DNA from: Geotoga petraea
Lineage (GTDB): Bacteria; Thermotogota; Thermotogae; Petrotogales; Petrotogaceae
Direction of reading: 5' to 3'
NCBI RefSeq assembly: GCF_900102615.1
Contig: NZ_FMYV01000001.1
Location: 248,913-312,912 of the forward strand
Length of the DNA stretch: 64,000 nucleotides
The notes beneath the pieces are model-generated. The model ran no database searches. It saw only the letters and a list, made by a program, of their open reading frames with translations, and was not told the DNA's origin. The position numbers were made by a program, and so were the translations under genes. How positions within the stretch are numbered: position 1 is the stretch's first letter; each line of letters starts with the position of its first letter. This document shows positions 1 through 64,000 of the stretch, piece after piece.

Positions 1-9203: not shown

Positions 9204-10502
9204 TTGTCAGATAACACAAAAAAAGATGATATTAGAGCTGTTGATTTTGATATAGCCAAACTTAGTGAAATGACAAGAAAAGAATTGTATAACTTTGCAA
9301 GGCAGTTCAATATATCAAATTATTCAAAAATGACTAAGAATGAACTTATGTTTTCAATATTGAGAAAGCAAACTGAATCGATAGGTTATTTTTTCTATGA
9401 AGGGGTAATAGAGATACTTCCAGATGGATATGGCTTCCTTAGAAATGTGGATAATTCACTTCTACAGGGTCCTGATGATGTTTATGTTTCTCAATCTCAA
9501 ATAAGGAGATTTAATCTCTTCACTGGAGATGTTGTTGCAGGACAAGTTAGACCACCAAAAGAAGGGGAAAAATTTTTTGCCCTATTAAGAATAGAAGCTG
9601 TAAATTCACAAAAACCCAGTAGGAGTAAAGATAGAGTCTCTTTTGAAAATCTAACTCCAGAATATCCCACTAAACTGATGGATCTTGAATATGAAAATGG
9701 CCCTGTAAGTTCAAGAATAGTTGACATATTTTCACCTATAGGATATGGACAAAGAGGATTAATAGTTTCACCTCCCAAAGCGGGTAAAACTACTTTGCTA
9801 AAAGATATTGCCAATTCTATTGCTAAAAATCACCCTAACACAAAAAGATATGTATTGTTAATGGATGAGAGGCCTGAAGAAGTTACAGATATTAGAGATA
9901 CTGTAAACGCAGATGTTATAGCTGCTCCATTTGATATGGATCCAAAAAATCAAATAAAAGTTTCTGAAATGGTTTTGAATTTGGTAAAGAGACAAGTTGA
10001 ATTTGGGCATGATGTAGTAATACTTATGGATAGTTTAACAAGATTTGCGAGAGCTTATAATTTACATGTACCTTCTAGTGGAAAACTTTTGAGTGGCGGT
10101 GTTGATCCTGCTGCTTTGACATTCCCTAAAAAATTCTTTGGTGCAGCAAGAAAAATACGTGAAGGTGGTTCATTAACAATTATAGCCACAGCATTAGTTG
10201 ATACAGGATCAAAAATGGATGAAGTTATTTTTGAAGAGTTTAAAGGGACTGGCAATATGGAACTTATCTTGTCAAGAGAAATTGCAAACGACAGAATATT
10301 TCCGGCCTTGAATATTAAACAATCTGGGACAAGAAAAGAAGAACTATTAATTGAAGAAGATAAATTAAAAAACATTTTTGTTTTGAGAAAGATAATTAAT
10401 GATCTTAACAATAAAGACGCATTAGAGTATGTTTTAAACATATTCAAAAAACATAAAACAAATGAAAAAATGTTTAAAGCTATAGAAAAGCAAAAGATAT
10501 AA
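9204..10502 (+). CDS. rho: Transcription termination factor Rho
   Basis: Rho is a hexameric RNA-dependent ATPase that ends transcription. Order of domains in 432 residues: N-terminal helical SAP-like domain (about 18-52), cold-shock RNA-binding domain (about 63-135, GVIEILPDGYGFLR), Walker A PPKAGKTT (190-197) and Walker B VVILMDSLTRFARA. GGAGGTG at 9191-9197 is the SD, so the likely start is the TTG at 9204, not the GTG at 9195 that forms part of the SD. It stands alone after the ribosomal terminator; a lipase-like gene follows 24 bases later. Confidence 0.95.
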   Translation: MSDNTKKDDIRAVDFDIAKLSEMTRKELYNFARQFNISNYSKMTKNELMFSILRKQTESIGYFFYEGVIEILPDGYGFLRNVDNSLLQGPDDVYVSQSQIRRFNLFTGDVVAGQVRPPKEGEKFFALLRIEAVNSQKPSRSKDRVSFENLTPEYPTKLMDLEYENGPVSSRIVDIFSPIGYGQRGLIVSPPKAGKTTLLKDIANSIAKNHPNTKRYVLLMDERPEEVTDIRDTVNADVIAAPFDMDPKNQIKVSEMVLNLVKRQVEFGHDVVILMDSLTRFARAYNLHVPSSGKLLSGGVDPAALTFPKKFFGAARKIREGGSLTIIATALVDTGSKMDEVIFEEFKGTGNMELILSREIANDRIFPALNIKQSGTRKEELLIEEDKLKNIFVLRKIINDLNNKDALEYVLNIFKKHKTNEKMFKAIEKQKI

Positions 10503-10526
10503 AAATATTTTTTTGGGGGGACAGCT

Positions 10527-11258
10527 ATGCTTTATAAAAAAACATATTTAGTCGATGATCCAGTGAGTAATTTGTTTTTAGTTCATGGATTGGGAGAGTA
10601 TTCAGGTAGGTACATTGATTTCATAAAAAAATTAAACGATTTGAATATCAATGTATATACTTTTGATCTACCAGGACATGGTAATTCTCCAGGTAAAAGA
10701 GGTGATATCAAAAGTTTTTATGAAATTTATTCTTTCATTGATGAATTTGCACCTGATGACTTTATTCTTTATGGGCATTCTTTAGGTGGATTAATTAGTG
10801 CTAGATATAGTGAAATGAATTTAAAAAAGCCAAAAAAATTGATTTTATCTTCTCCAGCATTAGGGGATATTGCACAAAAGAAGTTACTTTTAACAATAAT
10901 GTCTGTTTTCCCTTCTTTAAGTTTTTCTAATGGTATACCACCAAAAGAAATATCAAGCGATGATACAGAAAATAAAAAATATATTGAAGATCCAATGATT
11001 CACGATAGAATAACTGTAAGAACTGCAAAGCAGATGTTTGATGAAGCTGAAAAGGCTTTAAAAGAAATAAAAAAAATAGAAATTCCAACAATTTTGCTCT
11101 ATGGTGAAGAAGATAAAATCATTAACAAATTTGAATACGAAAAAATTAATAATGATAAGATAAAAATATTCAATTTCAGACTTGGTAAACATGAGTTGAT
11201 GAATTGTAAATATAATTCTGATAAGTATTTTGAAAAAATTAAAGATTTTATAATATAG
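10527..11258 (+). CDS. Alpha/beta hydrolase, monoacylglycerol lipase-like
   Basis: This 243-residue protein has no signal peptide and is likely a cytoplasmic esterase or lipase of the serine aminopeptidase S33/Hydrolase_4 group. The oxyanion motif HGLGEYSGRY, DLPGHGNSPG, the nucleophile elbow GHSLGG and the likely acid (YGEEDKI) and histidine (GKHELMN) of the triad are all present. The substrate cannot be read from sequence. It may be co-transcribed with rho (24-base gap with a GGGGGG SD) and ends at a clean terminator. Confidence 0.85.
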   Translation: MLYKKTYLVDDPVSNLFLVHGLGEYSGRYIDFIKKLNDLNINVYTFDLPGHGNSPGKRGDIKSFYEIYSFIDEFAPDDFILYGHSLGGLISARYSEMNLKKPKKLILSSPALGDIAQKKLLLTIMSVFPSLSFSNGIPPKEISSDDTENKKYIEDPMIHDRITVRTAKQMFDEAEKALKEIKKIEIPTILLYGEEDKIINKFEYEKINNDKIKIFNFRLGKHELMNCKYNSDKYFEKIKDFII

Positions 11259-11261
11259 AAG

Positions 11262-11285
11262 ATCGGGATAAAATCCCGATTTTTT
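11262..11285 (+). terminator. Rho-independent terminator
   Basis: A perfect 8-bp stem, ATCGGGAT (11262-11269) and ATCCCGAT (11273-11280), with an AAA loop is followed by five T residues. It closes the rho-hydrolase unit. Confidence 0.9.
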
Positions 11286-11306
11286 GAATGATTGGAGATG
11301 AAATTT

Positions 11307-12584
11307 TTGAAATATACAATTTTTAAAAATCCTTATATTTTAAAAAGTGCTGATAGTGAAATAAAAATTAAATCAATTGTTTTAAAAGATGATGAAATAT
11401 ATGAAATAATGGATTTTCAAGATATACCTCAAGAAATAATAAAACAATCAAAAATAATAGATTTACAAGATAAATTGGTACTACCTGGGTTTATAAACAC
11501 TCATTCACATTCGGTAATGTCATTTTTTAAAGGTATGGCTGATGATGTTGATTTTGAATCCTGGTTATATAAAAATATGCTGCCAAGAGAGGAATTATTG
11601 AATGAAGAAATGGCATATTGGGGAAGTTTGTTATCCCAAATGGAAATGGTGAAAAATGGCATAACTTCTTTTGCAGATATGTATATGTTTACTGACCAAA
11701 TTGCAAAAGCCACAATAAAAACGGGGATGAGAGCTTTTATATCCAGAGGGCTTGCTTCTGATAATGACGAAGAATGGAAGAGAAAAATAAAAGAAAATAT
11801 TGATACAATAGAAAAATATAATGGTTTTGAAGATAGAATAATTATAGGGTTTGGACCTCATGCACCATATACAGTTTCTGAAGAACATCTAAAAGAAACA
11901 GCAAAATTAGCTGAAAAGTACAATACTCACATTCAAATACATCTTTTAGAATCTAAAAATGAGAATTACGATTTATCATACATAGAAAAAACCCATATTT
12001 TTGATGTTCCGGTGATTGCTGCACATTGTGTTCATGTATCGGATGAAGATATTAAAATACTTTCAAAACACGAAGTAACTGTTTCTCACAATCCATCCAG
12101 TAATTTGAAATTAGGAAACGGAATGATGCCTATGAAACAAATGTTGGAAGAAAATATAAACATAACTGTTGGTACAGACGGAAGTGCAAGCAACAATTCT
12201 TTAAACATACTGAAAGAAATTCAGCTTTCTTCTCTTTATTATAAATCTAAATATAAAACCGATAGCATAAAAAACGAAGAGTTTTTGAGAATGATGTGGG
12301 AAAATGGAGGGTTTGCATTTAATCAAAAAATTGGTAGACTGGATGAAGATTTTAAAGCCGATTTGATAGTAGTAAATTTAAATGCTCCTGAATTCAAACC
12401 ATTTGATTTACAAAGGCTCAAATCACATATACTTTATTCCATGAACACTTCTAATATTGAAGCTACCATGGTTGGTGGAAAATGGATATATAAAGATTAT
12501 GAGTTTGTTAATATAAAGGAGGATGAGGTGTATGAAAACTTTAGCGAATGTTATAAAGAAATGGAAAATTCTCTTAATAATTAA
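11307..12584 (+). CDS. Amidohydrolase, MTA/SAH deaminase family
   Basis: This is a metal-dependent deaminase of the amidohydrolase superfamily, closest in motifs to 5-methylthioadenosine/S-adenosylhomocysteine deaminase. Metal and catalytic motifs are PGFINTHSHS, FGPHAPYTV, IQIHLLES, VIAAHCVHV and VGTDGSASNN. The length of about 425 residues is normal. GGAG at 11294-11297 is 9 bases before TTG 11307, so that start is preferred over ATG 11298, which abuts the SD. It overlaps the start of the next gene. The exact substrate is uncertain within the TrzN/AtzA/MtaD group. Confidence 0.85.
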   Translation: MKYTIFKNPYILKSADSEIKIKSIVLKDDEIYEIMDFQDIPQEIIKQSKIIDLQDKLVLPGFINTHSHSVMSFFKGMADDVDFESWLYKNMLPREELLNEEMAYWGSLLSQMEMVKNGITSFADMYMFTDQIAKATIKTGMRAFISRGLASDNDEEWKRKIKENIDTIEKYNGFEDRIIIGFGPHAPYTVSEEHLKETAKLAEKYNTHIQIHLLESKNENYDLSYIEKTHIFDVPVIAAHCVHVSDEDIKILSKHEVTVSHNPSSNLKLGNGMMPMKQMLEENINITVGTDGSASNNSLNILKEIQLSSLYYKSKYKTDSIKNEEFLRMMWENGGFAFNQKIGRLDEDFKADLIVVNLNAPEFKPFDLQRLKSHILYSMNTSNIEATMVGGKWIYKDYEFVNIKEDEVYENFSECYKEMENSLNN

Positions 12585-13020
12585 CCTTTTTTTAGTTTCT
12601 ACACTGTCTTTTTCTGCAAATTTTGAAGAATATATTGAATTCAATCCTGCTTTATATGAGGTAAAAAGTAGAGAAATTACCTCTGAAAGCACTTTTTTAC
12701 ATTTTGAACTTCCAGAAGAAACAAGTAAAATGACCATTTTATTGGAAAGAAACAATTCAACCTATAAAATTTACATTCTTAATTTCAAAAGTATATACAA
12801 GTTAAATAGCTTCTGGTATAATTTTGTAGAAGAATTATCATCGGAGTTTAATTCTTTTTTATCTACAATACCGGTTTTTTATGGAAGATATAATGGCCTT
12901 TTAGACGAGGATGTTTTATATAGTTGGTTTATAGGTATTGACAAAAATATGTTTGTGATAATAGGTCCAGACAAAAATATTGTAGAAGATTTAAAATATA
13001 AGGTTGATAAATTTAGGTGA
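12532..13020 (+). CDS. Hypothetical secreted protein
   Basis: This 162-residue protein is not recognised. It has a basic start (KTLANVIKKWK), a hydrophobic stretch ILLIINLFLVSTLSFSA and a likely signal peptidase I site before NFEEYIEF, so it is probably exported. The remainder is a mixed alpha/beta soluble domain with no motif I know. AAGGAGG at 12516-12522 fits ATG 12532 better than the in-frame ATG at 12523. It overlaps the 3' end of the amidohydrolase by 53 bases, in another frame, and the radical SAM gene follows 6 bases later. Confidence 0.75.
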   Translation: MKTLANVIKKWKILLIINLFLVSTLSFSANFEEYIEFNPALYEVKSREITSESTFLHFELPEETSKMTILLERNNSTYKIYILNFKSIYKLNSFWYNFVEELSSEFNSFLSTIPVFYGRYNGLLDEDVLYSWFIGIDKNMFVIIGPDKNIVEDLKYKVDKFR

Positions 13021-13026
13021 TTTTTA

Positions 13027-13932
13027 GTGAAATACTATAACAATTTAAGTTCCTATTTAAAAAAAAGATATGGACAAAGAGTACAGAGATTACCAATAAA
13101 TGCCGGGTTTTCTTGTCCAAACAAAACTGGAGAAAAAGGTTTTGGGGGTTGTATTTTTTGTGAGAAAACAGGTAGTGCTTTTTCTTCAACCAGTGCGGAT
13201 GTGTCAATTTCAAAACAGTTAGAGTTAATGATGAAAAGATATGAAGGCAAGGCGTCAAAATACATGGCTTATTTCCAATCTAACACAAATACTTATGCAA
13301 AAGTTGAAAAACTCAAAGAATTATACGATCATTCACTAATATCTGAAGACATTTTGATTTTGGATATATCCACAAGACCAGATTGTGTCGAAGAAGAAAA
13401 GTTAGATTTAATAGCTTCTTACAAAGAAAAAGTCGATGTGTTTTTGGAATTTGGAGTAGAATCAACCAATACAAGAACTCTATCTTACATGAATAGAGGA
13501 CATTATCTATCAGACGTCATAGATGCAACATTGAGAGCTAAAAAGAGAAATATAGAAATTATATACCATTATATTATAGATTTTCCTACAGATGATAAAA
13601 ACGATGTTGTTGAAATGGCTAAATTTGCTAATGTAATGAAAGTTCAGGGAGTTAAATTACATTCACTCTATATCACAGAAAACACTGTTTTGGGCGAAAA
13701 ATATAAAAATAATGAAATTAAAATTTTGACTTTAGAAGAGTATGTTGAAAGGATTATTTTATTCCTCGAATATTTAAACCCTGAAATAGTAATTCATAGA
13801 TTAGCTGCTGATCCACCAAAAAATGGTACCTTACATGGTAATTGGGGAAAAAGGAAAATAGAAATTATAAATATGATAGACAAAGAAATGAAAGAAAGAG
13901 GAACATATCAAGGTATAAAATACAAAGAGTAG
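13027..13932 (+). CDS. Radical SAM protein, TIGR01212/YhcC family
   Basis: This 301-residue enzyme has an Elp3-like radical SAM core. The cluster cysteines are C30, C42 and C45 (C-x11-C-x2-C within FSCPNKTGEKGFGGCIFC), and DISTRPDCVEE and FLEFGVESTN follow. The family is widespread in bacteria with no firmly settled reaction. The GTG start at 13027 is supported by AGGTGA upstream. Its stop codon TAG (13930-13932) is also part of the first helix of the RNase P RNA that follows. Confidence 0.88.
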   Translation: MKYYNNLSSYLKKRYGQRVQRLPINAGFSCPNKTGEKGFGGCIFCEKTGSAFSSTSADVSISKQLELMMKRYEGKASKYMAYFQSNTNTYAKVEKLKELYDHSLISEDILILDISTRPDCVEEEKLDLIASYKEKVDVFLEFGVESTNTRTLSYMNRGHYLSDVIDATLRAKKRNIEIIYHYIIDFPTDDKNDVVEMAKFANVMKVQGVKLHSLYITENTVLGEKYKNNEIKILTLEEYVERIILFLEYLNPEIVIHRLAADPPKNGTLHGNWGKRKIEIINMIDKEMKERGTYQGIKYKE

Positions 13933-14224
13933 AACGATCGATCGCAATTTTTTGAGGAAAGTCCAGACTCCATAGGGCAGGATGCCAGGTTAAATCCTGG
14001 AGAGAGAAATCTCTGGTATAGGGCCATAGAAATCAAACCGCCTTATATTAGGCAAGGGTGGAAAGGTGAGGTAAGAGCTCACCAGTGTCAGGGTAACCTG
14101 ATAGCTTGGTAACCCCCATCTGGAGCAAGACCAAATTTGAAGGTGAGTTGCCCGCTCGTTAACTTCAAGGTGGGTCGCTTAGATAGATGATCGATTAATA
14201 CAGAATCTGGCTTATAGTTCTACT
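13928..14224 (+). ncRNA. rnpB: RNase P RNA (catalytic subunit of ribonuclease P)
   Basis: This is the catalytic RNA that matures the 5' ends of tRNAs. Universally conserved parts are visible: GAGGAAAGTCCAGACTCC near 13964, the GGTAAGAGCTCACC helix near 14069-14082, the GAGCAAGACCAAA segment near 14123, and ACAGAATCTGGCTTA near 14200, which pairs with the first to form P4. P1 is AGTAGAAC (13928-13935) with GTTCTACT (14217-14224). It is followed directly by a terminator. No separate promoter is visible between it and the gene before, so it is either processed from that transcript or transcribed from inside the gene. Confidence 0.95.
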
Positions 14225-14230
14225 TGAAAA

Positions 14231-14260
14231 ATCCCCCCTAAAAAAGGGGGGATAATATTT
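14231..14260. terminator. Bidirectional terminator between rnpB and thrS
   Basis: ATCCCCCC (14231-14238) pairs with GGGGGGAT (14246-14253) around a 7-base A-rich loop. On the minus strand the stem is followed by a run of five T; on the plus strand the tail AATATTTT is weaker. It ends rnpB on one side and thrS on the other. Confidence 0.88.
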
Positions 14261-16179
14261 TAGTAACTTAAATTAAGAGCTCTGTTTTTAATTTCTTTTT
14301 TTATGGTATTAATGAAATCTTCTATTTTTACATCGTTGATATTTTTATTGTTTCGTGTTCTTATGTTTATTGTGTTTCCTTCGGCTTCCTTTTCTCCATA
14401 AACAATCATATAAGGGATCTTTTTCATTTGTTCTTCTCTTATTTTATAACCAACTGTTGCATTTGTTGTGTTAAGACTAACCCTTATACCTTCTGATTTT
14501 AATTTGTTTGCAAACTTTTCAGCTTCTTCATTGAATTTTTCAGATACGGATATAATTGATACTTGTTCTGGAGATAACCAAGTTGGGAAAGCACCTTCAA
14601 AATTTTCAATGAGAATCCCAAAAAACCTTTCAATTGAACCAAATATAGCTCTATGCAACATAACTGGTCTTACGTGTTCATTGTTTTCATCTATATAGGT
14701 TATATCGAATCTCTCTGGCATTTGAAAGTCGAGTTGTAGTGTAGCACATTGCCATTTTCTTCCCAGTGAATCTGTAACATAAAAATCTATTTTAGGTCCA
14801 TAGAAAGCACCGTCTCCGTCATTTATCACGTATGGGACATTTTTTTTCTTTAAGGCCCCTTTTAATGCATCTATTGCTTTATCCCAAGTTTCTACATCTC
14901 CCATATGATCCTCAGGCATAGTTGAAAGGTTTGCTTCATATTCAAAACCAAAGGTGGAATATAACTCTTCTGTTAAATCCATCACACTAACTAATTCTCT
15001 TTCTATTTGCTCATTAGTACAGAATATGTGCGCATCATCTTGAGTAAAGTATCTAACTCTAAATAACCCATGTAATACCCCACTTCTTTCATATCTGTGC
15101 ACTTTTCCAAATTCAAACATTCTAATTGGTAGGTCCCTATAGCTTTTCATATCTCTTTTGAATACGACAATATGTCCAGGGCAGTTCATGGGTTTTACAG
15201 CCATTTCAACGTCTTCTTTTTCGGTAAAAAACATGTTTTCTTTATAATGATCCCAATGACCAGATTTATGCCATAAATCAACATTCATTATTAAAGGAGT
15301 TTGTACTTCAAAGTATCCATATTTTTCGTGAATTTCTCTTGAAAAATTCATCAATTCACTTAGTGCCCTTGAACCTCGTTTTAAAAAGAAAGGCATACCA
15401 GGAGCTACTTCTGGATCAATCATGAAAAGTCCTAATCTTGGCCCAAGCTTTCTGTGGTCTCTCTTTTTAGCTTCTTCTAAAAAAGTTAAGTATTCATCTA
15501 ATTCTTTTTTCTTTGGAAAAGCTGTTGCATAAATTCTTTGTAACATTTTATTGTTTTCATCACCTCTCCAATAAGCTCCAGATACAGATAAAATCTTGAA
15601 CTGTTTTATAAAACCAGTTGAAGGTAAATGAGGACCTTTACACAGATCAACAAATTCTCCCAACCTGTAAATACTAACCAAATCATCATCAATGTCTTCT
15701 ATTAACTCTAATTTATAAGGTTCATCTTTGAAAAAATCTTTGGCTTCCTCTTTAGAAACTTTTTCATGAGTTATTTCGTAATTTTCTTTCACAATTTTTT
15801 TCATTTCTTGTTCTATTTTTGGAAAATCTTCCTCGACTATTTTTTCTTCAAGATCAAAATCATAATAAAAACCATTTTGAATAACTGGGCCAATGGCTAC
15901 TTTGACTTTATCATGTCCATAAATTCTTTTAACAGCTAAAGCCATTATATGAGCCATTGTATGTCTATAAATTGTAGGGGCTTCTTCATCTTTTAATGTT
16001 ATTATTTTTAAAGAAGAATTTTCATTTATCTCTGTGTCCAAATCGACTAATTTTCCATTTATTAAAGCACCTATTGAGTTTCTAAATAATCCTTCAGAAA
16101 TAGACTTTGCTATATCTGCAGGAGTTACACCTTTTTCGTACTCCTTTAAACTACCATCTGGTAATTTTACTTCTATCAT
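14260..16179 (-). CDS. thrS: Threonyl-tRNA synthetase
   Basis: This 639-residue class II synthetase charges tRNA-Thr. Order: TGS domain (about 1-60), editing domain with HTMAHIMAL and DLCKGPH, catalytic core with motif 2 (VLHGLFRVRYFTQDDAH) and motif 3 (MLHRAIFGSIERFF), and the C-terminal anticodon-binding domain. The zinc-site residues of MNCPGH and the MLHRAIFG His are present. The start ATG overlaps the stop of the upstream membrane protein gene, with CAGGAGTG as SD. It is the last gene of a prfA-ORF-thrS operon. Confidence 0.97.
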   Translation of the reverse strand: MIEVKLPDGSLKEYEKGVTPADIAKSISEGLFRNSIGALINGKLVDLDTEINENSSLKIITLKDEEAPTIYRHTMAHIMALAVKRIYGHDKVKVAIGPVIQNGFYYDFDLEEKIVEEDFPKIEQEMKKIVKENYEITHEKVSKEEAKDFFKDEPYKLELIEDIDDDLVSIYRLGEFVDLCKGPHLPSTGFIKQFKILSVSGAYWRGDENNKMLQRIYATAFPKKKELDEYLTFLEEAKKRDHRKLGPRLGLFMIDPEVAPGMPFFLKRGSRALSELMNFSREIHEKYGYFEVQTPLIMNVDLWHKSGHWDHYKENMFFTEKEDVEMAVKPMNCPGHIVVFKRDMKSYRDLPIRMFEFGKVHRYERSGVLHGLFRVRYFTQDDAHIFCTNEQIERELVSVMDLTEELYSTFGFEYEANLSTMPEDHMGDVETWDKAIDALKGALKKKNVPYVINDGDGAFYGPKIDFYVTDSLGRKWQCATLQLDFQMPERFDITYIDENNEHVRPVMLHRAIFGSIERFFGILIENFEGAFPTWLSPEQVSIISVSEKFNEEAEKFANKLKSEGIRVSLNTTNATVGYKIREEQMKKIPYMIVYGEKEAEGNTINIRTRNNKNINDVKIEDFINTIKKEIKNRALNLSY

Positions 16180-16580
16180 TCGTCATCACTCCTGTCTTCT
16201 TTGTATATAATATATGGTTTTAAATTTAATATATTTTTTAAACACTGTTTTTTATTTTTATACATAAACTCTATTGTGTTATAATTTGCATAAATTAACA
16301 GTAAATTTTGAAATATCCAAACTGGTATATTTGTATTTAAAAAATAAATCATCAATAAAAAACCCACTGATAATATCAACGAATATGCTATTGTATTTTT
16401 TAGCGTCCTGTCTTTTAACTGTTCATTGTACAAAATATAAATACCTGTAATAAAAATAAATTGCGTTAAAAAGTAAAAAACTATGGTTAAATAGGAATTA
16501 TTCCCACTAATATTCGCATCTGTAAAACTGCTAAACAAAGATAGCAGGAAAAAAACAGAATATATCTTGTTGAAAATCAT
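16176..16580 (-). CDS. Hypothetical four-helix membrane protein
   Basis: This 134-residue, strongly hydrophobic protein is not recognised. About four membrane spans are predicted by eye (residues 5-21, 29-48, 62-80 and 84-100), with a short polar tail KNKKQCLKNILNLK and YIIYKEDRSDDE facing the cytoplasm. It starts with ATG after TTGGAGGG and overlaps thrS by 4 bases, so it is translated together with it. No motif gives a function. Confidence 0.75.
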   Translation of the reverse strand: MIFNKIYSVFFLLSLFSSFTDANISGNNSYLTIVFYFLTQFIFITGIYILYNEQLKDRTLKNTIAYSLILSVGFLLMIYFLNTNIPVWIFQNLLLIYANYNTIEFMYKNKKQCLKNILNLKPYIIYKEDRSDDE

Positions 16581-16604
16581 GGAATCCCTCCAATATATTC
16601 AAGA

Positions 16605-17675
16605 TTAAATATCTACTTTTTCTAACCTTTTCGACAAATCTCTTTCAGTTAAAGCATCTATTAATTCATCGATATCCCCATCCATAATCGCTTCAATTCT
16701 ATGAGTAGTGTAGTTAATTCTATGGTCCGTTACTCTATTTTGAGGAAAATTATAAGTTCTTATTTTTTCACTTCTATCTCCAGTACCAATTAGAGATCTT
16801 CTTTCTGTGGTTATTTCTTTTTTTTGCTTTTCTAATTTTTGCTCGAAAAGTCTAGTTCTTAGAATATTCATGGCAGTATCTTTATTTTGATGTTGCGATC
16901 GCCCGTTTTGACAGGTGACTACTATACCGGTGGGTTTGTGAGTTATTCTAACAGCAGAATCTGTTTTGTTGACATGTTGACCTCCTGCTCCACCCGCCCT
17001 ATAAGTATCAATTCTCAAATCATTATCGTTTATATGTACATCTATATTTGTAACTTCTGGGAAAACAGCTATAGTTGCAGTGGAGGTATGGATTCTTCCA
17101 GAAGATTCTGTTTGAGGGACACGCTGAACTCTATGTACCCCAGATTCATATTTTAATTTTTCATAAACATTCTTACCTTTTATTTTCAAAACAGCAGTTT
17201 TAAGACCACCAATTCCATTATCTGTCATATCCAATGTTTCATATTTCCAATTTTTCCTTTCAGCATATCTAATATAAAGCCTCATCAATTCTTGAGCAAA
17301 TAATCCAGCCTCATCTCCACCAGCTCCCGCACGTACTTCCATCATGATATTTCTATCATCATATTCCCCTTTTGGGACCAAAAGTTTAACAATCTCTTTT
17401 TCCGATTTATTAATATTATTTTCTAAGTCTTCTTTCATAGATCCATATTCTTCATCAGAAATATCATTTTGTGTATGCATTTCATGGAGAGCTTCTAAAT
17501 CTTCCAAATATGTTTCATATTCAGAATATTTTTTATTCAATTCTGTTAAATTGTTATGTTCTATACCTAATTTCTGTAATTTTTCTGGAGAATTTGCAGT
17601 TTCTGGATTGGCAAGTTCTTTTTCTATATTTTTAAGTCTGTTTTTTATTGTTTCTTTGAAAGTCAATAAATCCAA
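16605..17675 (-). CDS. prfA: Peptide chain release factor 1
   Basis: This 356-residue RF1 ends translation at UAA and UAG. The GGQ motif is in [20 protein letters not shown], and the C-terminal part [20 protein letters not shown] with RINYT is typical of RF1 rather than RF2; no RF2-type frameshift site is present. The start is TTG at 17675, 8 bases after GGAGGG. It is the first gene of the minus-strand unit read towards thrS. Confidence 0.95.
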
Positions 17676-17700
17676 TTATAATCCCTCCATTTTTTATTTA

Positions 17701-17709
17701 ATTATACCA
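17701..17709 (-). promoter_or_regulatory. Extended -10 promoter for prfA-thrS
   Basis: On the minus strand the bases read TGGTATAAT, a TGn-extended -10 with the exact TATAAT hexamer at 17706-17701. It lies 26 bases before the prfA TTG start. The -35 region is weak. Confidence 0.65.
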
Positions 17710-17779
17710 TAATAGTGAATACTGTTATATAAGAAAAGAAAAAATAATTGTAAATTATAATTGTTATTTTATAGTATTA

Positions 17780-17785
17780 TATAAT
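17780..17785 (+). promoter_or_regulatory. Possible -10 element for the DUF177-rpmF-plsX operon
   Basis: TATAAT is present 88 bases upstream of the TTG start. There is no convincing -35 hexamer at 16-18 bases, so this is weakly supported, but the 160-base gap between divergent genes must hold a promoter. Confidence 0.35.
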
Positions 17786-17872
17786 ACATGAAATCTTCTC
17801 GAAGAGTTTACAAAAAATTATTTTCATTTAAAAAAATAAAAAGTAAAATAGAAAGAGCCGAGGTGATAACAT

Positions 17873-18430
17873 TTGTACAATGAAGAATTGAACAGCGAAA
17901 AACTTATTTTCGAAATAGATAAAATTGAAAAAAAATTAAATAAAGAGATTGAAATAACAGATTGGAGGGAAATTGATACATTAAACGACACAGCAAAGGT
18001 GATGTCTCCTGTTAATGTTGATTTAGAACTAAAAAAAACTTCTAAAGGATTTGACTTGAATGGAGAAGTCAATACAAAGTTGATGATAAATTGTTCAAGA
18101 TGTTTAAAACCTTTTGAGTTTGATATAGTTAGTGAAATCACTGCATACTACATAAATAAAGAATTCGAGAAAGAATTAAACAAAACAGAACATCTTTCAT
18201 CTTTAGAAAATATAATTTACTATAAAAATGACTCTATCGATTTGACAGATAGAGTTATAGAAGCTATAATATTAGCTGTGCCGGAAAAACCTTTATGCAA
18301 AGAAAACTGTAAAGGGTTATGCCCTATTTGTGGTGAAGATCTTAATGAAAATCCTGATCATTCTTGTGAAAAGGAAGAAGTAGATCCGAGGTTAAAGGAT
18401 CTTTTAAAATTGATTGAAAAAGAAGATTAA
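17873..18430 (+). CDS. yceD: DUF177/YceD family protein
   Basis: This 185-residue protein has the DUF177 core (NCSRCLKPFEFDIVSEITAY) and a C-terminal CKGLCPICGEDLNENP-type cysteine cluster, likely metal-binding. In E. coli YceD is linked to 23S rRNA accumulation, and the yceD-rpmF-plsX order found here is widely conserved. The start is TTG at 17873 after GAGGTGATAACA; there is no ATG near the SD. Confidence 0.88.
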   Translation: MYNEELNSEKLIFEIDKIEKKLNKEIEITDWREIDTLNDTAKVMSPVNVDLELKKTSKGFDLNGEVNTKLMINCSRCLKPFEFDIVSEITAYYINKEFEKELNKTEHLSSLENIIYYKNDSIDLTDRVIEAIILAVPEKPLCKENCKGLCPICGEDLNENPDHSCEKEEVDPRLKDLLKLIEKED

Positions 18431-18463
18431 ATTATACATAAAATATCGGAGGAGGTAATATAA

Positions 18464-18646
18464 ATGGCTACACCAAAACAAAAACCATCCAGAGCGAGAA
18501 CTCACAGGAGAAAAGCAAAATTTTATTCAGCAATTAAGGTGAACGTTGTGAAATGCCCTAGTTGTGGAGAACCAAAATTGCCACACAGAGTTTGTCTAAA
18601 TTGTGGGCAATACGGTGGGAAACAAGTACTTGAGATTGGCGAATAA
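18464..18646 (+). CDS. rpmF: 50S ribosomal protein L32
   Basis: This 60-residue L32 begins MATPKQKPSRARTHRRKAKF and has four cysteines (CPSC and CLNC), so it is the zinc-binding form. GGAGGAGG precedes the ATG. It lies between the DUF177 gene and plsX in the usual order. Confidence 0.96.
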   Translation: MATPKQKPSRARTHRRKAKFYSAIKVNVVKCPSCGEPKLPHRVCLNCGQYGGKQVLEIGE

Positions 18647-18648
18647 AT

Positions 18649-19626
18649 ATGATAAATAAAATTGGGTTAGACTTATATGGTGGCGACAATGCACCCGAAT
18701 CAACGATTCAGGGTGCAATTTTTGCTTTAAAAAATGGAATTTTAAAAAATTCTGAACTATATATTATTGGAAATTTAGAAGATAAAACTGTTTTCCAAGG
18801 GCATGAAAACGTTCATTTTATTGAAGCTGAAAATACTGTGACAAATGAAACAAAACCTACACAGGTAATTAGATTGAAGAATTCTTCTATATACAAAGGT
18901 TGTGAAATGTTAAGAACTGGAGATTTAGATGCTTTTGTATCAGCAGGTAACACAGGCGCTTTGTTGAGCGCTGGTACTTTTATTGCTGGTAGATTAGAAG
19001 GTATAAAAAGACCAGCTTTGGCATTGGCTTTACCTGGTAAAAATAATAAGCCGAGAATATTGGTAGATGCAGGAGCAAATTCAGAAGTTAAAGCTGAACA
19101 TTTTTATGATTTTGCAAGAGAAGGAATTGCATATGCAAAATTTATGGATATCAAAAATCCAAGAGTTGGGATTTTGAATATTGGAACCGAAGAAGAAAAG
19201 GGCACTTCTACGGTTAGGGATGCAGCGGAAATTTTGAAAGAGAAAGAAGATATAGACTACGTTGGTTTTGTAGAAGCAAGGGAAATATTTGGGAACAATT
19301 TTGATGTTTTATTAACTGATGGTTTTACAGGTAATAATATATTAAAGACCATAGAAGGAACAGCGTATTATATTTTGGATGAATTAAGGTCTACTGTTAA
19401 TAAAGGCGGATTGCTTACTAAAATAGGGGCCTTGTTAATGAAAAAATCTCTTTATTCTTTAAGATCAAAAATTGATTATAGACAATATGGTGGGACTTTC
19501 TTTTTAGGGGTTAATGGGCATTTAGTTAAAGCCCATGGTTCTTCTGATTCAGAAGCTATTTCAAATGCTATATATGTTGCTCAAAAAGCTTCTTCAGAGA
19601 ACTTAGTATCAAAAATAACCCTTTAA
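18649..19626 (+). CDS. plsX: Phosphate acyltransferase PlsX
   Basis: This 325-residue peripheral membrane enzyme makes acyl-phosphate from acyl-ACP for phospholipid synthesis. The start MINKIGLDLYGGDNAPE corresponds to the family DxxGGDxAP motif, and FVSAGNTGALLSAG, ILVDAGANSE, NIGTEEEKG and LTDGFTGN follow. It starts 2 bases after rpmF, so it is coupled. No plsC or fabH lies nearby; glmS follows instead. Confidence 0.95.
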   Translation: MINKIGLDLYGGDNAPESTIQGAIFALKNGILKNSELYIIGNLEDKTVFQGHENVHFIEAENTVTNETKPTQVIRLKNSSIYKGCEMLRTGDLDAFVSAGNTGALLSAGTFIAGRLEGIKRPALALALPGKNNKPRILVDAGANSEVKAEHFYDFAREGIAYAKFMDIKNPRVGILNIGTEEEKGTSTVRDAAEILKEKEDIDYVGFVEAREIFGNNFDVLLTDGFTGNNILKTIEGTAYYILDELRSTVNKGGLLTKIGALLMKKSLYSLRSKIDYRQYGGTFFLGVNGHLVKAHGSSDSEAISNAIYVAQKASSENLVSKITL

Positions 19627-19642
19627 CGAGGAGGATATCAAA

Positions 19643-21469
19643 TTGTGTGGGATAGTAGGATTCGTTGGAAAAGAAATTAAAATAGAAGATCTCATAACAG
19701 GTTTAAAAAAATTAGAATACAGAGGATATGACTCTGCTGGAATCGCTTACAATAATGGTAGTAAAATTGAAATCGAGAAAAAAGAAGGAAAAATAGAAGT
19801 TTTAGAACAGCATCTTCATGAAATTATGAAAAAAGATATAAAATCTGGGTTAGCTCATACAAGGTGGGCTACTCATGGTGCAGTTTCTGATATAAATTCA
19901 CATCCACATTCTGGGCAAAAAGATGAGATTGCAATAGTTCACAATGGAATTATTGAAAATTATCAAGAGTTGAAAGATGAATTACAAAAAAGTGGCGTGA
20001 AGTTCAAATCTGAAACAGATACAGAAGTGATAGCACAAGTACTTGAAAGAGAGTACAATGGTGATTTATTCGATACGGTTAGAAAAGCAGTAAAATTATT
20101 TGAAGGAGCTTATGCAATTGGTGTAATGCATAAAGACGATCCTAACACAATAATTGCAGCCAGAAAAGGAAGCCCCATGGTAATTGCGAATAATGGGAAA
20201 GTTTCTATATTAGCTAGTGATGTAACTCCTATTCTTAAATATTCGAGAAAAGTAGTATTTTTAGATGATGGTGAAATTGTTAGATTAAAGCCTGATGGTT
20301 ATAAAATATATAATCTTGAAAATGAAGAAATACAAAAAGAAATTATAGACATAACATGGGATGAAACGCTTGCAGAAAAGGGCGGATATGACCATTTTAT
20401 GGAAAAAGAAATAAATGAACAACCTCAGTCGATAAAATCTGCGTTGGCTGGAAGAATAGAAAATGGATATCCAACCATTAAAGAATTGGATTCAATAAAA
20501 GATTTTATCAAAAATGATCTTGAAAAAATCTATATAGTTGCTTGTGGTACAAGCTATCATGCTGGTTACTCTATGAAATATTTTGTAGAAGCATATTCAA
20601 ACATAAACATTTCATTAGAGGTGGCTTCAGAATTTAGATATATGAACCCACATGTCGACGATAAGACTCTTGTGATAGCAGTAAGTCAATCAGGAGAAAC
20701 AATAGATACTTTAGAGGGAATAAGGTTAGCAAAACAAAAAGGAGCTCATGTGTTAGCAATGAGTAATGTTGTTGGCTCAACTATTCCTCGAGAATCACAT
20801 TCTGTTGTTTATATGAACACAGGGCCAGAAATAGGAGTTGCAGCAACAAAAACTTATACTGCTCAGATATCAATTTTATATGCTATTGCAGCACAAATAA
20901 TGAATTGGAAAGGTTATTATACTGAAGAAGTCAAAAAAATAATAAGTGAATTAGAATTAATACCTGATATTTACAAAGAAATATTATCTAAAAAAGATCA
21001 TATTTTAGAGCTGGCAAGAGAGTACACTCACTATAAACACATGATGTTTATTGGCAGAGGTTTTGGATACACTGCATCATTAGAAGGTGCTTTGAAATTA
21101 AAGGAAATCAGTTATATAAATGCAAATGGATATCAAGCTGGAGAATTAAAACATGGACCTATAGCTTTATTGGACGAATCTTTTCCAGTTTTTGCAATAG
21201 TCCCTTTCAATGGTTTAAGGGAAAAAATGATTAGCAACATAATGGAAGTAAAGGCAAGAAAAGCAAGAGTAATTGCAATTAGCACAAAAGGCGATGAAAA
21301 AATAAAAAAAATAACGAATGAATATATAGAAGTTCCAAAAACTTCTGAGGCTATTTCTCCTTTGACAGTTGCTCCAGTTACACAATTGTTTGCTTATTAT
21401 GTAGCTATATTGAGGAATCTTGACCCAGACAAACCCAGAAACCTTGCAAAAAGTGTAACTGTTGAATAG
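19643..21469 (+). CDS. glmS: Glutamine-fructose-6-phosphate aminotransferase (isomerizing)
   Basis: This 608-residue enzyme makes glucosamine-6-phosphate for peptidoglycan and lipopolysaccharide. Cys1 after the removed methionine (MCGIVGFVG) is the glutaminase nucleophile; two SIS domains follow (CGTSYHAG and SQSGETIDT; FIGRGFGYTASLEGALKLKE), and the C-terminus NLAKSVTVE is canonical. The start is TTG at 19643 after GAGGAG. No glmS ribozyme leader is seen in the 16-base gap to plsX. Confidence 0.97.
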   Translation: MCGIVGFVGKEIKIEDLITGLKKLEYRGYDSAGIAYNNGSKIEIEKKEGKIEVLEQHLHEIMKKDIKSGLAHTRWATHGAVSDINSHPHSGQKDEIAIVHNGIIENYQELKDELQKSGVKFKSETDTEVIAQVLEREYNGDLFDTVRKAVKLFEGAYAIGVMHKDDPNTIIAARKGSPMVIANNGKVSILASDVTPILKYSRKVVFLDDGEIVRLKPDGYKIYNLENEEIQKEIIDITWDETLAEKGGYDHFMEKEINEQPQSIKSALAGRIENGYPTIKELDSIKDFIKNDLEKIYIVACGTSYHAGYSMKYFVEAYSNINISLEVASEFRYMNPHVDDKTLVIAVSQSGETIDTLEGIRLAKQKGAHVLAMSNVVGSTIPRESHSVVYMNTGPEIGVAATKTYTAQISILYAIAAQIMNWKGYYTEEVKKIISELELIPDIYKEILSKKDHILELAREYTHYKHMMFIGRGFGYTASLEGALKLKEISYINANGYQAGELKHGPIALLDESFPVFAIVPFNGLREKMISNIMEVKARKARVIAISTKGDEKIKKITNEYIEVPKTSEAISPLTVAPVTQLFAYYVAILRNLDPDKPRNLAKSVTVE

Positions 21470-21480
21470 GAGGTGTGATT

Positions 21481-21828
21481 TTGATAACAAAAGATCAGAT
21501 AAGAAAACATGTTGAAGCTATTAAAAATCTATTGGACGACAAAGATGCTAATAATATAACAATAATAGATATGGAGAAAACAGCATTGATGGTAGACTTT
21601 TTCATAATTGTAACAGGAAATTCAGATACACACATGGCTGCTTTGAGGGATTATGTGATACAATACCTAAAGGAACAAGAACTGCCAATTGTTAACTACG
21701 ATAAAGGTAAAGGATATGACTGGATGACAATTGATGCAGGTTCAATTTTAGTTCATATTTTCTCTGAAAAAGCAAGAGAATTTTATGATCTTGAAGGACT
21801 ATGGGCAGAAGAAGAAAGAATACAGTAA
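21481..21828 (+). CDS. rsfS: Ribosomal silencing factor RsfS
   Basis: This 115-residue protein binds L14 and blocks subunit joining when nutrients are scarce. Motifs are TALMVDFFIIVTGNSDTHM, KGYDWMTIDAGSILVHIFSE and REFYDLEGLWAEEE. AGGAGG at 21468-21473 sits 7 bases before TTG 21481, which is preferred over GTG 21475. It follows glmS directly. Confidence 0.93.
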   Translation: MITKDQIRKHVEAIKNLLDDKDANNITIIDMEKTALMVDFFIIVTGNSDTHMAALRDYVIQYLKEQELPIVNYDKGKGYDWMTIDAGSILVHIFSEKAREFYDLEGLWAEEERIQ

Positions 21829-21849
21829 ATTACTCACAACTTTTTAAAA

Positions 21850-21930
21850 TTTTACCTCGGTGTCTAAATATTAGACCGGTGAAAGTATGAAAGTTGGAGG
21901 CAAAAACCAAATGGAGGTGTATTTTTAGTG
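21850..21930 (+). promoter_or_regulatory. rpsB leader with hairpin and 13-codon upstream ORF
   Basis: GTCTAA (21862-21867) pairs with TTAGAC (21871-21876) around ATA. It is followed by GGTGAAAGT and an ATG at 21887 that opens a 13-codon frame, [13 protein letters not shown], ending TAG at 21926-21928. The last G of that stop is the first base of the rpsB GTG, and the rpsB SD (GGAGGTG, 21913-21919) lies inside the small frame. Regulation of rpsB through this leader is inference. Confidence 0.4.
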
Positions 21931-22746
21931 TCAGTAGTAAGTATGAAACAGTTGTTAGAAGCAGGTGCTCATTTTGGGCATAGAACAAGAAGATGGGATC
22001 CAAAGATGAAACCATATATTTTCACCGAAAGAAAAGGTATTCACATCATTGATTTACAAAAGACTTTACAATCTATTGATGAAGCTTATAACTTCGTTAG
22101 AGACAAGTCAGCAGAAGGTGCTGATGTTTTATTTGTTGGTACAAAAAAACAGGCCCAACAAATTGTAGCTGATGAAGCTAAAAGATGTGGAGGATATTAC
22201 GTTAATAACAGATGGTTAGGTGGTTTATTGACTAATTTCAAAACAATCAAAAAAAGAATTGATAAACTTGAAGAATTAGAAGAATACATAGAAACAGAAG
22301 ATTTTGAAAAATTGCCTAAAAAAGAACAATCAGCTATTAAGAGACAATTGGAAAAACTAGAAAAAAACTTGGGCGGTTTAAGAGGATTAAACAAAATGCC
22401 TGAAGTTATGTTTTTAGTAGACCCTAAAAAAGAAGAGATAGCTATTGAAGAAGCGAATAAATTGGGTATTACTACAGTATCTATGTTGGATACAAACTGT
22501 GATCCAGATGTAATAGACTATGTTATTCCTGCAAATGATGATGCAATAAGAACAATCATGTTGATCACTTCTAAAATAGCAGATGCTGTTATAGAAGGTA
22601 GAGAAGGAAGAGCTGACAACTTAGAAGAATCTGAAAATTCAGAACAGAAGACAGAAGAAATCCCAGAAGAAATAAACAAAAAATTAGAAGCAGAAGACAA
22701 ATACGAAGAATTTGTTGAAGATATTGAAGAAGAAGAAGAAGAGTAA
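21928..22746 (+). CDS. rpsB: 30S ribosomal protein S2
   Basis: This 272-residue S2 has the family start ([20 protein letters not shown]), the coiled-coil insertion near 105-150 and the conserved [20 protein letters not shown] region. The last 45 residues are an acidic tail rich in glutamate, which is longer than in most bacteria. The start is GTG after GGAGGTG. It is not followed by tsf; a terminator and miaB follow. Confidence 0.96.
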
Positions 22747-22767
22747 TATTAAAATTAAATAACATTT

Positions 22768-22795
22768 CCGGCCGCATATCTGTGGCCGGATTTTT
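22768..22795 (+). terminator. Rho-independent terminator after rpsB
   Basis: A 9-bp GC-rich stem (CCGGCCGCA, 22768-22776, with TGTGGCCGG, 22781-22789, one GU pair) with loop TATC is followed by ATTTTT. It lies 18 bases before the miaB start, so miaB is either expressed by read-through or from a promoter not seen here. Confidence 0.85.
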
Positions 22796-22812
22796 AATAA
22801 GGAGGCCTCATT

Positions 22813-24183
22813 ATGAAGTTTTACATAAAAACATTTGGATGTCAAATGAATGTGAATGAAAGTGAGATAATGACAGGGTTATTGGAAAACGAAGGACACG
22901 AATGGACTGAAAATCCAAAGAATGCCGATGTTATTCTAATCAATACCTGTTCAGTAAGAGAGAAAGCTGAAAATAAAATGTATGGAGCTATAGGGAGTCT
23001 TGGAAAAAGTAAAAAAGATGGTAAAAAAAATGTAATTATAGGAGTTGGAGGATGTTCTGCAGAAAAAGAAAAAGAAAAAATATTGAACAAATTTTCTACA
23101 GTAGATTTTGTATTTGGGACCAGAAATGTAACAGATATAGTTGATTTGGTAGAAAGAGCCAAAAAAGGTAAAAGATTTTTAGATTTTAGCGACAAATTAG
23201 ATGATTTTACAGCTCACTTACCAATAAGGCCATCAAGCAAGCACCATGCTTGGATTACAATAATACATGGCTGTAATAAATATTGTACATACTGTATAGT
23301 TCCATATACAAGAGGTTTAGAAAAGAGCAGAAAAATAGATGATATACTTACTGAAGCGAAAAATTATTCTGAAAAAGGCTATAGAGAGATAACTTTTCTC
23401 GGTCAAAACGTAGACTCCTATGGGAAAGATTTTGGGGATAAAAAACCAAAATTACACCTTTTGATAGAAGAAACGTCAAAAATGGATAACATAGAAAGAA
23501 TTTGGTTTACAACATCTTACCCAACAGATATAACTGACAAATTAATTCAAACCGTAAAAAACGTTCCCAAGGCAGCCAAATACTTTCATTTACCAGTTCA
23601 AAGTGGTAGTGATAAGATATTAAAAAAGATGAATAGAAAACATACAAGAAAAGAATATATTGAAATGGTTAAAAAAATTCAAAGCGAAGTTCCATATGTA
23701 ACAACTACAAGTGATTTTATTGTTGGGTTCCCTGGAGAAACAGATGAAGATTTTATGCAAACTGTAGATTTAGTGAAACAGTGTAGGTATGATAAGATAA
23801 ATATTGCAGAATACTCCCCCAGGGAAGGTACTATTGCAGAAAAATATATGGAAGATGATATACCAAAACATATTAAAAACAAGAGATTTCAGTATCTTAT
23901 GAATATACAAAAAGAAATTAACAAAGAAGAAAATTTAAAATATAAAGATCACATTCTTAGGGTTATTCAAGAAAGTAAGACTAAATCTGGGAAATTCCTT
24001 GGGAGAACTATAAACAACAAAGTCGTTATGTTTGATAGTACAGAAAATTTAAAAGGGAAATTTGTAGACGTATATATAGAAAGAGTTTCTGCAGGTCCTT
24101 TGTATGGTAGGATAGTTAAAAGTGAAATTGAAGAAGACTTTGAAAAAGAAGAAAACTATTTAAAGGAAGTATTTGGATATTAA
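22813..24183 (+). CDS. miaB: tRNA-2-methylthio-N6-dimethylallyladenosine synthase
   Basis: This 456-residue methylthiotransferase modifies A37 of tRNAs reading UNN codons. The N-terminal cluster cysteines are C10, C46 and C81, and the radical SAM cysteines are C154, C158 and C161 (HGCNKYCTYCIVPYTRG). A C-terminal TRAM domain is present. The family distinction from MtaB or RimO rests on the GCQMN start and the CIVPYTRG motif. AAGGAGG precedes the ATG; a convergent terminator follows. Confidence 0.94.
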   Translation: MKFYIKTFGCQMNVNESEIMTGLLENEGHEWTENPKNADVILINTCSVREKAENKMYGAIGSLGKSKKDGKKNVIIGVGGCSAEKEKEKILNKFSTVDFVFGTRNVTDIVDLVERAKKGKRFLDFSDKLDDFTAHLPIRPSSKHHAWITIIHGCNKYCTYCIVPYTRGLEKSRKIDDILTEAKNYSEKGYREITFLGQNVDSYGKDFGDKKPKLHLLIEETSKMDNIERIWFTTSYPTDITDKLIQTVKNVPKAAKYFHLPVQSGSDKILKKMNRKHTRKEYIEMVKKIQSEVPYVTTTSDFIVGFPGETDEDFMQTVDLVKQCRYDKINIAEYSPREGTIAEKYMEDDIPKHIKNKRFQYLMNIQKEINKEENLKYKDHILRVIQESKTKSGKFLGRTINNKVVMFDSTENLKGKFVDVYIERVSAGPLYGRIVKSEIEEDFEKEENYLKEVFGY

Positions 24184-24216
24184 TAAAATGAGTTCTCGTT
24201 GAGAACTCATTTTATT
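24182..24216. terminator. Bidirectional terminator between miaB and the flagellar operon
   Basis: A perfect 16-bp inverted repeat (AATAAAATGAGTTCTC, 24182-24197, and its complement at 24201-24216) with a 3-base GTT loop. The outer A/T arms supply T-rich tails in both directions, ending miaB on plus and the 9-kb recJ-flg operon on minus. Confidence 0.9.
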
Positions 24217-24487
24217 ATCTTTGAGGTTTATTAAAGCTGTCTATTATTTGTTGAGTTAAAGGCTTTAAACTTGTTTTTGCTATGCTCTTTGAATATTCTG
24301 CGTTAATCATTTCATTAAACCATTTTTCGGTATTGGATTTCGGAATTAACCTATCTTCTTCAAATAGGGGATTTTCATTCATTTGATTTAAAATTTTACT
24401 AAAAATACTACTAACAAGTTGTTCTGAAGTTTCTTCAATATTTGTATTTGTATAAGAAATATTTGTATTGTAAACTGCACCTATCAT
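24215..24487 (-). CDS. Putative rod-binding protein (FlgJ N-terminal-like)
   Basis: This 90-residue protein has no signal peptide and no muramidase domain. The pattern around EKWFNEMINAEYSKSIAKTS, followed by LKPLTQQIIDSF, resembles the rod-binding (FlgJ_N, PF10135) domain that helps rod assembly. It is the last gene after flgI, the position flgJ takes in many bacteria, and its ATG follows the flgI stop with no gap. Assignment rests on context and a short motif. Confidence 0.6.
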   Translation of the reverse strand: MIGAVYNTNISYTNTNIEETSEQLVSSIFSKILNQMNENPLFEEDRLIPKSNTEKWFNEMINAEYSKSIAKTSLKPLTQQIIDSFNKPQR

Positions 24488-25465
24488 CTACATCACCACT
24501 ATTTCAGCATATATATGTGGTTCTATTGCTTCTATAATAGAAATTATATCTTGCGGAAGAGCGCCTGCAGCTTTTAAAGCTTGGATTAAATTTTGGATAT
24601 TTGCTTTTTGTTCTCCAATTTTTCCATTTTCAACACTTATAACAAAATTTCCATAGCTAACCGTGAAATCTTCTATCTCTATATTTCCCCCAAGAACTAC
24701 TGTTCCAGTTCTTTGGTTGATGATAATTTTTGATGCTTGATCAGGTTTAACTTCGATTTCTTCAAGCATAGCTAAAAAAGAAATGACATCATCTTTGAAC
24801 ATTGCCGGTATTTCAACTTTAATCGAAGCAGCGTCTTGTGCTTTGGAAATATCTCTGGATAAAGTATTATTTATTGCCATGGCAACTCTTGAAGCAGTTG
24901 TGAAGTCAGGTGCTTTTAAATTAAGGGTAACACTGTCTTCGTCGATAATATTTGAAGGAATCTCCCTTTCTATTATTGCACCTTCAGGAATTGAGCCAAC
25001 AACTTGGTATTTGTCTTGTAAATTTGAACTATTATTTATATTTGCCCCACCTGTTAGAACATTTCCTTGAGCAACTGCATAGACTCTATTATCAGCCCCA
25101 TACAACGGAGTTTGAATTAAAACACCATTTTCTAAAGAATCAGAATCACCAATAGCAGCAACATTAACATCCAATCTCATTCCTTGCTTATAAAAAGGAG
25201 GTATATCTGCATAGACCATTACTATTGCCGTATTATCTGATTCTATTTGTTGAGTTAAATTAATACCCAAGTTATTAATCATATTATCCAACATTTCAGA
25301 AATAACTTCTCCACCGTCCCCGGTTCCATCTAAGCCAGTTACTAAACCAATTCCAAAAAGTTGGTTATCTCTTGCACCTCTGAAATTTGAAATATCTTTA
25401 AGTCTAACTGATAAAACTGTCAAACTTAAAGCCATCAAAATTATAATAATCAATTTTTTCTTCAT
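24488..25465 (-). CDS. flgI: Flagellar P-ring protein FlgI
   Basis: This 325-residue protein forms the periplasmic ring around the flagellar rod. A Sec signal peptide (MKKKLIIIILMALSLTVLS) is followed by the FlgI core: RLKDISNFRGARDNQLFGIG, LVTGLDGTGDGG, QGNVLTGGANINNSS and the C-terminal TGTVVLGGNIEI and LVQALKAAG-like NLIQALKAAGALPQD. Its presence together with FlgH shows a diderm envelope. The SD is GAGGTGATT. Confidence 0.94.
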   Translation of the reverse strand: MKKKLIIIILMALSLTVLSVRLKDISNFRGARDNQLFGIGLVTGLDGTGDGGEVISEMLDNMINNLGINLTQQIESDNTAIVMVYADIPPFYKQGMRLDVNVAAIGDSDSLENGVLIQTPLYGADNRVYAVAQGNVLTGGANINNSSNLQDKYQVVGSIPEGAIIEREIPSNIIDEDSVTLNLKAPDFTTASRVAMAINNTLSRDISKAQDAASIKVEIPAMFKDDVISFLAMLEEIEVKPDQASKIIINQRTGTVVLGGNIEIEDFTVSYGNFVISVENGKIGEQKANIQNLIQALKAAGALPQDIISIIEAIEPHIYAEIVVM

Positions 25466-25485
25466 TTTAAAATCACCTCATAGAA

Positions 25486-26100
25486 TCAAAAAAATACGTT
25501 AGATATACCTGATAAAAGCCAAGAAGTCCAAGATGGTTCTGAAGGATCCTGTTGAAAAACGATATCACCATCATACCAAATTTTTGCATTTGCTATATCA
25601 GCAGAATTTACAACTCCAGATCTATCTATTGAATTTTCCGATATAAATCCTTCAATAATCATTTTTTGTCTTTTATTCCCTACTTTCAATTCTTTTTCGC
25701 CTCTTAATTTGTATAAACCATCTTGTTTTTCTGTGATTATTGATGATATTAATAGGCTGACATTTGCCTGTGAAGAAGATTCTTCGGTTTTATTTTGAAC
25801 ATTTAAATCATTTGGATTAGTTGAGCCCAAAGGCAAAAAGTTTTTTAAATCTATGCCTCCCAAAGTGTTAAAAACAGAACCAAGTGTATCTAAAGAAGCT
25901 CCTTTATAATCATTAACATCGTCGCTTATAGAAAAATTTGGGTTTTCTAATACTTGCACAGTTATAGTGTCTCCAACTTCATAATTTGTGTTGTATGTAT
26001 AAATAGATTTATTATCTTCATTCCAAAGTGATCCTGAAAAAATCATAATGGAAAATTCCAATAAAATTATAAATATACTTAATTTTTTAATATCACTCAC
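25486..26100 (-). CDS. flgH: Flagellar L-ring protein FlgH, without lipobox
   Basis: This protein of about 200 residues has FlgH motifs (GSLWNEDNKSIYTYNTNYEV, GDTITVQVLEN, and a C-terminal region with GFISENSIDRSGVVNSADIA then NAKIWYDGDI). FlgH is normally an outer-membrane lipoprotein; here no cysteine occurs anywhere, so it cannot be lipidated in the usual way. The GTG at 26100 lies inside the SD (GGGAGG, 26105-26100). An ATT at 26091, 8 bases from GGAGG, gives IKKLSIFIILLEFSIMIFSG and may be the true start. It overlaps flgA. Confidence 0.85.
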   Translation of the reverse strand: MSDIKKLSIFIILLEFSIMIFSGSLWNEDNKSIYTYNTNYEVGDTITVQVLENPNFSISDDVNDYKGASLDTLGSVFNTLGGIDLKNFLPLGSTNPNDLNVQNKTEESSSQANVSLLISSIITEKQDGLYKLRGEKELKVGNKRQKMIIEGFISENSIDRSGVVNSADIANAKIWYDGDIVFQQDPSEPSWTSWLLSGISNVFF

Positions 26101-27004
26101 CTCCCAAGTTTACAAAAACTGAGGGACCTTTTTTCAAAATTCCAGAAACCATTTTACCAGTTTCTATATTTTTTACAGTTATATTATGCTCGTATGTTCC
26201 ATTTTCTGTTGCTTTACCTAATGTATGTATGCTAATACCACCAATATTGACAAAAATATTTACCACTTCGCCTTTAAAAACATCTGGGATCATTTTTAAA
26301 TATGTTTTGTTTATCGGTTCATCTTTATGGAAAATTTTTGTTGATTCATATTTTTCAAGAAAAATATCCCCGTTTGATACTGTTTCAAAATTAAATTTAA
26401 GAATGTTTATTGTAGCTTCGTAAGTGTTCTCTGTAGTGAGCTTTTCACCTGTTGATATAATATCTTTTGAAATTAAAACAGATTCAAGCTTTTCAACAAT
26501 GATTTTTATAGAAGAAAATTTATAAATATCTTCTGTTTTATATTTTAGAGAAATAAAAACATTATCTTTATTCAAAAAACTGTTGACTACTTTTATTTCA
26601 CTCACATCAAATACATTGGGTAAATTTTCATAACCAATTATCGTTAAATTTGGATATTCTCTTTGCATAAAAGAATTCAAAAAAGGTTTAAAATCATAAA
26701 AATTTTCATAAGTTTCATTATTTCCCCTTTTTATTAAGATTTCCTCTGACTCAAATTGCAAATCATAATCATCATAATAAATGTTTAGAAAGGGTGTTAT
26801 AAGATTTGTTAACTGATCTTTAGAATATTTTACCTCTTGAGTATTCAAAAATGTGATAGTTCTATCAAAAGGAATATCAGAGAAAAAATCTTTTAGAGAC
26901 AGCCTATTGTCGTTTGTTATAACAGAACTTTCTATTATAAATGTGTTTGAGAAAATAAATATTAGAGATATCAGAAAGACTAATATCATTAATTTATTTT
27001 TCAA
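26093..27004 (-). CDS. flgA: Flagellar basal body P-ring formation protein FlgA
   Basis: This 303-residue periplasmic chaperone for P-ring assembly has a signal peptide (MKNKLMILVFLISLIFIFSN), a variable middle and a C-terminal SAF-like/FlgA domain (KDEPINKTYLKMIPDVFKGE, VVNIFVNIGGISIHTLGKA). The start is TTG at 27004 after AAGAGGT. It sits between flgG and flgH and overlaps flgH. The N-terminal half is poorly conserved. Confidence 0.85.
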   Translation of the reverse strand: MKNKLMILVFLISLIFIFSNTFIIESSVITNDNRLSLKDFFSDIPFDRTITFLNTQEVKYSKDQLTNLITPFLNIYYDDYDLQFESEEILIKRGNNETYENFYDFKPFLNSFMQREYPNLTIIGYENLPNVFDVSEIKVVNSFLNKDNVFISLKYKTEDIYKFSSIKIIVEKLESVLISKDIISTGEKLTTENTYEATINILKFNFETVSNGDIFLEKYESTKIFHKDEPINKTYLKMIPDVFKGEVVNIFVNIGGISIHTLGKATENGTYEHNITVKNIETGKMVSGILKKGPSVFVNLGGE

Positions 27005-27017
27005 CTTTTATTACCTC

Positions 27018-27803
27018 TTATCTTTTTAAGTTGGAAACAGTTTGTAGCATCTGATCTGATGTTGTGATTGATTTTGAATTAATGTCATAAGCTCTTTGAG
27101 CAACTATCATATTTACCATTTCTTTTACAACTTCTACATTTGACTTTTCCAAATAACTTTGTCTTATTCCACCAAAACCATCTTGGTCTGGTATTCCTTC
27201 TACAGGATCACCAGAAGCAGGAGTTTGAGCGTATAAGTTATCGCCTAAAGGTTTTAAACCAGATGGATTAGAAAACCTTACAAGACTTATATTCCCAAGG
27301 TTTTGTATGTTTCCATCGGCTAATTCAACACTTACAATTCCGTCTGTTGAAATATTTATTCCTGTGGCATTTTCTGGGATGACCATATTTGGAACCATTA
27401 ACAAACCATTGCTGGTTACAAGTCTACCATCAGCATCTCTTTTAAAAGAGCCATCTCTTGTATAAGCAATTCTTCCATCTTGCATTTGAACTTGAAAGAA
27501 ACCGTCACCCATTATTGCCATATCAGTGGATACACCTGTTTCTTCGATGTTCCCTATTGTAAAAATTCTATTGGTAGCAGCTAATCTCGTACCATGACCA
27601 ATATAAAGGCCTGTTGGTAAGGTAGAATTTTGAGCTGTTGGAGTTCCAGCCTCTCTAACAGATTGATATAATAAATCTTGAAATTCGGCTCTTTGTCTTT
27701 TGTAACCTGTTGTATCAACATTTGATAAATTATTTGATATGATATCCAATTTTGTTTGTTCTGCATTCATACCAGTTGCAGCACTATAAAGAGATACTAG
27801 CAT
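27018..27803 (-). CDS. flgG: Flagellar distal rod protein FlgG
   Basis: This 261-residue protein forms the distal rod. The N-terminal rod/hook motif LYSAATGMNAEQTKLDIISN then NLSNVDTTGYKRQRAEFQDL, the middle GDGFFQVQMQDGRIAYTRDG, and the C-terminal SNVEVVKEMVNMIVAQRAYD then INSKSI are all diagnostic of FlgG. Its length is standard. The SD is AAGGGGG. Confidence 0.96.
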   Translation of the reverse strand: MLVSLYSAATGMNAEQTKLDIISNNLSNVDTTGYKRQRAEFQDLLYQSVREAGTPTAQNSTLPTGLYIGHGTRLAATNRIFTIGNIEETGVSTDMAIMGDGFFQVQMQDGRIAYTRDGSFKRDADGRLVTSNGLLMVPNMVIPENATGINISTDGIVSVELADGNIQNLGNISLVRFSNPSGLKPLGDNLYAQTPASGDPVEGIPDQDGFGGIRQSYLEKSNVEVVKEMVNMIVAQRAYDINSKSITTSDQMLQTVSNLKR

Positions 27804-27815
27804 ATTTTAACCCCC

Positions 27816-28532
27816 TTAAATATTTTGAGCAATTTCGCTTATTTTTGCGTTTAAACCATCATTAGAAGTTACAGCTTTCTGTAAAATATCGAATTTTCTA
27901 TTTGCATTAATCAAATTAACCATTTCATTTAGGGCGTTTACATTAGATTTTTCTATTGAATATTGTCTCAATGTAAAATCTTGAGCTTCAATTTCATCTC
28001 CCTGAAACAGTGTATAACCATGTTTTGTGTGGTTTTCTAAGTCTACTACATTAATATATTCATTAGTATTGTTTATGTTTCCATTTCCGTTAACAAAAAA
28101 ATCTTCGTTTACTTCGATTCTTTCATTATCTACATTTAAAATGTAATCTCCTGAATTGTTTACAAGGTATCCTTCTGAATTTCTTTTAAATTCTCCATTT
28201 CTGGTGTAAAAAAATTCTCCATCTCTTTCAACTTTGAAAAACCCCTTGCCTTCTATGGCAAAATCATATTTGTTACCAGTATCAACTATTTCTCCTTGAG
28301 AAAAAGTTGGAGAAATATCATCTAAAACAGTTCCTGCGTAGAGATTACCTAAGGTTTCAAGTTTTTGCTTTTTTTGGTTATAAGAACTTATTTCTCTTTC
28401 ATAAACAGCTCTAAAAGAATTAATATCTTTTTTATACCCAGTTGTATCAACATTAGCTAAGTTATTTGATATTGTATTTAGATCTGCTAATGAGTTCAGC
28501 ATGCCATTTCCAGCAAAATAAATTCCTCTCAT
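27816..28532 (-). CDS. flgF: Flagellar rod protein FlgF-like
   Basis: This 238-residue protein has the same rod/hook architecture as FlgG: LADLNTISNNLANVDTTGYK at the start, FAIEGKGFFKVERDGEFFYT in the middle and SNVNALNEMVNLINANRKFD at the C-terminus. It is shorter and more diverged than flgG, which follows 12 bases later, so FlgF (proximal rod) is the better name; a second FlgG-like protein is possible. AGGAGG precedes the ATG. Confidence 0.85.
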   Translation of the reverse strand: MRGIYFAGNGMLNSLADLNTISNNLANVDTTGYKKDINSFRAVYEREISSYNQKKQKLETLGNLYAGTVLDDISPTFSQGEIVDTGNKYDFAIEGKGFFKVERDGEFFYTRNGEFKRNSEGYLVNNSGDYILNVDNERIEVNEDFFVNGNGNINNTNEYINVVDLENHTKHGYTLFQGDEIEAQDFTLRQYSIEKSNVNALNEMVNLINANRKFDILQKAVTSNDGLNAKISEIAQNI

Positions 28533-28549
28533 TTTTAATCCTCCTAGAA

Positions 28550-29551
28550 TTATTCAACATTGACTCTGTTTAATAATTCTACATCTTCAAGCAAAATTCC
28601 TGTTCCTTTTGCACAAGATAGATGAGGATCTTCTGAAACACTAGTATCTACAGATATTTTCTCAGTTATTAATTTATCTAAACCTCTAATTCTTGAAGCT
28701 CCACCTACCAAAACAATTCCATTTTGGCTAACATCTGCAGCCAATTCAGGGGGAGTTTGTTCTAATACATTTTTAATCTTTAATATTATTTCGTTTAAAA
28801 CAGGTTTTATAGCATTATATATATCTGTTGAATTTATTTTTATTGTAGAAGGTAAACCTGTTTTTATATCTTGACCTTTTATATCCACCTCTATGTCTTC
28901 TTCATTTTCATAAGCTTTACCTATTTGAATTTTTATTCTTTCAGCAGTAGAGTCTCCAATCAGGAATCTATAATGTTTTTTTATAAATTTTACTATTTCT
29001 TGATCCATAGCTTCTCCAGCAGTTTTTATTGATTCTGATTTAACACTGCCACCCAAGGAAATCACTGAAATATCGGTGGTCCCACCACCAATATCTACAA
29101 CCATATGACCGTTAGGTTCTGTTATCTTCATGTTAGAACCTATAGCTGCAGCTAATGGTTCTGAAACTAAATAAACTTTTGATGCGCCAACTCTTTGAGC
29201 AGCTTCTTTTACAGCTCTTCTTTCAACATCAGTAGTTAAAGCAGGAATACCTATTATCAATTTTGGTTTGGAAAAACTAACTCCTTTTTTGGCTTTCTTG
29301 AAGAAAAATCTTAAAACTTCTTCTATTATCATAGGGTTTGTGATTACACCATCTTGAACAGGTCTTATGACTTGTATTTGATCGGGTGTTTTACCAATCA
29401 TATTTTTAGCTTCTGTACCTATAGCTATTATTTTTTTCTTTTTTTTATCTACTGCAACAACTGAAGGCTCTTCTATTATTATTCCTACACCTCTTTGATA
29501 TACAACGAAAGTTGCTGTTCCAAGATCAATGCCTAAATCATGTCTTGACAT
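28550..29551 (-). CDS. mreB: MreB/Mbl family actin-like protein
   Basis: This 333-residue actin homologue guides lateral wall synthesis on the inner membrane. The phosphate-1 loop is GIDLGTATFVVYQRG, where most MreB have GTANTLVY; phosphate-2 is MVVDIGGGTTDISVISLGG and the adenosine motif is IVLVGGASRIRGLDKLI. It lies directly upstream of flgF in an apparent operon. It could be a second MreB/Mbl paralogue rather than the main cell-shape gene, because mreC and mreD are absent here. Confidence 0.9.
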   Translation of the reverse strand: MSRHDLGIDLGTATFVVYQRGVGIIIEEPSVVAVDKKKKKIIAIGTEAKNMIGKTPDQIQVIRPVQDGVITNPMIIEEVLRFFFKKAKKGVSFSKPKLIIGIPALTTDVERRAVKEAAQRVGASKVYLVSEPLAAAIGSNMKITEPNGHMVVDIGGGTTDISVISLGGSVKSESIKTAGEAMDQEIVKFIKKHYRFLIGDSTAERIKIQIGKAYENEEDIEVDIKGQDIKTGLPSTIKINSTDIYNAIKPVLNEIILKIKNVLEQTPPELAADVSQNGIVLVGGASRIRGLDKLITEKISVDTSVSEDPHLSCAKGTGILLEDVELLNRVNVE

Positions 29552-29573
29552 AAAAATACCTCCCGGTAAAAAA

Positions 29574-30209
29574 TTATTTTATAAAATCATTTATGTTTTC
29601 TGAATTTAGTATAACATCAAATGTATCTTTGTTTTTATAACTGTATTCTGATATTATATTTCTATTAAAATAATACCAAAACAACCACGGATCTTTTATT
29701 TCGTAACTAAAATCATTTTTCGGATTTTTCAATGCTATGTTTTCAACTAAAACATTTTTGTTAGAAAATTTGGATTTATCCACTGTATATATTTCTTTTT
29801 TGCTTAGTTTATATCCTATATTAGGGTTATTTAAATAAATTGAAAGGATCAACACGGCACTGTTTTGATCCTTTGTTTTTTTAATCTTTTTGGAATTTAC
29901 TTTTCCTTTCATCTCATTGTATAATGACTGAGTAGTAAGCCTTTCATCCACTAAAAATAAATTATTTGAGAATTTCTTTTTTATTTCTATGGCTTTATCT
30001 ATTGTTTTAAAGCTTTGCTTCGAATAATTAAAAGACATTGATTTAGGTAATCCAAAAACAATAACATCATCTTTATTAAGTTCTTTATCAAAAAATGAAA
30101 TCAAATCTTTCCTATCAACTGTTGTATACGGAGATGCAATTTTAATAATTTCATTTGCTTTTGCAATCCCGCATTTTTTATCTCCATAATCAATTCCAAA
30201 GTAATTCAT
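29574..30209 (-). CDS. yqgF: YqgF/RuvX family RNase H-like nuclease with C-terminal extension
   Basis: The first 130 residues are a YqgF fold with all acidic motifs: D7 in GIDYGDKKCGIA, FGLPKSMS, the DER at 88-90 and D114 in KTKDQNSAVLIL. Members act in pre-16S rRNA maturation or as putative Holliday junction resolvases. The normal length is about 140; here 80 extra residues (131-211) carry aromatic-rich segments such as DPWLFWYYFNR. The start overlaps the stop of the DUF3343 gene. Confidence 0.85.
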   Translation of the reverse strand: MNYFGIDYGDKKCGIAKANEIIKIASPYTTVDRKDLISFFDKELNKDDVIVFGLPKSMSFNYSKQSFKTIDKAIEIKKKFSNNLFLVDERLTTQSLYNEMKGKVNSKKIKKTKDQNSAVLILSIYLNNPNIGYKLSKKEIYTVDKSKFSNKNVLVENIALKNPKNDFSYEIKDPWLFWYYFNRNIISEYSYKNKDTFDVILNSENINDFIK

Positions 30210-30475
30210 TTTTTTAACAACTCCTGAATTATATCAAATTCAAGTTTTTCAATTTCAAAATCAATTGCAGTTTGATTTAACTCTGTTTCTATTTTTTTAG
30301 CATCTTCACTACAAAAAGTTATTATAGGAGCACAGCTTTCTAAAATAGACTTTGGAGCAGGGTATATTTTAGAAAATATACCCTTTTTATCTAACATTTT
30401 TTTTATTGATATTAATTTATAGTTTTTAATTATTAAAACACTATCCAGATCTAACGTCGTTTTCATCTTAACCAT
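30206..30475 (-). CDS. DUF3343-like protein (putative Se/S carrier-like)
   Basis: This 89-residue protein resembles the DUF3343 family: a compact alpha/beta domain with a central YPAPKSILESCAPIITF segment holding a conserved proline-cysteine region. The family is annotated as putative Se/S carrier-like on genome context only. It overlaps recJ by 8 bases and yqgF by 4 bases. The in-frame ATG at 30466 is an alternative start. It has two cysteines, C47 and C55. Confidence 0.65.
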   Translation of the reverse strand: MVKMKTTLDLDSVLIIKNYKLISIKKMLDKKGIFSKIYPAPKSILESCAPIITFCSEDAKKIETELNQTAIDFEIEKLEFDIIQELLKK

Positions 30476-33400
30476 CTCTATTTCTTGAGTTAGTTATATC
30501 GTTTTTTAACATTTCCATAAAAGCTTTTGTATCAACATTTTTATAAAAATGAGTAGTTTCTTTTATTAAAGCATTATCTATAATACTCTCTTTATTTCTC
30601 ACAGTTTTATGTAGTGATTTCAAGTTAAAATCCTCAATTATTTCTAATTCATTAGAATTATTTATCAACAAACCAGAGTCTAAAAGTTCATCGATAACAA
30701 CTTTCCCAAATTCTTGGTCTCCTTTAAAGAGTTGATCAATAAGCTCATTTTCTTTTTTTATCTTCTTATCTCTTATAAAATCATAAGTTTGTTTTAAAAT
30801 ATTACTTGAAGGATAAACTCTTGAATAATCGTACAATAATCTTGTTTTGAATTTATCATCATATCCGAGAACTATGTCAAGTGGTCCTTTTTTAGAATTC
30901 CAAGATGAAAATAAATCTATTAGTTCTAATCGACTTTTTGGTGGGTCCAATAATATAAAAATTGGGTTTTTATTATGATTTTCCAAGGGTAACCCATTAT
31001 TTGAATAAGAAGTAATTAAGATATTTGAAGGATATTTTTTTATGTTCTCTCTAGTAATCAATTTTGATGAAAAATCCATCGTATGGTTAAACTGTTTAAT
31101 TCCGTCATTTATGAAACCAAATTTTTCTTTTAAAATGTTGGATAAAATATCCTGTTTCCTTTTGTCGTTAAGAACGATTATTTTTTGTTTTGGTTCTTTT
31201 AGATATTCTTTCAAGACCAACATCAAATTTTTCTTTTCTTTAATTATTTCATAATTTGATACGTTCACATTGGAAACAAGAGTTTTAAAGCCAGCTCTCT
31301 TAAAAAATTCTTTTAAACTCGTGTGAAATAAAGTACCAAAAACTGATATGTTATTTTTTTTGTATACAATGTATTTTCTGAACTCCTTATATTCTCCTAC
31401 ATTTTTAATTGCATTGTGGGAAATTGAATAATAAGGCTCATCAATTATTATTTCAAATTTGTCAGAGTTAAATAGTTTTGCATTATGGAAAAAAGCAGGT
31501 ACTGTCAACATAATGATTTTTTCTTTATTAATAATGTTACCATTCAATCTACTCTTTTTGTTGTAAAAAATATTATTTGGTGAAATATAAGAAGACATAA
31601 TATTATAAGTATGTTTCATAATAAGATGAGAAGAAGATATTATAACTACTTTTTTGCCTTCTTTTAAGCTATCTAAAGTTTTTTTGAGAATTGCTGCGTA
31701 TTTTAATTTACTTGGCAAAAACATTGCTATTTTCTTTGCATTCAAGTTTCTTTCTATTACTTCCATTTTAGAGAGCTTAAATAATTCATCTTTTAAAAGA
31801 GTGTTTGTATCCAGGTTTTCAGATTTTTTATCAAAAGATTCATTATTCTTCAATTCCAAATCTTTTAAATAAAATTTTAGAAATTTGTGTTTGAGATTGT
31901 AAGAATATTCTTCTCTAAAATTGCCTACTATATCTATATAGACACTATTTGGATTATTATATCTTATATCTTTAAGTTTTGGTGCTAACCCGTAACCAAT
32001 AATATCCATTATAAAATCTTTTTTATTTCTCATTTTCCCAGCAAAACTTTCTACCGCATTACCAAAAAACTTCAAGTTATCCGCTCTAACATTTTTCATT
32101 AAAAAAACTGGTTCAGGGTTTTTATAGCCATATGGTTCTAACTGAGCTATTTCATCAAAAAAATTTGGCCATATCTTGTCTATTTCCATATCAATGGTAA
32201 TTTCGTTAACTGGAATAGAATTACCGTATATTTCTTTATAAGAATTATTTATGGAATCTCTTAATTTTTCAATATTTTCGTTACTCAAAGAAAAACCAGC
32301 AGCCAATTCATGCCCACCAAATTCGTCAAAAATTTCATCTTCTGAACTTTTTTTGAATATATTCATAAGACTTATTCCTTGAAGGCTTCTTGCAGAACCT
32401 TTACCATAATCTCCTTCATCTGAGACCATTAAAACTGGCTTGTTGAATTGCGATGAAAGTTTTGAAGCTACAATGCCAAGAACCCCAAGGTGCCAATTTT
32501 CTCCATGAAGAACTATTACTTTATCCTGTTTATATTCTGGATTAACATCAATTAAACTTAAAGCAAAAAGGTAAATTTCTTTTTCTTTGCTTTGCCTTTT
32601 TGAATTTAATCTTATCAATGCAGAAACATTTTTATCAATTTCTTCGCTATTTTCAGAAGTTAGAAGTTTAAAAGCGGTAAAAGCGTCAGCCATTCTACCG
32701 GCTGCATTTATTTTTGGGGCAACTTTATATGCGATTACGTGAGATTTTATTTCAGAAGGTACAATTCTCAGTTGCTTTAATAAAGCAGCAACACCCTTTG
32801 TAGGATTTGTTTTAAGTTTTTCTAAGCCCCTTTTTACAAAATATCTATTCTCTGACAACAAAGGGACTATATCTGCTATAGTACCTATTGCCACTAAATC
32901 AATAAGGGTATAAGGGTCAAAATCAGATTTTAAATATTCTGTCAGAGCCAACAAGAATTTAAAAGCAACCCCTACACCTGCCAATCCTTGAAAAGGGTAA
33001 TCTCCATCTTTCCTTTTTGGATTTATTGTTGCATCTGCTGGAGGTAATATTTCTTTCTGTTCGTGATGATCAGTAACTACCACCTTCATACCAAGTTCTT
33101 TAGCATATTTAATTTCATCTACAGAAGTTATACCGCAATCAACAGTTATAATATTTTTGAATCCTTGTTTATATAGATCGTCTATAGCTTCATTGTTAAG
33201 ACTATACCCCTCATCCATTCTACTGGGAATATATGCGTCAACATCAAACCCCAGTTCCTTTAACCCCAAAAACAAAGTTGAGGCAGCTGTTACTCCATCT
33301 ACATCATAATCTCCAAAAACTACAATTTTTTCTTTATTTTCCAATATTTCAGATAAAACCTTAACTCCTTTTTCCATATCTTTTAGTTTAAAAGGATTAA

Positions 33401-33587
33401 TCACTTGATTTTCATTCGGATTTAAAAATTTTTGAGCTTCTTTAACGTCTGTTATTCCTCTTGTTACCAATAATTTAGATATAAATTCTGAACAACCTAA
33501 ATTATCAGATAGGTTTTTAGCTATTTTTAAATTTTTTTGATAATCCGAATCTTTTGGGTCCCAAAAGACCCTCCAGATATTTTTCAT
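30468..33587 (-). CDS. recJ: Single-stranded-DNA-specific exonuclease RecJ with helicase-like C-terminal region
   Basis: Residues 1-580 are a RecJ nuclease used in recombination and repair: DHH motif FGDYDVDG (91-98), VDCGITS (149-155), TDHHE (172-176), DHHA1 glycine motif GGHELAAGFS (424-433) and an OB-fold region. The protein has 1039 residues, against about 560-800 in most bacteria. Residues about 610-930 look like a decayed SF2 helicase: KKVVIISSSHLI (645-656), EIIIDEPYYS (712-721), SVFGTLFHTS (748-757) and ILITSYSNNGLPLE (856-869), but no Walker A is visible. The ATG at 33587 follows GGAGAGAGGG. Confidence 0.92.
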   Translation of the reverse strand: MKNIWRVFWDPKDSDYQKNLKIAKNLSDNLGCSEFISKLLVTRGITDVKEAQKFLNPNENQVINPFKLKDMEKGVKVLSEILENKEKIVVFGDYDVDGVTAASTLFLGLKELGFDVDAYIPSRMDEGYSLNNEAIDDLYKQGFKNIITVDCGITSVDEIKYAKELGMKVVVTDHHEQKEILPPADATINPKRKDGDYPFQGLAGVGVAFKFLLALTEYLKSDFDPYTLIDLVAIGTIADIVPLLSENRYFVKRGLEKLKTNPTKGVAALLKQLRIVPSEIKSHVIAYKVAPKINAAGRMADAFTAFKLLTSENSEEIDKNVSALIRLNSKRQSKEKEIYLFALSLIDVNPEYKQDKVIVLHGENWHLGVLGIVASKLSSQFNKPVLMVSDEGDYGKGSARSLQGISLMNIFKKSSEDEIFDEFGGHELAAGFSLSNENIEKLRDSINNSYKEIYGNSIPVNEITIDMEIDKIWPNFFDEIAQLEPYGYKNPEPVFLMKNVRADNLKFFGNAVESFAGKMRNKKDFIMDIIGYGLAPKLKDIRYNNPNSVYIDIVGNFREEYSYNLKHKFLKFYLKDLELKNNESFDKKSENLDTNTLLKDELFKLSKMEVIERNLNAKKIAMFLPSKLKYAAILKKTLDSLKEGKKVVIISSSHLIMKHTYNIMSSYISPNNIFYNKKSRLNGNIINKEKIIMLTVPAFFHNAKLFNSDKFEIIIDEPYYSISHNAIKNVGEYKEFRKYIVYKKNNISVFGTLFHTSLKEFFKRAGFKTLVSNVNVSNYEIIKEKKNLMLVLKEYLKEPKQKIIVLNDKRKQDILSNILKEKFGFINDGIKQFNHTMDFSSKLITRENIKKYPSNILITSYSNNGLPLENHNKNPIFILLDPPKSRLELIDLFSSWNSKKGPLDIVLGYDDKFKTRLLYDYSRVYPSSNILKQTYDFIRDKKIKKENELIDQLFKGDQEFGKVVIDELLDSGLLINNSNELEIIEDFNLKSLHKTVRNKESIIDNALIKETTHFYKNVDTKAFMEMLKNDITNSRNRDG

Positions 33588-33620
33588 ATAGCCCTCTCTC
33601 CTTTTTTTCTTTTTGTATAT

Positions 33621-33649
33621 ATTATACTAAAATAATGTTTAAATAACAA
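33621..33649 (-). promoter_or_regulatory. Sigma-A promoter of the recJ-flagellar operon
   Basis: On the minus strand, TTGTTA (33649-33644), a 17-base spacer and TATAAT (33626-33621). It lies 34 bases before the recJ start. No terminator or further promoter of this quality is seen down to 24215. Confidence 0.8.
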
Positions 33650-33683
33650 TAAGAAAAGGCGGCTATAATTTTAATTAAAGTGA

Positions 33684-34181
33684 TCATTTTTTTGCATAAA
33701 CTGTTAAAAAAGAATTTTGGTTAATTTTCTTGATTTCTTTTATTGTAAAAAATTTTTTATCTTTTATGTTTTCGTTATCAAAGATATTTTTCTTACCATT
33801 AAAAACAACAGGTTCAATAGTTAGAGAAATTTCATCTATTAGACCGTCGTTTAATAGAAAAGTATTTATAGTTGGCCCTCCAAGCAATAGAGTTCTTTTG
33901 TATTTGTTTTTTTTAATGAAATTAGTTATATTTTCTTTTGAATAAAACGAATAAATTAAATAACCTTCGATTTTTTCAAAATGTTTATTCAAAATAAGGC
34001 ACGGTTTGGATTCATACAATTTTTTATTCAAAATAAATGTTTCCCGACTAATTATTAAGCTGTCTGATTTTTCAATTTCAGATTTGAGATAATCAAAATC
34101 TTCTTTTGAATTCCATTTTTTTCGATCTTTTTGGTTTACAATTCCGTTAAGAGATTGAACCATGATCATTTTTATAAACAT
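33684..34181 (-). CDS. RibD C-terminal/dihydrofolate reductase-like oxidoreductase
   Basis: This 165-residue protein has the fold seen in RibD reductase domains and DHFR: MIMVQSLNGIVNQKDR at the start, SLIISRETF and the NADPH-binding loop LLLGGPTINTFLLNDGLIDE, followed by ISLTIEPVVFNGKKNIF. The deaminase half of RibD is absent, so a stand-alone pyrimidine or pteridine reductase is possible; the substrate is not clear. ATG follows AAGGGGG. It reads towards recJ and is divergent from the asparaginase gene. Confidence 0.78.
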   Translation of the reverse strand: MFIKMIMVQSLNGIVNQKDRKKWNSKEDFDYLKSEIEKSDSLIISRETFILNKKLYESKPCLILNKHFEKIEGYLIYSFYSKENITNFIKKNKYKRTLLLGGPTINTFLLNDGLIDEISLTIEPVVFNGKKNIFDNENIKDKKFFTIKEIKKINQNSFLTVYAKK

Positions 34182-34203
34182 AAAATTCCCCCTTTTGGTT
34201 TTA

Positions 34204-34219
34204 ATGAACCATACTTCAT
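34204..34219 (+). promoter_or_regulatory. ATGAA-N6-TTCAT operator-like site, asparaginase promoter
   Basis: The 16-bp inverted repeat ATGAA-CCATAC-TTCAT ends 2 bases before the -10 hexamer, so it covers the -35/-10 spacer and overlaps the TGn of the extended -10. A protein bound here would block RNA polymerase. The same arms and spacing recur at 47759, 54795 and (one mismatch) 62653. Confidence 0.6.
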
Positions 34220-34227
34220 GATATAAT
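34219..34227 (+). promoter_or_regulatory. Extended -10 promoter of the asparaginase gene
   Basis: TGATATAAT: a TGn element followed by the exact TATAAT at 34222-34227, 33 bases before the start codon. The -35 region is not convincing. Confidence 0.7.
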
Positions 34228-34259
34228 TTACTTGAAAATATTATACAGGAGGAATGTTA

Positions 34260-35234
34260 ATGAAAAAAATTGCAGTTATAACTACTGGTGGAACAATTGC
34301 CATGACTTCAGATCCTATTTTAGGAGTTATTCCATCAGATAAAGTCAATAGAAAACTAAATGAAATTCCAGAGATAGATGATATTGCCGAAACAAATTTA
34401 ATAGAATTTTCAAATATACCAAGTCCACATATGACTCCGAAGAAAATGTTTGAGTTATCAAAACTTGTTAAAAAAATTATAGATTCAGATGAATATGATG
34501 GAGTTGTAATAACACATGGTACGGATACTCTTGAAGAAACATCTTATTTTTTAGATTTGTTAATAGATAACAAAAAACCAGTTGTTATGACGGCTGCCAT
34601 GAGAGATTGGAATGAACCTAATACAGATGGGCCAAGGAATCTAATAGCTTCAATTAGGGTTGCAACAAAACCTGCTTCAATTGAAGAGGGCGTTTTGGTG
34701 TGCCTTAATGATGAAATACATGCTGCAAGAGAGGTTACAAAAACTTATACATCAAATGTAGCAACTTTTGATTCCCCTGGTTATGGACCGTTAGGTATTG
34801 TTGATAATGACACTGTTATTTTTTATAGAAGATCTCTACTAAGAATGCAAATAAACACTGAGAAAATAGAAGATAGAGTGGCTCTTATAAAAACGTATAC
34901 CGGAGATGAGGGAGAGATAATAAAAGAGTTACCAAAATTAGGTTACAAGGGTATTGTTATAGAAGCTTTTGGCAGGGGCAATGTTCCAGAAGGGGTTGCA
35001 GATGCGCTGCAAGAAGTAATAGAAAAAGGAATACCAGTCGTGTTGGTGTCAAGGTGTTATAAAGGAAGGGTTTTAGGGGTTTACGGATATAAGGGTGGTG
35101 GAGCAGATTTAAAATCAAGGGGTGTCATATTAGGCCAGGAGATTTCTGGACCTAAGGCGAGAGTTAAAATGATGGTAGTTTTAGGGAAAACTAATAATAG
35201 AAATATCATCAGATCATATTTTGAATCGAAATGA
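34260..35234 (+). CDS. ansA: L-asparaginase
   Basis: This 324-residue enzyme converts asparagine to aspartate and ammonia. The two active-site motifs are TTGGTIAM (residues 9-16) and VVITHGTDTLEET, and GPRNLIASIRVA follows. No signal peptide is present, so it acts in the cytoplasm. AGGAGG at 34247-34252 is 7 bases from ATG 34260, which is preferred over ATG 34254. The promoter carries an inverted repeat shared with other amino-acid genes in this window. Confidence 0.93.
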   Translation: MKKIAVITTGGTIAMTSDPILGVIPSDKVNRKLNEIPEIDDIAETNLIEFSNIPSPHMTPKKMFELSKLVKKIIDSDEYDGVVITHGTDTLEETSYFLDLLIDNKKPVVMTAAMRDWNEPNTDGPRNLIASIRVATKPASIEEGVLVCLNDEIHAAREVTKTYTSNVATFDSPGYGPLGIVDNDTVIFYRRSLLRMQINTEKIEDRVALIKTYTGDEGEIIKELPKLGYKGIVIEAFGRGNVPEGVADALQEVIEKGIPVVLVSRCYKGRVLGVYGYKGGGADLKSRGVILGQEISGPKARVKMMVVLGKTNNRNIIRSYFESK

Positions 35235-35252
35235 AGGAGATGATTCCAAATC

Positions 35253-36641
35253 ATTAAAAAAATAGGATTAGTCTCTTTGATATTATTTATTTTTGTAAAT
35301 CTTTTTTCAATGAATTTGGAAGAGATCTATACTTTATCGTATAGAAAAGAGACCTTAAATCAGAGTTGGGCTGAATTGCTCAATTATATAGAGAAAAATG
35401 AATATACAGAAAAAGTAATTGAATATGGAGAAATAATTTCTGCAAAAAAAGAGCTTTTAAATAATTTTAAAAATTCAAATTTTATAGATCATATATTATC
35501 AGAAGATCTATCAAAGTTCTTATCTTCTCTTTCTGTTTTAAGTGAAAATCTTTCGATAAATGAGGAAAATACAGAAAATATATTAATAATTTTTCCCTAT
35601 CTAATACGAGATTTGAACGAAATATTTATTAAGGGATATATAGAGGAAGATTATTATAAATCTCTGTATAGATTAAAAGGACTAAAAGAAAAGTTAAATG
35701 TTCCTAATTTTGAGGCTTTTTTAAATAATATGGTTAAAGAGGTAATGAAAAATTCAGTCTATTTGGATCAAGAAATGAAAAATTTTGTAAAAGAATTTAT
35801 TCCAAACAATATATTGGCAAATATTAACGAGATTATAGCAGAAAATAAATTTTATTTATCTGAAGAAAACTTTGTAAGTGCTTATAGACTTTTAAATTTT
35901 TTAAACGATAATAATGTCATCAGTTCAGAGAATTTAACGGTCTTGAAGAAACTTGAATCTTATTTTAGCTTGAAATCCAGGTTGACTGACATGAATAATA
36001 GAGTTTATTTTTTAGAAAAATCCGAAATGAATACTTTTATAAAGGACATATATCAAACAGGTATAAAATTGTCTGAAATGAGTTTAGAGAATAGTCTTTT
36101 AAAAGACTTGTATTTATCTTCTATAAAAACTATGAACAATAGAATGAATACTGTAAATGAAAATATTATAAGTGATATAGATTTTAATAAACTAATGGGG
36201 ATTTTTGGTAAAGACATCGAAAATGAATTGATTAAGTTGAGTAGCAACTTGGAATTAACCGAACAATCAACCGATATAAGAAATGTAGAAATTACAGAAG
36301 AGTCTACTGATCCTGTATTGCTTGAAACTGTGCAAGAAGTAGAAAGCAAAACTAATAATTTTATGGTATATGTGTACTTTGCGATAATTGTAGCTTTTGT
36401 ATTATTTGTTGTTTTGATTTTTGAACTTTTTCCAACCATAAAAAAAGTTGATTTTTTATGTAAGATAGGATTTGGTAGATATGCGTTAAGAATTTCGGAA
36501 AAACTTGTTATGAAAGAACCAAACAATTATAAGAGTTATATGGCAATGGCAAAATCTTTTGAAGCTATAGGGGAATATAATTCATCTATATCTTCTTATA
36601 AAAAAGCCATGAAATTAAAAGAAAAGGGTGAAATAGATTGA
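35253..36641 (+). CDS. Hypothetical membrane protein with TPR-like tail, probable ATT start
   Basis: This protein of about 460 residues is not recognised. It has an N-terminal signal-like stretch, a long acidic helical region, one membrane span near the last quarter (FMVYVYFAIIVAFVLFVVLI) and a C-terminal cytoplasmic TPR-like part (EPNNYKSYMAMAKSFEAIGE). The first conventional start is TTG at 35277, which has no SD and would cut the basic part of the signal. AAGGAG at 35234-35239 instead points to ATC 35250 or ATT 35253, giving IKKIGLVSLILFIFVNLFS. It follows ansA by 18 bases. Confidence 0.7.
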   Translation: MKKIGLVSLILFIFVNLFSMNLEEIYTLSYRKETLNQSWAELLNYIEKNEYTEKVIEYGEIISAKKELLNNFKNSNFIDHILSEDLSKFLSSLSVLSENLSINEENTENILIIFPYLIRDLNEIFIKGYIEEDYYKSLYRLKGLKEKLNVPNFEAFLNNMVKEVMKNSVYLDQEMKNFVKEFIPNNILANINEIIAENKFYLSEENFVSAYRLLNFLNDNNVISSENLTVLKKLESYFSLKSRLTDMNNRVYFLEKSEMNTFIKDIYQTGIKLSEMSLENSLLKDLYLSSIKTMNNRMNTVNENIISDIDFNKLMGIFGKDIENELIKLSSNLELTEQSTDIRNVEITEESTDPVLLETVQEVESKTNNFMVYVYFAIIVAFVLFVVLIFELFPTIKKVDFLCKIGFGRYALRISEKLVMKEPNNYKSYMAMAKSFEAIGEYNSSISSYKKAMKLKEKGEID

Positions 36642-37282
36642 TAATTATATCGTCTTCTCAAAGTGATGTGTACATAATTTATAAAGGTAATAAAAGTATT
36701 ATTAAAAAGATAAGTGGGAGAAGTTCTGGATCTAAAATAGTTTCAGCAGTACAAGAAATATTGGTATTAAATAATAAAACTTTAGGCCAAATAAAAGAAT
36801 TTGGAATAGATGTTGGTCCAGGATCTTTCACGGGTATAAGAATAAGTATAGCAGTAATTCAAGGATTTTTATTTGGTAGAAATGATTATGAATTGAAAAA
36901 ATTTTATTCTTCTGATGTTTTGGGTTATGGTTTTTTAAATAAAAAAATAGCTGTGTTGAATAAGGCAAGGGATGATGCAGCATATGTATCTTTATATAAT
37001 TATGGTGTTAGAGTTTCAATGCCAGAAATGATATTTGGTAAAAATTTAGACGGTATTTTACAAGATAGAACTTTGATAGGTGCGCAATCAAAACATTTTA
37101 AAGATAAATATTTACTGAAAAATGAAATTTTAATTCCAGAAATATCTATTGATAATTTTATTTACGCTTTTAAAGTTGGTGAAAAAATAAATGCGGAAGA
37201 TTTAGAACCACTTTATATACAAAAACCAATTGCTGTTGAAAATTATGAAAAACAAAATAATAAGAAAATTGAAGACATATAA
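36638..37282 (+). CDS. tsaB: tRNA threonylcarbamoyladenosine biosynthesis protein TsaB
   Basis: This 214-residue protein is the partner of TsaD in making t6A37 on tRNAs that read ANN codons. The signature DVGPGSFTGIRISIAVIQGF is complete; the ASKH N-terminal fold starts at residue 1 and the C-terminal half is diverged. The start is TTG at 36638, overlapping the previous stop. It ends at a hairpin shared with the convergent gene. Confidence 0.9.
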   Translation: MIIISSSQSDVYIIYKGNKSIIKKISGRSSGSKIVSAVQEILVLNNKTLGQIKEFGIDVGPGSFTGIRISIAVIQGFLFGRNDYELKKFYSSDVLGYGFLNKKIAVLNKARDDAAYVSLYNYGVRVSMPEMIFGKNLDGILQDRTLIGAQSKHFKDKYLLKNEILIPEISIDNFIYAFKVGEKINAEDLEPLYIQKPIAVENYEKQNNKKIEDI

Positions 37283-37283
37283 A

Positions 37284-37318
37284 AAATAAGCTCAAAATCG
37301 AAAGATTTGAGCTTATTT
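37284..37318. terminator. Bidirectional terminator after tsaB
   Basis: AAATAAGCTCAAAATC (37284-37299) pairs with GATTTGAGCTTATTT (37304-37318) around GAAA with one bulged A. The T-tails are interrupted in both directions. The stop codon of the convergent gene (37313-37315) lies in the stem. Confidence 0.75.
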
Positions 37319-37846
37319 AATTTTAATATATTTATCCAACAATAAATGCACATAAAAACCAGATATTAAAGATAAGCTGTAAAAAATTCTTATTTCTATT
37401 TTAAACTTAGTGTTAAGTAAAAAAAGTATTATCCCTATTATTATTCCTGTATGTATTTTATGCCAGGCTCCTCTGTGACGAGTTAGAGAGTTAAAAACAA
37501 TACCAAAGGCATATCCTAAAATAATACCTAAATAGATAATAATTATATTATATATCAAAAAATCGTCTATGTTTGTTATATGTCTTAGTAAGTATTCGTA
37601 TTCAAACAAATAATAAACAGAAAAAATAACAATCAGTATTCTAAAAATTTTGTTTATAATAGATAAATCGTGATCAACATCTGGCAAATCCGTTCCTATA
37701 ACAAATAATAAAAATGAAAATATCAACTCGTTGTTATTGAATAAGGGATAATGATCGAATAATAAAGTAAAAACTATAGAAAAAACTAAATAATAAACTG
37801 GAAATAACAATATTCCAGATGTTATATGATGTTTGAAATTTGGCAT
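37313..37846 (-). CDS. Membrane-bound metal-dependent hydrolase-like protein (DUF457/YdjM-like)
   Basis: This 177-residue protein has about five hydrophobic spans and conserved polar clusters DLPDVDHDLS, LTRHRGAWHKIH and YVHLLLDK, as in DUF457/YdjM putative membrane hydrolases. The His and Asp residues are presumed metal ligands. ATG 37846, after AAAGGGGATTAT, is preferred over an upstream in-frame ATG at 37885. It lies downstream of rex beyond a terminator. The substrate is unknown. Confidence 0.75.
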   Translation of the reverse strand: MPNFKHHITSGILLFPVYYLVFSIVFTLLFDHYPLFNNNELIFSFLLFVIGTDLPDVDHDLSIINKIFRILIVIFSVYYLFEYEYLLRHITNIDDFLIYNIIIIYLGIILGYAFGIVFNSLTRHRGAWHKIHTGIIIGIILFLLNTKFKIEIRIFYSLSLISGFYVHLLLDKYIKIK

Positions 37847-37872
37847 ATAATCCCCTTTCTCATAAGCTATAT

Positions 37873-37900
37873 AAAAAGGGAGCATTTAAGCCCCCTTTAT
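37873..37900 (-). terminator. Terminator after rex
   Basis: On the minus strand AAAGGGGGC pairs with GCTCCCTTT (one mismatch) around TTAAAT and is followed by a T-run, CCCTTTTTATAT. It closes the leuS-rex unit and leaves little room for a promoter of the next gene. Confidence 0.75.
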
Positions 37901-37906
37901 TAAATG

Positions 37907-38548
37907 TTATAAATCATTTTTAGAAGATGCAATTTCAAAAGTCAAAGATTTTAAAGAAATCACGAAATCAACATCTTCTACCTCTATGTCTTCTGGAGCG
38001 TATATAGAGGTAGGTGTGAAATTTAAAATACCCTTAATACCACAATTTATGAGCTTATCTGTAACTTCTTGAGCAGCGTTCACTGGAACTGTAAGAATAG
38101 CTATTTCAATATTGTTATTTTTTATTCTTTCTTCAATATCGTCTATTTTTTGTATTGTTACACCAGGAACTATCATTTGACCTACTTTTTTTTCATCAAC
38201 GTCAAAAGCAGATACTATTTTAAATCCATTTTTTTCAAGGCCTGCATAATTTGCTATAGCAGAACCAAGGTTACCTGCTCCAACAATTGCCACGTTCCAA
38301 TTCTTTTTCAGCCCTAAAATTTCTTTTAGTTTAAAAGAAAGTTTATCAACATTGTAACCTACACCACGTTTACCAAACTCTCCAAAGTAAGATAGATCTT
38401 TCCTTACTTGAGAAGCTTTGATTCCAAGAAGATCTGCCATTTCTTTAGAAGATGTTTTATCTACGCCGTTGTCTTTTAACTTAGTTAAACATCTATAATA
38501 AATAGCTAGTCTTCTTATTGTTGGTTTAGGAATTTTTGGAGTTCTCAC
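37907..38548 (-). CDS. rex: Redox-sensing transcriptional repressor Rex
   Basis: This 213-residue repressor binds DNA when the NADH/NAD ratio is low. A winged helix (KIPKPTIRRLAIYYRCLTKL, ADLLGIKASQVRKDLSYFGE) is followed by a Rossmann domain (VAIVGAGNLGSAIANY) and the C-terminal swap helix. The GTG start at 38548 follows GAGGGGTGATTTT at the leuS stop. The leuS-rex pairing suggests a shared transcript from the leuS promoter. No convincing full Rex operator was found in this window. Confidence 0.94.
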   Translation of the reverse strand: MRTPKIPKPTIRRLAIYYRCLTKLKDNGVDKTSSKEMADLLGIKASQVRKDLSYFGEFGKRGVGYNVDKLSFKLKEILGLKKNWNVAIVGAGNLGSAIANYAGLEKNGFKIVSAFDVDEKKVGQMIVPGVTIQKIDDIEERIKNNNIEIAILTVPVNAAQEVTDKLINCGIKGILNFTPTSIYAPEDIEVEDVDFVISLKSLTFEIASSKNDL

Positions 38549-38552
38549 AAAA

Positions 38553-41036
38553 TCACCCCTCTACTACTATATTAACTAATTTTTTTGGAACATAAATAGT
38601 TTTTATTAATGTTTTTCCTTCGATAAACTTTTGAACTTTTTCTTCTTTTAAAACTATTTCTTTTATTTTTTCTTGAGTTGAGTTAGAAGGAACCTCAACT
38701 TGTCCTCTGAGCTTTCCATTTACCTGAATTATTATATTAAGCTCATCTTTTTTAAGAGCCTCTTTGTCAACTTCTGGCCATTTAGATTCGACGATCAAAT
38801 TTTCATTACCCATCTCATGCCATAACTCTTCAGCAATATGTGGAGCAAAAGGTGAAAGCATGAGAACAAAATCTTCAGCGACTTCTCTTAATAAATTCAA
38901 ATTCCATTTGTTTTCATCTATTGAATTAATATATGAGTTTAACTCATTTGATAATTCCATCATAGCAGAAATAGCAGTGTTAAATTGGAAATTACCTTCA
39001 ATATCTCTGGTCATTTTTTGTATCATAGAGTGTAATTTCCTTCTCAGAGATTTTTCTTCTTTTGTTTTAATTTCTATTTTTACTTTATCAAGAGAAATAC
39101 CTTTAATTTTGTCTATGAATAAATAATAATTATTCCATAGTTTATTTAAAAATCTATAAACGCCTTCAACACCTGAATCATTCCATTCAGCATCTTTCTC
39201 TGGAGGTCCTATAAATAAGACATAAGTTCTTAAAGTATCAGTTCCGTATTTCTTAATAATTTCTTCTGGTGAAACTACATTTCCTTTAGATTTAGACATT
39301 TTAGCACCATCCTTGTATAACATGCCTTGAGTGAACAGGTTTTTGAAAGGTTCGTCAAAATCTATGAGATCTATATCTTTCAAAAATTTAGTTACAAATC
39401 TCGAATACAATAAATGCAAAATAGCATGTTCTACCCCGCCTATGTATTGATCAACAGGTAACCATTCGTTTACATCATTAGAATCAAAGATCTTGTCTTG
39501 CATGTTTGGGTTTATATATCTTAGATAATACCAAGAACTATCTACAAAAGTATCCATTGTATCTGTTTCTCTTCTTGCAATTCCACCACATTTTGGACAG
39601 GTAACGTTGTTAAATTTTTTGTGGTCAACTAAAGGGCTTTTTCCAGAAGAGTCGAATTTGACATCTTTTGGTAATTCAACTGGTAAATCTTCTTCGGGTA
39701 CTGGAACTGTTCCACAATTATCACAATATATTATAGGAATTGGAGTTCCCCAATATCTTTGTCTTGAAATTAGCCAATCTCTAAGTTTAAATTGTACTTT
39801 TTTAGACCCTATCTTTTTATCTTCTAACCAATTAACTATTTCTTTTAAAGCTTCTCTGTTTGACATACCATTGAATTTGCCAGAATTCACCATAAAACCA
39901 TCATCTGTGAAAGCTTTTTCTAAACGGTCTTCACCATTTTTAGCTTTAATTACTCTTCTTATATTTATATTGTATTTTTTTGCAAACTCAAAATCTCTTT
40001 CATCATGAGCTGGGACAGCCATTATAGCCCCAGTACCGTATTCATAAAGGATATAATTAGCTACATAAATAGGTATTTTTTCGTTGTTAACTGGGTTGAT
40101 TGCATAACTTCCTGTGAAAACCCCTTCTTTTTCTGCACCTTCAGCAGATCTTTTAAACCTATCTTGAATGCTGATTTTTTTCAAAAATTTCTGCATTTCT
40201 TCTTTTTTGTTCTCTTTTGTTAAGGAATCTACTAAAGGTGATTCAGGAGCAACAGCCATGAATGTAACTCCCCATAAAGTATCTGGCCTTGTAGTGAAGA
40301 CTTTAATTTTTTCTTCACTGCCTTCAACAGCAAAATCTACTTCAGCACCTACACTTTTTCCTATCCAATTTTTTTGCATAATTTTAACATTTTCTGGCCA
40401 ATTTTCCAGCTTATCTAAATCGGTTAAAAGTTTATCTGCATAGTCCGTTATTTTAAAATACCATTGATTTAGTTGTTTTATCTCAACATCAGTATTACAT
40501 CTTTCACATTTCCCGTTAACAACCTGTTCGTTTGCTAAAACAGTTTTACAGCTTGGACACCAATTAACTGGTGCATTTTTTTTATATGCAAGTCCCTTTT
40601 CATACATTTTTAAGAAAATCCACTGAGTCCATTTGTAATAACTTTCTGAAGAAGTCATTAATTCCCTACTCCAATCATAACTAATACCTGTGGATTTTAT
40701 TTGTGTTCTTATAGTTTCGATATTTTTTAATGTCCAAGTTTCTGGATGAATATTACCTTGTTTAATAGCTGCATTTTCTGCAGGTAATCCAAAAGAATCA
40801 TAACCAAAAGGATGAAGAACATTAAAACCTTTCATTTTTTTGTATCTGGCTACAACATCGCCTATAGTATAATTCTTAACATGTCCCACATGAATTGTTC
40901 CCGAAGGATAAGGGAACATAATAAGGTTATAAAATTTTTCTTTGTCACTATTTTTTTCAGCTTCAAAAACTTTTTTATCTTCCCACACTTTTTGCCATTT
41001 TTTTTCAAAGTCTTGTGGTGTATATTTTTCCTTCAT
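38553..41036 (-). CDS. leuS: Leucyl-tRNA synthetase
   Basis: This 827-residue class I synthetase has HIGH as HVGH in [20 protein letters not shown], a CP1 editing domain ([33 protein letters not shown]), KMSKS in [17 protein letters not shown] and the C-terminal domain. Two zinc-ribbon-like cysteine pairs are present (CPSC/CERC and CDNC/CPKC). The ATG follows GTGGAGG, with rex 4 bases after its stop. Confidence 0.97.
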
Positions 41037-41070
41037 TTTAATACCTCCACTATGTTATTTTATATTGTTA

Positions 41071-41098
41071 ATTATACCACAAAAGCACATTTTCACAA
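41071..41098 (-). promoter_or_regulatory. Promoter of leuS-rex
   Basis: On the minus strand TTGTGA (41098-41093), a 16-base spacer and TATAAT (41076-41071) preceded by TGG, so it is also an extended -10. It lies 35 bases before the leuS ATG. Confidence 0.75.
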
Positions 41099-41110
41099 AA
41101 GAATTAATCA

Positions 41111-41719
41111 TCAATTGCCAGTTACTGTAGGTATGTAAAGATTTAGGTCTTCTGATAAATTATCAATTGCAATATCTGGATGTTTTAAGATTCTGGATTG
41201 TCCGGTTTCTTTTATCAAGAAAAAAACTCTTGAAGGATCTCCTGCTTTAAAAGATCCATTATAAGGTACTTTGAAAGTATAACTTGTTTCAATTTCAGGT
41301 TCTTTAAAAAAGAAGAATTTGTTTTCATTTAAACCAGGGCTTATGTTTCCCTGGAATATATAGTGATTGCTATCTCTAAAAGAAACCCAAACATCTTCAT
41401 GTCCAGTTATATATAATTGAATATAACCGCTATCATTACTACCCTGAAAATAAGTTAAAATTCTATCCAAATCTTCCATTTGGTTTTTAAGAAACTTATT
41501 AGAAACTATATACTTTTCAACTAAACCGTTGGGTTGAAAGTATGTATTCATCTTTTCTAACTCTTTTTCAAGCGAATTTACCCTTTCGTTTAGCTCAGCA
41601 CTAAGCCGATTTATCTGGCTTTCTGTATTTTTTTTGAATATTGTCATTCTTATTTCGGTTCCAAGTGCCAAAAGCAAGGCAATTATACTGATAATAATCA
41701 ATATTATTTTTAACTTCAA
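41111..41719 (-). CDS. Hypothetical membrane-anchored coiled-coil protein
   Basis: This 202-residue protein is not recognised. One N-terminal membrane span (LKIILIIISIIALLLALGTE) is followed by a coiled coil (about residues 32-60, INRLSAELNERVNSLEKELE) and a beta-rich domain of about 110 residues outside. It looks like a type II anchored envelope protein. The start is TTG at 41719 after AGGAGGTG, overlapping the stop of the sigma factor gene, so the two are coupled. Confidence 0.72.
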   Translation of the reverse strand: MKLKIILIIISIIALLLALGTEIRMTIFKKNTESQINRLSAELNERVNSLEKELEKMNTYFQPNGLVEKYIVSNKFLKNQMEDLDRILTYFQGSNDSGYIQLYITGHEDVWVSFRDSNHYIFQGNISPGLNENKFFFFKEPEIETSYTFKVPYNGSFKAGDPSRVFFLIKETGQSRILKHPDIAIDNLSEDLNLYIPTVTGN

Positions 41720-42348
41720 ATTGCACCTCCTGTAAACATACGAATTTTTTCATATAACTCTTGTTTGTCATTGACAATTCTTTTTATTTTTTGTATAGTG
41801 TTATCCACTTTTTTTCTTTTTATGTTCAATTTTTTTGATATTTCTTTGTAAGTATAGTTTTCAAACCACAAATCTATTATTTCTTTTTCATCGTTGTTCA
41901 AATCTTTAACACATTGTTTTATGAAATAATCGTTTAAAATATCAGGTTCAGTTGATTCTGGAGCTTCGATATAGTATTCAGAATTTTCATTGAAGTCTTC
42001 AAAAGTATTTTCTATATTCATAGCTTCGGTCAAAACCTTGTTTTTTTGTCTATTTAAATAGGTTAAAAAAGATTTTATTTCACTTGAAATATTTAGGTAA
42101 GCAAAAGTTGAAAATTTACTTCCAGAATTCTCTTTATAGTTATAAACTGCTTGCATTAGCCCTACATAACCAATTTGCATAAAATCTTCAAAATCAGCCC
42201 AAGCTCCATAGTATTTTGATACAACAGATTTAACCATGGGCTCAAATTTTTCTAAAATCATTCCCATGGCTTCCATGTCTCCAACCTTTGATAATTTTAC
42301 CAACCTGTTAACATTTAATCTTCGCATAATATAATAATTTCTATTCAT
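41716..42348 (-). CDS. Sigma-70 family RNA polymerase sigma factor (SigH-like)
   Basis: This 210-residue alternative sigma factor has region 2 (FEDFMQIGYVGLMQAVYNYK, FSTFAYLNISSEIKSFL) and region 4 (LNNDEKEIIDLWFENYTYKE, ISKKLNIKRKKVDNTIQKIK); regions 1.1 and 3 are reduced. It resembles the SigH/SigF-sized group rather than ECF factors. No good SD precedes either in-frame ATG (42348 or 42327), unlike nearly all its neighbours. It is coupled to a membrane-anchored protein, not an obvious anti-sigma factor. Confidence 0.85.
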   Translation of the reverse strand: MNRNYYIMRRLNVNRLVKLSKVGDMEAMGMILEKFEPMVKSVVSKYYGAWADFEDFMQIGYVGLMQAVYNYKENSGSKFSTFAYLNISSEIKSFLTYLNRQKNKVLTEAMNIENTFEDFNENSEYYIEAPESTEPDILNDYFIKQCVKDLNNDEKEIIDLWFENYTYKEISKKLNIKRKKVDNTIQKIKRIVNDKQELYEKIRMFTGGAI

Positions 42349-42410
42349 TAAAATTCAATCCCGTCTTATATAACTTATAGTGATATTTTATCATCAATTT
42401 ATAAAAATAT

Positions 42411-42436
42411 AAAAAACCCCCACAACAAAGTGGGGG
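42411..42436 (-). terminator. Terminator after tRNA-Gly
   Basis: On the minus strand CCCCCAC (42436-42430) pairs with GTGGGGG (42423-42417) around TTTGTT and is followed by six T. It ends the tRNA-Thr/tRNA-Gly transcript 3 bases after the CCA end. Confidence 0.9.
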
Positions 42437-42439
42437 GAA

Positions 42440-42514
42440 TGGAGCGAAAGACGGGATTCGAACCCGCGACCCCTTGCTTGGCAAGCAAGTGCTCTACCAC
42501 TGAGCTACATTCGC
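42440..42514 (-). tRNA. tRNA-Gly (anticodon GCC)
   Basis: This 75-base tRNA, with CCA encoded, has anticodon loop TTGCCAA on stem CTTGC/GCAAG, T loop TTCGAAT and D arm GCTC-AGTGGTA-GAGC. The acceptor strands are GCGAATG and CTTTCGC, which leaves a U6-U67 mismatch. It is second in a two-tRNA unit. Confidence 0.95.
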
Positions 42515-42521
42515 AAAAATA

Positions 42522-42598
42522 TGGAGCAGGTGATGAGACTCGAACTCATGACCTCCGCCTTACCAAGGCGGCGCTCTGCCGACTGAAGCTACACCTGC
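42522..42598 (-). tRNA. tRNA-Thr (anticodon GGT)
   Basis: This 77-base tRNA, with CCA encoded, has acceptor GCAGGTG/CACCTGC fully paired, anticodon stem CCGCC/GGCGG with loop TTGGTAA, and T arm ATGAG-TTCGAGT-CTCAT. It is first in a two-tRNA unit, 7 bases before tRNA-Gly. Confidence 0.95.
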
Positions 42599-42614
42599 AC
42601 AAACATCAAAAAAT

Positions 42615-42643
42615 ATTATACTATAATAAAATTATTTCGTCAA
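42615..42643 (-). promoter_or_regulatory. Promoter of the tRNA-Thr/tRNA-Gly unit
   Basis: On the minus strand TTGACG (42643-42638), a 17-base spacer and TATAAT (42620-42615), ending 16 bases before the tRNA-Thr 5' end. It has the same -35 hexamer and spacing as the tRNA-Val promoter at 54755-54783. Confidence 0.88.
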
Positions 42644-42651
42644 TAATAATT

Positions 42652-43242
42652 TTAAAATTTTTCTATTATTTCGATTTCATCGTTATTTTCAAGAAACGCT
42701 GCATTAGCTTCATCTGTATCAACGTGAAACTCTAAAGCATATTTGTCTGATACTCTAACTAAAACATCTTGGAAAATTAACTTTCTTCCGTCTTTATTAG
42801 CCAAAACTGAAACCAAATCTTTGTCTTTTAATCCATATTTTGCTGCATCATCTGTGTGCATGTGAATATGTCTTTTTGCTATTATAACTCCTTCTTTCAA
42901 TTCTACTTCGCCTTTTGGACCAACTAACTTTATAGAAGAACTATCAACTATGTCTCCTGAATCTCTTACAGGAGGGTTAACTCCCAACTTAAATGCGTCA
43001 GTTCTTGAAACTTCTACTTGTGTGGCTTTTCTTGTAGGTCCAAGAACTCTAACTCTTTTGATCGTATTTTTTGGGCCTACTAAGTCAACAGTTTCTTCTG
43101 AAGCGTATTGCCCCGGTTGACCTAAATCTTTAATAGGATTAAGTTGATAGCCTCTTCCAAAAAGTTTTTCAAGGTCTTCTTGAGATAAATGTAAATGCCT
43201 ATTCGATACTCCTACTTTTATACCTGGTTTTTTTGTAACCAT
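42652..43242 (-). CDS. pduL: Phosphate acyltransferase, PduL type
   Basis: This 196-residue phosphotransacylase swaps CoA and phosphate on acetyl or propionyl groups. The zinc-binding histidines are seen in GVSNRHLHLS, IAKRHIHMH and LEFHVDTDEANAAF, and GQYASEETVDLVGPK and VLGPTRKATQVEVSRTDAF are typical. No encapsulation peptide or microcompartment genes are near, so it likely acts free in the cytoplasm, forming acetyl phosphate in fermentation. The SD is GGAGGTG; yqeH lies 14 bases upstream. Confidence 0.9.
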   Translation of the reverse strand: MVTKKPGIKVGVSNRHLHLSQEDLEKLFGRGYQLNPIKDLGQPGQYASEETVDLVGPKNTIKRVRVLGPTRKATQVEVSRTDAFKLGVNPPVRDSGDIVDSSSIKLVGPKGEVELKEGVIIAKRHIHMHTDDAAKYGLKDKDLVSVLANKDGRKLIFQDVLVRVSDKYALEFHVDTDEANAAFLENNDEIEIIEKF

Positions 43243-43256
43243 AAAAACACCTCCGT

Positions 43257-44366
43257 TTATCTGATTTTTGGTTTTATCATTGATTTTCTTATATAAATAT
43301 TTAATTTTTTTGGTTTTTTAATAGTAATAACCAAAGGACCTCTTTTTACAGAAAGCCACCCAAATCCTGGTATAGAAAGATCGTAACCTTCTTTAATTGT
43401 TAACTTTTGTTCGTTGAACTCTATTTCATCAAAATTATAATCATCAGTATATGGTGGGAAAGTCACGTCTCTATTTTTCATAACGTCTTCTATTTTTTCA
43501 ATGTTTGTTTCATGTACAGATATATTGTTTGAAGCAAAAACTGTAAAAATAGGTTTTAGATCACCTTCTCCTCTTTCCTCAACAATAAAATAAACCAGTG
43601 AACTTATGAAAAAGACCCTTTCTTTTTCCAGTTTATAAGTACCAATTTCAATGTTTTTATTTGGTACCATTTTTACTTGAGTGTAAATATCAAAAAAATC
43701 ATATAACCTATCATCTGGTTCAATACCAGGGGTATCATAAATTTCAATATTTGATTGTGATAAATAAGTTTTGATTAAACTCAAAGTAGTGCCTGGATAA
43801 GAAGATACTGTAGCGTCGCCTTCAGATATTTTATTTAACACTGAAGATTTCCCTGTATTTGTAACTCCAATAATCAAAGCCTTTTCTTTTTCAGTCATTG
43901 TGATAATCTTTCGTATTTTGTTAAAACCAAATCCGGTTTTAGCTGAGATCATCCTAATATTTTCTTTTTTTATTCTTAATTTATTCCTAACTTTTTTAAA
44001 TAACCATTCTTTTACTTCTGATAATGCTGAAGTTTTCGGCAAAAGGTCTATTTTATTAGCTAATAAAATTACTTCTTTACCTTTTAATTTTTCAGCTATT
44101 TCATCTCTGAAAGTGCCTTCAAAGTCCATTATATCAATAACCCAAATTATAGTGTTAAAATCTTTTACAACTTCTTCTAATTGAGGTAAAAAATCTGAGT
44201 CTAAATTAAATGGCATTAAGTGATTATAATTTTTTAATTTAAAACACCTTTGACACAAAATTTTATCGTTTTCTATTATTTTTTCGTCTAAAACATTTTG
44301 CGGGATATAACCAGCTTTTTCTTTATCTAAAGATTGTATTGTAACTCCGCAACCTTCACATTTCAT
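43257..44366 (-). CDS. yqeH: Ribosome biogenesis GTPase YqeH
   Basis: This 369-residue circularly permuted GTPase acts in small-subunit assembly. A zinc finger (C3, C6, C38, C41) is followed by G4 NKIDLLPK, then G1 GVTNTGKSSV and G3 DTPG, which is the permuted order, and a C-terminal RNA-binding domain. The start ATG at 44366 overlaps the tandem-HAD gene by 11 bases; the yqeG-yqeH pairing is also known from Bacillus. Confidence 0.93.
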   Translation of the reverse strand: MKCEGCGVTIQSLDKEKAGYIPQNVLDEKIIENDKILCQRCFKLKNYNHLMPFNLDSDFLPQLEEVVKDFNTIIWVIDIMDFEGTFRDEIAEKLKGKEVILLANKIDLLPKTSALSEVKEWLFKKVRNKLRIKKENIRMISAKTGFGFNKIRKIITMTEKEKALIIGVTNTGKSSVLNKISEGDATVSSYPGTTLSLIKTYLSQSNIEIYDTPGIEPDDRLYDFFDIYTQVKMVPNKNIEIGTYKLEKERVFFISSLVYFIVEERGEGDLKPIFTVFASNNISVHETNIEKIEDVMKNRDVTFPPYTDDYNFDEIEFNEQKLTIKEGYDLSIPGFGWLSVKRGPLVITIKKPKKLNIYIRKSMIKPKIR

Positions 44367-45441
44367 TATTATTTCCCCCTTTTTCTTTAAAAAGTTTGGG
44401 TTTTTTTCTCATCATTTTAATACTCAACTTTTCAAGTTTTCTAACAAATTTAGTCCAACTACCTTCTTTTTTACTCAAAGGTTCAATCTTTATTGTATAA
44501 AATCCAGAAATATTTCCAGCTAAAATATCTGTGAAAAGTTGATCTCCTATTAAAACGCATTCATTAGGCTTCTTATTTAAAGATCTTAATTTTCTTTTTA
44601 TTTTATAGGTTAAGGGTTTTAGCGACAAAGGGTGAATGCCCACACCCAAATCGTACAATTCCTCTTTTAAGTTGTTGAATCTTGAAGCTCTTCCGTTCGT
44701 AGCTATCAAAATTTCAAAGCCTTTTGATTTTAGTTTTATCATCAAATCTTTAACTTTTTCAGGGATTTGCTCTGAATGCCAAGGTACTAAAGTGTTATCA
44801 AAATCAAAAATCAAAAGTTTGTGATTTGTATTAAAAATATGATCGTAATCTATATCAAAAATAGATTTTTGAAATTCATTTGGTACACCTAAGTCCATCA
44901 ATCTGAAAAACCACCCTATCGTATAAAAAAATATGAAATACATTAATCTGGAAAAATTTGCCATAAATTTTTTTGATTTACTTTCAATTTCATACATATA
45001 CGGATTTATCAATATTGTGTATAATCCCAGTTTATTTCCAGCGAATATATCTGTTATGAATAAATCACCAATCATCAAAGCATGTTCTGGTTTTGTTTCC
45101 ATAATATCCAAAACTTTTGAAAGCTTTTTTGTTGAGGGTTTTTTCATGTTAGAATAAACTTTGACTTTACCCATAGTTTTTTCTTCAATATGTTTTACCC
45201 TATTATCATTAGCGTTTGTGACAATTGCAACTTGAAAACCTTGAGCTAAAAGACGCTCGAATAAATCGAGCGTCTTTTCATTTATTTTTTTTTCTTTCCA
45301 TACGGTTATTGTGAAATCATAATCGAATAATACCGTTTTAAACCCCCATTTTTTGAGTTTCTCAAAATCTATGGAGTAGATATCTGGTTTATGTTCTCTG
45401 GGGATTGGGATGTATTTATACAATCCCGTTGTGTGGTTCAA
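44356..45441 (-). CDS. Tandem YqeG-like HAD phosphatase
   Basis: This 361-residue protein contains two HAD domains of the YqeG type in one chain. The first has DYDFT (40-44) and GDLFITD (125-131); the second has DFDNT (213-217) and GDQLFTD (299-305). Single YqeG proteins have about 170 residues, so this is a duplication and fusion. The first domain keeps both aspartates, but the order and linker (LMYFIFFYTIGWFFRLM) are unusual and may touch membrane. The start is TTG at 45441, 9 bases from GGAGG. It is coupled to yqeH. Confidence 0.85.
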   Translation of the reverse strand: MNHTTGLYKYIPIPREHKPDIYSIDFEKLKKWGFKTVLFDYDFTITVWKEKKINEKTLDLFERLLAQGFQVAIVTNANDNRVKHIEEKTMGKVKVYSNMKKPSTKKLSKVLDIMETKPEHALMIGDLFITDIFAGNKLGLYTILINPYMYEIESKSKKFMANFSRLMYFIFFYTIGWFFRLMDLGVPNEFQKSIFDIDYDHIFNTNHKLLIFDFDNTLVPWHSEQIPEKVKDLMIKLKSKGFEILIATNGRASRFNNLKEELYDLGVGIHPLSLKPLTYKIKRKLRSLNKKPNECVLIGDQLFTDILAGNISGFYTIKIEPLSKKEGSWTKFVRKLEKLSIKMMRKKPKLFKEKGGNNNEM

Positions 45442-45661
45442 CTTTTATAACCTCCATTTTAATAGCTTCTTCTTTAACAGATCTAATTAGTTTCAAAGCA
45501 TCATCTAAGTTATCTTTAGGAACAATAATTTTCAAGAAACCATTTTCTTGCCTGTTTCTTACACTCATCAGGTGTGCTTCTCCTTCTAAAAGATAAGTTA
45601 TTAGATGAATATCATTTTTATCTATATCAACATAAACATCATATTCTAATATATCGTTCAT
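45416..45661 (-). CDS. DUF4911-like protein
   Basis: This 81-residue small protein resembles DUF4911 (YDVYVDIDKNDIHLITYLLE, GEAHLMSVR, then LKIIVPKDNLDDALKLI). ATG 45661 follows GGAGGAG; the frame is open further upstream to 45739 but without an SD. It overlaps the HAD gene start by 26 bases. Its function is unknown; it lies between PhoH/PIN and YqeG-YqeH-type genes. Confidence 0.7.
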   Translation of the reverse strand: MNDILEYDVYVDIDKNDIHLITYLLEGEAHLMSVRNRQENGFLKIIVPKDNLDDALKLIRSVKEEAIKMEVIKVEPHNGIV

Positions 45662-45753
45662 TTTCTCCTCCAAATAAAAAATTACAACATTATTATATAG
45701 TTTTTTTTTTAATTTAATAGTAATAAATATTAAGAACACTTGACAATAATTTA

Positions 45754-47043
45754 TTACAATATTTCTGCTGCCAAAGTCGCCAATTCGGATCTTTCTCCTT
45801 TTTTCATTGTTATATGTGCAGCTATACCTGAGTTTTTAAATTTAGAGGCTGCATAAACCAAACCATTAGAGCTGCTGTCTAAATAAGGGTTATCTATTTG
45901 ATAAGGGTCCCCTGTCAAAATAATTTTTGTATTTTCTCCAACTCTGGTCAATATTGTTTTTACTTCTGCAGGAGTAAGATTTTGTGCTTCATCTATTATT
46001 ATAAATTGATCTGGTATAGATCTGCCCCTAATATAGGAAAGAACCTCTATCTCTAAAATGTCCCTTTTTTCTAAATAATCATCCGGTTTTTTCCCTTTGC
46101 CTGAAAACAAAAAATCCAAATTATCGTAAATAGGTTTTAACCAAGGTCTCATTTTTTCTTCGATACTGCCCGGTAGATATCCTATATCTTTGCCCATAGG
46201 TATTACTGGTTTTGAAACCATTAATTTTTCATATTTTTTTAATTCAACAACTTGGGTTAAACCGGCGGCCAAGGATACCAATGTTTTACCCGTGCCTGCA
46301 ATTCCGACAAGTGTAACAAATTTTATTTTTTCATTAAATAAAGCGTTAAAAGCAAAAAGTTGTTCTATGTTTCTGGGTTTAATACTGTAAAATTCATTGT
46401 CATAACTCAAGTTTATCTTTTCGAATCTTTCATTTTCGTTATAAATGTAATAACTTTTTCCATATTTTAGATAAGAGTTTGGGTTAATTTCTGAACCTTC
46501 TGGTAGTAATTTTAGGGCCTCGTCTTTTTCTAAATATTCTTTCTCATTTAAAAATTCTTTTTTTTCGGCTTCAAAATATCCATCAGGAAGAATTTTAATA
46601 TCCACTTTATCGGTTAAATAATCTTCTGATTTCAATCCAATAGCACTTGCCTTAACCCTAACATTCAAATCTTTACTCACTACTATTGTTTCAATGTCTT
46701 TATCTCTTTCATTTATATATTTAGCGTAAAAAAGAATATGATCGTCTTTAGACTGACCAAAATATTTGGGTATATCAGCATCTTTTCTATCTATGACCTC
46801 AATTTTCAAAAAGCCACCGTTGTCTAAATTCACTCCATCATGAAGATTCCCGTTATTTCTATAAGAATCTAATAATCTATTAACATCTCTTGCAGATTTG
46901 GCAACTTTGTCATTTCTGGTTTTCAATTTGTCAATTTCTTCAATAACTGGAAAAGGAATTATAACATTGTTATCTTGAAAATTAAAAATACATTCAGGAT
47001 CATGAATTAGTACATTGGTGTCCAAAATATAATTTTTTACCAT
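45754..47043 (-). CDS. PIN domain and PhoH-type ATPase
   Basis: This 429-residue protein has an N-terminal PIN nuclease-like domain (NYILDTNVLIHDPE, with conserved acidic residues to about 150) fused to a PhoH ATPase with Walker A GIAGTGKTLVSLAAG and Walker B FIIIDEAQNL. Such PhoH2-type proteins are reported as RNA helicase/RNases. It starts 1 base after the DnaQ-like gene stop with ATGGAGGGG as SD. Confidence 0.9.
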   Translation of the reverse strand: MVKNYILDTNVLIHDPECIFNFQDNNVIIPFPVIEEIDKLKTRNDKVAKSARDVNRLLDSYRNNGNLHDGVNLDNGGFLKIEVIDRKDADIPKYFGQSKDDHILFYAKYINERDKDIETIVVSKDLNVRVKASAIGLKSEDYLTDKVDIKILPDGYFEAEKKEFLNEKEYLEKDEALKLLPEGSEINPNSYLKYGKSYYIYNENERFEKINLSYDNEFYSIKPRNIEQLFAFNALFNEKIKFVTLVGIAGTGKTLVSLAAGLTQVVELKKYEKLMVSKPVIPMGKDIGYLPGSIEEKMRPWLKPIYDNLDFLFSGKGKKPDDYLEKRDILEIEVLSYIRGRSIPDQFIIIDEAQNLTPAEVKTILTRVGENTKIILTGDPYQIDNPYLDSSSNGLVYAASKFKNSGIAAHITMKKGERSELATLAAEIL

Positions 47044-47044
47044 T

Positions 47045-47611
47045 TTATCCCCTCCATTTTTTTAAAAAATCCTGCATTTGTGACATTGAAAATTTTTTAA
47101 CCAATTTCAAAAATAGTTTTGCAGTTATTATAGCATCATCCCTGGCTCTGTGTGGGATGAATTTTCCAAGTTTCAATTTCTTTGATAGGCTTTCCAAATT
47201 ATAAGGGCCATTTTTAATAAAAAATCTCGAAATTTCTAAAGTATCTAAATAATAGTTATCAACAGAATAAATTCCTGATTCCTTTGCGGCAATATCCAAA
47301 AAGTTTAGGTCCATTTCTACATTGTGTGAAATCAAAACAGAATTGGATATGTAATTTTTGAATTTGGGCATGATATCAGTTAAAAGAGGTGCAGTATCTA
47401 TATCAGAATTATTTAACTTGTGATAAGAAGAAACTTGTGCAGGGATTTTAATTTCAGGATTTACAAGAGATTGAAATATATAATCATATTTTATTTTGTT
47501 TTCATAGATTGGTACAGCGGCTATTTCTATAATCCTATCTCCTTTATATGGAGACAAGCCAGTAGTTTCAAAATCAAAAGCTACGAATACAGCTTCTTTC
47601 AAATTTATCAT
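47045..47611 (-). CDS. 3'-5' exonuclease, DnaQ/DEDDh family
   Basis: This 188-residue exonuclease has Exo I FVAFDFETTGL, Exo II LISHNVEMDLNFL and Exo III PHRARDDAIITAKLF, the DEDDh set. It could be the proofreading epsilon subunit or a stand-alone exonuclease; no polymerase is near, and Thermotogota often carry PolC with its own exonuclease. AAGGGAGG precedes the ATG. It is first in the minus-strand PhoH-HAD-YqeH-PduL series. Confidence 0.87.
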   Translation of the reverse strand: MINLKEAVFVAFDFETTGLSPYKGDRIIEIAAVPIYENKIKYDYIFQSLVNPEIKIPAQVSSYHKLNNSDIDTAPLLTDIMPKFKNYISNSVLISHNVEMDLNFLDIAAKESGIYSVDNYYLDTLEISRFFIKNGPYNLESLSKKLKLGKFIPHRARDDAIITAKLFLKLVKKFSMSQMQDFLKKWRG

Positions 47612-47630
47612 TAGTCTACCTCCCTTTAAA

Positions 47631-47639
47631 ATTATAACA
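47631..47639 (-). promoter_or_regulatory. Extended -10 promoter of the dnaQ-like/phoH operon
   Basis: On the minus strand TGTTATAAT gives a TGn-extended exact -10 (47636-47631), 20 bases before the ATG. The -35 is weak. Confidence 0.65.
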
Positions 47640-47682
47640 TAAACTCTTTTATTAAATTATTTTAATTTTGTTTGTTATTTGT

Positions 47683-47711
47683 TGAAATTTAGTTTTATTT
47701 ATCTTAGAATA
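47683..47711 (+). promoter_or_regulatory. Promoter upstream of the aminotransferase gene
   Basis: TTGAAA (47683-47688), a 17-base spacer and TAGAAT (47706-47711). A second candidate, TTTATA-17-TATGAT (47726-47754), would place the start point on the inverted repeat at 47759. Confidence 0.55.
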
Positions 47712-47758
47712 AGTTTATTTAAACTTTATAAAAAGTATATTATGAGTTATGATTATTA

Positions 47759-47774
47759 TGAAAAAAATTTCATG
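47759..47774 (+). promoter_or_regulatory. ATGAA-N6-TTCAT operator-like site, aminotransferase leader
   Basis: Inverted repeat ATGAA-AAAAAT-TTCAT between the predicted promoter and the SD (GAGGTG) of the aminotransferase gene. It has the same arms and spacing as the sites at 34204 and 54795. Confidence 0.6.
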
Positions 47775-47791
47775 ATAGCGAGGTGTTATAA

Positions 47792-48988
47792 ATGAGATAT
47801 TCTGAGAGAGTCTTAAACATGCAGGAATCACCTATAAGAAAATTAATTCCCTTTGCTGAAGAAGCCAAGAAAAAAGGGAAAAAAGTATACCATTTAAATA
47901 TTGGCCAACCTGACCTTGAAACACCAAAAGAGTTTTTTGAAGGCATAAATAATGCCCCAAAAGTTGTAGCTTATTCTCATTCTGCTGGGATTATAGAGTT
48001 GAGAAATGCATTTTCTGAGTACTACAGAAAATGGAATATGAATTTGGATCCAGAAGAATTAATAATCACAACAGGTGGTTCTGAAGCGATAATATTTGCT
48101 TTGGCATCTGTTGCAGATCCAAATGATGAAATAGTAGTAATTGAACCATTTTATGCAAACTACAGGGGCTTTGCCGAAATGCTTAATTTAAAGTTAGTTC
48201 CTGTTCAAGCTTCACCTGACAATGGATATGCTTTGCCTTCAAAAGAAGAATTTGAAAAAGTAATTACAGATAGAACAAAAGCCATTATATACTCAAACCC
48301 TTCCAATCCAACTGGAGCTGTATATACAGAAGAAGAGATTAAAAGAATAGATCAAATTGCTGTTGAAAATGATTTATATATAATATCAGATGAAGTCTAT
48401 AAAGAATTTACATTTGATGGAAGAAAACATATTTCAATTATGAACTTTGAAAACAAAGATAGGTACATTGTTGTAGATAGTATTTCTAAGCGATATTCTG
48501 CGTGTGGAGCCAGAATAGGAGTGTTTGCAACTAAAAATAAAGAATTATTAGCTCAAGCTATGAAATTTGCTCAATCAAGGTTATGTTCTCCTGTTATGGC
48601 ACAGTACGGAACTGTTTCATTGTTGAAAAATTTGGACGATTCTTATTTTGAAGAGATGATAGAAGAATATCAAAAGAGAAGAGATGCTGTTTACGAAGAA
48701 TTATCTAAAATTGATGGAGTAACTTTCAAGAAGCCACAAGGATCTTTTTATGTGTCCGCAGAAATTCCCGTTGATGATAGCGAAGAATTTATAAAATGGA
48801 TGCTTACTGACTTTGATTTAGATAATGAAACTGTTATGGTTGCACCTTTAAATGGTTTTTATGCAACAAAAACAGCAGGTAAGAAAGAAATAAGAATTGC
48901 TTATGTTCTTGAACCAGAATCGTTAAAAAAAGCATGTCAAATATTGAGAAAAGGCATAGAAGAATACAATAATATCAAGACAAGATAA
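47792..48988 (+). CDS. Class I/II PLP-dependent aminotransferase
   Basis: This 398-residue aspartate/aromatic aminotransferase-like enzyme has VYHLNIGQPDLETP, the NPSNPTGAVYTEEE motif, SDEVYKEF and the PLP-binding lysine in VVDSISKRYSACGARIG. It moves amino groups between amino acids and keto acids in the cytoplasm; the substrate range is not readable from sequence. GAGGTG is the SD. It forms a single-gene unit closed by a terminator, and its leader carries the shared inverted repeat. Confidence 0.92.
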   Translation: MRYSERVLNMQESPIRKLIPFAEEAKKKGKKVYHLNIGQPDLETPKEFFEGINNAPKVVAYSHSAGIIELRNAFSEYYRKWNMNLDPEELIITTGGSEAIIFALASVADPNDEIVVIEPFYANYRGFAEMLNLKLVPVQASPDNGYALPSKEEFEKVITDRTKAIIYSNPSNPTGAVYTEEEIKRIDQIAVENDLYIISDEVYKEFTFDGRKHISIMNFENKDRYIVVDSISKRYSACGARIGVFATKNKELLAQAMKFAQSRLCSPVMAQYGTVSLLKNLDDSYFEEMIEEYQKRRDAVYEELSKIDGVTFKKPQGSFYVSAEIPVDDSEEFIKWMLTDFDLDNETVMVAPLNGFYATKTAGKKEIRIAYVLEPESLKKACQILRKGIEEYNNIKTR

Positions 48989-48992
48989 ATAA

Positions 48993-49024
48993 AAAGATGG
49001 TTGAAATTTCAGCCATCTTTTTTT
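48993..49024. terminator. Terminator after the aminotransferase gene
   Basis: AAAGATGGTTGAAA (48993-49006) pairs with TTTCAGCCATCTTT (49007-49020), a continuous inverted repeat with one GU pair, followed by T7. It overlaps the end of the convergent RsbW-like gene and may serve both strands. Confidence 0.85.
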
Positions 49025-49401
49025 AGTTTGACTATTATTTTATTTTTTCCATCATAATATTCGTATTCAAAGTGATCTGCCAGATTCTTGACTAAATGTA
49101 AACCCAGGCCGTGTCCTTCTTCAATACACTTTTCTACTAATTTTTTAGTGTCTTCAATATCAATATAAAAAGGAGGTATTTCACCACCTTGACTGTAAAC
49201 CTCTATTTTTAAATGATCCTCAAAGTCTTTTATATGTAAGACAGAATTATCTGCATATTTAATCGAGTTACTTCCCAATTCATCAAGTATAATTTCCAAT
49301 TTAAAAAAAATATCCTCGGAGATATTTTTTATAGACTTTTTTAAATTATCTATATCTTCTATTAATTTTTTAGGTTGAGTTAATTTCAATTCATAATTCA
49401 T
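49009..49401 (-). CDS. ATP-binding protein, RsbW/SpoIIAB-like (HATPase_c_2)
   Basis: This 130-residue GHKL ATPase has N-box LDELGSNSIKYADN and G-box GHGLGLHLVKNLAD, the pattern of anti-sigma serine kinases such as RsbW. No transmembrane or receiver domain is present. It overlaps the upstream membrane protein gene by 4 bases. The partner sigma or anti-anti-sigma factor is not adjacent; two alternative sigma factors lie elsewhere in the window. Confidence 0.8.
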   Translation of the reverse strand: MNYELKLTQPKKLIEDIDNLKKSIKNISEDIFFKLEIILDELGSNSIKYADNSVLHIKDFEDHLKIEVYSQGGEIPPFYIDIEDTKKLVEKCIEEGHGLGLHLVKNLADHFEYEYYDGKNKIIVKLKKDG

Positions 49402-50621
49402 GATTTCCCCCTAAAATAAATTAATTTTTTAATCATTATTATAAACACAAGAATAATCAAAGCTATTAAAAATGCATTAACTGTTCTCAAAATTCCGAGA
49501 TATATAGGAGTATGAAAATGCAAAAAAGTGTTAATTATACTTACAGGCAATATAGACTTTCCAAGAATCCATATTAGCTTACCAAAATAAGTATCAAAAG
49601 GTTTTGTGAAAAAGAAAAAATAAGAAATCAACTCTTTAGTTCTTGGCCTTGCAATTAAATATTGATCTAAAAAATCTCTTATTTGTCTTTCGATATCTAA
49701 AACAAATCCCCAGTTATTGCTTCTTATTAAATAAAGAAAAACACCTAATAGACCAATGATTAAAATAATTATATCACTTTTATAAAATTTATCAAATTTT
49801 TTGGAATAAAGGTATTTTATGAATATAAAAAAAGGTAACCCCAACAAAACGATCTTTACTCCTCTAATAGTATTCAATTTGAATATAAAGTTGAAATCAA
49901 ATCCACTCGCATAGATTAATATACCAAAAATTATACTATATAATACAATTTTAAAAACGTTTTTATTCGATATTTTAAAAAATATAATATAACTTAAAAA
50001 CAATCCCGCAATTGTGAAAGACCAATTGTAGAAGAATAATAAAGATACAAAGTACAGCATAAAAAATATTGGCATATAAATAAGTAAATTAGCTGAAATC
50101 AAAATATTAGAAATGTATTTCAAGTATTCACCACTGTACGATTGTTCTATATCCTTGTAGTAGGCTGGTTCTCCTAAATATTTCTCTATATTTTCTACTA
50201 AAGAAGCTTTTTTTTCATGATCTGGTATATAAAAATATTGTATCTTTCTTTCTTCAAAAGCTCTAATAAATCTTCTGACTACTATATCATTAGAATATTT
50301 ATCTAATTCTTCTGGTTTAATATAGTGTACATATTTTATCTTTTTCAAAAATTCATCTGTTAAAGAATTTTTAACTTTTAAAAAAACTTCATCGCTTGGA
50401 GAGAATTCAGCGATAAAAATATGATCATAGTTTTTTATATTTTCCAAAAATTCTTTTTGATTGTCAACTTTTATCATTATAATAGAATTCTTTTCGATTA
50501 CTTCTTTGTTTATAAAAGAGTAATCTTGAGTATTTTTAAAATCATAATATGAAATAAAAATTGTAAAAATTATTGAGAATATAATATTGATGTATAAGAA
50601 AATCTTCTTAAATTTTTTCAT
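49398..50621 (-). CDS. Polytopic membrane protein, DUF5693-like
   Basis: This 407-residue protein has a signal-anchor (IFLYINIIFSIIFTIFISYY), an extracytoplasmic domain to about residue 165 and then about seven membrane spans. The loop DFLDQYLIARPRTKELISYF resembles DUF5693, a family often near cell-surface polysaccharide genes. Its function is unknown. It lies between the pseudouridine synthase and the RsbW-like ATPase, with AAAGGA as SD. Confidence 0.7.
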   Translation of the reverse strand: MKKFKKIFLYINIIFSIIFTIFISYYDFKNTQDYSFINKEVIEKNSIIMIKVDNQKEFLENIKNYDHIFIAEFSPSDEVFLKVKNSLTDEFLKKIKYVHYIKPEELDKYSNDIVVRRFIRAFEERKIQYFYIPDHEKKASLVENIEKYLGEPAYYKDIEQSYSGEYLKYISNILISANLLIYMPIFFMLYFVSLLFFYNWSFTIAGLFLSYIIFFKISNKNVFKIVLYSIIFGILIYASGFDFNFIFKLNTIRGVKIVLLGLPFFIFIKYLYSKKFDKFYKSDIIILIIGLLGVFLYLIRSNNWGFVLDIERQIRDFLDQYLIARPRTKELISYFFFFTKPFDTYFGKLIWILGKSILPVSIINTFLHFHTPIYLGILRTVNAFLIALIILVFIIMIKKLIYFRGKS

Positions 50622-50623
50622 GA

Positions 50624-51523
50624 TTAGTTATCCTTTAAATCTTCTAATCGTTTAAGAACATCTTCCAAATCTTTATACAAAGGAGCTTTTATATCATAAG
50701 TTTTTCCGTTCATTTCAAAATAAAATCTAAAGGAATGTAAGAAAAACCTTCTTAATCCCACTTTTCTTTTCAACATTTTGTTTATTTCTTTATCTCCATA
50801 CAAATTATCCCCCGCAACTGGATGGGATATATCTGCAAATTGTTTTCTTATTTGATGTTTCCTCCCTGTTAAAAGCTCGACTTCTACAAAAGAAAGGGAT
50901 ATATTATCGATTTTGAAATTATCTATTTTTTTGTATTTTAAAACAGCTTCTTTCCCTTCAACTTGACTTTTTAAAGTCCCAGAAGAATCTATATTGCCTA
51001 TCAGTAAAGTAATATAGTATTTTTTAGTTTCTCTGCTCTTTATTTTTTTGGATAAGATTCTTGACATAACCTTGTTTTTGGCTATAAGTAAAGCTCCAGA
51101 GGTTAGTTTATCGAGTCTGTGAACAAGATGTGGTTCATATTCATCTTTTGAATTATATTTAGCTCCTTCTATAATTGTTACCATTTCTTCACCTGTTCCT
51201 GGATGCATAGATACTTTTGGTGGTTTGTTAATAGCAAAAAAATCGGCATCTTCGTATAACACATCATAATCTAAAGGCCTTTCTTTCATAGTTGGCTTTA
51301 ATGGTCTTTCCATTTTTTTATCTATAAAATCTTCGTCGATTTCAACTAAATCACCTAAATTTAATTTGAAATTATTATTTTTAATTGTATGTCCATTGAC
51401 TTTTATTTTACCCTTTCTAATCATTTTAAAAATAGATCCTAACTTGACTTTTTTCATTTCATTTCTCAAAAATTTGTCCAGTCTATTATAGTAATTAGTC
51501 TTATCTACAATAACTTTTTTCAT
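50624..51523 (-). CDS. RluA-family 23S rRNA pseudouridine synthase
   Basis: This 299-residue enzyme has an N-terminal S4 domain (YYNRLDKFLRNEMKK to about 65) and an RluA catalytic domain with the active-site aspartate in LVHRLDKLTSGALLIAKN, plus GRKHQIRKQFADISHPVAGD and LYGD. It could be RluC or RluD. ATG 51523, after GGAGGTTTTT, is preferred over the upstream in-frame ATG at 51541. Confidence 0.9.
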   Translation of the reverse strand: MKKVIVDKTNYYNRLDKFLRNEMKKVKLGSIFKMIRKGKIKVNGHTIKNNNFKLNLGDLVEIDEDFIDKKMERPLKPTMKERPLDYDVLYEDADFFAINKPPKVSMHPGTGEEMVTIIEGAKYNSKDEYEPHLVHRLDKLTSGALLIAKNKVMSRILSKKIKSRETKKYYITLLIGNIDSSGTLKSQVEGKEAVLKYKKIDNFKIDNISLSFVEVELLTGRKHQIRKQFADISHPVAGDNLYGDKEINKMLKRKVGLRRFFLHSFRFYFEMNGKTYDIKAPLYKDLEDVLKRLEDLKDN

Positions 51524-51551
51524 AAAAACCTCCATTTGCAATTGTATATAG

Positions 51552-51580
51552 TTGAATATATTGAAAAATAAATTTATAAT
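51552..51580 (+). promoter_or_regulatory. Promoter of the 51636 gene
   Basis: TTGAAT (51552-51557), a 17-base spacer and TATAAT (51575-51580), 55 bases before the start codon, in a very AT-rich divergent gap. Confidence 0.75.
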
Positions 51581-51635
51581 ATATATATAATAAATATATA
51601 ATTATCCATAAATATTATATCATGAGGTGAGTGAA

Positions 51636-52328
51636 ATGTATAAGGAAACATTATCTACTCTGTTAAGCTTTGTTGGAAAAGATATTTTAAAGGAAAAAAA
51701 TATTAACAAACTTGAAGAAAGTATTTTTTCAAAACTCAATAAAAAGGAGGAGTTTATAGAAATAGTTGATTATTTAGAAGGACTTGAAGACTTCTCTATA
51801 AAAAATCAGTTATATGAAATGTTGAAGATAAAGGCCTTTGATTTGTTGAAGATAGTATATTCTGAAGATTTAATCAAATATGGAGATATGAAATACGAAA
51901 TTTCAATAGATTTTGAAGATTTCCGTTCTATAATTGAATTTATAGATGTTGATGAAATTAAAGGAGAAAAAATATTCAACATCTTATCTCCAAAAATCTC
52001 TGTTAGATTATCAACCCTGAATGAAATAGTTAATGGAGAGAGCTCATCAAATAGAATTTGGTATGAAAATGAAATTAAAGGGGTATTAAATAGGTTAAAA
52101 CCACTAACAAAAAAATTTTTAAAAATGCTGATTGAAAAAGGTAAGATGGACTCTGATGAAATTGTAAAAGAGTTAGATCTAAAAAATTATCGTTCTATTT
52201 CAGCTTTAGTTAGTGCTATTTCAAGAAATTCTCCAAAAGATAAGGAAAAACTGGTGTTTAAAGATGGAAACAGTATAAAAATAAATCAAAAATATATCGA
52301 TTTAATTTCAAAACATGTAAATAACTAA
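51636..52328 (+). CDS. Hypothetical protein with C-terminal winged-helix-like region
   Basis: This 230-residue soluble, charged protein is not recognised. The first two thirds are helical and acidic; residues about 155-225 (LKPLTKKFLKMLIEKGKMDS, then DEIVKELDLKNYRSISALVS) look like a winged helix, which suggests a DNA-binding or regulatory role but proves nothing. GAGGTG at 51624-51629 fits ATG 51636 (6-base spacing); GTG 51627 lies within it. It is a single gene with its own promoter. Confidence 0.7.
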   Translation: MYKETLSTLLSFVGKDILKEKNINKLEESIFSKLNKKEEFIEIVDYLEGLEDFSIKNQLYEMLKIKAFDLLKIVYSEDLIKYGDMKYEISIDFEDFRSIIEFIDVDEIKGEKIFNILSPKISVRLSTLNEIVNGESSSNRIWYENEIKGVLNRLKPLTKKFLKMLIEKGKMDSDEIVKELDLKNYRSISALVSAISRNSPKDKEKLVFKDGNSIKINQKYIDLISKHVNN

Positions 52329-52389
52329 AATTATTTGTTCTATTCAAAGATAACCTTAATATATCTTTCTCTGAATATTTGTCATCAAC

Positions 52390-52418
52390 TTGATAAATAT
52401 AAAATGAATATGTATAAT
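52390..52418 (+). promoter_or_regulatory. Promoter of the chemoreceptor gene
   Basis: TTGATA (52390-52395), a 17-base spacer and TATAAT (52413-52418), 44 bases before the start codon. It matches the sigma-A form, not a sigma-28 flagellar promoter. Confidence 0.8.
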
Positions 52419-52462
52419 TAATTTATAAATTGATAAAAAAATGTTAATTTGGAGGAGATAAA

Positions 52463-54634
52463 ATGAAAATTTCTCAAAAGTATTTGGTAACTTTTTTACC
52501 CATACTTATAGTAGTAGTTATATTATTTATTTTTGTTTCGCAAAGCATTAGTTCTAATTCTTTAGAAACCAGTTATACAGAGGGGTTTGAAGCGACCATA
52601 TCCCTCAAAAAGCAGCTGCTAACAAATTATTTCAAAGATTATGAAAGATCCACAAAAATCATTGCTCAAGATCAAAATATAGTTTATTTTCTTGAAAGTG
52701 AAACAGATACATTTGAAGATGATACGGAAAAAGTTAGAGAAGTATTGAAAAAGTATTATATAGAAATGAATCCTCATCAACAAAATAATGAAATGATTTC
52801 TATTAAAGAAGTCCCAGAAAGCAACGAAGACCCAGATGCAAGTTATATATATTCATATGATTTTATGCACGAAAGTTTCCATAATTATTTTATTAATTTG
52901 GCCAATAATTACGGATACGAAGATCTGTTATTGATAGATAATAGTTACAACGTTATTTACTCAATTAATAAAACTGGTGAATTCACCATGAATGTTGAAG
53001 AATCTATGAAGGATACCCCCATATATACGTTAGTCCAAGCAATAGAAACTAAATCAAGCACTCAAACACATTTTCATGATTTTGAAAAATATCAATATTC
53101 TAATGAACCTTATGCATACTCTGGTACAGCTGTTTATCAAATGGATCAAAAGATTGGCTATTTAATTTTAAAAATTGGTAATGATAAGTTCAATGAACTT
53201 ATGTTGGATAATACAGGAATGGGAGAAACGGGAGAAACATATATAGTAAACAATGGAAATCTAATGGTTAGTAATTCTAGATTTTTAGAAGAAGGATTTT
53301 TAAATAAAAAAATAGAAACCAAACAAGTTAATGAAGCTTTAAATGGTTTAGAGGGAAATCTAATAAGCGAAAATTATAATTCAGAAAAAGTATTAACAGT
53401 TTATTCTCCGTTCAATTACAAAGAAATTGAATGGGCCTTGATTGGTGAAAAATCTTATAAAGAAGTAAATCAGCCTGTGCGCAATTTAATAAACCTTTTA
53501 CTCATTATAGGTGCGATAACTTTTATTGTTTCAATAACAATAGTATTAATAGCTTCAAATAGGATAGTAAAACCTCTATACGAATTGGTGAAAAAAATAA
53601 ATGAATTTGGTAAAGGAAATTTAAAAGTCAAATTCAATCCAAAAGGGAAAGATGAAATAGCTGAAATCACAAAATCATTAAAAGAAATGTCTGGAAATTT
53701 AAACAAATCTATTTCTTCAATTTTCAAGATTTCAAACATATTGAAAAGTTCTTCTATTGATCTTAAGAATTATAGTGAAGAATCAAACGAAATCTCTAAT
53801 AAATTAATGGATAAAGTTAGTGTAATTAGCGAAAATGCAGAAGACACTTCTTCTTCTGTTGAAGAAATAAATGCAAGTGTTGAAGAACTATCTTCGTCTG
53901 CTCAAAATGTATCTTCTACAGCTAATTTACTGTCTGAATCTGCACAAAACACGTCTGATTCAGCTGGACGTGGAAGAACAAAAATGCAATCTATAAAAGA
54001 AATGATAGAAAACGCAGTTGAAAATTCTCGAGAGACAAAAACAAAAGCAAACGAATTATCTGAAAAGGCAAAAAATATAGAAAATATTATAGAATCAATA
54101 GACCAAATAACAGAACAAACCAACTTATTAGCACTGAATGCTGCTATAGAAGCTGCAAGGGCGGGAGAAGCCGGAAAAGGTTTTGCTGTAGTAGCAGATG
54201 AAATAAGAAAGTTAGCAGTTGAGAGTAAAAATGCAACAGATAAAATTGCTGATATTCTAAAAGATCTCACATTAAGCAGTGACGAAGTTAACGATTATAC
54301 TGAGAGAACATCTGGTATAGTTGAAAAAATATCCAATTTCAACGTAGAAGTATCACAACAGTTTGAAGATATTTTTGACAAGGTTAATGATATTAATTCA
54401 AAAATAGAGAACATGACAGCAACTTCTCAAGAACAAAGTGCCAGTACTGAAGAAATGAGTTCTGCGATTGATAGAATATCTAAAACCGTAAGCGAAATAG
54501 CACAAAAAATAAACGATTCTTTTGAAGACATTAAACAACAAAACGACAGTTCAGAAAAAATAAGAAATTATTCAAAAGAGTTGGAAAAGTTATCTGAAGA
54601 TTTACAAGAAAACATAAATAAATTTGAAATATAA
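52463..54634 (+). CDS. Methyl-accepting chemotaxis protein
   Basis: This 723-residue chemoreceptor has a first membrane span ([20 protein letters not shown]), a large extracytoplasmic dCache-like sensor to about 345, a second span ([20 protein letters not shown]), HAMP ([20 protein letters not shown]) and the cytoplasmic coiled coil with the CheA/CheW-binding tip ([40 protein letters not shown]). The ligand is unknown. It has its own promoter and a strong terminator, with GGAGGAG as SD. Confidence 0.95.
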
Positions 54635-54640
54635 AAAGAA

Positions 54641-54670
54641 AAAGTCACTTGATTATCAAGTGACTTTTTT
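54641..54670. terminator. Bidirectional terminator between the chemoreceptor and tRNA-Val
   Basis: AAAGTCACTTGA (54641-54652) pairs with TCAAGTGACTTT (54656-54667) around TTA, with T6 on plus. On the minus strand it starts right after the CCA of tRNA-Val and is followed by T5, so it ends both transcripts. Confidence 0.9.
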
Positions 54671-54744
54671 GGTGGGTCTAGTAGGGATTGAACCTACGAC
54701 CTATTCCACGTCAAGGAAGCGCTCTCCCGCTGAGCTATAGACCC
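54670..54744 (-). tRNA. tRNA-Val (anticodon GAC)
   Basis: This 75-base tRNA, with CCA encoded, has acceptor GGGTCTA/TAGACCC fully paired, anticodon loop TTGACGT and T arm GTAGG-TTCAATC-CCTAC. The anticodon stem CTTCC/GGAAT has an unpaired C27-U43 at its outer end. It is convergent with the chemoreceptor gene. Confidence 0.93.
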
Positions 54745-54754
54745 AATATAAAAA

Positions 54755-54783
54755 AGTATATCATAAAGAAACTTATTCGTCAA
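54755..54783 (-). promoter_or_regulatory. Promoter of tRNA-Val
   Basis: On the minus strand TTGACG (54783-54778), a 17-base spacer and TATACT (54760-54755) preceded by TGA (extended -10). It ends 10 bases before the tRNA 5' end. Confidence 0.85.
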
Positions 54784-54794
54784 TATTTATAAAT

Positions 54795-54810
54795 ATGAAA
54801 AATATTTCAT
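54795..54810 (+). promoter_or_regulatory. ATGAA-N6-TTCAT operator-like site upstream of the opp operon
   Basis: Inverted repeat ATGAA-AAATAT-TTCAT; the symmetry extends into flanking TTTATAAAT and ATTTATAAA. It lies 233 bases before the binding-protein gene, 51 bases before the first predicted promoter, and 12 bases behind the tRNA-Val -35. Confidence 0.55.
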
Positions 54811-54861
54811 GATTTATAAATCTAATTAACTTTAATTATCTTAAATGTTTAATGGACAAAG

Positions 54862-54968
54862 TTGATTTATTTTTTATTATGATATACAATGTATTCTGTT
54901 AATTAAAAAGAAATATTACAATCTGCTATATTAACATACTTGCTTTTTTAGAAATATTATGATAAAAT
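54862..54968 (+). promoter_or_regulatory. Two tandem promoters of the opp operon
   Basis: P1: TTGATT (54862-54867), 17 bases, TACAAT (54885-54890). P2: TTGCTT (54940-54945), 17 bases, TAAAAT (54963-54968) preceded by TGA as an extended -10. The 259-base gap between tRNA-Val and the first opp gene holds nothing else that I can identify apart from the upstream inverted repeat. Confidence 0.55.
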
Positions 54969-55042
54969 TTTTCTGTAGCTGAAAATAAGCAAAGATATTC
55001 TTTTTAATAAAAAAATTCATAACTTCATAAGGGGGGAAAAGA

Positions 55043-56908
55043 ATGAAGAAGATCTTAGTGGTATTATTTGTTTTATCAGCTTTGGTTTTTTCTTTTGCAG
55101 AAATACCAAATTCTGATACAATTATTAAAAGAGAGATTGGTGAACCAGAAACATTGGATCCAGCATATGCATATGACACAGCTAGTGGAGAAGTTATTTT
55201 TAATATTGCAGATAACTTAATTGCTTATGACGGTGAAGCATTAGACAAATTTGTTCCTATGCTTTCTACAGTAGTTCCTACAGTAGAAAATGGTTATTTA
55301 AGTGAAGATGGTTTAACTTACACTTTTGTTATTAGAGAAGGAGTAAAATTTCATAATGGAAATGATTTAACTCCTGAAGATGTTGAATATTCATTTGAAA
55401 GAAACATGTTAGCATCTCAATTTGGTGGACCTACATGGATGTATCTTGAACCATTAACTGGATATCAATATTTAGAACAATCAGTTCCTGAATTTATTGG
55501 TGTTGGAAAATGGGCAGATCTTTTCAATGAAGATGGCACATTAAAAGAAGAATACAGAGAAGATATGATTGCTTTCTATGAAGAAGTAATTGATCCTGCT
55601 GTAGAAGTAAACGGAAATGAAGTTACATTCAATTTAGCAATTCCTTATGGTCCTTTTTTAAACGTTCTTGCTCATTTTTCAGCATGGTCAGTTATCATTG
55701 ATAAAGAATGGTCAATTGAACAAGGTGCATGGGACGGAAATCCAGACGGATGGTGGAAATGGCATAATTTAAGAACTGAAGATGCAGCATTTTATGACAA
55801 TTTAATGGGTACAGGTCCATACGAATTAGTAGAATGGGACAGAACACAACAACAAGTTATCTTGAAAAGAAACGATAACTACTGGAGAGAACCAGCTCCT
55901 GTTGAAAATGTTGTTCTTAGAACAATAACTGAATGGCCTACTGCTAAAACTGCATTTGAAGCTGGGGATGTTGATATTATGACTCCTGACCAACAGTATA
56001 TGTCTCAATTAAGAGGAAGAGAAGACGAAGGTATTATCACAGTTGAAGGGTTAACAACAATTAGTACGGACGTTATTGGATTTATTTGGGAAATAAATCC
56101 AGATTCTAAATATATTGGCTCAGGAAGATTAGACGGAGAAGGTATTCCTACCAACTTCTTTGCTGATGAAAATGTTAGAAAAGGATTTCAGCATGCTTTT
56201 AGCTACGACGCTTATATAGCAAGTGTATTGGAAGGACAAGCTATTCAACCTGTAAGTGCCTTGCCAAAAGGATTATTAGGTTATAGTGATGACATAGACA
56301 AACCATCATTTGATGCAAATGCTGCTACTAACTATTTTAGAAGAGCATTCAATGGTCAATTATGGAACAGAGGCTTTAAAATGACACTTGTTTATAATTC
56401 CGGTAACGATGCAAGACAAGCTGCTATGGAAATCTTAAGAGATAATTTAGCACAAATAAATCCTAGATTCCAAGTTGAAGTTAGAGGAGTTCAATGGCCA
56501 GATTATGTTGCTTCAAGAAGATCATACACTAACCCAACTAACTTCTTTTCATGGTTAGCAGATTATCCAGATCCACATAACTTTATTTCAACTTATTACA
56601 ATTCAGACAGCGGATACTATGCTGCTTACATGGGAGATTCATATGCAAGATTTGCAAGTTTACCACAACCTGAATTTGGTGGTGTTTCCTTAAACGATTA
56701 CATAATGATGGCGTTAGAAGAATCAAATACACAAAAAAGAGCTATGATGTATGAAAAAATCTCTGAATTTGCTGTAGATCACGCTATAAATTTACCAGTT
56801 GCTCAAGGGTTGGCAAGAAAAGCTTATAGAGATTGGTTAAAAGGTTGGGAAAGAAACCCAATGCAAGGTAGTAGCGATTACTTCTATATTTTATCAAAAG
56901 AAGAATAA
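55043..56908 (+). CDS. Peptide ABC transporter, substrate-binding protein (family 5)
   Basis: This 621-residue extracytoplasmic binding protein has signal peptide MKKILVVLFVLSALVFSFA and a signal peptidase I-type site before EIPNSD, with no lipobox cysteine. SBP_bac_5 features are GEPETLDPAYAYDT, YTFVIREGVKFHNGNDLTPE then DVEYSFER, GTGPYELVEWDRTQQQVIL and NDNYWRE. It binds peptides, or possibly sugars as some Thermotogota members do; peptides fit the surrounding genes. It is first in the operon with AAGGGGGG as SD. Confidence 0.92.
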   Translation: MKKILVVLFVLSALVFSFAEIPNSDTIIKREIGEPETLDPAYAYDTASGEVIFNIADNLIAYDGEALDKFVPMLSTVVPTVENGYLSEDGLTYTFVIREGVKFHNGNDLTPEDVEYSFERNMLASQFGGPTWMYLEPLTGYQYLEQSVPEFIGVGKWADLFNEDGTLKEEYREDMIAFYEEVIDPAVEVNGNEVTFNLAIPYGPFLNVLAHFSAWSVIIDKEWSIEQGAWDGNPDGWWKWHNLRTEDAAFYDNLMGTGPYELVEWDRTQQQVILKRNDNYWREPAPVENVVLRTITEWPTAKTAFEAGDVDIMTPDQQYMSQLRGREDEGIITVEGLTTISTDVIGFIWEINPDSKYIGSGRLDGEGIPTNFFADENVRKGFQHAFSYDAYIASVLEGQAIQPVSALPKGLLGYSDDIDKPSFDANAATNYFRRAFNGQLWNRGFKMTLVYNSGNDARQAAMEILRDNLAQINPRFQVEVRGVQWPDYVASRRSYTNPTNFFSWLADYPDPHNFISTYYNSDSGYYAAYMGDSYARFASLPQPEFGGVSLNDYIMMALEESNTQKRAMMYEKISEFAVDHAINLPVAQGLARKAYRDWLKGWERNPMQGSSDYFYILSKEE

Positions 56909-56944
56909 TATCATTAAACTAAAATTATTTAAAAACTAAATATC

Positions 56945-56983
56945 AGAGGGGGGACGCTTAGAAGCGTCTACCCTCTTATTTTT
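56945..56983 (+). terminator. Attenuating hairpin between binding-protein and permease genes
   Basis: AGAGGG (56945-56950) with CCCTCT (56971-56976) and GACGCTT (56953-56959) with AAGCGTC (56962-56968) form a 13-bp two-part stem with a GG/TA internal loop, followed by TATTTTTA. The permease SD follows at once. It likely gives less permease than binding protein by partial termination or 3'-end protection. Confidence 0.75.
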
Positions 56984-57001
56984 ATGTGGAGGTGAACTTT
57001 T

Positions 57002-58039
57002 TTGACTGCCTACATAATAAGAAGACTATTGTTATTACCTTTGATAATTTTTGGGGTAACATTAATAGTTTTCAGCATGATGCAATTATTAGGTACAGAT
57101 AAACTGGTTACAGCTTATATACCTCAGTCTCAAATTGATAGAATGACTGATGAACAGATTGAAAGTGTAAAAGAAAGATATGGGTTAAATGATCCTTTGC
57201 CTCTAAGGTATATTAATTGGCTAGGAAAAACTTTATCTGGTGACTTAGGTTGGTCTATTGTTGGTAAACAACCAACTTTAACAGCTATTTTACAAAGGGT
57301 TCCTTATACAATTGAATTGGCATTATATGCAATCGTGCCCATTATATTTGTTGGTATTTGGCTAGGAATAAAATCTGCAGTAAACCATAATTCTTTTATA
57401 GACAATTTCATAAGGATTTTTGCTTTAGTTGGTTATTCCTTACCAGATTTTGTTTTTGGATTAATAATTTTAATGATTTTTTATGGAGTTTTAGGGTGGT
57501 TTCCACCGGGTAATTTATCTTTATGGGCTGATCAAGCAGTTTCATCAGATTCTTTCAATACAATAACTCATTTAATATCTATTGATGCACTTTTAAATGG
57601 TAGATTCGATATATTTTGGGATGCATTAAGGCATATTATCGCTCCTGTTATAACTCTTGCATATTTATGGTGGGCATTCTTATTAAGAATTACCAGATCA
57701 GCCATGCTTGAAGTCATGAAAAAAGATTACATTAGAACAGCAAGGGCAAAAGGATTATCTGAAAAAGTTGTAATCAATAAACATGCAAGAAGAAATGCAT
57801 TAATTCCGGTTACAACGGTTGCTGGTTCCATGATTATTGGACTGTTCATAGGTACAGTTTTTGTCGAAACCATATTTAACAGAACAGGTTTAGGAAGATT
57901 TGTTGCTGATGCTGCAACCCAGTTAGATTATTCGTCAATAATGGGAAGTCTTCTTTTTTATTCAATGATTCTTGTAATTGGAAATCTTATAATTGATATT
58001 TTATATGCAGTTATAGATCCAAGAATTAGACTTGAGTGA
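57002..58039 (+). CDS. Peptide ABC transporter permease, OppB/DppB type
   Basis: This 345-residue inner-membrane subunit has six spans. It starts MTAYIIRRLLLLPLIIFGVT, and the EAA loop (YIRTARAKGLSEKVVINKHA, then RRNALIPV) contacts the ATPase. The TTG start at 57002 follows GGAGGTGAAC. It is coupled to the other permease 11 bases downstream. Confidence 0.94.
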   Translation: MTAYIIRRLLLLPLIIFGVTLIVFSMMQLLGTDKLVTAYIPQSQIDRMTDEQIESVKERYGLNDPLPLRYINWLGKTLSGDLGWSIVGKQPTLTAILQRVPYTIELALYAIVPIIFVGIWLGIKSAVNHNSFIDNFIRIFALVGYSLPDFVFGLIILMIFYGVLGWFPPGNLSLWADQAVSSDSFNTITHLISIDALLNGRFDIFWDALRHIIAPVITLAYLWWAFLLRITRSAMLEVMKKDYIRTARAKGLSEKVVINKHARRNALIPVTTVAGSMIIGLFIGTVFVETIFNRTGLGRFVADAATQLDYSSIMGSLLFYSMILVIGNLIIDILYAVIDPRIRLE

Positions 58040-58050
58040 GGTGAATATTT

Positions 58051-59382
58051 GTGAATAAAGAAGAGCTCAAAAGAACGCTGAAAAAATTATTTGGAAATAC
58101 TGGGGCTATAATAGGGTTCATTTTATTAGGATTCTTTATAGTTATTGCAATTATTGCTCCTTATATTGCTCCACCAGATATTCCTCAAGATATGGACCTT
58201 GAACAAGCAAATAAACTTATAGAAGATTACGAACCTTCTAATAAAGAAGAGATATTATCAGCTTTCGAAAGTTTTCAACAGTTTAATTTAGGATTTTATA
58301 TGCAAGATTATCCTATAGTTAAAGAAGTTTATGAATCTTTAAAAGAATTTGACAAAGGAAATATTTCGTTAGAGGAAGCTAAGATGAGTTTACAAAAATT
58401 GACAAACTATTATATTGTAGACATATCTTTATTAGAGCAAATAGAAACTGATCCTAATGCAGTTATTTCTGATGTTGAAAAAGTTTATAAAAAATATAAG
58501 GATTATAATGAAAAGGGAAAAGTAGTAAAAGAAGAATTAGAAGAACTAAGGACTTTAGAAGGCGATGATTTTTTAAAAAAAGCAAAATCAATGTATAATG
58601 ATTTTCATGATTTTTATATTGATAGTATAGATTTCGATCCTTTTATCATGCCAAAAGAATCCTTAGAAAATGCCCCTCAACCACCTTCAAGAGAATATCC
58701 TTTTGGTTTATCAAATGGAAGAAATATTTATTATGGCGTAGTATGGGGTACGAGAACTGCTTTTCAAATTGGTTTTTCAGTAGTTGCTTTTGCAACGTTT
58801 GTTGGCCTTTTAGTAGGATCAATAGCTGCGTACTTTGGTGGTTGGGTTGACGAAATATTGATGAGAATAACTGATATATTTCTAAGTATTCCTTTTATTT
58901 TGTCTGCTATGGTATTGACAACGGTATTAGGAACAGGAATAGATAAAGTCATGATAGCTATGATGACTTTTACCTGGATGTCTACAGCAAGACTTATAAG
59001 GGGAAATATTCTTCAAGCCAAAAATGAACAATATGTACTTGCTGCTCGAGCCTTAGGAGTCCCTGATTGGAAAATTATCATAGTTCATATATTACCTAAT
59101 ACTATTTTCCCAGTTATTATTCAAGCTACTATGAGAATAGGTACAATGGTTATTACTGCTTCTGGATTGAGCTTTTTAGGTTTAGGTGCTCCACAGGGCT
59201 ATGCTGATTGGGGTTCTATTTTATCGTTTGCCAGAAACTGGATGCTTGGTGGAGGAGAAAATGCTTTTCAATATTGGTACACTATAGTATTCCCAGGTAC
59301 TGCAATGGTTCTATTCGTTTTAGGGTGGAATTTAGTTGGCGATGCACTAAGAGATATATTTGACCCTAAAAATAGAATGTGA
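58051..59382 (+). CDS. Peptide ABC transporter permease, OppC/DppC type, with a 150-residue insertion
   Basis: This second permease has 443 residues, against about 280-340 usually. The first span is at 16-38. Residues about 46-200 form a charged, helical extra segment (EQANKLIEDYEPSNKEEILS; KEELEELRTLEGDDFLKKAK) that replaces the short periplasmic linker. The usual FGTDxxGRD motif appears as YPFGLSNGRNIYYGVVWGTR (216-235). EAA loop AARALGVPDWKIIIVHILPN is at 331-350. The GTG start follows GAGGTGA. Confidence 0.92.
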   Translation: MNKEELKRTLKKLFGNTGAIIGFILLGFFIVIAIIAPYIAPPDIPQDMDLEQANKLIEDYEPSNKEEILSAFESFQQFNLGFYMQDYPIVKEVYESLKEFDKGNISLEEAKMSLQKLTNYYIVDISLLEQIETDPNAVISDVEKVYKKYKDYNEKGKVVKEELEELRTLEGDDFLKKAKSMYNDFHDFYIDSIDFDPFIMPKESLENAPQPPSREYPFGLSNGRNIYYGVVWGTRTAFQIGFSVVAFATFVGLLVGSIAAYFGGWVDEILMRITDIFLSIPFILSAMVLTTVLGTGIDKVMIAMMTFTWMSTARLIRGNILQAKNEQYVLAARALGVPDWKIIIVHILPNTIFPVIIQATMRIGTMVITASGLSFLGLGAPQGYADWGSILSFARNWMLGGGENAFQYWYTIVFPGTAMVLFVLGWNLVGDALRDIFDPKNRM

Positions 59383-59393
59383 GGTGGAAATAA

Positions 59394-60425
59394 TTGAATA
59401 CAAAAAATAAAAAAGCAGAACCTTTGTTAAAAATAGAAAATTTAAAAACATATTTTAGAACTGAAGATGGAATTGTAAAAGCTGTCAATGGGATGGATTT
59501 TGAACTATATCCTGGTGAAACTTTGGCAATTGTTGGGGAATCAGGTTCAGGTAAATCTGTTACTTCATTAAGCCTTATGCACCTTTTAGACGAAAATGGT
59601 TTTATACCAGAAGGGAAAATTATATATAAGGGCCAAGATATTACCAAACTTTCTCAAAATAAGATGAGGAAAGTTAGGGGTAATGAAATATCTATGATAT
59701 TCCAAGAGCCTATGACAGCTTTGAATCCTGTTTATACTATTGGCGAACAAATAATGGAAATGATCAAACTTCACTTAAAAATGAATGAAAAAGAAGCTAG
59801 AGCTAGAGCAGTTGATTTACTTCAAAAAGTTGGAATTCCAGAACCAGCAAAAAGAATAGAACAATACCCTCATGAATTATCTGGTGGAATGAGACAAAGG
59901 GCTATGATTGCAATGGCTTTATCTTGTGATCCTTCGGTACTAATAGCTGACGAACCTACAACAGCGCTCGATGTAACCATTCAAGCACAAATTTTAGAAT
60001 TAATGAATAAATTACAAGATGATTATGGTATGGCAATAATATTTATTACTCATGATTTAGGAGTAGTTGCAGAAATGTCAGATAGAGCTATTGTAATGTA
60101 TGGTGGAGAAATATTTGAAAAGGGAGATATAGTAGATATTTTCAAAAAGCCAAGAAATCCTTATACATGGGGACTCATGAATTCAATTCCAAGAATAGAT
60201 GTTGAAAAAGAAAAATTATGGGCAATTCCCGGATCCGTTCCAAGCGCTATGAACTTTCCAAAGGGGTGTAAATTTGCTAATAGATGTTTTTTAGCTACTG
60301 AAAAATGTGAGAATGACGAACCAGAATTAAAAGAAGTTGGGAAAAATCATTTATCAAGATGTTTCTATGTTGACAAATTAGTAGAAGAAATTGATAAAGT
60401 AAAGGCCGGTGAATCAAATGGATAA
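59394..60425 (+). CDS. Peptide ABC transporter ATP-binding protein, OppD/DppD type
   Basis: This 343-residue cytoplasmic ATPase has Walker A GESGSGKS, Q-loop MIFQEPMTALNP, signature LSGGMRQRAMIAMAL, Walker B VLIADEPTTALD and the C-terminal oligopeptide-transporter domain with cysteines (CKFANRCFLATEKC) that can hold an iron-sulfur cluster in some homologues. The start is TTG at 59394 after GAGGTGG. It overlaps oppF by 8 bases. Confidence 0.94.
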   Translation: MNTKNKKAEPLLKIENLKTYFRTEDGIVKAVNGMDFELYPGETLAIVGESGSGKSVTSLSLMHLLDENGFIPEGKIIYKGQDITKLSQNKMRKVRGNEISMIFQEPMTALNPVYTIGEQIMEMIKLHLKMNEKEARARAVDLLQKVGIPEPAKRIEQYPHELSGGMRQRAMIAMALSCDPSVLIADEPTTALDVTIQAQILELMNKLQDDYGMAIIFITHDLGVVAEMSDRAIVMYGGEIFEKGDIVDIFKKPRNPYTWGLMNSIPRIDVEKEKLWAIPGSVPSAMNFPKGCKFANRCFLATEKCENDEPELKEVGKNHLSRCFYVDKLVEEIDKVKAGESNG

Positions 60426-61593
60426 AAAAACGCCATTACTTGAAGTAGAAAATATGAAAAAATATTTCCCTGTTAGAGCAGGTGTTTTTAAAAGAGTAGT
60501 GAACCAAGTTCAAGCTGTTGATGACATTTCTTTTAAAGTGAATTATGGTGAAACACTTGGTTTGGTTGGAGAATCTGGTTGTGGTAAAAGTACAACTGGC
60601 TTGTCAATTCTTAGGCTAATTAATCCAACAGCAGGAAGAATTATGATAGAAGGAGTGGATTCCACTCCCTGGTATATGAACGGAAGAGAAGCAAAGAAGT
60701 ATATAAAAGAAACATATGAAAATAAATTTGAACAAATGTTGTTGGAATTTAAAACTGAGGATGAGGTAATTAAGAATTTAGAAAAAGAAATAGATAAAAA
60801 AATGGCAAAAATATATTTTGAGCACGGATATTCTGGTTTAAAAAAGGAATTATTAACCGATTTAAAAGAAAAAAGAAAATTTTTTAGAAAAGATGCTCAA
60901 ATAATATTCCAAGATCCTTATTCTTCTCTTAACCCAAGGATGAGAATAAAAAACATAATAGGTGAAGGAATAAAAACGCATAATATAGCAAAAGGAAAAG
61001 AAGTAAATGATATCGTTGCGGACTTACTTGAAAAGGTTGGACTTTCTTCTGAATACTTGTATAGATATCCACATCAATTTTCAGGAGGTCAAAGACAAAG
61101 AGTTGGGATTGCCAGAGCATTAGCATTAAATCCTAAAATGATTGTTTCCGACGAAGCTGTTTCTGCACTTGATGTTTCGGTACAATCACAGGTTATAAAT
61201 TTGATGGATGATCTAAGGGATCAATTTAATTTAACTTATATATTTATAGCCCATGATTTGGCTGTTGTAAAACATATAAGTGATAGAATAGCTGTTATGT
61301 ATTTGGGTAAAATTGTTGAAATAACGGGGAAAAAGAAATTATTTGAAAATCCGTTACATCCTTATACAGTATCATTAATGTCGGCTATTCCTGTTCCGGA
61401 TCCAGAAAACAAATCAAAAAGAATTATTTTGCAGGGTGACGTTCCAAGCCCATTAAACCCACCAACTGGTTGTAGGTTTCATACAAGGTGTCCTATTGCA
61501 AAAGAAATTTGTTCTAAAGAAGAACCACCATTAAAAGAATTAGAAGATGGGCATCATGTAGCTTGTCACTTCGCTGGTGATTTCAAAGGTTAA
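60418..61593 (+). CDS. Peptide ABC transporter ATP-binding protein, OppF/DppF type, with insertion
   Basis: This 391-residue second ATPase has Walker A GESGCGKST (51-59), Q-loop IIFQDPYSSLNP (162-173), signature FSGGQRQRVGIARAL (221-235) and Walker B MIVSDEAVSALD (241-252). Walker A to Q-loop is about 60 residues longer than in usual OppF because of a helical insertion near 85-155 (GREAKKYIKETYENKFEQML; LKKELLTDLKEKRKFFRKDA). ATG 60418 is preferred over GTG 60409. A C-terminal cysteine motif (CRFHTRCPIAKEIC) is present. It is last in the operon. Confidence 0.93.
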   Translation: MDKKTPLLEVENMKKYFPVRAGVFKRVVNQVQAVDDISFKVNYGETLGLVGESGCGKSTTGLSILRLINPTAGRIMIEGVDSTPWYMNGREAKKYIKETYENKFEQMLLEFKTEDEVIKNLEKEIDKKMAKIYFEHGYSGLKKELLTDLKEKRKFFRKDAQIIFQDPYSSLNPRMRIKNIIGEGIKTHNIAKGKEVNDIVADLLEKVGLSSEYLYRYPHQFSGGQRQRVGIARALALNPKMIVSDEAVSALDVSVQSQVINLMDDLRDQFNLTYIFIAHDLAVVKHISDRIAVMYLGKIVEITGKKKLFENPLHPYTVSLMSAIPVPDPENKSKRIILQGDVPSPLNPPTGCRFHTRCPIAKEICSKEEPPLKELEDGHHVACHFAGDFKG

Positions 61594-61601
61594 TTATTTA
61601 T

Positions 61602-61630
61602 AAAAAGTCGGCTGAAAAGCCGACTTTTTT
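61602..61630 (+). terminator. Terminator of the opp operon
   Basis: AGTCGGCT (61606-61613) pairs with AGCCGACT (61618-61625) around GAAA, extended by A/T pairs and followed by five more T residues. Confidence 0.92.
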
Positions 61631-61638
61631 GTTATAAT
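61630..61638 (+). promoter_or_regulatory. Extended -10 promoter of the ECF sigma factor gene
   Basis: TGTTATAAT: TGn plus exact TATAAT (61633-61638), starting in the T-tract of the opp terminator. The start codon is at 61656, so the leader would be only about 10 bases, with the SD near the very 5' end. Confidence 0.55.
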
Positions 61639-61655
61639 TGATTAGGAGGGAAACA

Positions 61656-62183
61656 ATGCCAGAAGAAAATAAAGATTCAGGTCTATATAAAAAAATATAC
61701 AACGAAAACTATAAATACGTTAGAAATATTCTTAGAAAATCCATAAATAATAACGATTTAGAAGATGCAACACAGGAAGTATTCTTAAGAATATTTAAAG
61801 GTTTGGATAATTTTAAGGGTAATTCAAAAATACAAACTTGGATTTATAAAATAACAGAAAATGTAGCTATTGATTTTAAAAAGAAATATGTAAAAGAAAA
61901 TAAACAAAATAAAAAAATAGCTCAACATAAAATTTATAAATCATACAATTTTACAAAACATATCTTTGATAAAATGAACTATGATCAGCTACTAAAATAT
62001 ATTGATAAACTTAGTCCAAACGATAGAATAATATTAAAGTTACGAGAGATAAATAATTATGATTATAAAAAAATATCTAAATTATTAAACATTCCAATTG
62101 GAACCGTAAAAAGTAGGATTTTTTATTCCAGAAAAAAAATAAAGAAAATGATAGAGAGTGATAATGGGGGTGAAGAATTATGA
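61656..62183 (+). CDS. ECF sigma factor (RpoE/SigW type)
   Basis: This 175-residue protein has region 2 (DLEDATQEVFLRIFKGLDNF, NSKIQTWIYKITENVAIDFK) and region 4 (LSPNDRIILKLREINNYDYK, KISKLLNIPIGTVKSRIFYS). AGGAGGG at 61643-61649 selects ATG 61656. It overlaps the following rseC-like gene. It likely responds to envelope stress given that partner; no RseA-type anti-sigma gene is adjacent. Confidence 0.9.
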   Translation: MPEENKDSGLYKKIYNENYKYVRNILRKSINNNDLEDATQEVFLRIFKGLDNFKGNSKIQTWIYKITENVAIDFKKKYVKENKQNKKIAQHKIYKSYNFTKHIFDKMNYDQLLKYIDKLSPNDRIILKLREINNYDYKKISKLLNIPIGTVKSRIFYSRKKIKKMIESDNGGEEL

Positions 62184-62608
62184 GAGAATTAATGACTGTA
62201 AAAAAAATGGATAATAAATATGTATATTTAAAAACTAATAGAGCTTCAGAATGTTCAACTTGTTCTATTAGCGGAGCTTGTAGTTTAACAGGTACTCCCG
62301 ATATTGAGTTAAAAGCTATGAGAGAAGAGTCATACATACCAGGTGAAAAAGTATTAGTTGAACTACCACAAGTCCCATTGGCAAAGATAGCTATGTTGGT
62401 TTATGGTTTTCCATTATTAGTTTTCTTAGCTTTGGCTATTTTAAGTTATGGAATTGGATTAAACGATCTTTTTTCTTTTTCTATCGCTATAGGTGGTATG
62501 GCTGTTAGTTATTTTATACTATCTATTTTAGACAAAAAGAAGTTTAAAGATATGTACTTGCCTAAAATAATTAAAAAAGTAAAAAACGAAATAAAAATAA
62601 ACGATTAG
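62180..62608 (+). CDS. rseC: RseC/MucC family membrane protein (SoxR-reducing system-like)
   Basis: This 142-residue protein has the N-terminal cysteine cluster CSTCSISGACS of RseC/MucC and two membrane spans (ALAILSYGI region and FSIAIGGMAVSYFILSILD). RseC modulates sigma-E activity in E. coli and relates to the Rsx/Rnf system. It overlaps the sigma gene by 4 bases and ends at a terminator. Confidence 0.85.
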   Translation: MRELMTVKKMDNKYVYLKTNRASECSTCSISGACSLTGTPDIELKAMREESYIPGEKVLVELPQVPLAKIAMLVYGFPLLVFLALAILSYGIGLNDLFSFSIAIGGMAVSYFILSILDKKKFKDMYLPKIIKKVKNEIKIND

Positions 62609-62640
62609 AAGAAGCTGTTTTCATAGCTTCTTCTTTTTTT
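62607..62640 (+). terminator. Terminator after the ECF sigma-rseC unit
   Basis: AGAAGAAGCT (62607-62616) pairs with AGCTTCTTCT (62625-62634) around GTTTTCAT, followed by T6 (62635-62640). Confidence 0.9.
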
Positions 62641-62652
62641 GAAAAATTTTTC

Positions 62653-62668
62653 GTGAAATATTTTTCAT
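62653..62668 (+). promoter_or_regulatory. ATGAA-N6-TTCAT-like site upstream of gdhA
   Basis: GTGAA-ATATTT-TTCAT matches the repeat of the asparaginase, aminotransferase and opp promoters in 9 of 10 arm positions and in spacing. A weaker copy, ATGAA-AAAATA-TTCCC (62785-62800, 8 of 10), lies at the predicted start point of gdhA. Confidence 0.5.
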
Positions 62669-62701
62669 AGTAATGGGGAATATAAATATAAATCAGTTTA
62701 A

Positions 62702-62776
62702 TTAACTCTAATTCATTATAAATGATATACATTAAATTTAATCGAACTTTATTTTTTATATAAAAAGTTCTAAAAT
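62702..62776 (+). promoter_or_regulatory. Two candidate promoters of gdhA
   Basis: P1: TTAACT (62702-62707), 18 bases, TATACA (62726-62731) preceded by TGA. P2: TTTATT (62748-62753), 17 bases, TAAAAT (62771-62776). Neither is a strong match. The rest of the 220-base gap before gdhA holds only the inverted repeats described. Confidence 0.45.
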
Positions 62777-62828
62777 AAAGGTGTATGAAAAAATATTCCC
62801 CAACCATTATTAAGGGAGGTTATTGAGT

Positions 62829-64000
62829 ATGAGCTTATATGAAAATGCAGTAAGGCAGTTTAACAAGGCTGCTGATATTATGAACTTAGAAAAAGATCTA
62901 AAAGACGTTTTAACAAAACCAAAAAGAGAACTAACTGTTAATTTCCCAGTTAGAATGGATGACGGTACAGTAAGAGTATTTACCGGGTATAGAGTTCAAC
63001 ATAATGTTGCAAGAGGTCCCGCTAAAGGTGGGATAAGATTTCATTCAGAAGTTACTCTTGATGAAGTAAAAGCATTAGCATTTTGGATGACATGGAAAGC
63101 GGCAGTTGTTGATATTCCATATGGTGGAGGAAAAGGTGGAATAACAGTTAATCCTAAAGAACTATCAGATGGTGAATTAGAAAGAATGTCAAGAAGATTC
63201 TTCTCAGAAATTCAAATAATAATAGGAGAAGAGAAAGATATTCCTGCTCCAGATGTCAATACAAATGGTCAAATAATGGCTTGGTTTATGGATACTTATT
63301 CAATGAATGTTGGAAGAACCGAATTAGGTATAGTTACTGGTAAACCTTTAGAAATTGGTGGATCAGAAGGAAGAACTGAAGCCACAGGAAGAGGAGTTAG
63401 AATTTGTATTGAAGAAGGAATAAATTACATGAGAAAACTTGGGAAAATTACTAAAGAAAATAAAGATTTAACAGTTGCTGTCCACGGTTTTGGTAACGTA
63501 GGAACCTATGCATCTATTTTAACAGCAGAAGAAGTTGGAATGAAAGTTGTAGCTGTTTCTGATTCATCTGGTGGGCTTTATAATGCAGAAGGTTTTTCAC
63601 CAGCTGAATTAAAAGAATTAAGTGAAAAGACATTATCAAGAAAATCCAGCTTACATGATGTTAACGATGGTAAATACAAAACAATAACAAATGATGAAAT
63701 AATTTCTTTAGATGTAGATATTTTCTCTCCTTGTGCTATAGAAAACACTATTACTATGGATAATGTTGATAGTGTAAAAGCAAAATTAATTGTAGAAGGT
63801 GCTAATGGACCATTAACACCAGAAGCTGATGAAAAATTAACAGAAAAAGGAGTATTTATTGTTCCGGACTTTTTAGCAAATGCCGGTGGAGTTACAGTAT
63901 CTTATTTTGAATGGGTACAAGGCTTGCAATGGAACTTCTGGGAGTTAGAAGACGTAAGAGAAGCTTTACATAGAAAAATGACAAAAGCCTTCTATGATGT
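62829..64000 (+). CDS. gdhA: Glutamate dehydrogenase (3' end outside window)
   Basis: The frame is open to the window end with 390 codons visible, of about 415-430 expected. It interconverts glutamate with 2-oxoglutarate and ammonia. Family motifs: VNFPVRMDDGTVRVFTGYRV, QHNVARGPAKGGIRFH, the catalytic-lysine segment VDIPYGGGKGGI, PAPDVNTNGQIMAWFMD, the Rossmann glycines VAVHGFGNVG and EGANGPLTPEAD. GGGAGG is 9 bases before the ATG. Its leader shares inverted repeats with other amino-acid catabolism genes in this window. Cofactor preference cannot be judged. Confidence 0.95.
   Translation, partial: MSLYENAVRQFNKAADIMNLEKDLKDVLTKPKRELTVNFPVRMDDGTVRVFTGYRVQHNVARGPAKGGIRFHSEVTLDEVKALAFWMTWKAAVVDIPYGGGKGGITVNPKELSDGELERMSRRFFSEIQIIIGEEKDIPAPDVNTNGQIMAWFMDTYSMNVGRTELGIVTGKPLEIGGSEGRTEATGRGVRICIEEGINYMRKLGKITKENKDLTVAVHGFGNVGTYASILTAEEVGMKVVAVSDSSGGLYNAEGFSPAELKELSEKTLSRKSSLHDVNDGKYKTITNDEIISLDVDIFSPCAIENTITMDNVDSVKAKLIVEGANGPLTPEADEKLTEKGVFIVPDFLANAGGVTVSYFEWVQGLQWNFWELEDVREALHRKMTKAFYD

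Follow-up and report, generated by a model that had tools for sequence, protein, structure and literature searches.

Feast/famine regulators of the Lrp/AsnC family and the arginine repressor ArgR are the closest described systems to the operator analysed here. FL11 of Pyrococcus horikoshii, which belongs to the former, recognizes the box TGAAA-WWW-TTTCA, a string for which we found no paper in the open-licence literature. Like the system described below, FL11 combines global control of amino-acid catabolism with an AT-rich palindrome centre, and its lysine-bound octamer covers a long stretch of DNA (PMC2995911). The core here has four bases against three in FL11, and the palindrome is accompanied by an array of 10-bp direct repeats. 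The AsnC ligand domain (PF01037) had no match in the genome of the window (the window being the whole 64,000-nucleotide stretch of Geotoga petraea DNA that was analysed), whereas the control matched in 11 of 14 reference genomes. ARG boxes share the half-site spacing, and arginine and ornithine genes are among the targets. The inner pair, however, is A/T here and T/A in the ARG box, and ARG boxes lie about 21 bp apart while the double sites here are shifted by 14 bp. The ArgR DNA-binding protein (PF01316) was found in none of 38 genomes, the control matching in 9 of 14 reference genomes, T. maritima included. Among the 19 perfect sites of the window's own genome, just three have the ARG-type inner pair (TGAAT-N4-ATTCA), two of them intragenic and one at a cation-efflux-like gene, whereas an ArgR regulon would have such boxes in front of its genes. 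The ArgR-like regulator entertained in an earlier note on this DNA is not supported. It is improbable that the altered box is read by a divergent member of a described amino-acid regulator family, be it ArgR, Lrp/AsnC or some other: the ARG-box-like spacing and the resemblance to feast/famine control would fit, but neither the ArgR domain in the 38 genomes nor the Lrp ligand domain in this one was found.

Other parallels concern the array. MraZ and the OmpR/PhoB-type response regulators bind direct repeats with a period of about 10 bp, but without a palindrome and with a different unit sequence. BldC-type head-to-tail binders also bind cooperatively to directional, AT-rich direct repeats whose number varies, although the BldC unit is 9 bp long (AATT-N4-C) and is described without a palindrome (PMC5859096).

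The earlier note described a repeat, ATGAA-N6-TTCAT, with three perfect copies in the window. All three are present, at 34204, 47758 (rather than 47759, as first placed) and 54795. Dinucleotide shuffles of the window give 0.38 copies on average, and 1 of 100 shuffles reached three. With one mismatch allowed there are 15 copies against 10.9 expected, so that on count alone perfect matches only are informative. The window's own genome holds 19 perfect copies, compared with 6 of the reversed pattern. All 10 copies with an inner A/T (ATGAAA-N4-TTTCAT) are intergenic; six of the remaining nine are intragenic, two precede genes that we read as copper-ATPase-like and cation-efflux-like, and the last is the asparaginase site discussed below. 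The inner pair, first described as not kept, is in fact kept, as A/T. The refined consensus is WTGAAA-WWWW-TTTCAW, with sharp boundaries at 16 bp. Among the distinct sites read, at loci fetched with the pattern itself, 75 of 95 are intergenic, and the core consists of A/T only in 64 of these 75 against 4 of the 20 intragenic sites. Each of 21 own-family genomes has 5-17 perfect ATGAAA-N4-TTTCAT sites, where the reversed-pattern control gives 0-5; the remaining 82 genomes of the phylum have 0-4, slightly above the reversed control. An AT-rich genome (30% G+C) and the lack of an excess of one-mismatch matches in the window might suggest chance, or a structural DNA feature without a regulator. 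Enrichment limited to one family, conservation at orthologues and the sharp boundaries leave this explanation with virtually no chance, and the first two in essence refute it.

The palindrome almost certainly marks an amino-acid and peptide catabolism regulon of the family, judging by its intergenic position in the window's own genome, its enrichment in every own-family genome and its retention at orthologues across genera. A genome scan, which the earlier note had proposed as a check on its regulon, placed the 10 perfect A/T-inner sites mostly at amino-acid or peptide genes, and the palindrome proved neither equally frequent inside genes nor unconserved at orthologues. The targets of these 10 sites, named by HMM, include arginine deiminase, CoA-transferase, glyA/aminotransferase, aminotransferase, opp, gcvT, hutU and hutH. 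For over a dozen target groups, two genera or more share the pairing of site and gene. Some sites stand at genes off this theme (ybaB, a DUF1015-like and an O-antigen-ligase-like gene). We propose that a single global transcription factor, dimeric and common to the whole family, has WTGAAAWWWWTTTCAW as its operator. This factor would control the arginine, ornithine, histidine, serine/glycine/threonine and glutamate routes of fermentation, the uptake of peptides, and acyl-CoA and butyrate-kinase steps; one genome adds an enzyme of gluconeogenesis to these targets.

The sites in the window were ranked with a scoring matrix built without them. The highest-ranking is the perfect palindrome at 54795..54810, 232 bp before the peptide ABC transporter operon (55043..61593, plus strand), which encodes a substrate-binding protein (55043-56908), two permeases (57002-58039, 58051-59382) and two ATPases (59394-60425, 60409-61593). 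The oppA homologues of other genera likewise carry the palindrome. A possible weak 10-bp array lies between this operator and the promoter (54813..54852, plus strand), its lag-10 z of 1.1 not being significant alone. The second-ranking site, also a perfect palindrome (47758..47773), lies 18 bp before the start of an aminotransferase class I/II gene (47792..48988, plus strand), whose orthologues in two other genomes (L052, L165) have the site upstream. The copy at 34204..34219, previously counted as making asparaginase a regulon member, has perfect outer arms, but C replaces the inner A/T. It ranks eleventh with 7.3 bits. Over 60 simulated windows, the mean number of positions scoring this high was 13.0, against 11 here; at this background level an asparaginase operator is unsupported. 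The scan for asparaginase orthologues returned a single locus, from Clostridium. A weaker copy noted earlier at 62785 ranks 34th and likewise scores like background.

The glutamate dehydrogenase operator is an overlapping double site (62639-62668) whose copies lie 14 bp apart. The copy GTGAAATATTTTTCAT (62653..62668, rank 3) is the one-mismatch site of the earlier note, present as reported; TTGAAAAATTTTTCGT (62639..62654, rank 4) had been missed. The double form is also found at the glutamate dehydrogenase of another genome (G031, locus L181), and the 14-bp shift recurs at other sites: of 154 neighbours, 14 show it, whereas each other offset has 0-3. Between operator and gene (62829..64000, plus strand, running past the window end) we read from the sequence an array of six 10-bp units, TAAATCAGTT TAATTAACTC TAATTCATTA TAAATGATAT ACATTAAATT TAATCGAACT (62689..62748, plus strand), with a lag-10 self-match z of 2.9. 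The G031 orthologue has an array as well.

Such arrays join many of the sites. Their units, approximately TAATYGYCTN, and the palindrome share one helical phase, and in many promoters the array stops at the -35 element. The lag-10 self-match reaches z values of 3.1 to 8.7 across five well-sampled genera, and 175 kb from other families contained no array; simulated sequence gave 2-4 per run at a loose threshold. Genera g2, g3 and g6 show the units clearly. A low threshold yields 17 sense and 11 antisense in g6; in the window's own genome, where the array is weak, it yields 16 and 14, no sense preference. Genus g4, scanned with the learned unit, gave none.

Whether palindrome and array serve one protein or two bears on the mechanism. 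A dimeric regulator might bind the palindrome and a head-to-tail oligomeric one (response-regulator, BldC-like or MraZ-like) the array, in which case both proteins would touch, palindrome and array being in phase. This is a genuine possibility, though not one we would bet on. The array unit is asymmetric, and in all 21 intergenic cases it is directed toward the gene, on whichever side of the palindrome it stands; one locus (L233) has a strong array without a palindrome, and some palindromes, hutH and those of genus g4 among them, have no visible array. On the other side, of 22 arrays 18 have a palindrome no more than 110 bp away, a zone that takes in 3.1% of bases, and the register of arrays downstream of the palindrome is mostly 8-9 bp modulo 10. 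Adjacency and common register suggest one assembly.

We favour, with a probability of about 0.58, a reading in which palindrome and array together form the operator of a repressor with global control over amino-acid fermentation; this repressor would nucleate at the former and then extend along the latter. The regulon part is firmer than the whole, since the steps of repression and spreading carry the doubt; operator, targets, family conservation, the 14-bp double form and the phased array are themselves features of the DNA. Promoter geometry suggests how the factor, which would mainly repress, may act. With a crude promoter scorer that takes the best of many positions, 78 site-gene pairs have a good predicted promoter. 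In 21 of them the site lies between -35 and +20, over the core promoter or just past the start, as at hutH (L018) and ord (L090). Where core promoter or early transcript and palindrome overlap in this way, bound factor would block polymerase directly. In 13 pairs the site lies at -110 to -100, and the factor may nucleate some 66 bp before the -35 element, protein along the array then covering or wrapping the promoter. An amino-acid or energy signal would release the bound protein.

Promoters with a site at about -102 have near-consensus -35 and -10 elements, and these sites could equally serve an activator. We consider it rather unlikely that the factor activates there, reaching polymerase by way of the array, and that repression is confined to promoters whose core it overlaps. 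The distance to -35 is fixed at unrelated genes, but near-consensus promoters usually need no activator, and 21 of the 78 pairs have the site between -35 and +20. Returning to the nucleating factor, we tentatively suggest, as a possibility on the doubtful side, that it is a new kind of feast/famine regulator, neither ArgR nor Lrp, which nucleates at the 16-bp palindrome and oligomerizes on the phased 10-bp repeats to -35, the composite operator being specific to this Thermotogota family.

Candidates for the regulator were sought by several routes. Contrary to the earlier note, which saw no regulator gene in the window, a scan of 40 window proteins identified Rex (37907-38548, which matches the T. 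maritima protein with E 1.8e-65) and two sigma-70-family sigma factors (41716-42348, 61638-62183). Rex controls fermentation genes in Thermotogales and several targets are NAD-linked dehydrogenases, so that it might read the palindrome and couple NADH to fermentation. Its DNA-contact region, however, is nearly identical to that of T. maritima Rex, recognition helix and wing differing at one aligned residue, and the contacted G lies 6.5 bp from the dyad in the T. maritima operator but 5.5 bp in WTGAAAWWWWTTTCAW. This mismatch in geometry speaks against Rex as the reader, which we regard as very improbable.

Among MarR matches, the loci read (7 of 10 in G000, 2 of 7 in G020, 3 of 8 in G021, 5 of 10 in G031 and 4 of 5 in G035) contain one group only that is common to all five genomes, and it is phylum-wide: this group (L138/L143/L145/L149/L152) has matches of about 40-50% identity in motif-less families, with some match in 97 of 103 genomes, and was rejected. 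RpiR (PF01418), tried for the IolR motif GGAA-N6-TTCC, is absent from two of the 21 genomes that carry the motif (G036, 80% complete; G037, 94% complete). GntR (YtrA-like) and ArsR regulators occur in 38 of 38 genomes; the few loci read, among the matches listed, stand beside ABC-transporter, metal or arsenic-type genes and include no family-wide orphan GntR or ArsR gene. For LacI, the string TGAAAN4TTTCA is listed with a PtxR/PtxS paper; LacI sites have a central CG, which the cores here lack. IclR was set aside on the description available, in which position numbering makes its palindromes odd in length. A published Petrotoga motif, ATTATA-N18-GTCAA, reads, as excerpted, as an ordinary promoter reversed.

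Neither motif nor regulon was found in print in the open-licence literature available; RegPrecise, with its Thermotogales set, lies outside that scope. The operators are exact enough for pull-down, so that one experiment could identify the regulator. The phased palindrome and array form an unusual promoter architecture in which nucleate-and-extend regulation is directly testable. For the family, the finding defines a probable switch for amino-acid breakdown where ArgR (in 38 genomes) and Lrp (in this genome) were not found. A switch at catabolism genes where these two textbook amino-acid regulators were not found points to another master regulator.

Three perfect copies of the inverted repeat ATGAA-N6-TTCAT occur in the window where 0.38 are expected, in keeping with the estimate of the earlier note that fewer than one would arise by chance. 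The copies it placed at 34204 and 54795 are present, as is the copy with one mismatch at 62653; the third perfect copy also exists, but its coordinate was one base off and should read 47758 rather than 47759. A scan of the whole 2.17-Mb genome, also proposed there, found the repeat 19 times vs. six times for the reversed pattern. Sorting these 19 sites by their inner letters parts signal from noise: all ten of the form ATGAAA-N4-TTTCAT are intergenic, and of the nine with other inner letters six are intragenic, two lie before metal-type genes and one is the asparaginase site. Copies of the ATGAAC/T type, with the same geometry, are found upstream of a copper-ATPase-like or cation-efflux-like gene (named by reading) at 1501-1516 of the fetched loci L009 and L015. 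ArsR-type operators share this geometry, and the two copies may be such operators.

The refined consensus, WTGAAA-N4-TTTCAW, was counted at 95 distinct sites (75 intergenic and 20 intragenic), a set that omits the four window loci, L026-L036, L115-L164, L193, and L194 onward. The core lacks G/C in 64 of the 75 intergenic sites vs. 4 of the 20 intragenic ones, and the sequence information in this set is confined to the 16-mer, with none beyond. Because the pattern itself served to fetch the loci, part of the constancy of the arms is ascertainment. Of 38 one-mismatch sites from among the matches listed, 29 fall inside ORFs of at least 60 aa, so trust is limited to variants in the outermost letters. 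A matrix trained without the window sites ranks 54795 first, 47758 second, 62653 third and 62639 fourth. Under the same matrix the sites at 34204 (asparaginase) and 62785, which had been counted as regulon sites, score at background.

Some sites are double. Neighbors of 77 sites were scored at every offset from 1 to 45, and only offset 14 stood out, with 14 of 154 neighbors at 8 bits or more (other offsets, 0-3). Double sites are found at the glyA/aminotransferase loci, butyrate kinase and two more aminotransferases, as well as at glutamate dehydrogenase both in the window (62639-62668) and in genome G031 (locus L181). A sigma-70-family sigma factor gene followed by an RseC-type gene (61638-62608, + strand) adjoins glutamate dehydrogenase in the window; its G031 counterpart is divergent from that gene (L181, 2367-2924, - strand).

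Perfect sites in the own genome precede arginine deiminase (with a divergent Ldh_2-type gene), CoA-transferase subunits, histidine ammonia-lyase, urocanate hydratase (cut by the locus end), the aminotransferase and peptide transporter of the window, a small gene with a sub-threshold DUF2007 match followed by gcvT, and a gene whose sole match is O-antigen-ligase; two overlapping perfect sites precede serine hydroxymethyltransferase and a divergent aminotransferase. Outermost-letter variants precede an aminotransferase, a BhcA-like aminotransferase (match below the model cut-off), a threonine-dehydrogenase-like gene, glutamine synthetase, a class-II aminoacyl-tRNA-synthetase-like protein, 2,4-diaminopentanoate dehydrogenase, a sodium-pump decarboxylase beta subunit and glutamate dehydrogenase. 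The opp operator lies upstream of a divergent tRNA-Val(GAC) gene too, at a distance of about 50 bp (window 54670-54810).

Each of 21 genomes of the own family has 5-17 perfect sites and 0-5 copies of the reversed control (222 vs. 33 in sum), and the other 82 genomes of the phylum have 0-4 perfect sites each. We infer the family of these motif-rich genomes to be the Petrotogaceae. Conservation at orthologues, on which the earlier note had made the regulon depend, was found when proteins downstream of sites were clustered and named by HMM: for many target groups the association recurs in at least two genera. These include the aminotransferase with butyrate kinase and phosphate butyryltransferase, oppA, oppDF, methylmalonyl-CoA mutase, ord and the genes following it, arginine deiminase, CoA-transferase, glyA, gcvT, glutamate dehydrogenase, threonine dehydrogenase and its next gene, the BhcA-like aminotransferase, a livK-like operon, an oxidoreductase pair of 2Fe-2S plus FAD type (assigned to proline or sarcosine oxidation by reading only), and others. 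In genome G022, six or seven of the 12 perfect sites fit the theme by N-terminal reading (oppA, oppD-like, livK-like, gcvT with divergent pfkA, BhcA-like, ord); off-theme sites are at ybaB, a DUF1015-like gene and a protease-like gene, and three further sites are intragenic. Also outside the amino-acid theme, a YbaB-like gene (named by reading) follows a perfect site in three genomes of genus g4 (L044, L102, L271). At L103 and L268, also of g4, the gcvT-operon site is common to a divergent 6-phosphofructokinase-like gene, likewise named by reading.

Units of 10 bp with the consensus T-A-A-[TA]-[CT]-G-[CTG]-[CT]-T-N follow the palindrome at many promoters; at L176 five units directly abut the TTGACT of the -35 element. 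Self-match at lag 10, taken over at most 75 bp of intergenic flank, was raised in the five well-sampled genera, with z of 3.6 (g1, the own genus), 3.1, 5.8, 3.3 and 8.7; two genera with only two regions each gave 2.1 and -1.0; other lags from 7 to 14 gave -2.5 to 2.2. Control intergenic stretches at lag 10 gave -0.8, -0.7, -1.1 and 0.5, and 2.5 in genus g6. Within the window, an array can be seen at glutamate dehydrogenase (z 2.9); the one at opp is not significant (z 1.1).

Arrays, called as four units scoring at least 16 with the learned unit, number 22 in 911 kb of own-family sequence (218 loci, overlaps included), ten of them from loci that trained the unit. Eighteen lie within 110 bp of a palindrome, a zone of 3.1% of bases. 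The 175 kb from other families (56 loci) held none at this threshold; simulated own-family sequence held 4, 2 and 2, and none at the stricter five-unit threshold. Outside the training loci there are 12 arrays: eight near a palindrome, some of them orthologues of seed loci or of one another, one at 121 bp and three without a palindrome. Of the 22 arrays, 21 lie between genes, and every one of these is oriented toward the next gene; when the threshold is set much lower, the two orientations can no longer be told apart (17 vs. 11 in g6, 16 vs. 14 in the own genome). Downstream arrays mostly begin 8-9 bp (mod 10) past the palindrome, and upstream arrays vary. The learned unit found no array in g4, where a related unit, TACTCAYGCA, can be made out by eye at L101 (arginine deiminase) and, on the opposite flank of the site, at L100 and L113 (both ord). 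In G031 a site and array precede fructose-1,6-bisphosphate aldolase/phosphatase, and a strong array without palindrome (L233, 3930-3979) abuts a promoter-like TTGCAA/TATAAT upstream of a GntR/UTRA regulator gene.

The suggestion that an ArgR-like protein with altered preference reads the palindrome is not supported, as no ArgR was found in any of the 38 genomes searched; a search of the own genome found no Lrp/AsnC. The window was said to lack a regulator gene, yet it encodes Rex (37907-38548, - strand). The DNA-contact region of this Rex is nearly that of Thermotoga maritima Rex, whose operator has a geometry unlike the palindrome (PMC8836258), and Rex is an unlikely reader of it. A MarR group found in five genera was set aside for its phylum-wide distribution, and RpiR because it is missing from two motif-bearing genomes. 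GntR and ArsR genes, at few loci among the matches listed, adjoin genes of other functions.

The mode of action was approached through 78 site-gene pairs with a good predicted promoter; the pairs are not independent of one another, and the scorer is crude. The site lies at -110 to -100 in 13 pairs, which places it at a constant distance, about 66 bp, from the -35 element of unrelated genes; in 21 pairs it lies between -35 and +20. Activation is possible at the -102 promoters. Repression would explain both classes most simply, since the -102 promoters have near-consensus elements and the sites of the second class are in blocking positions.
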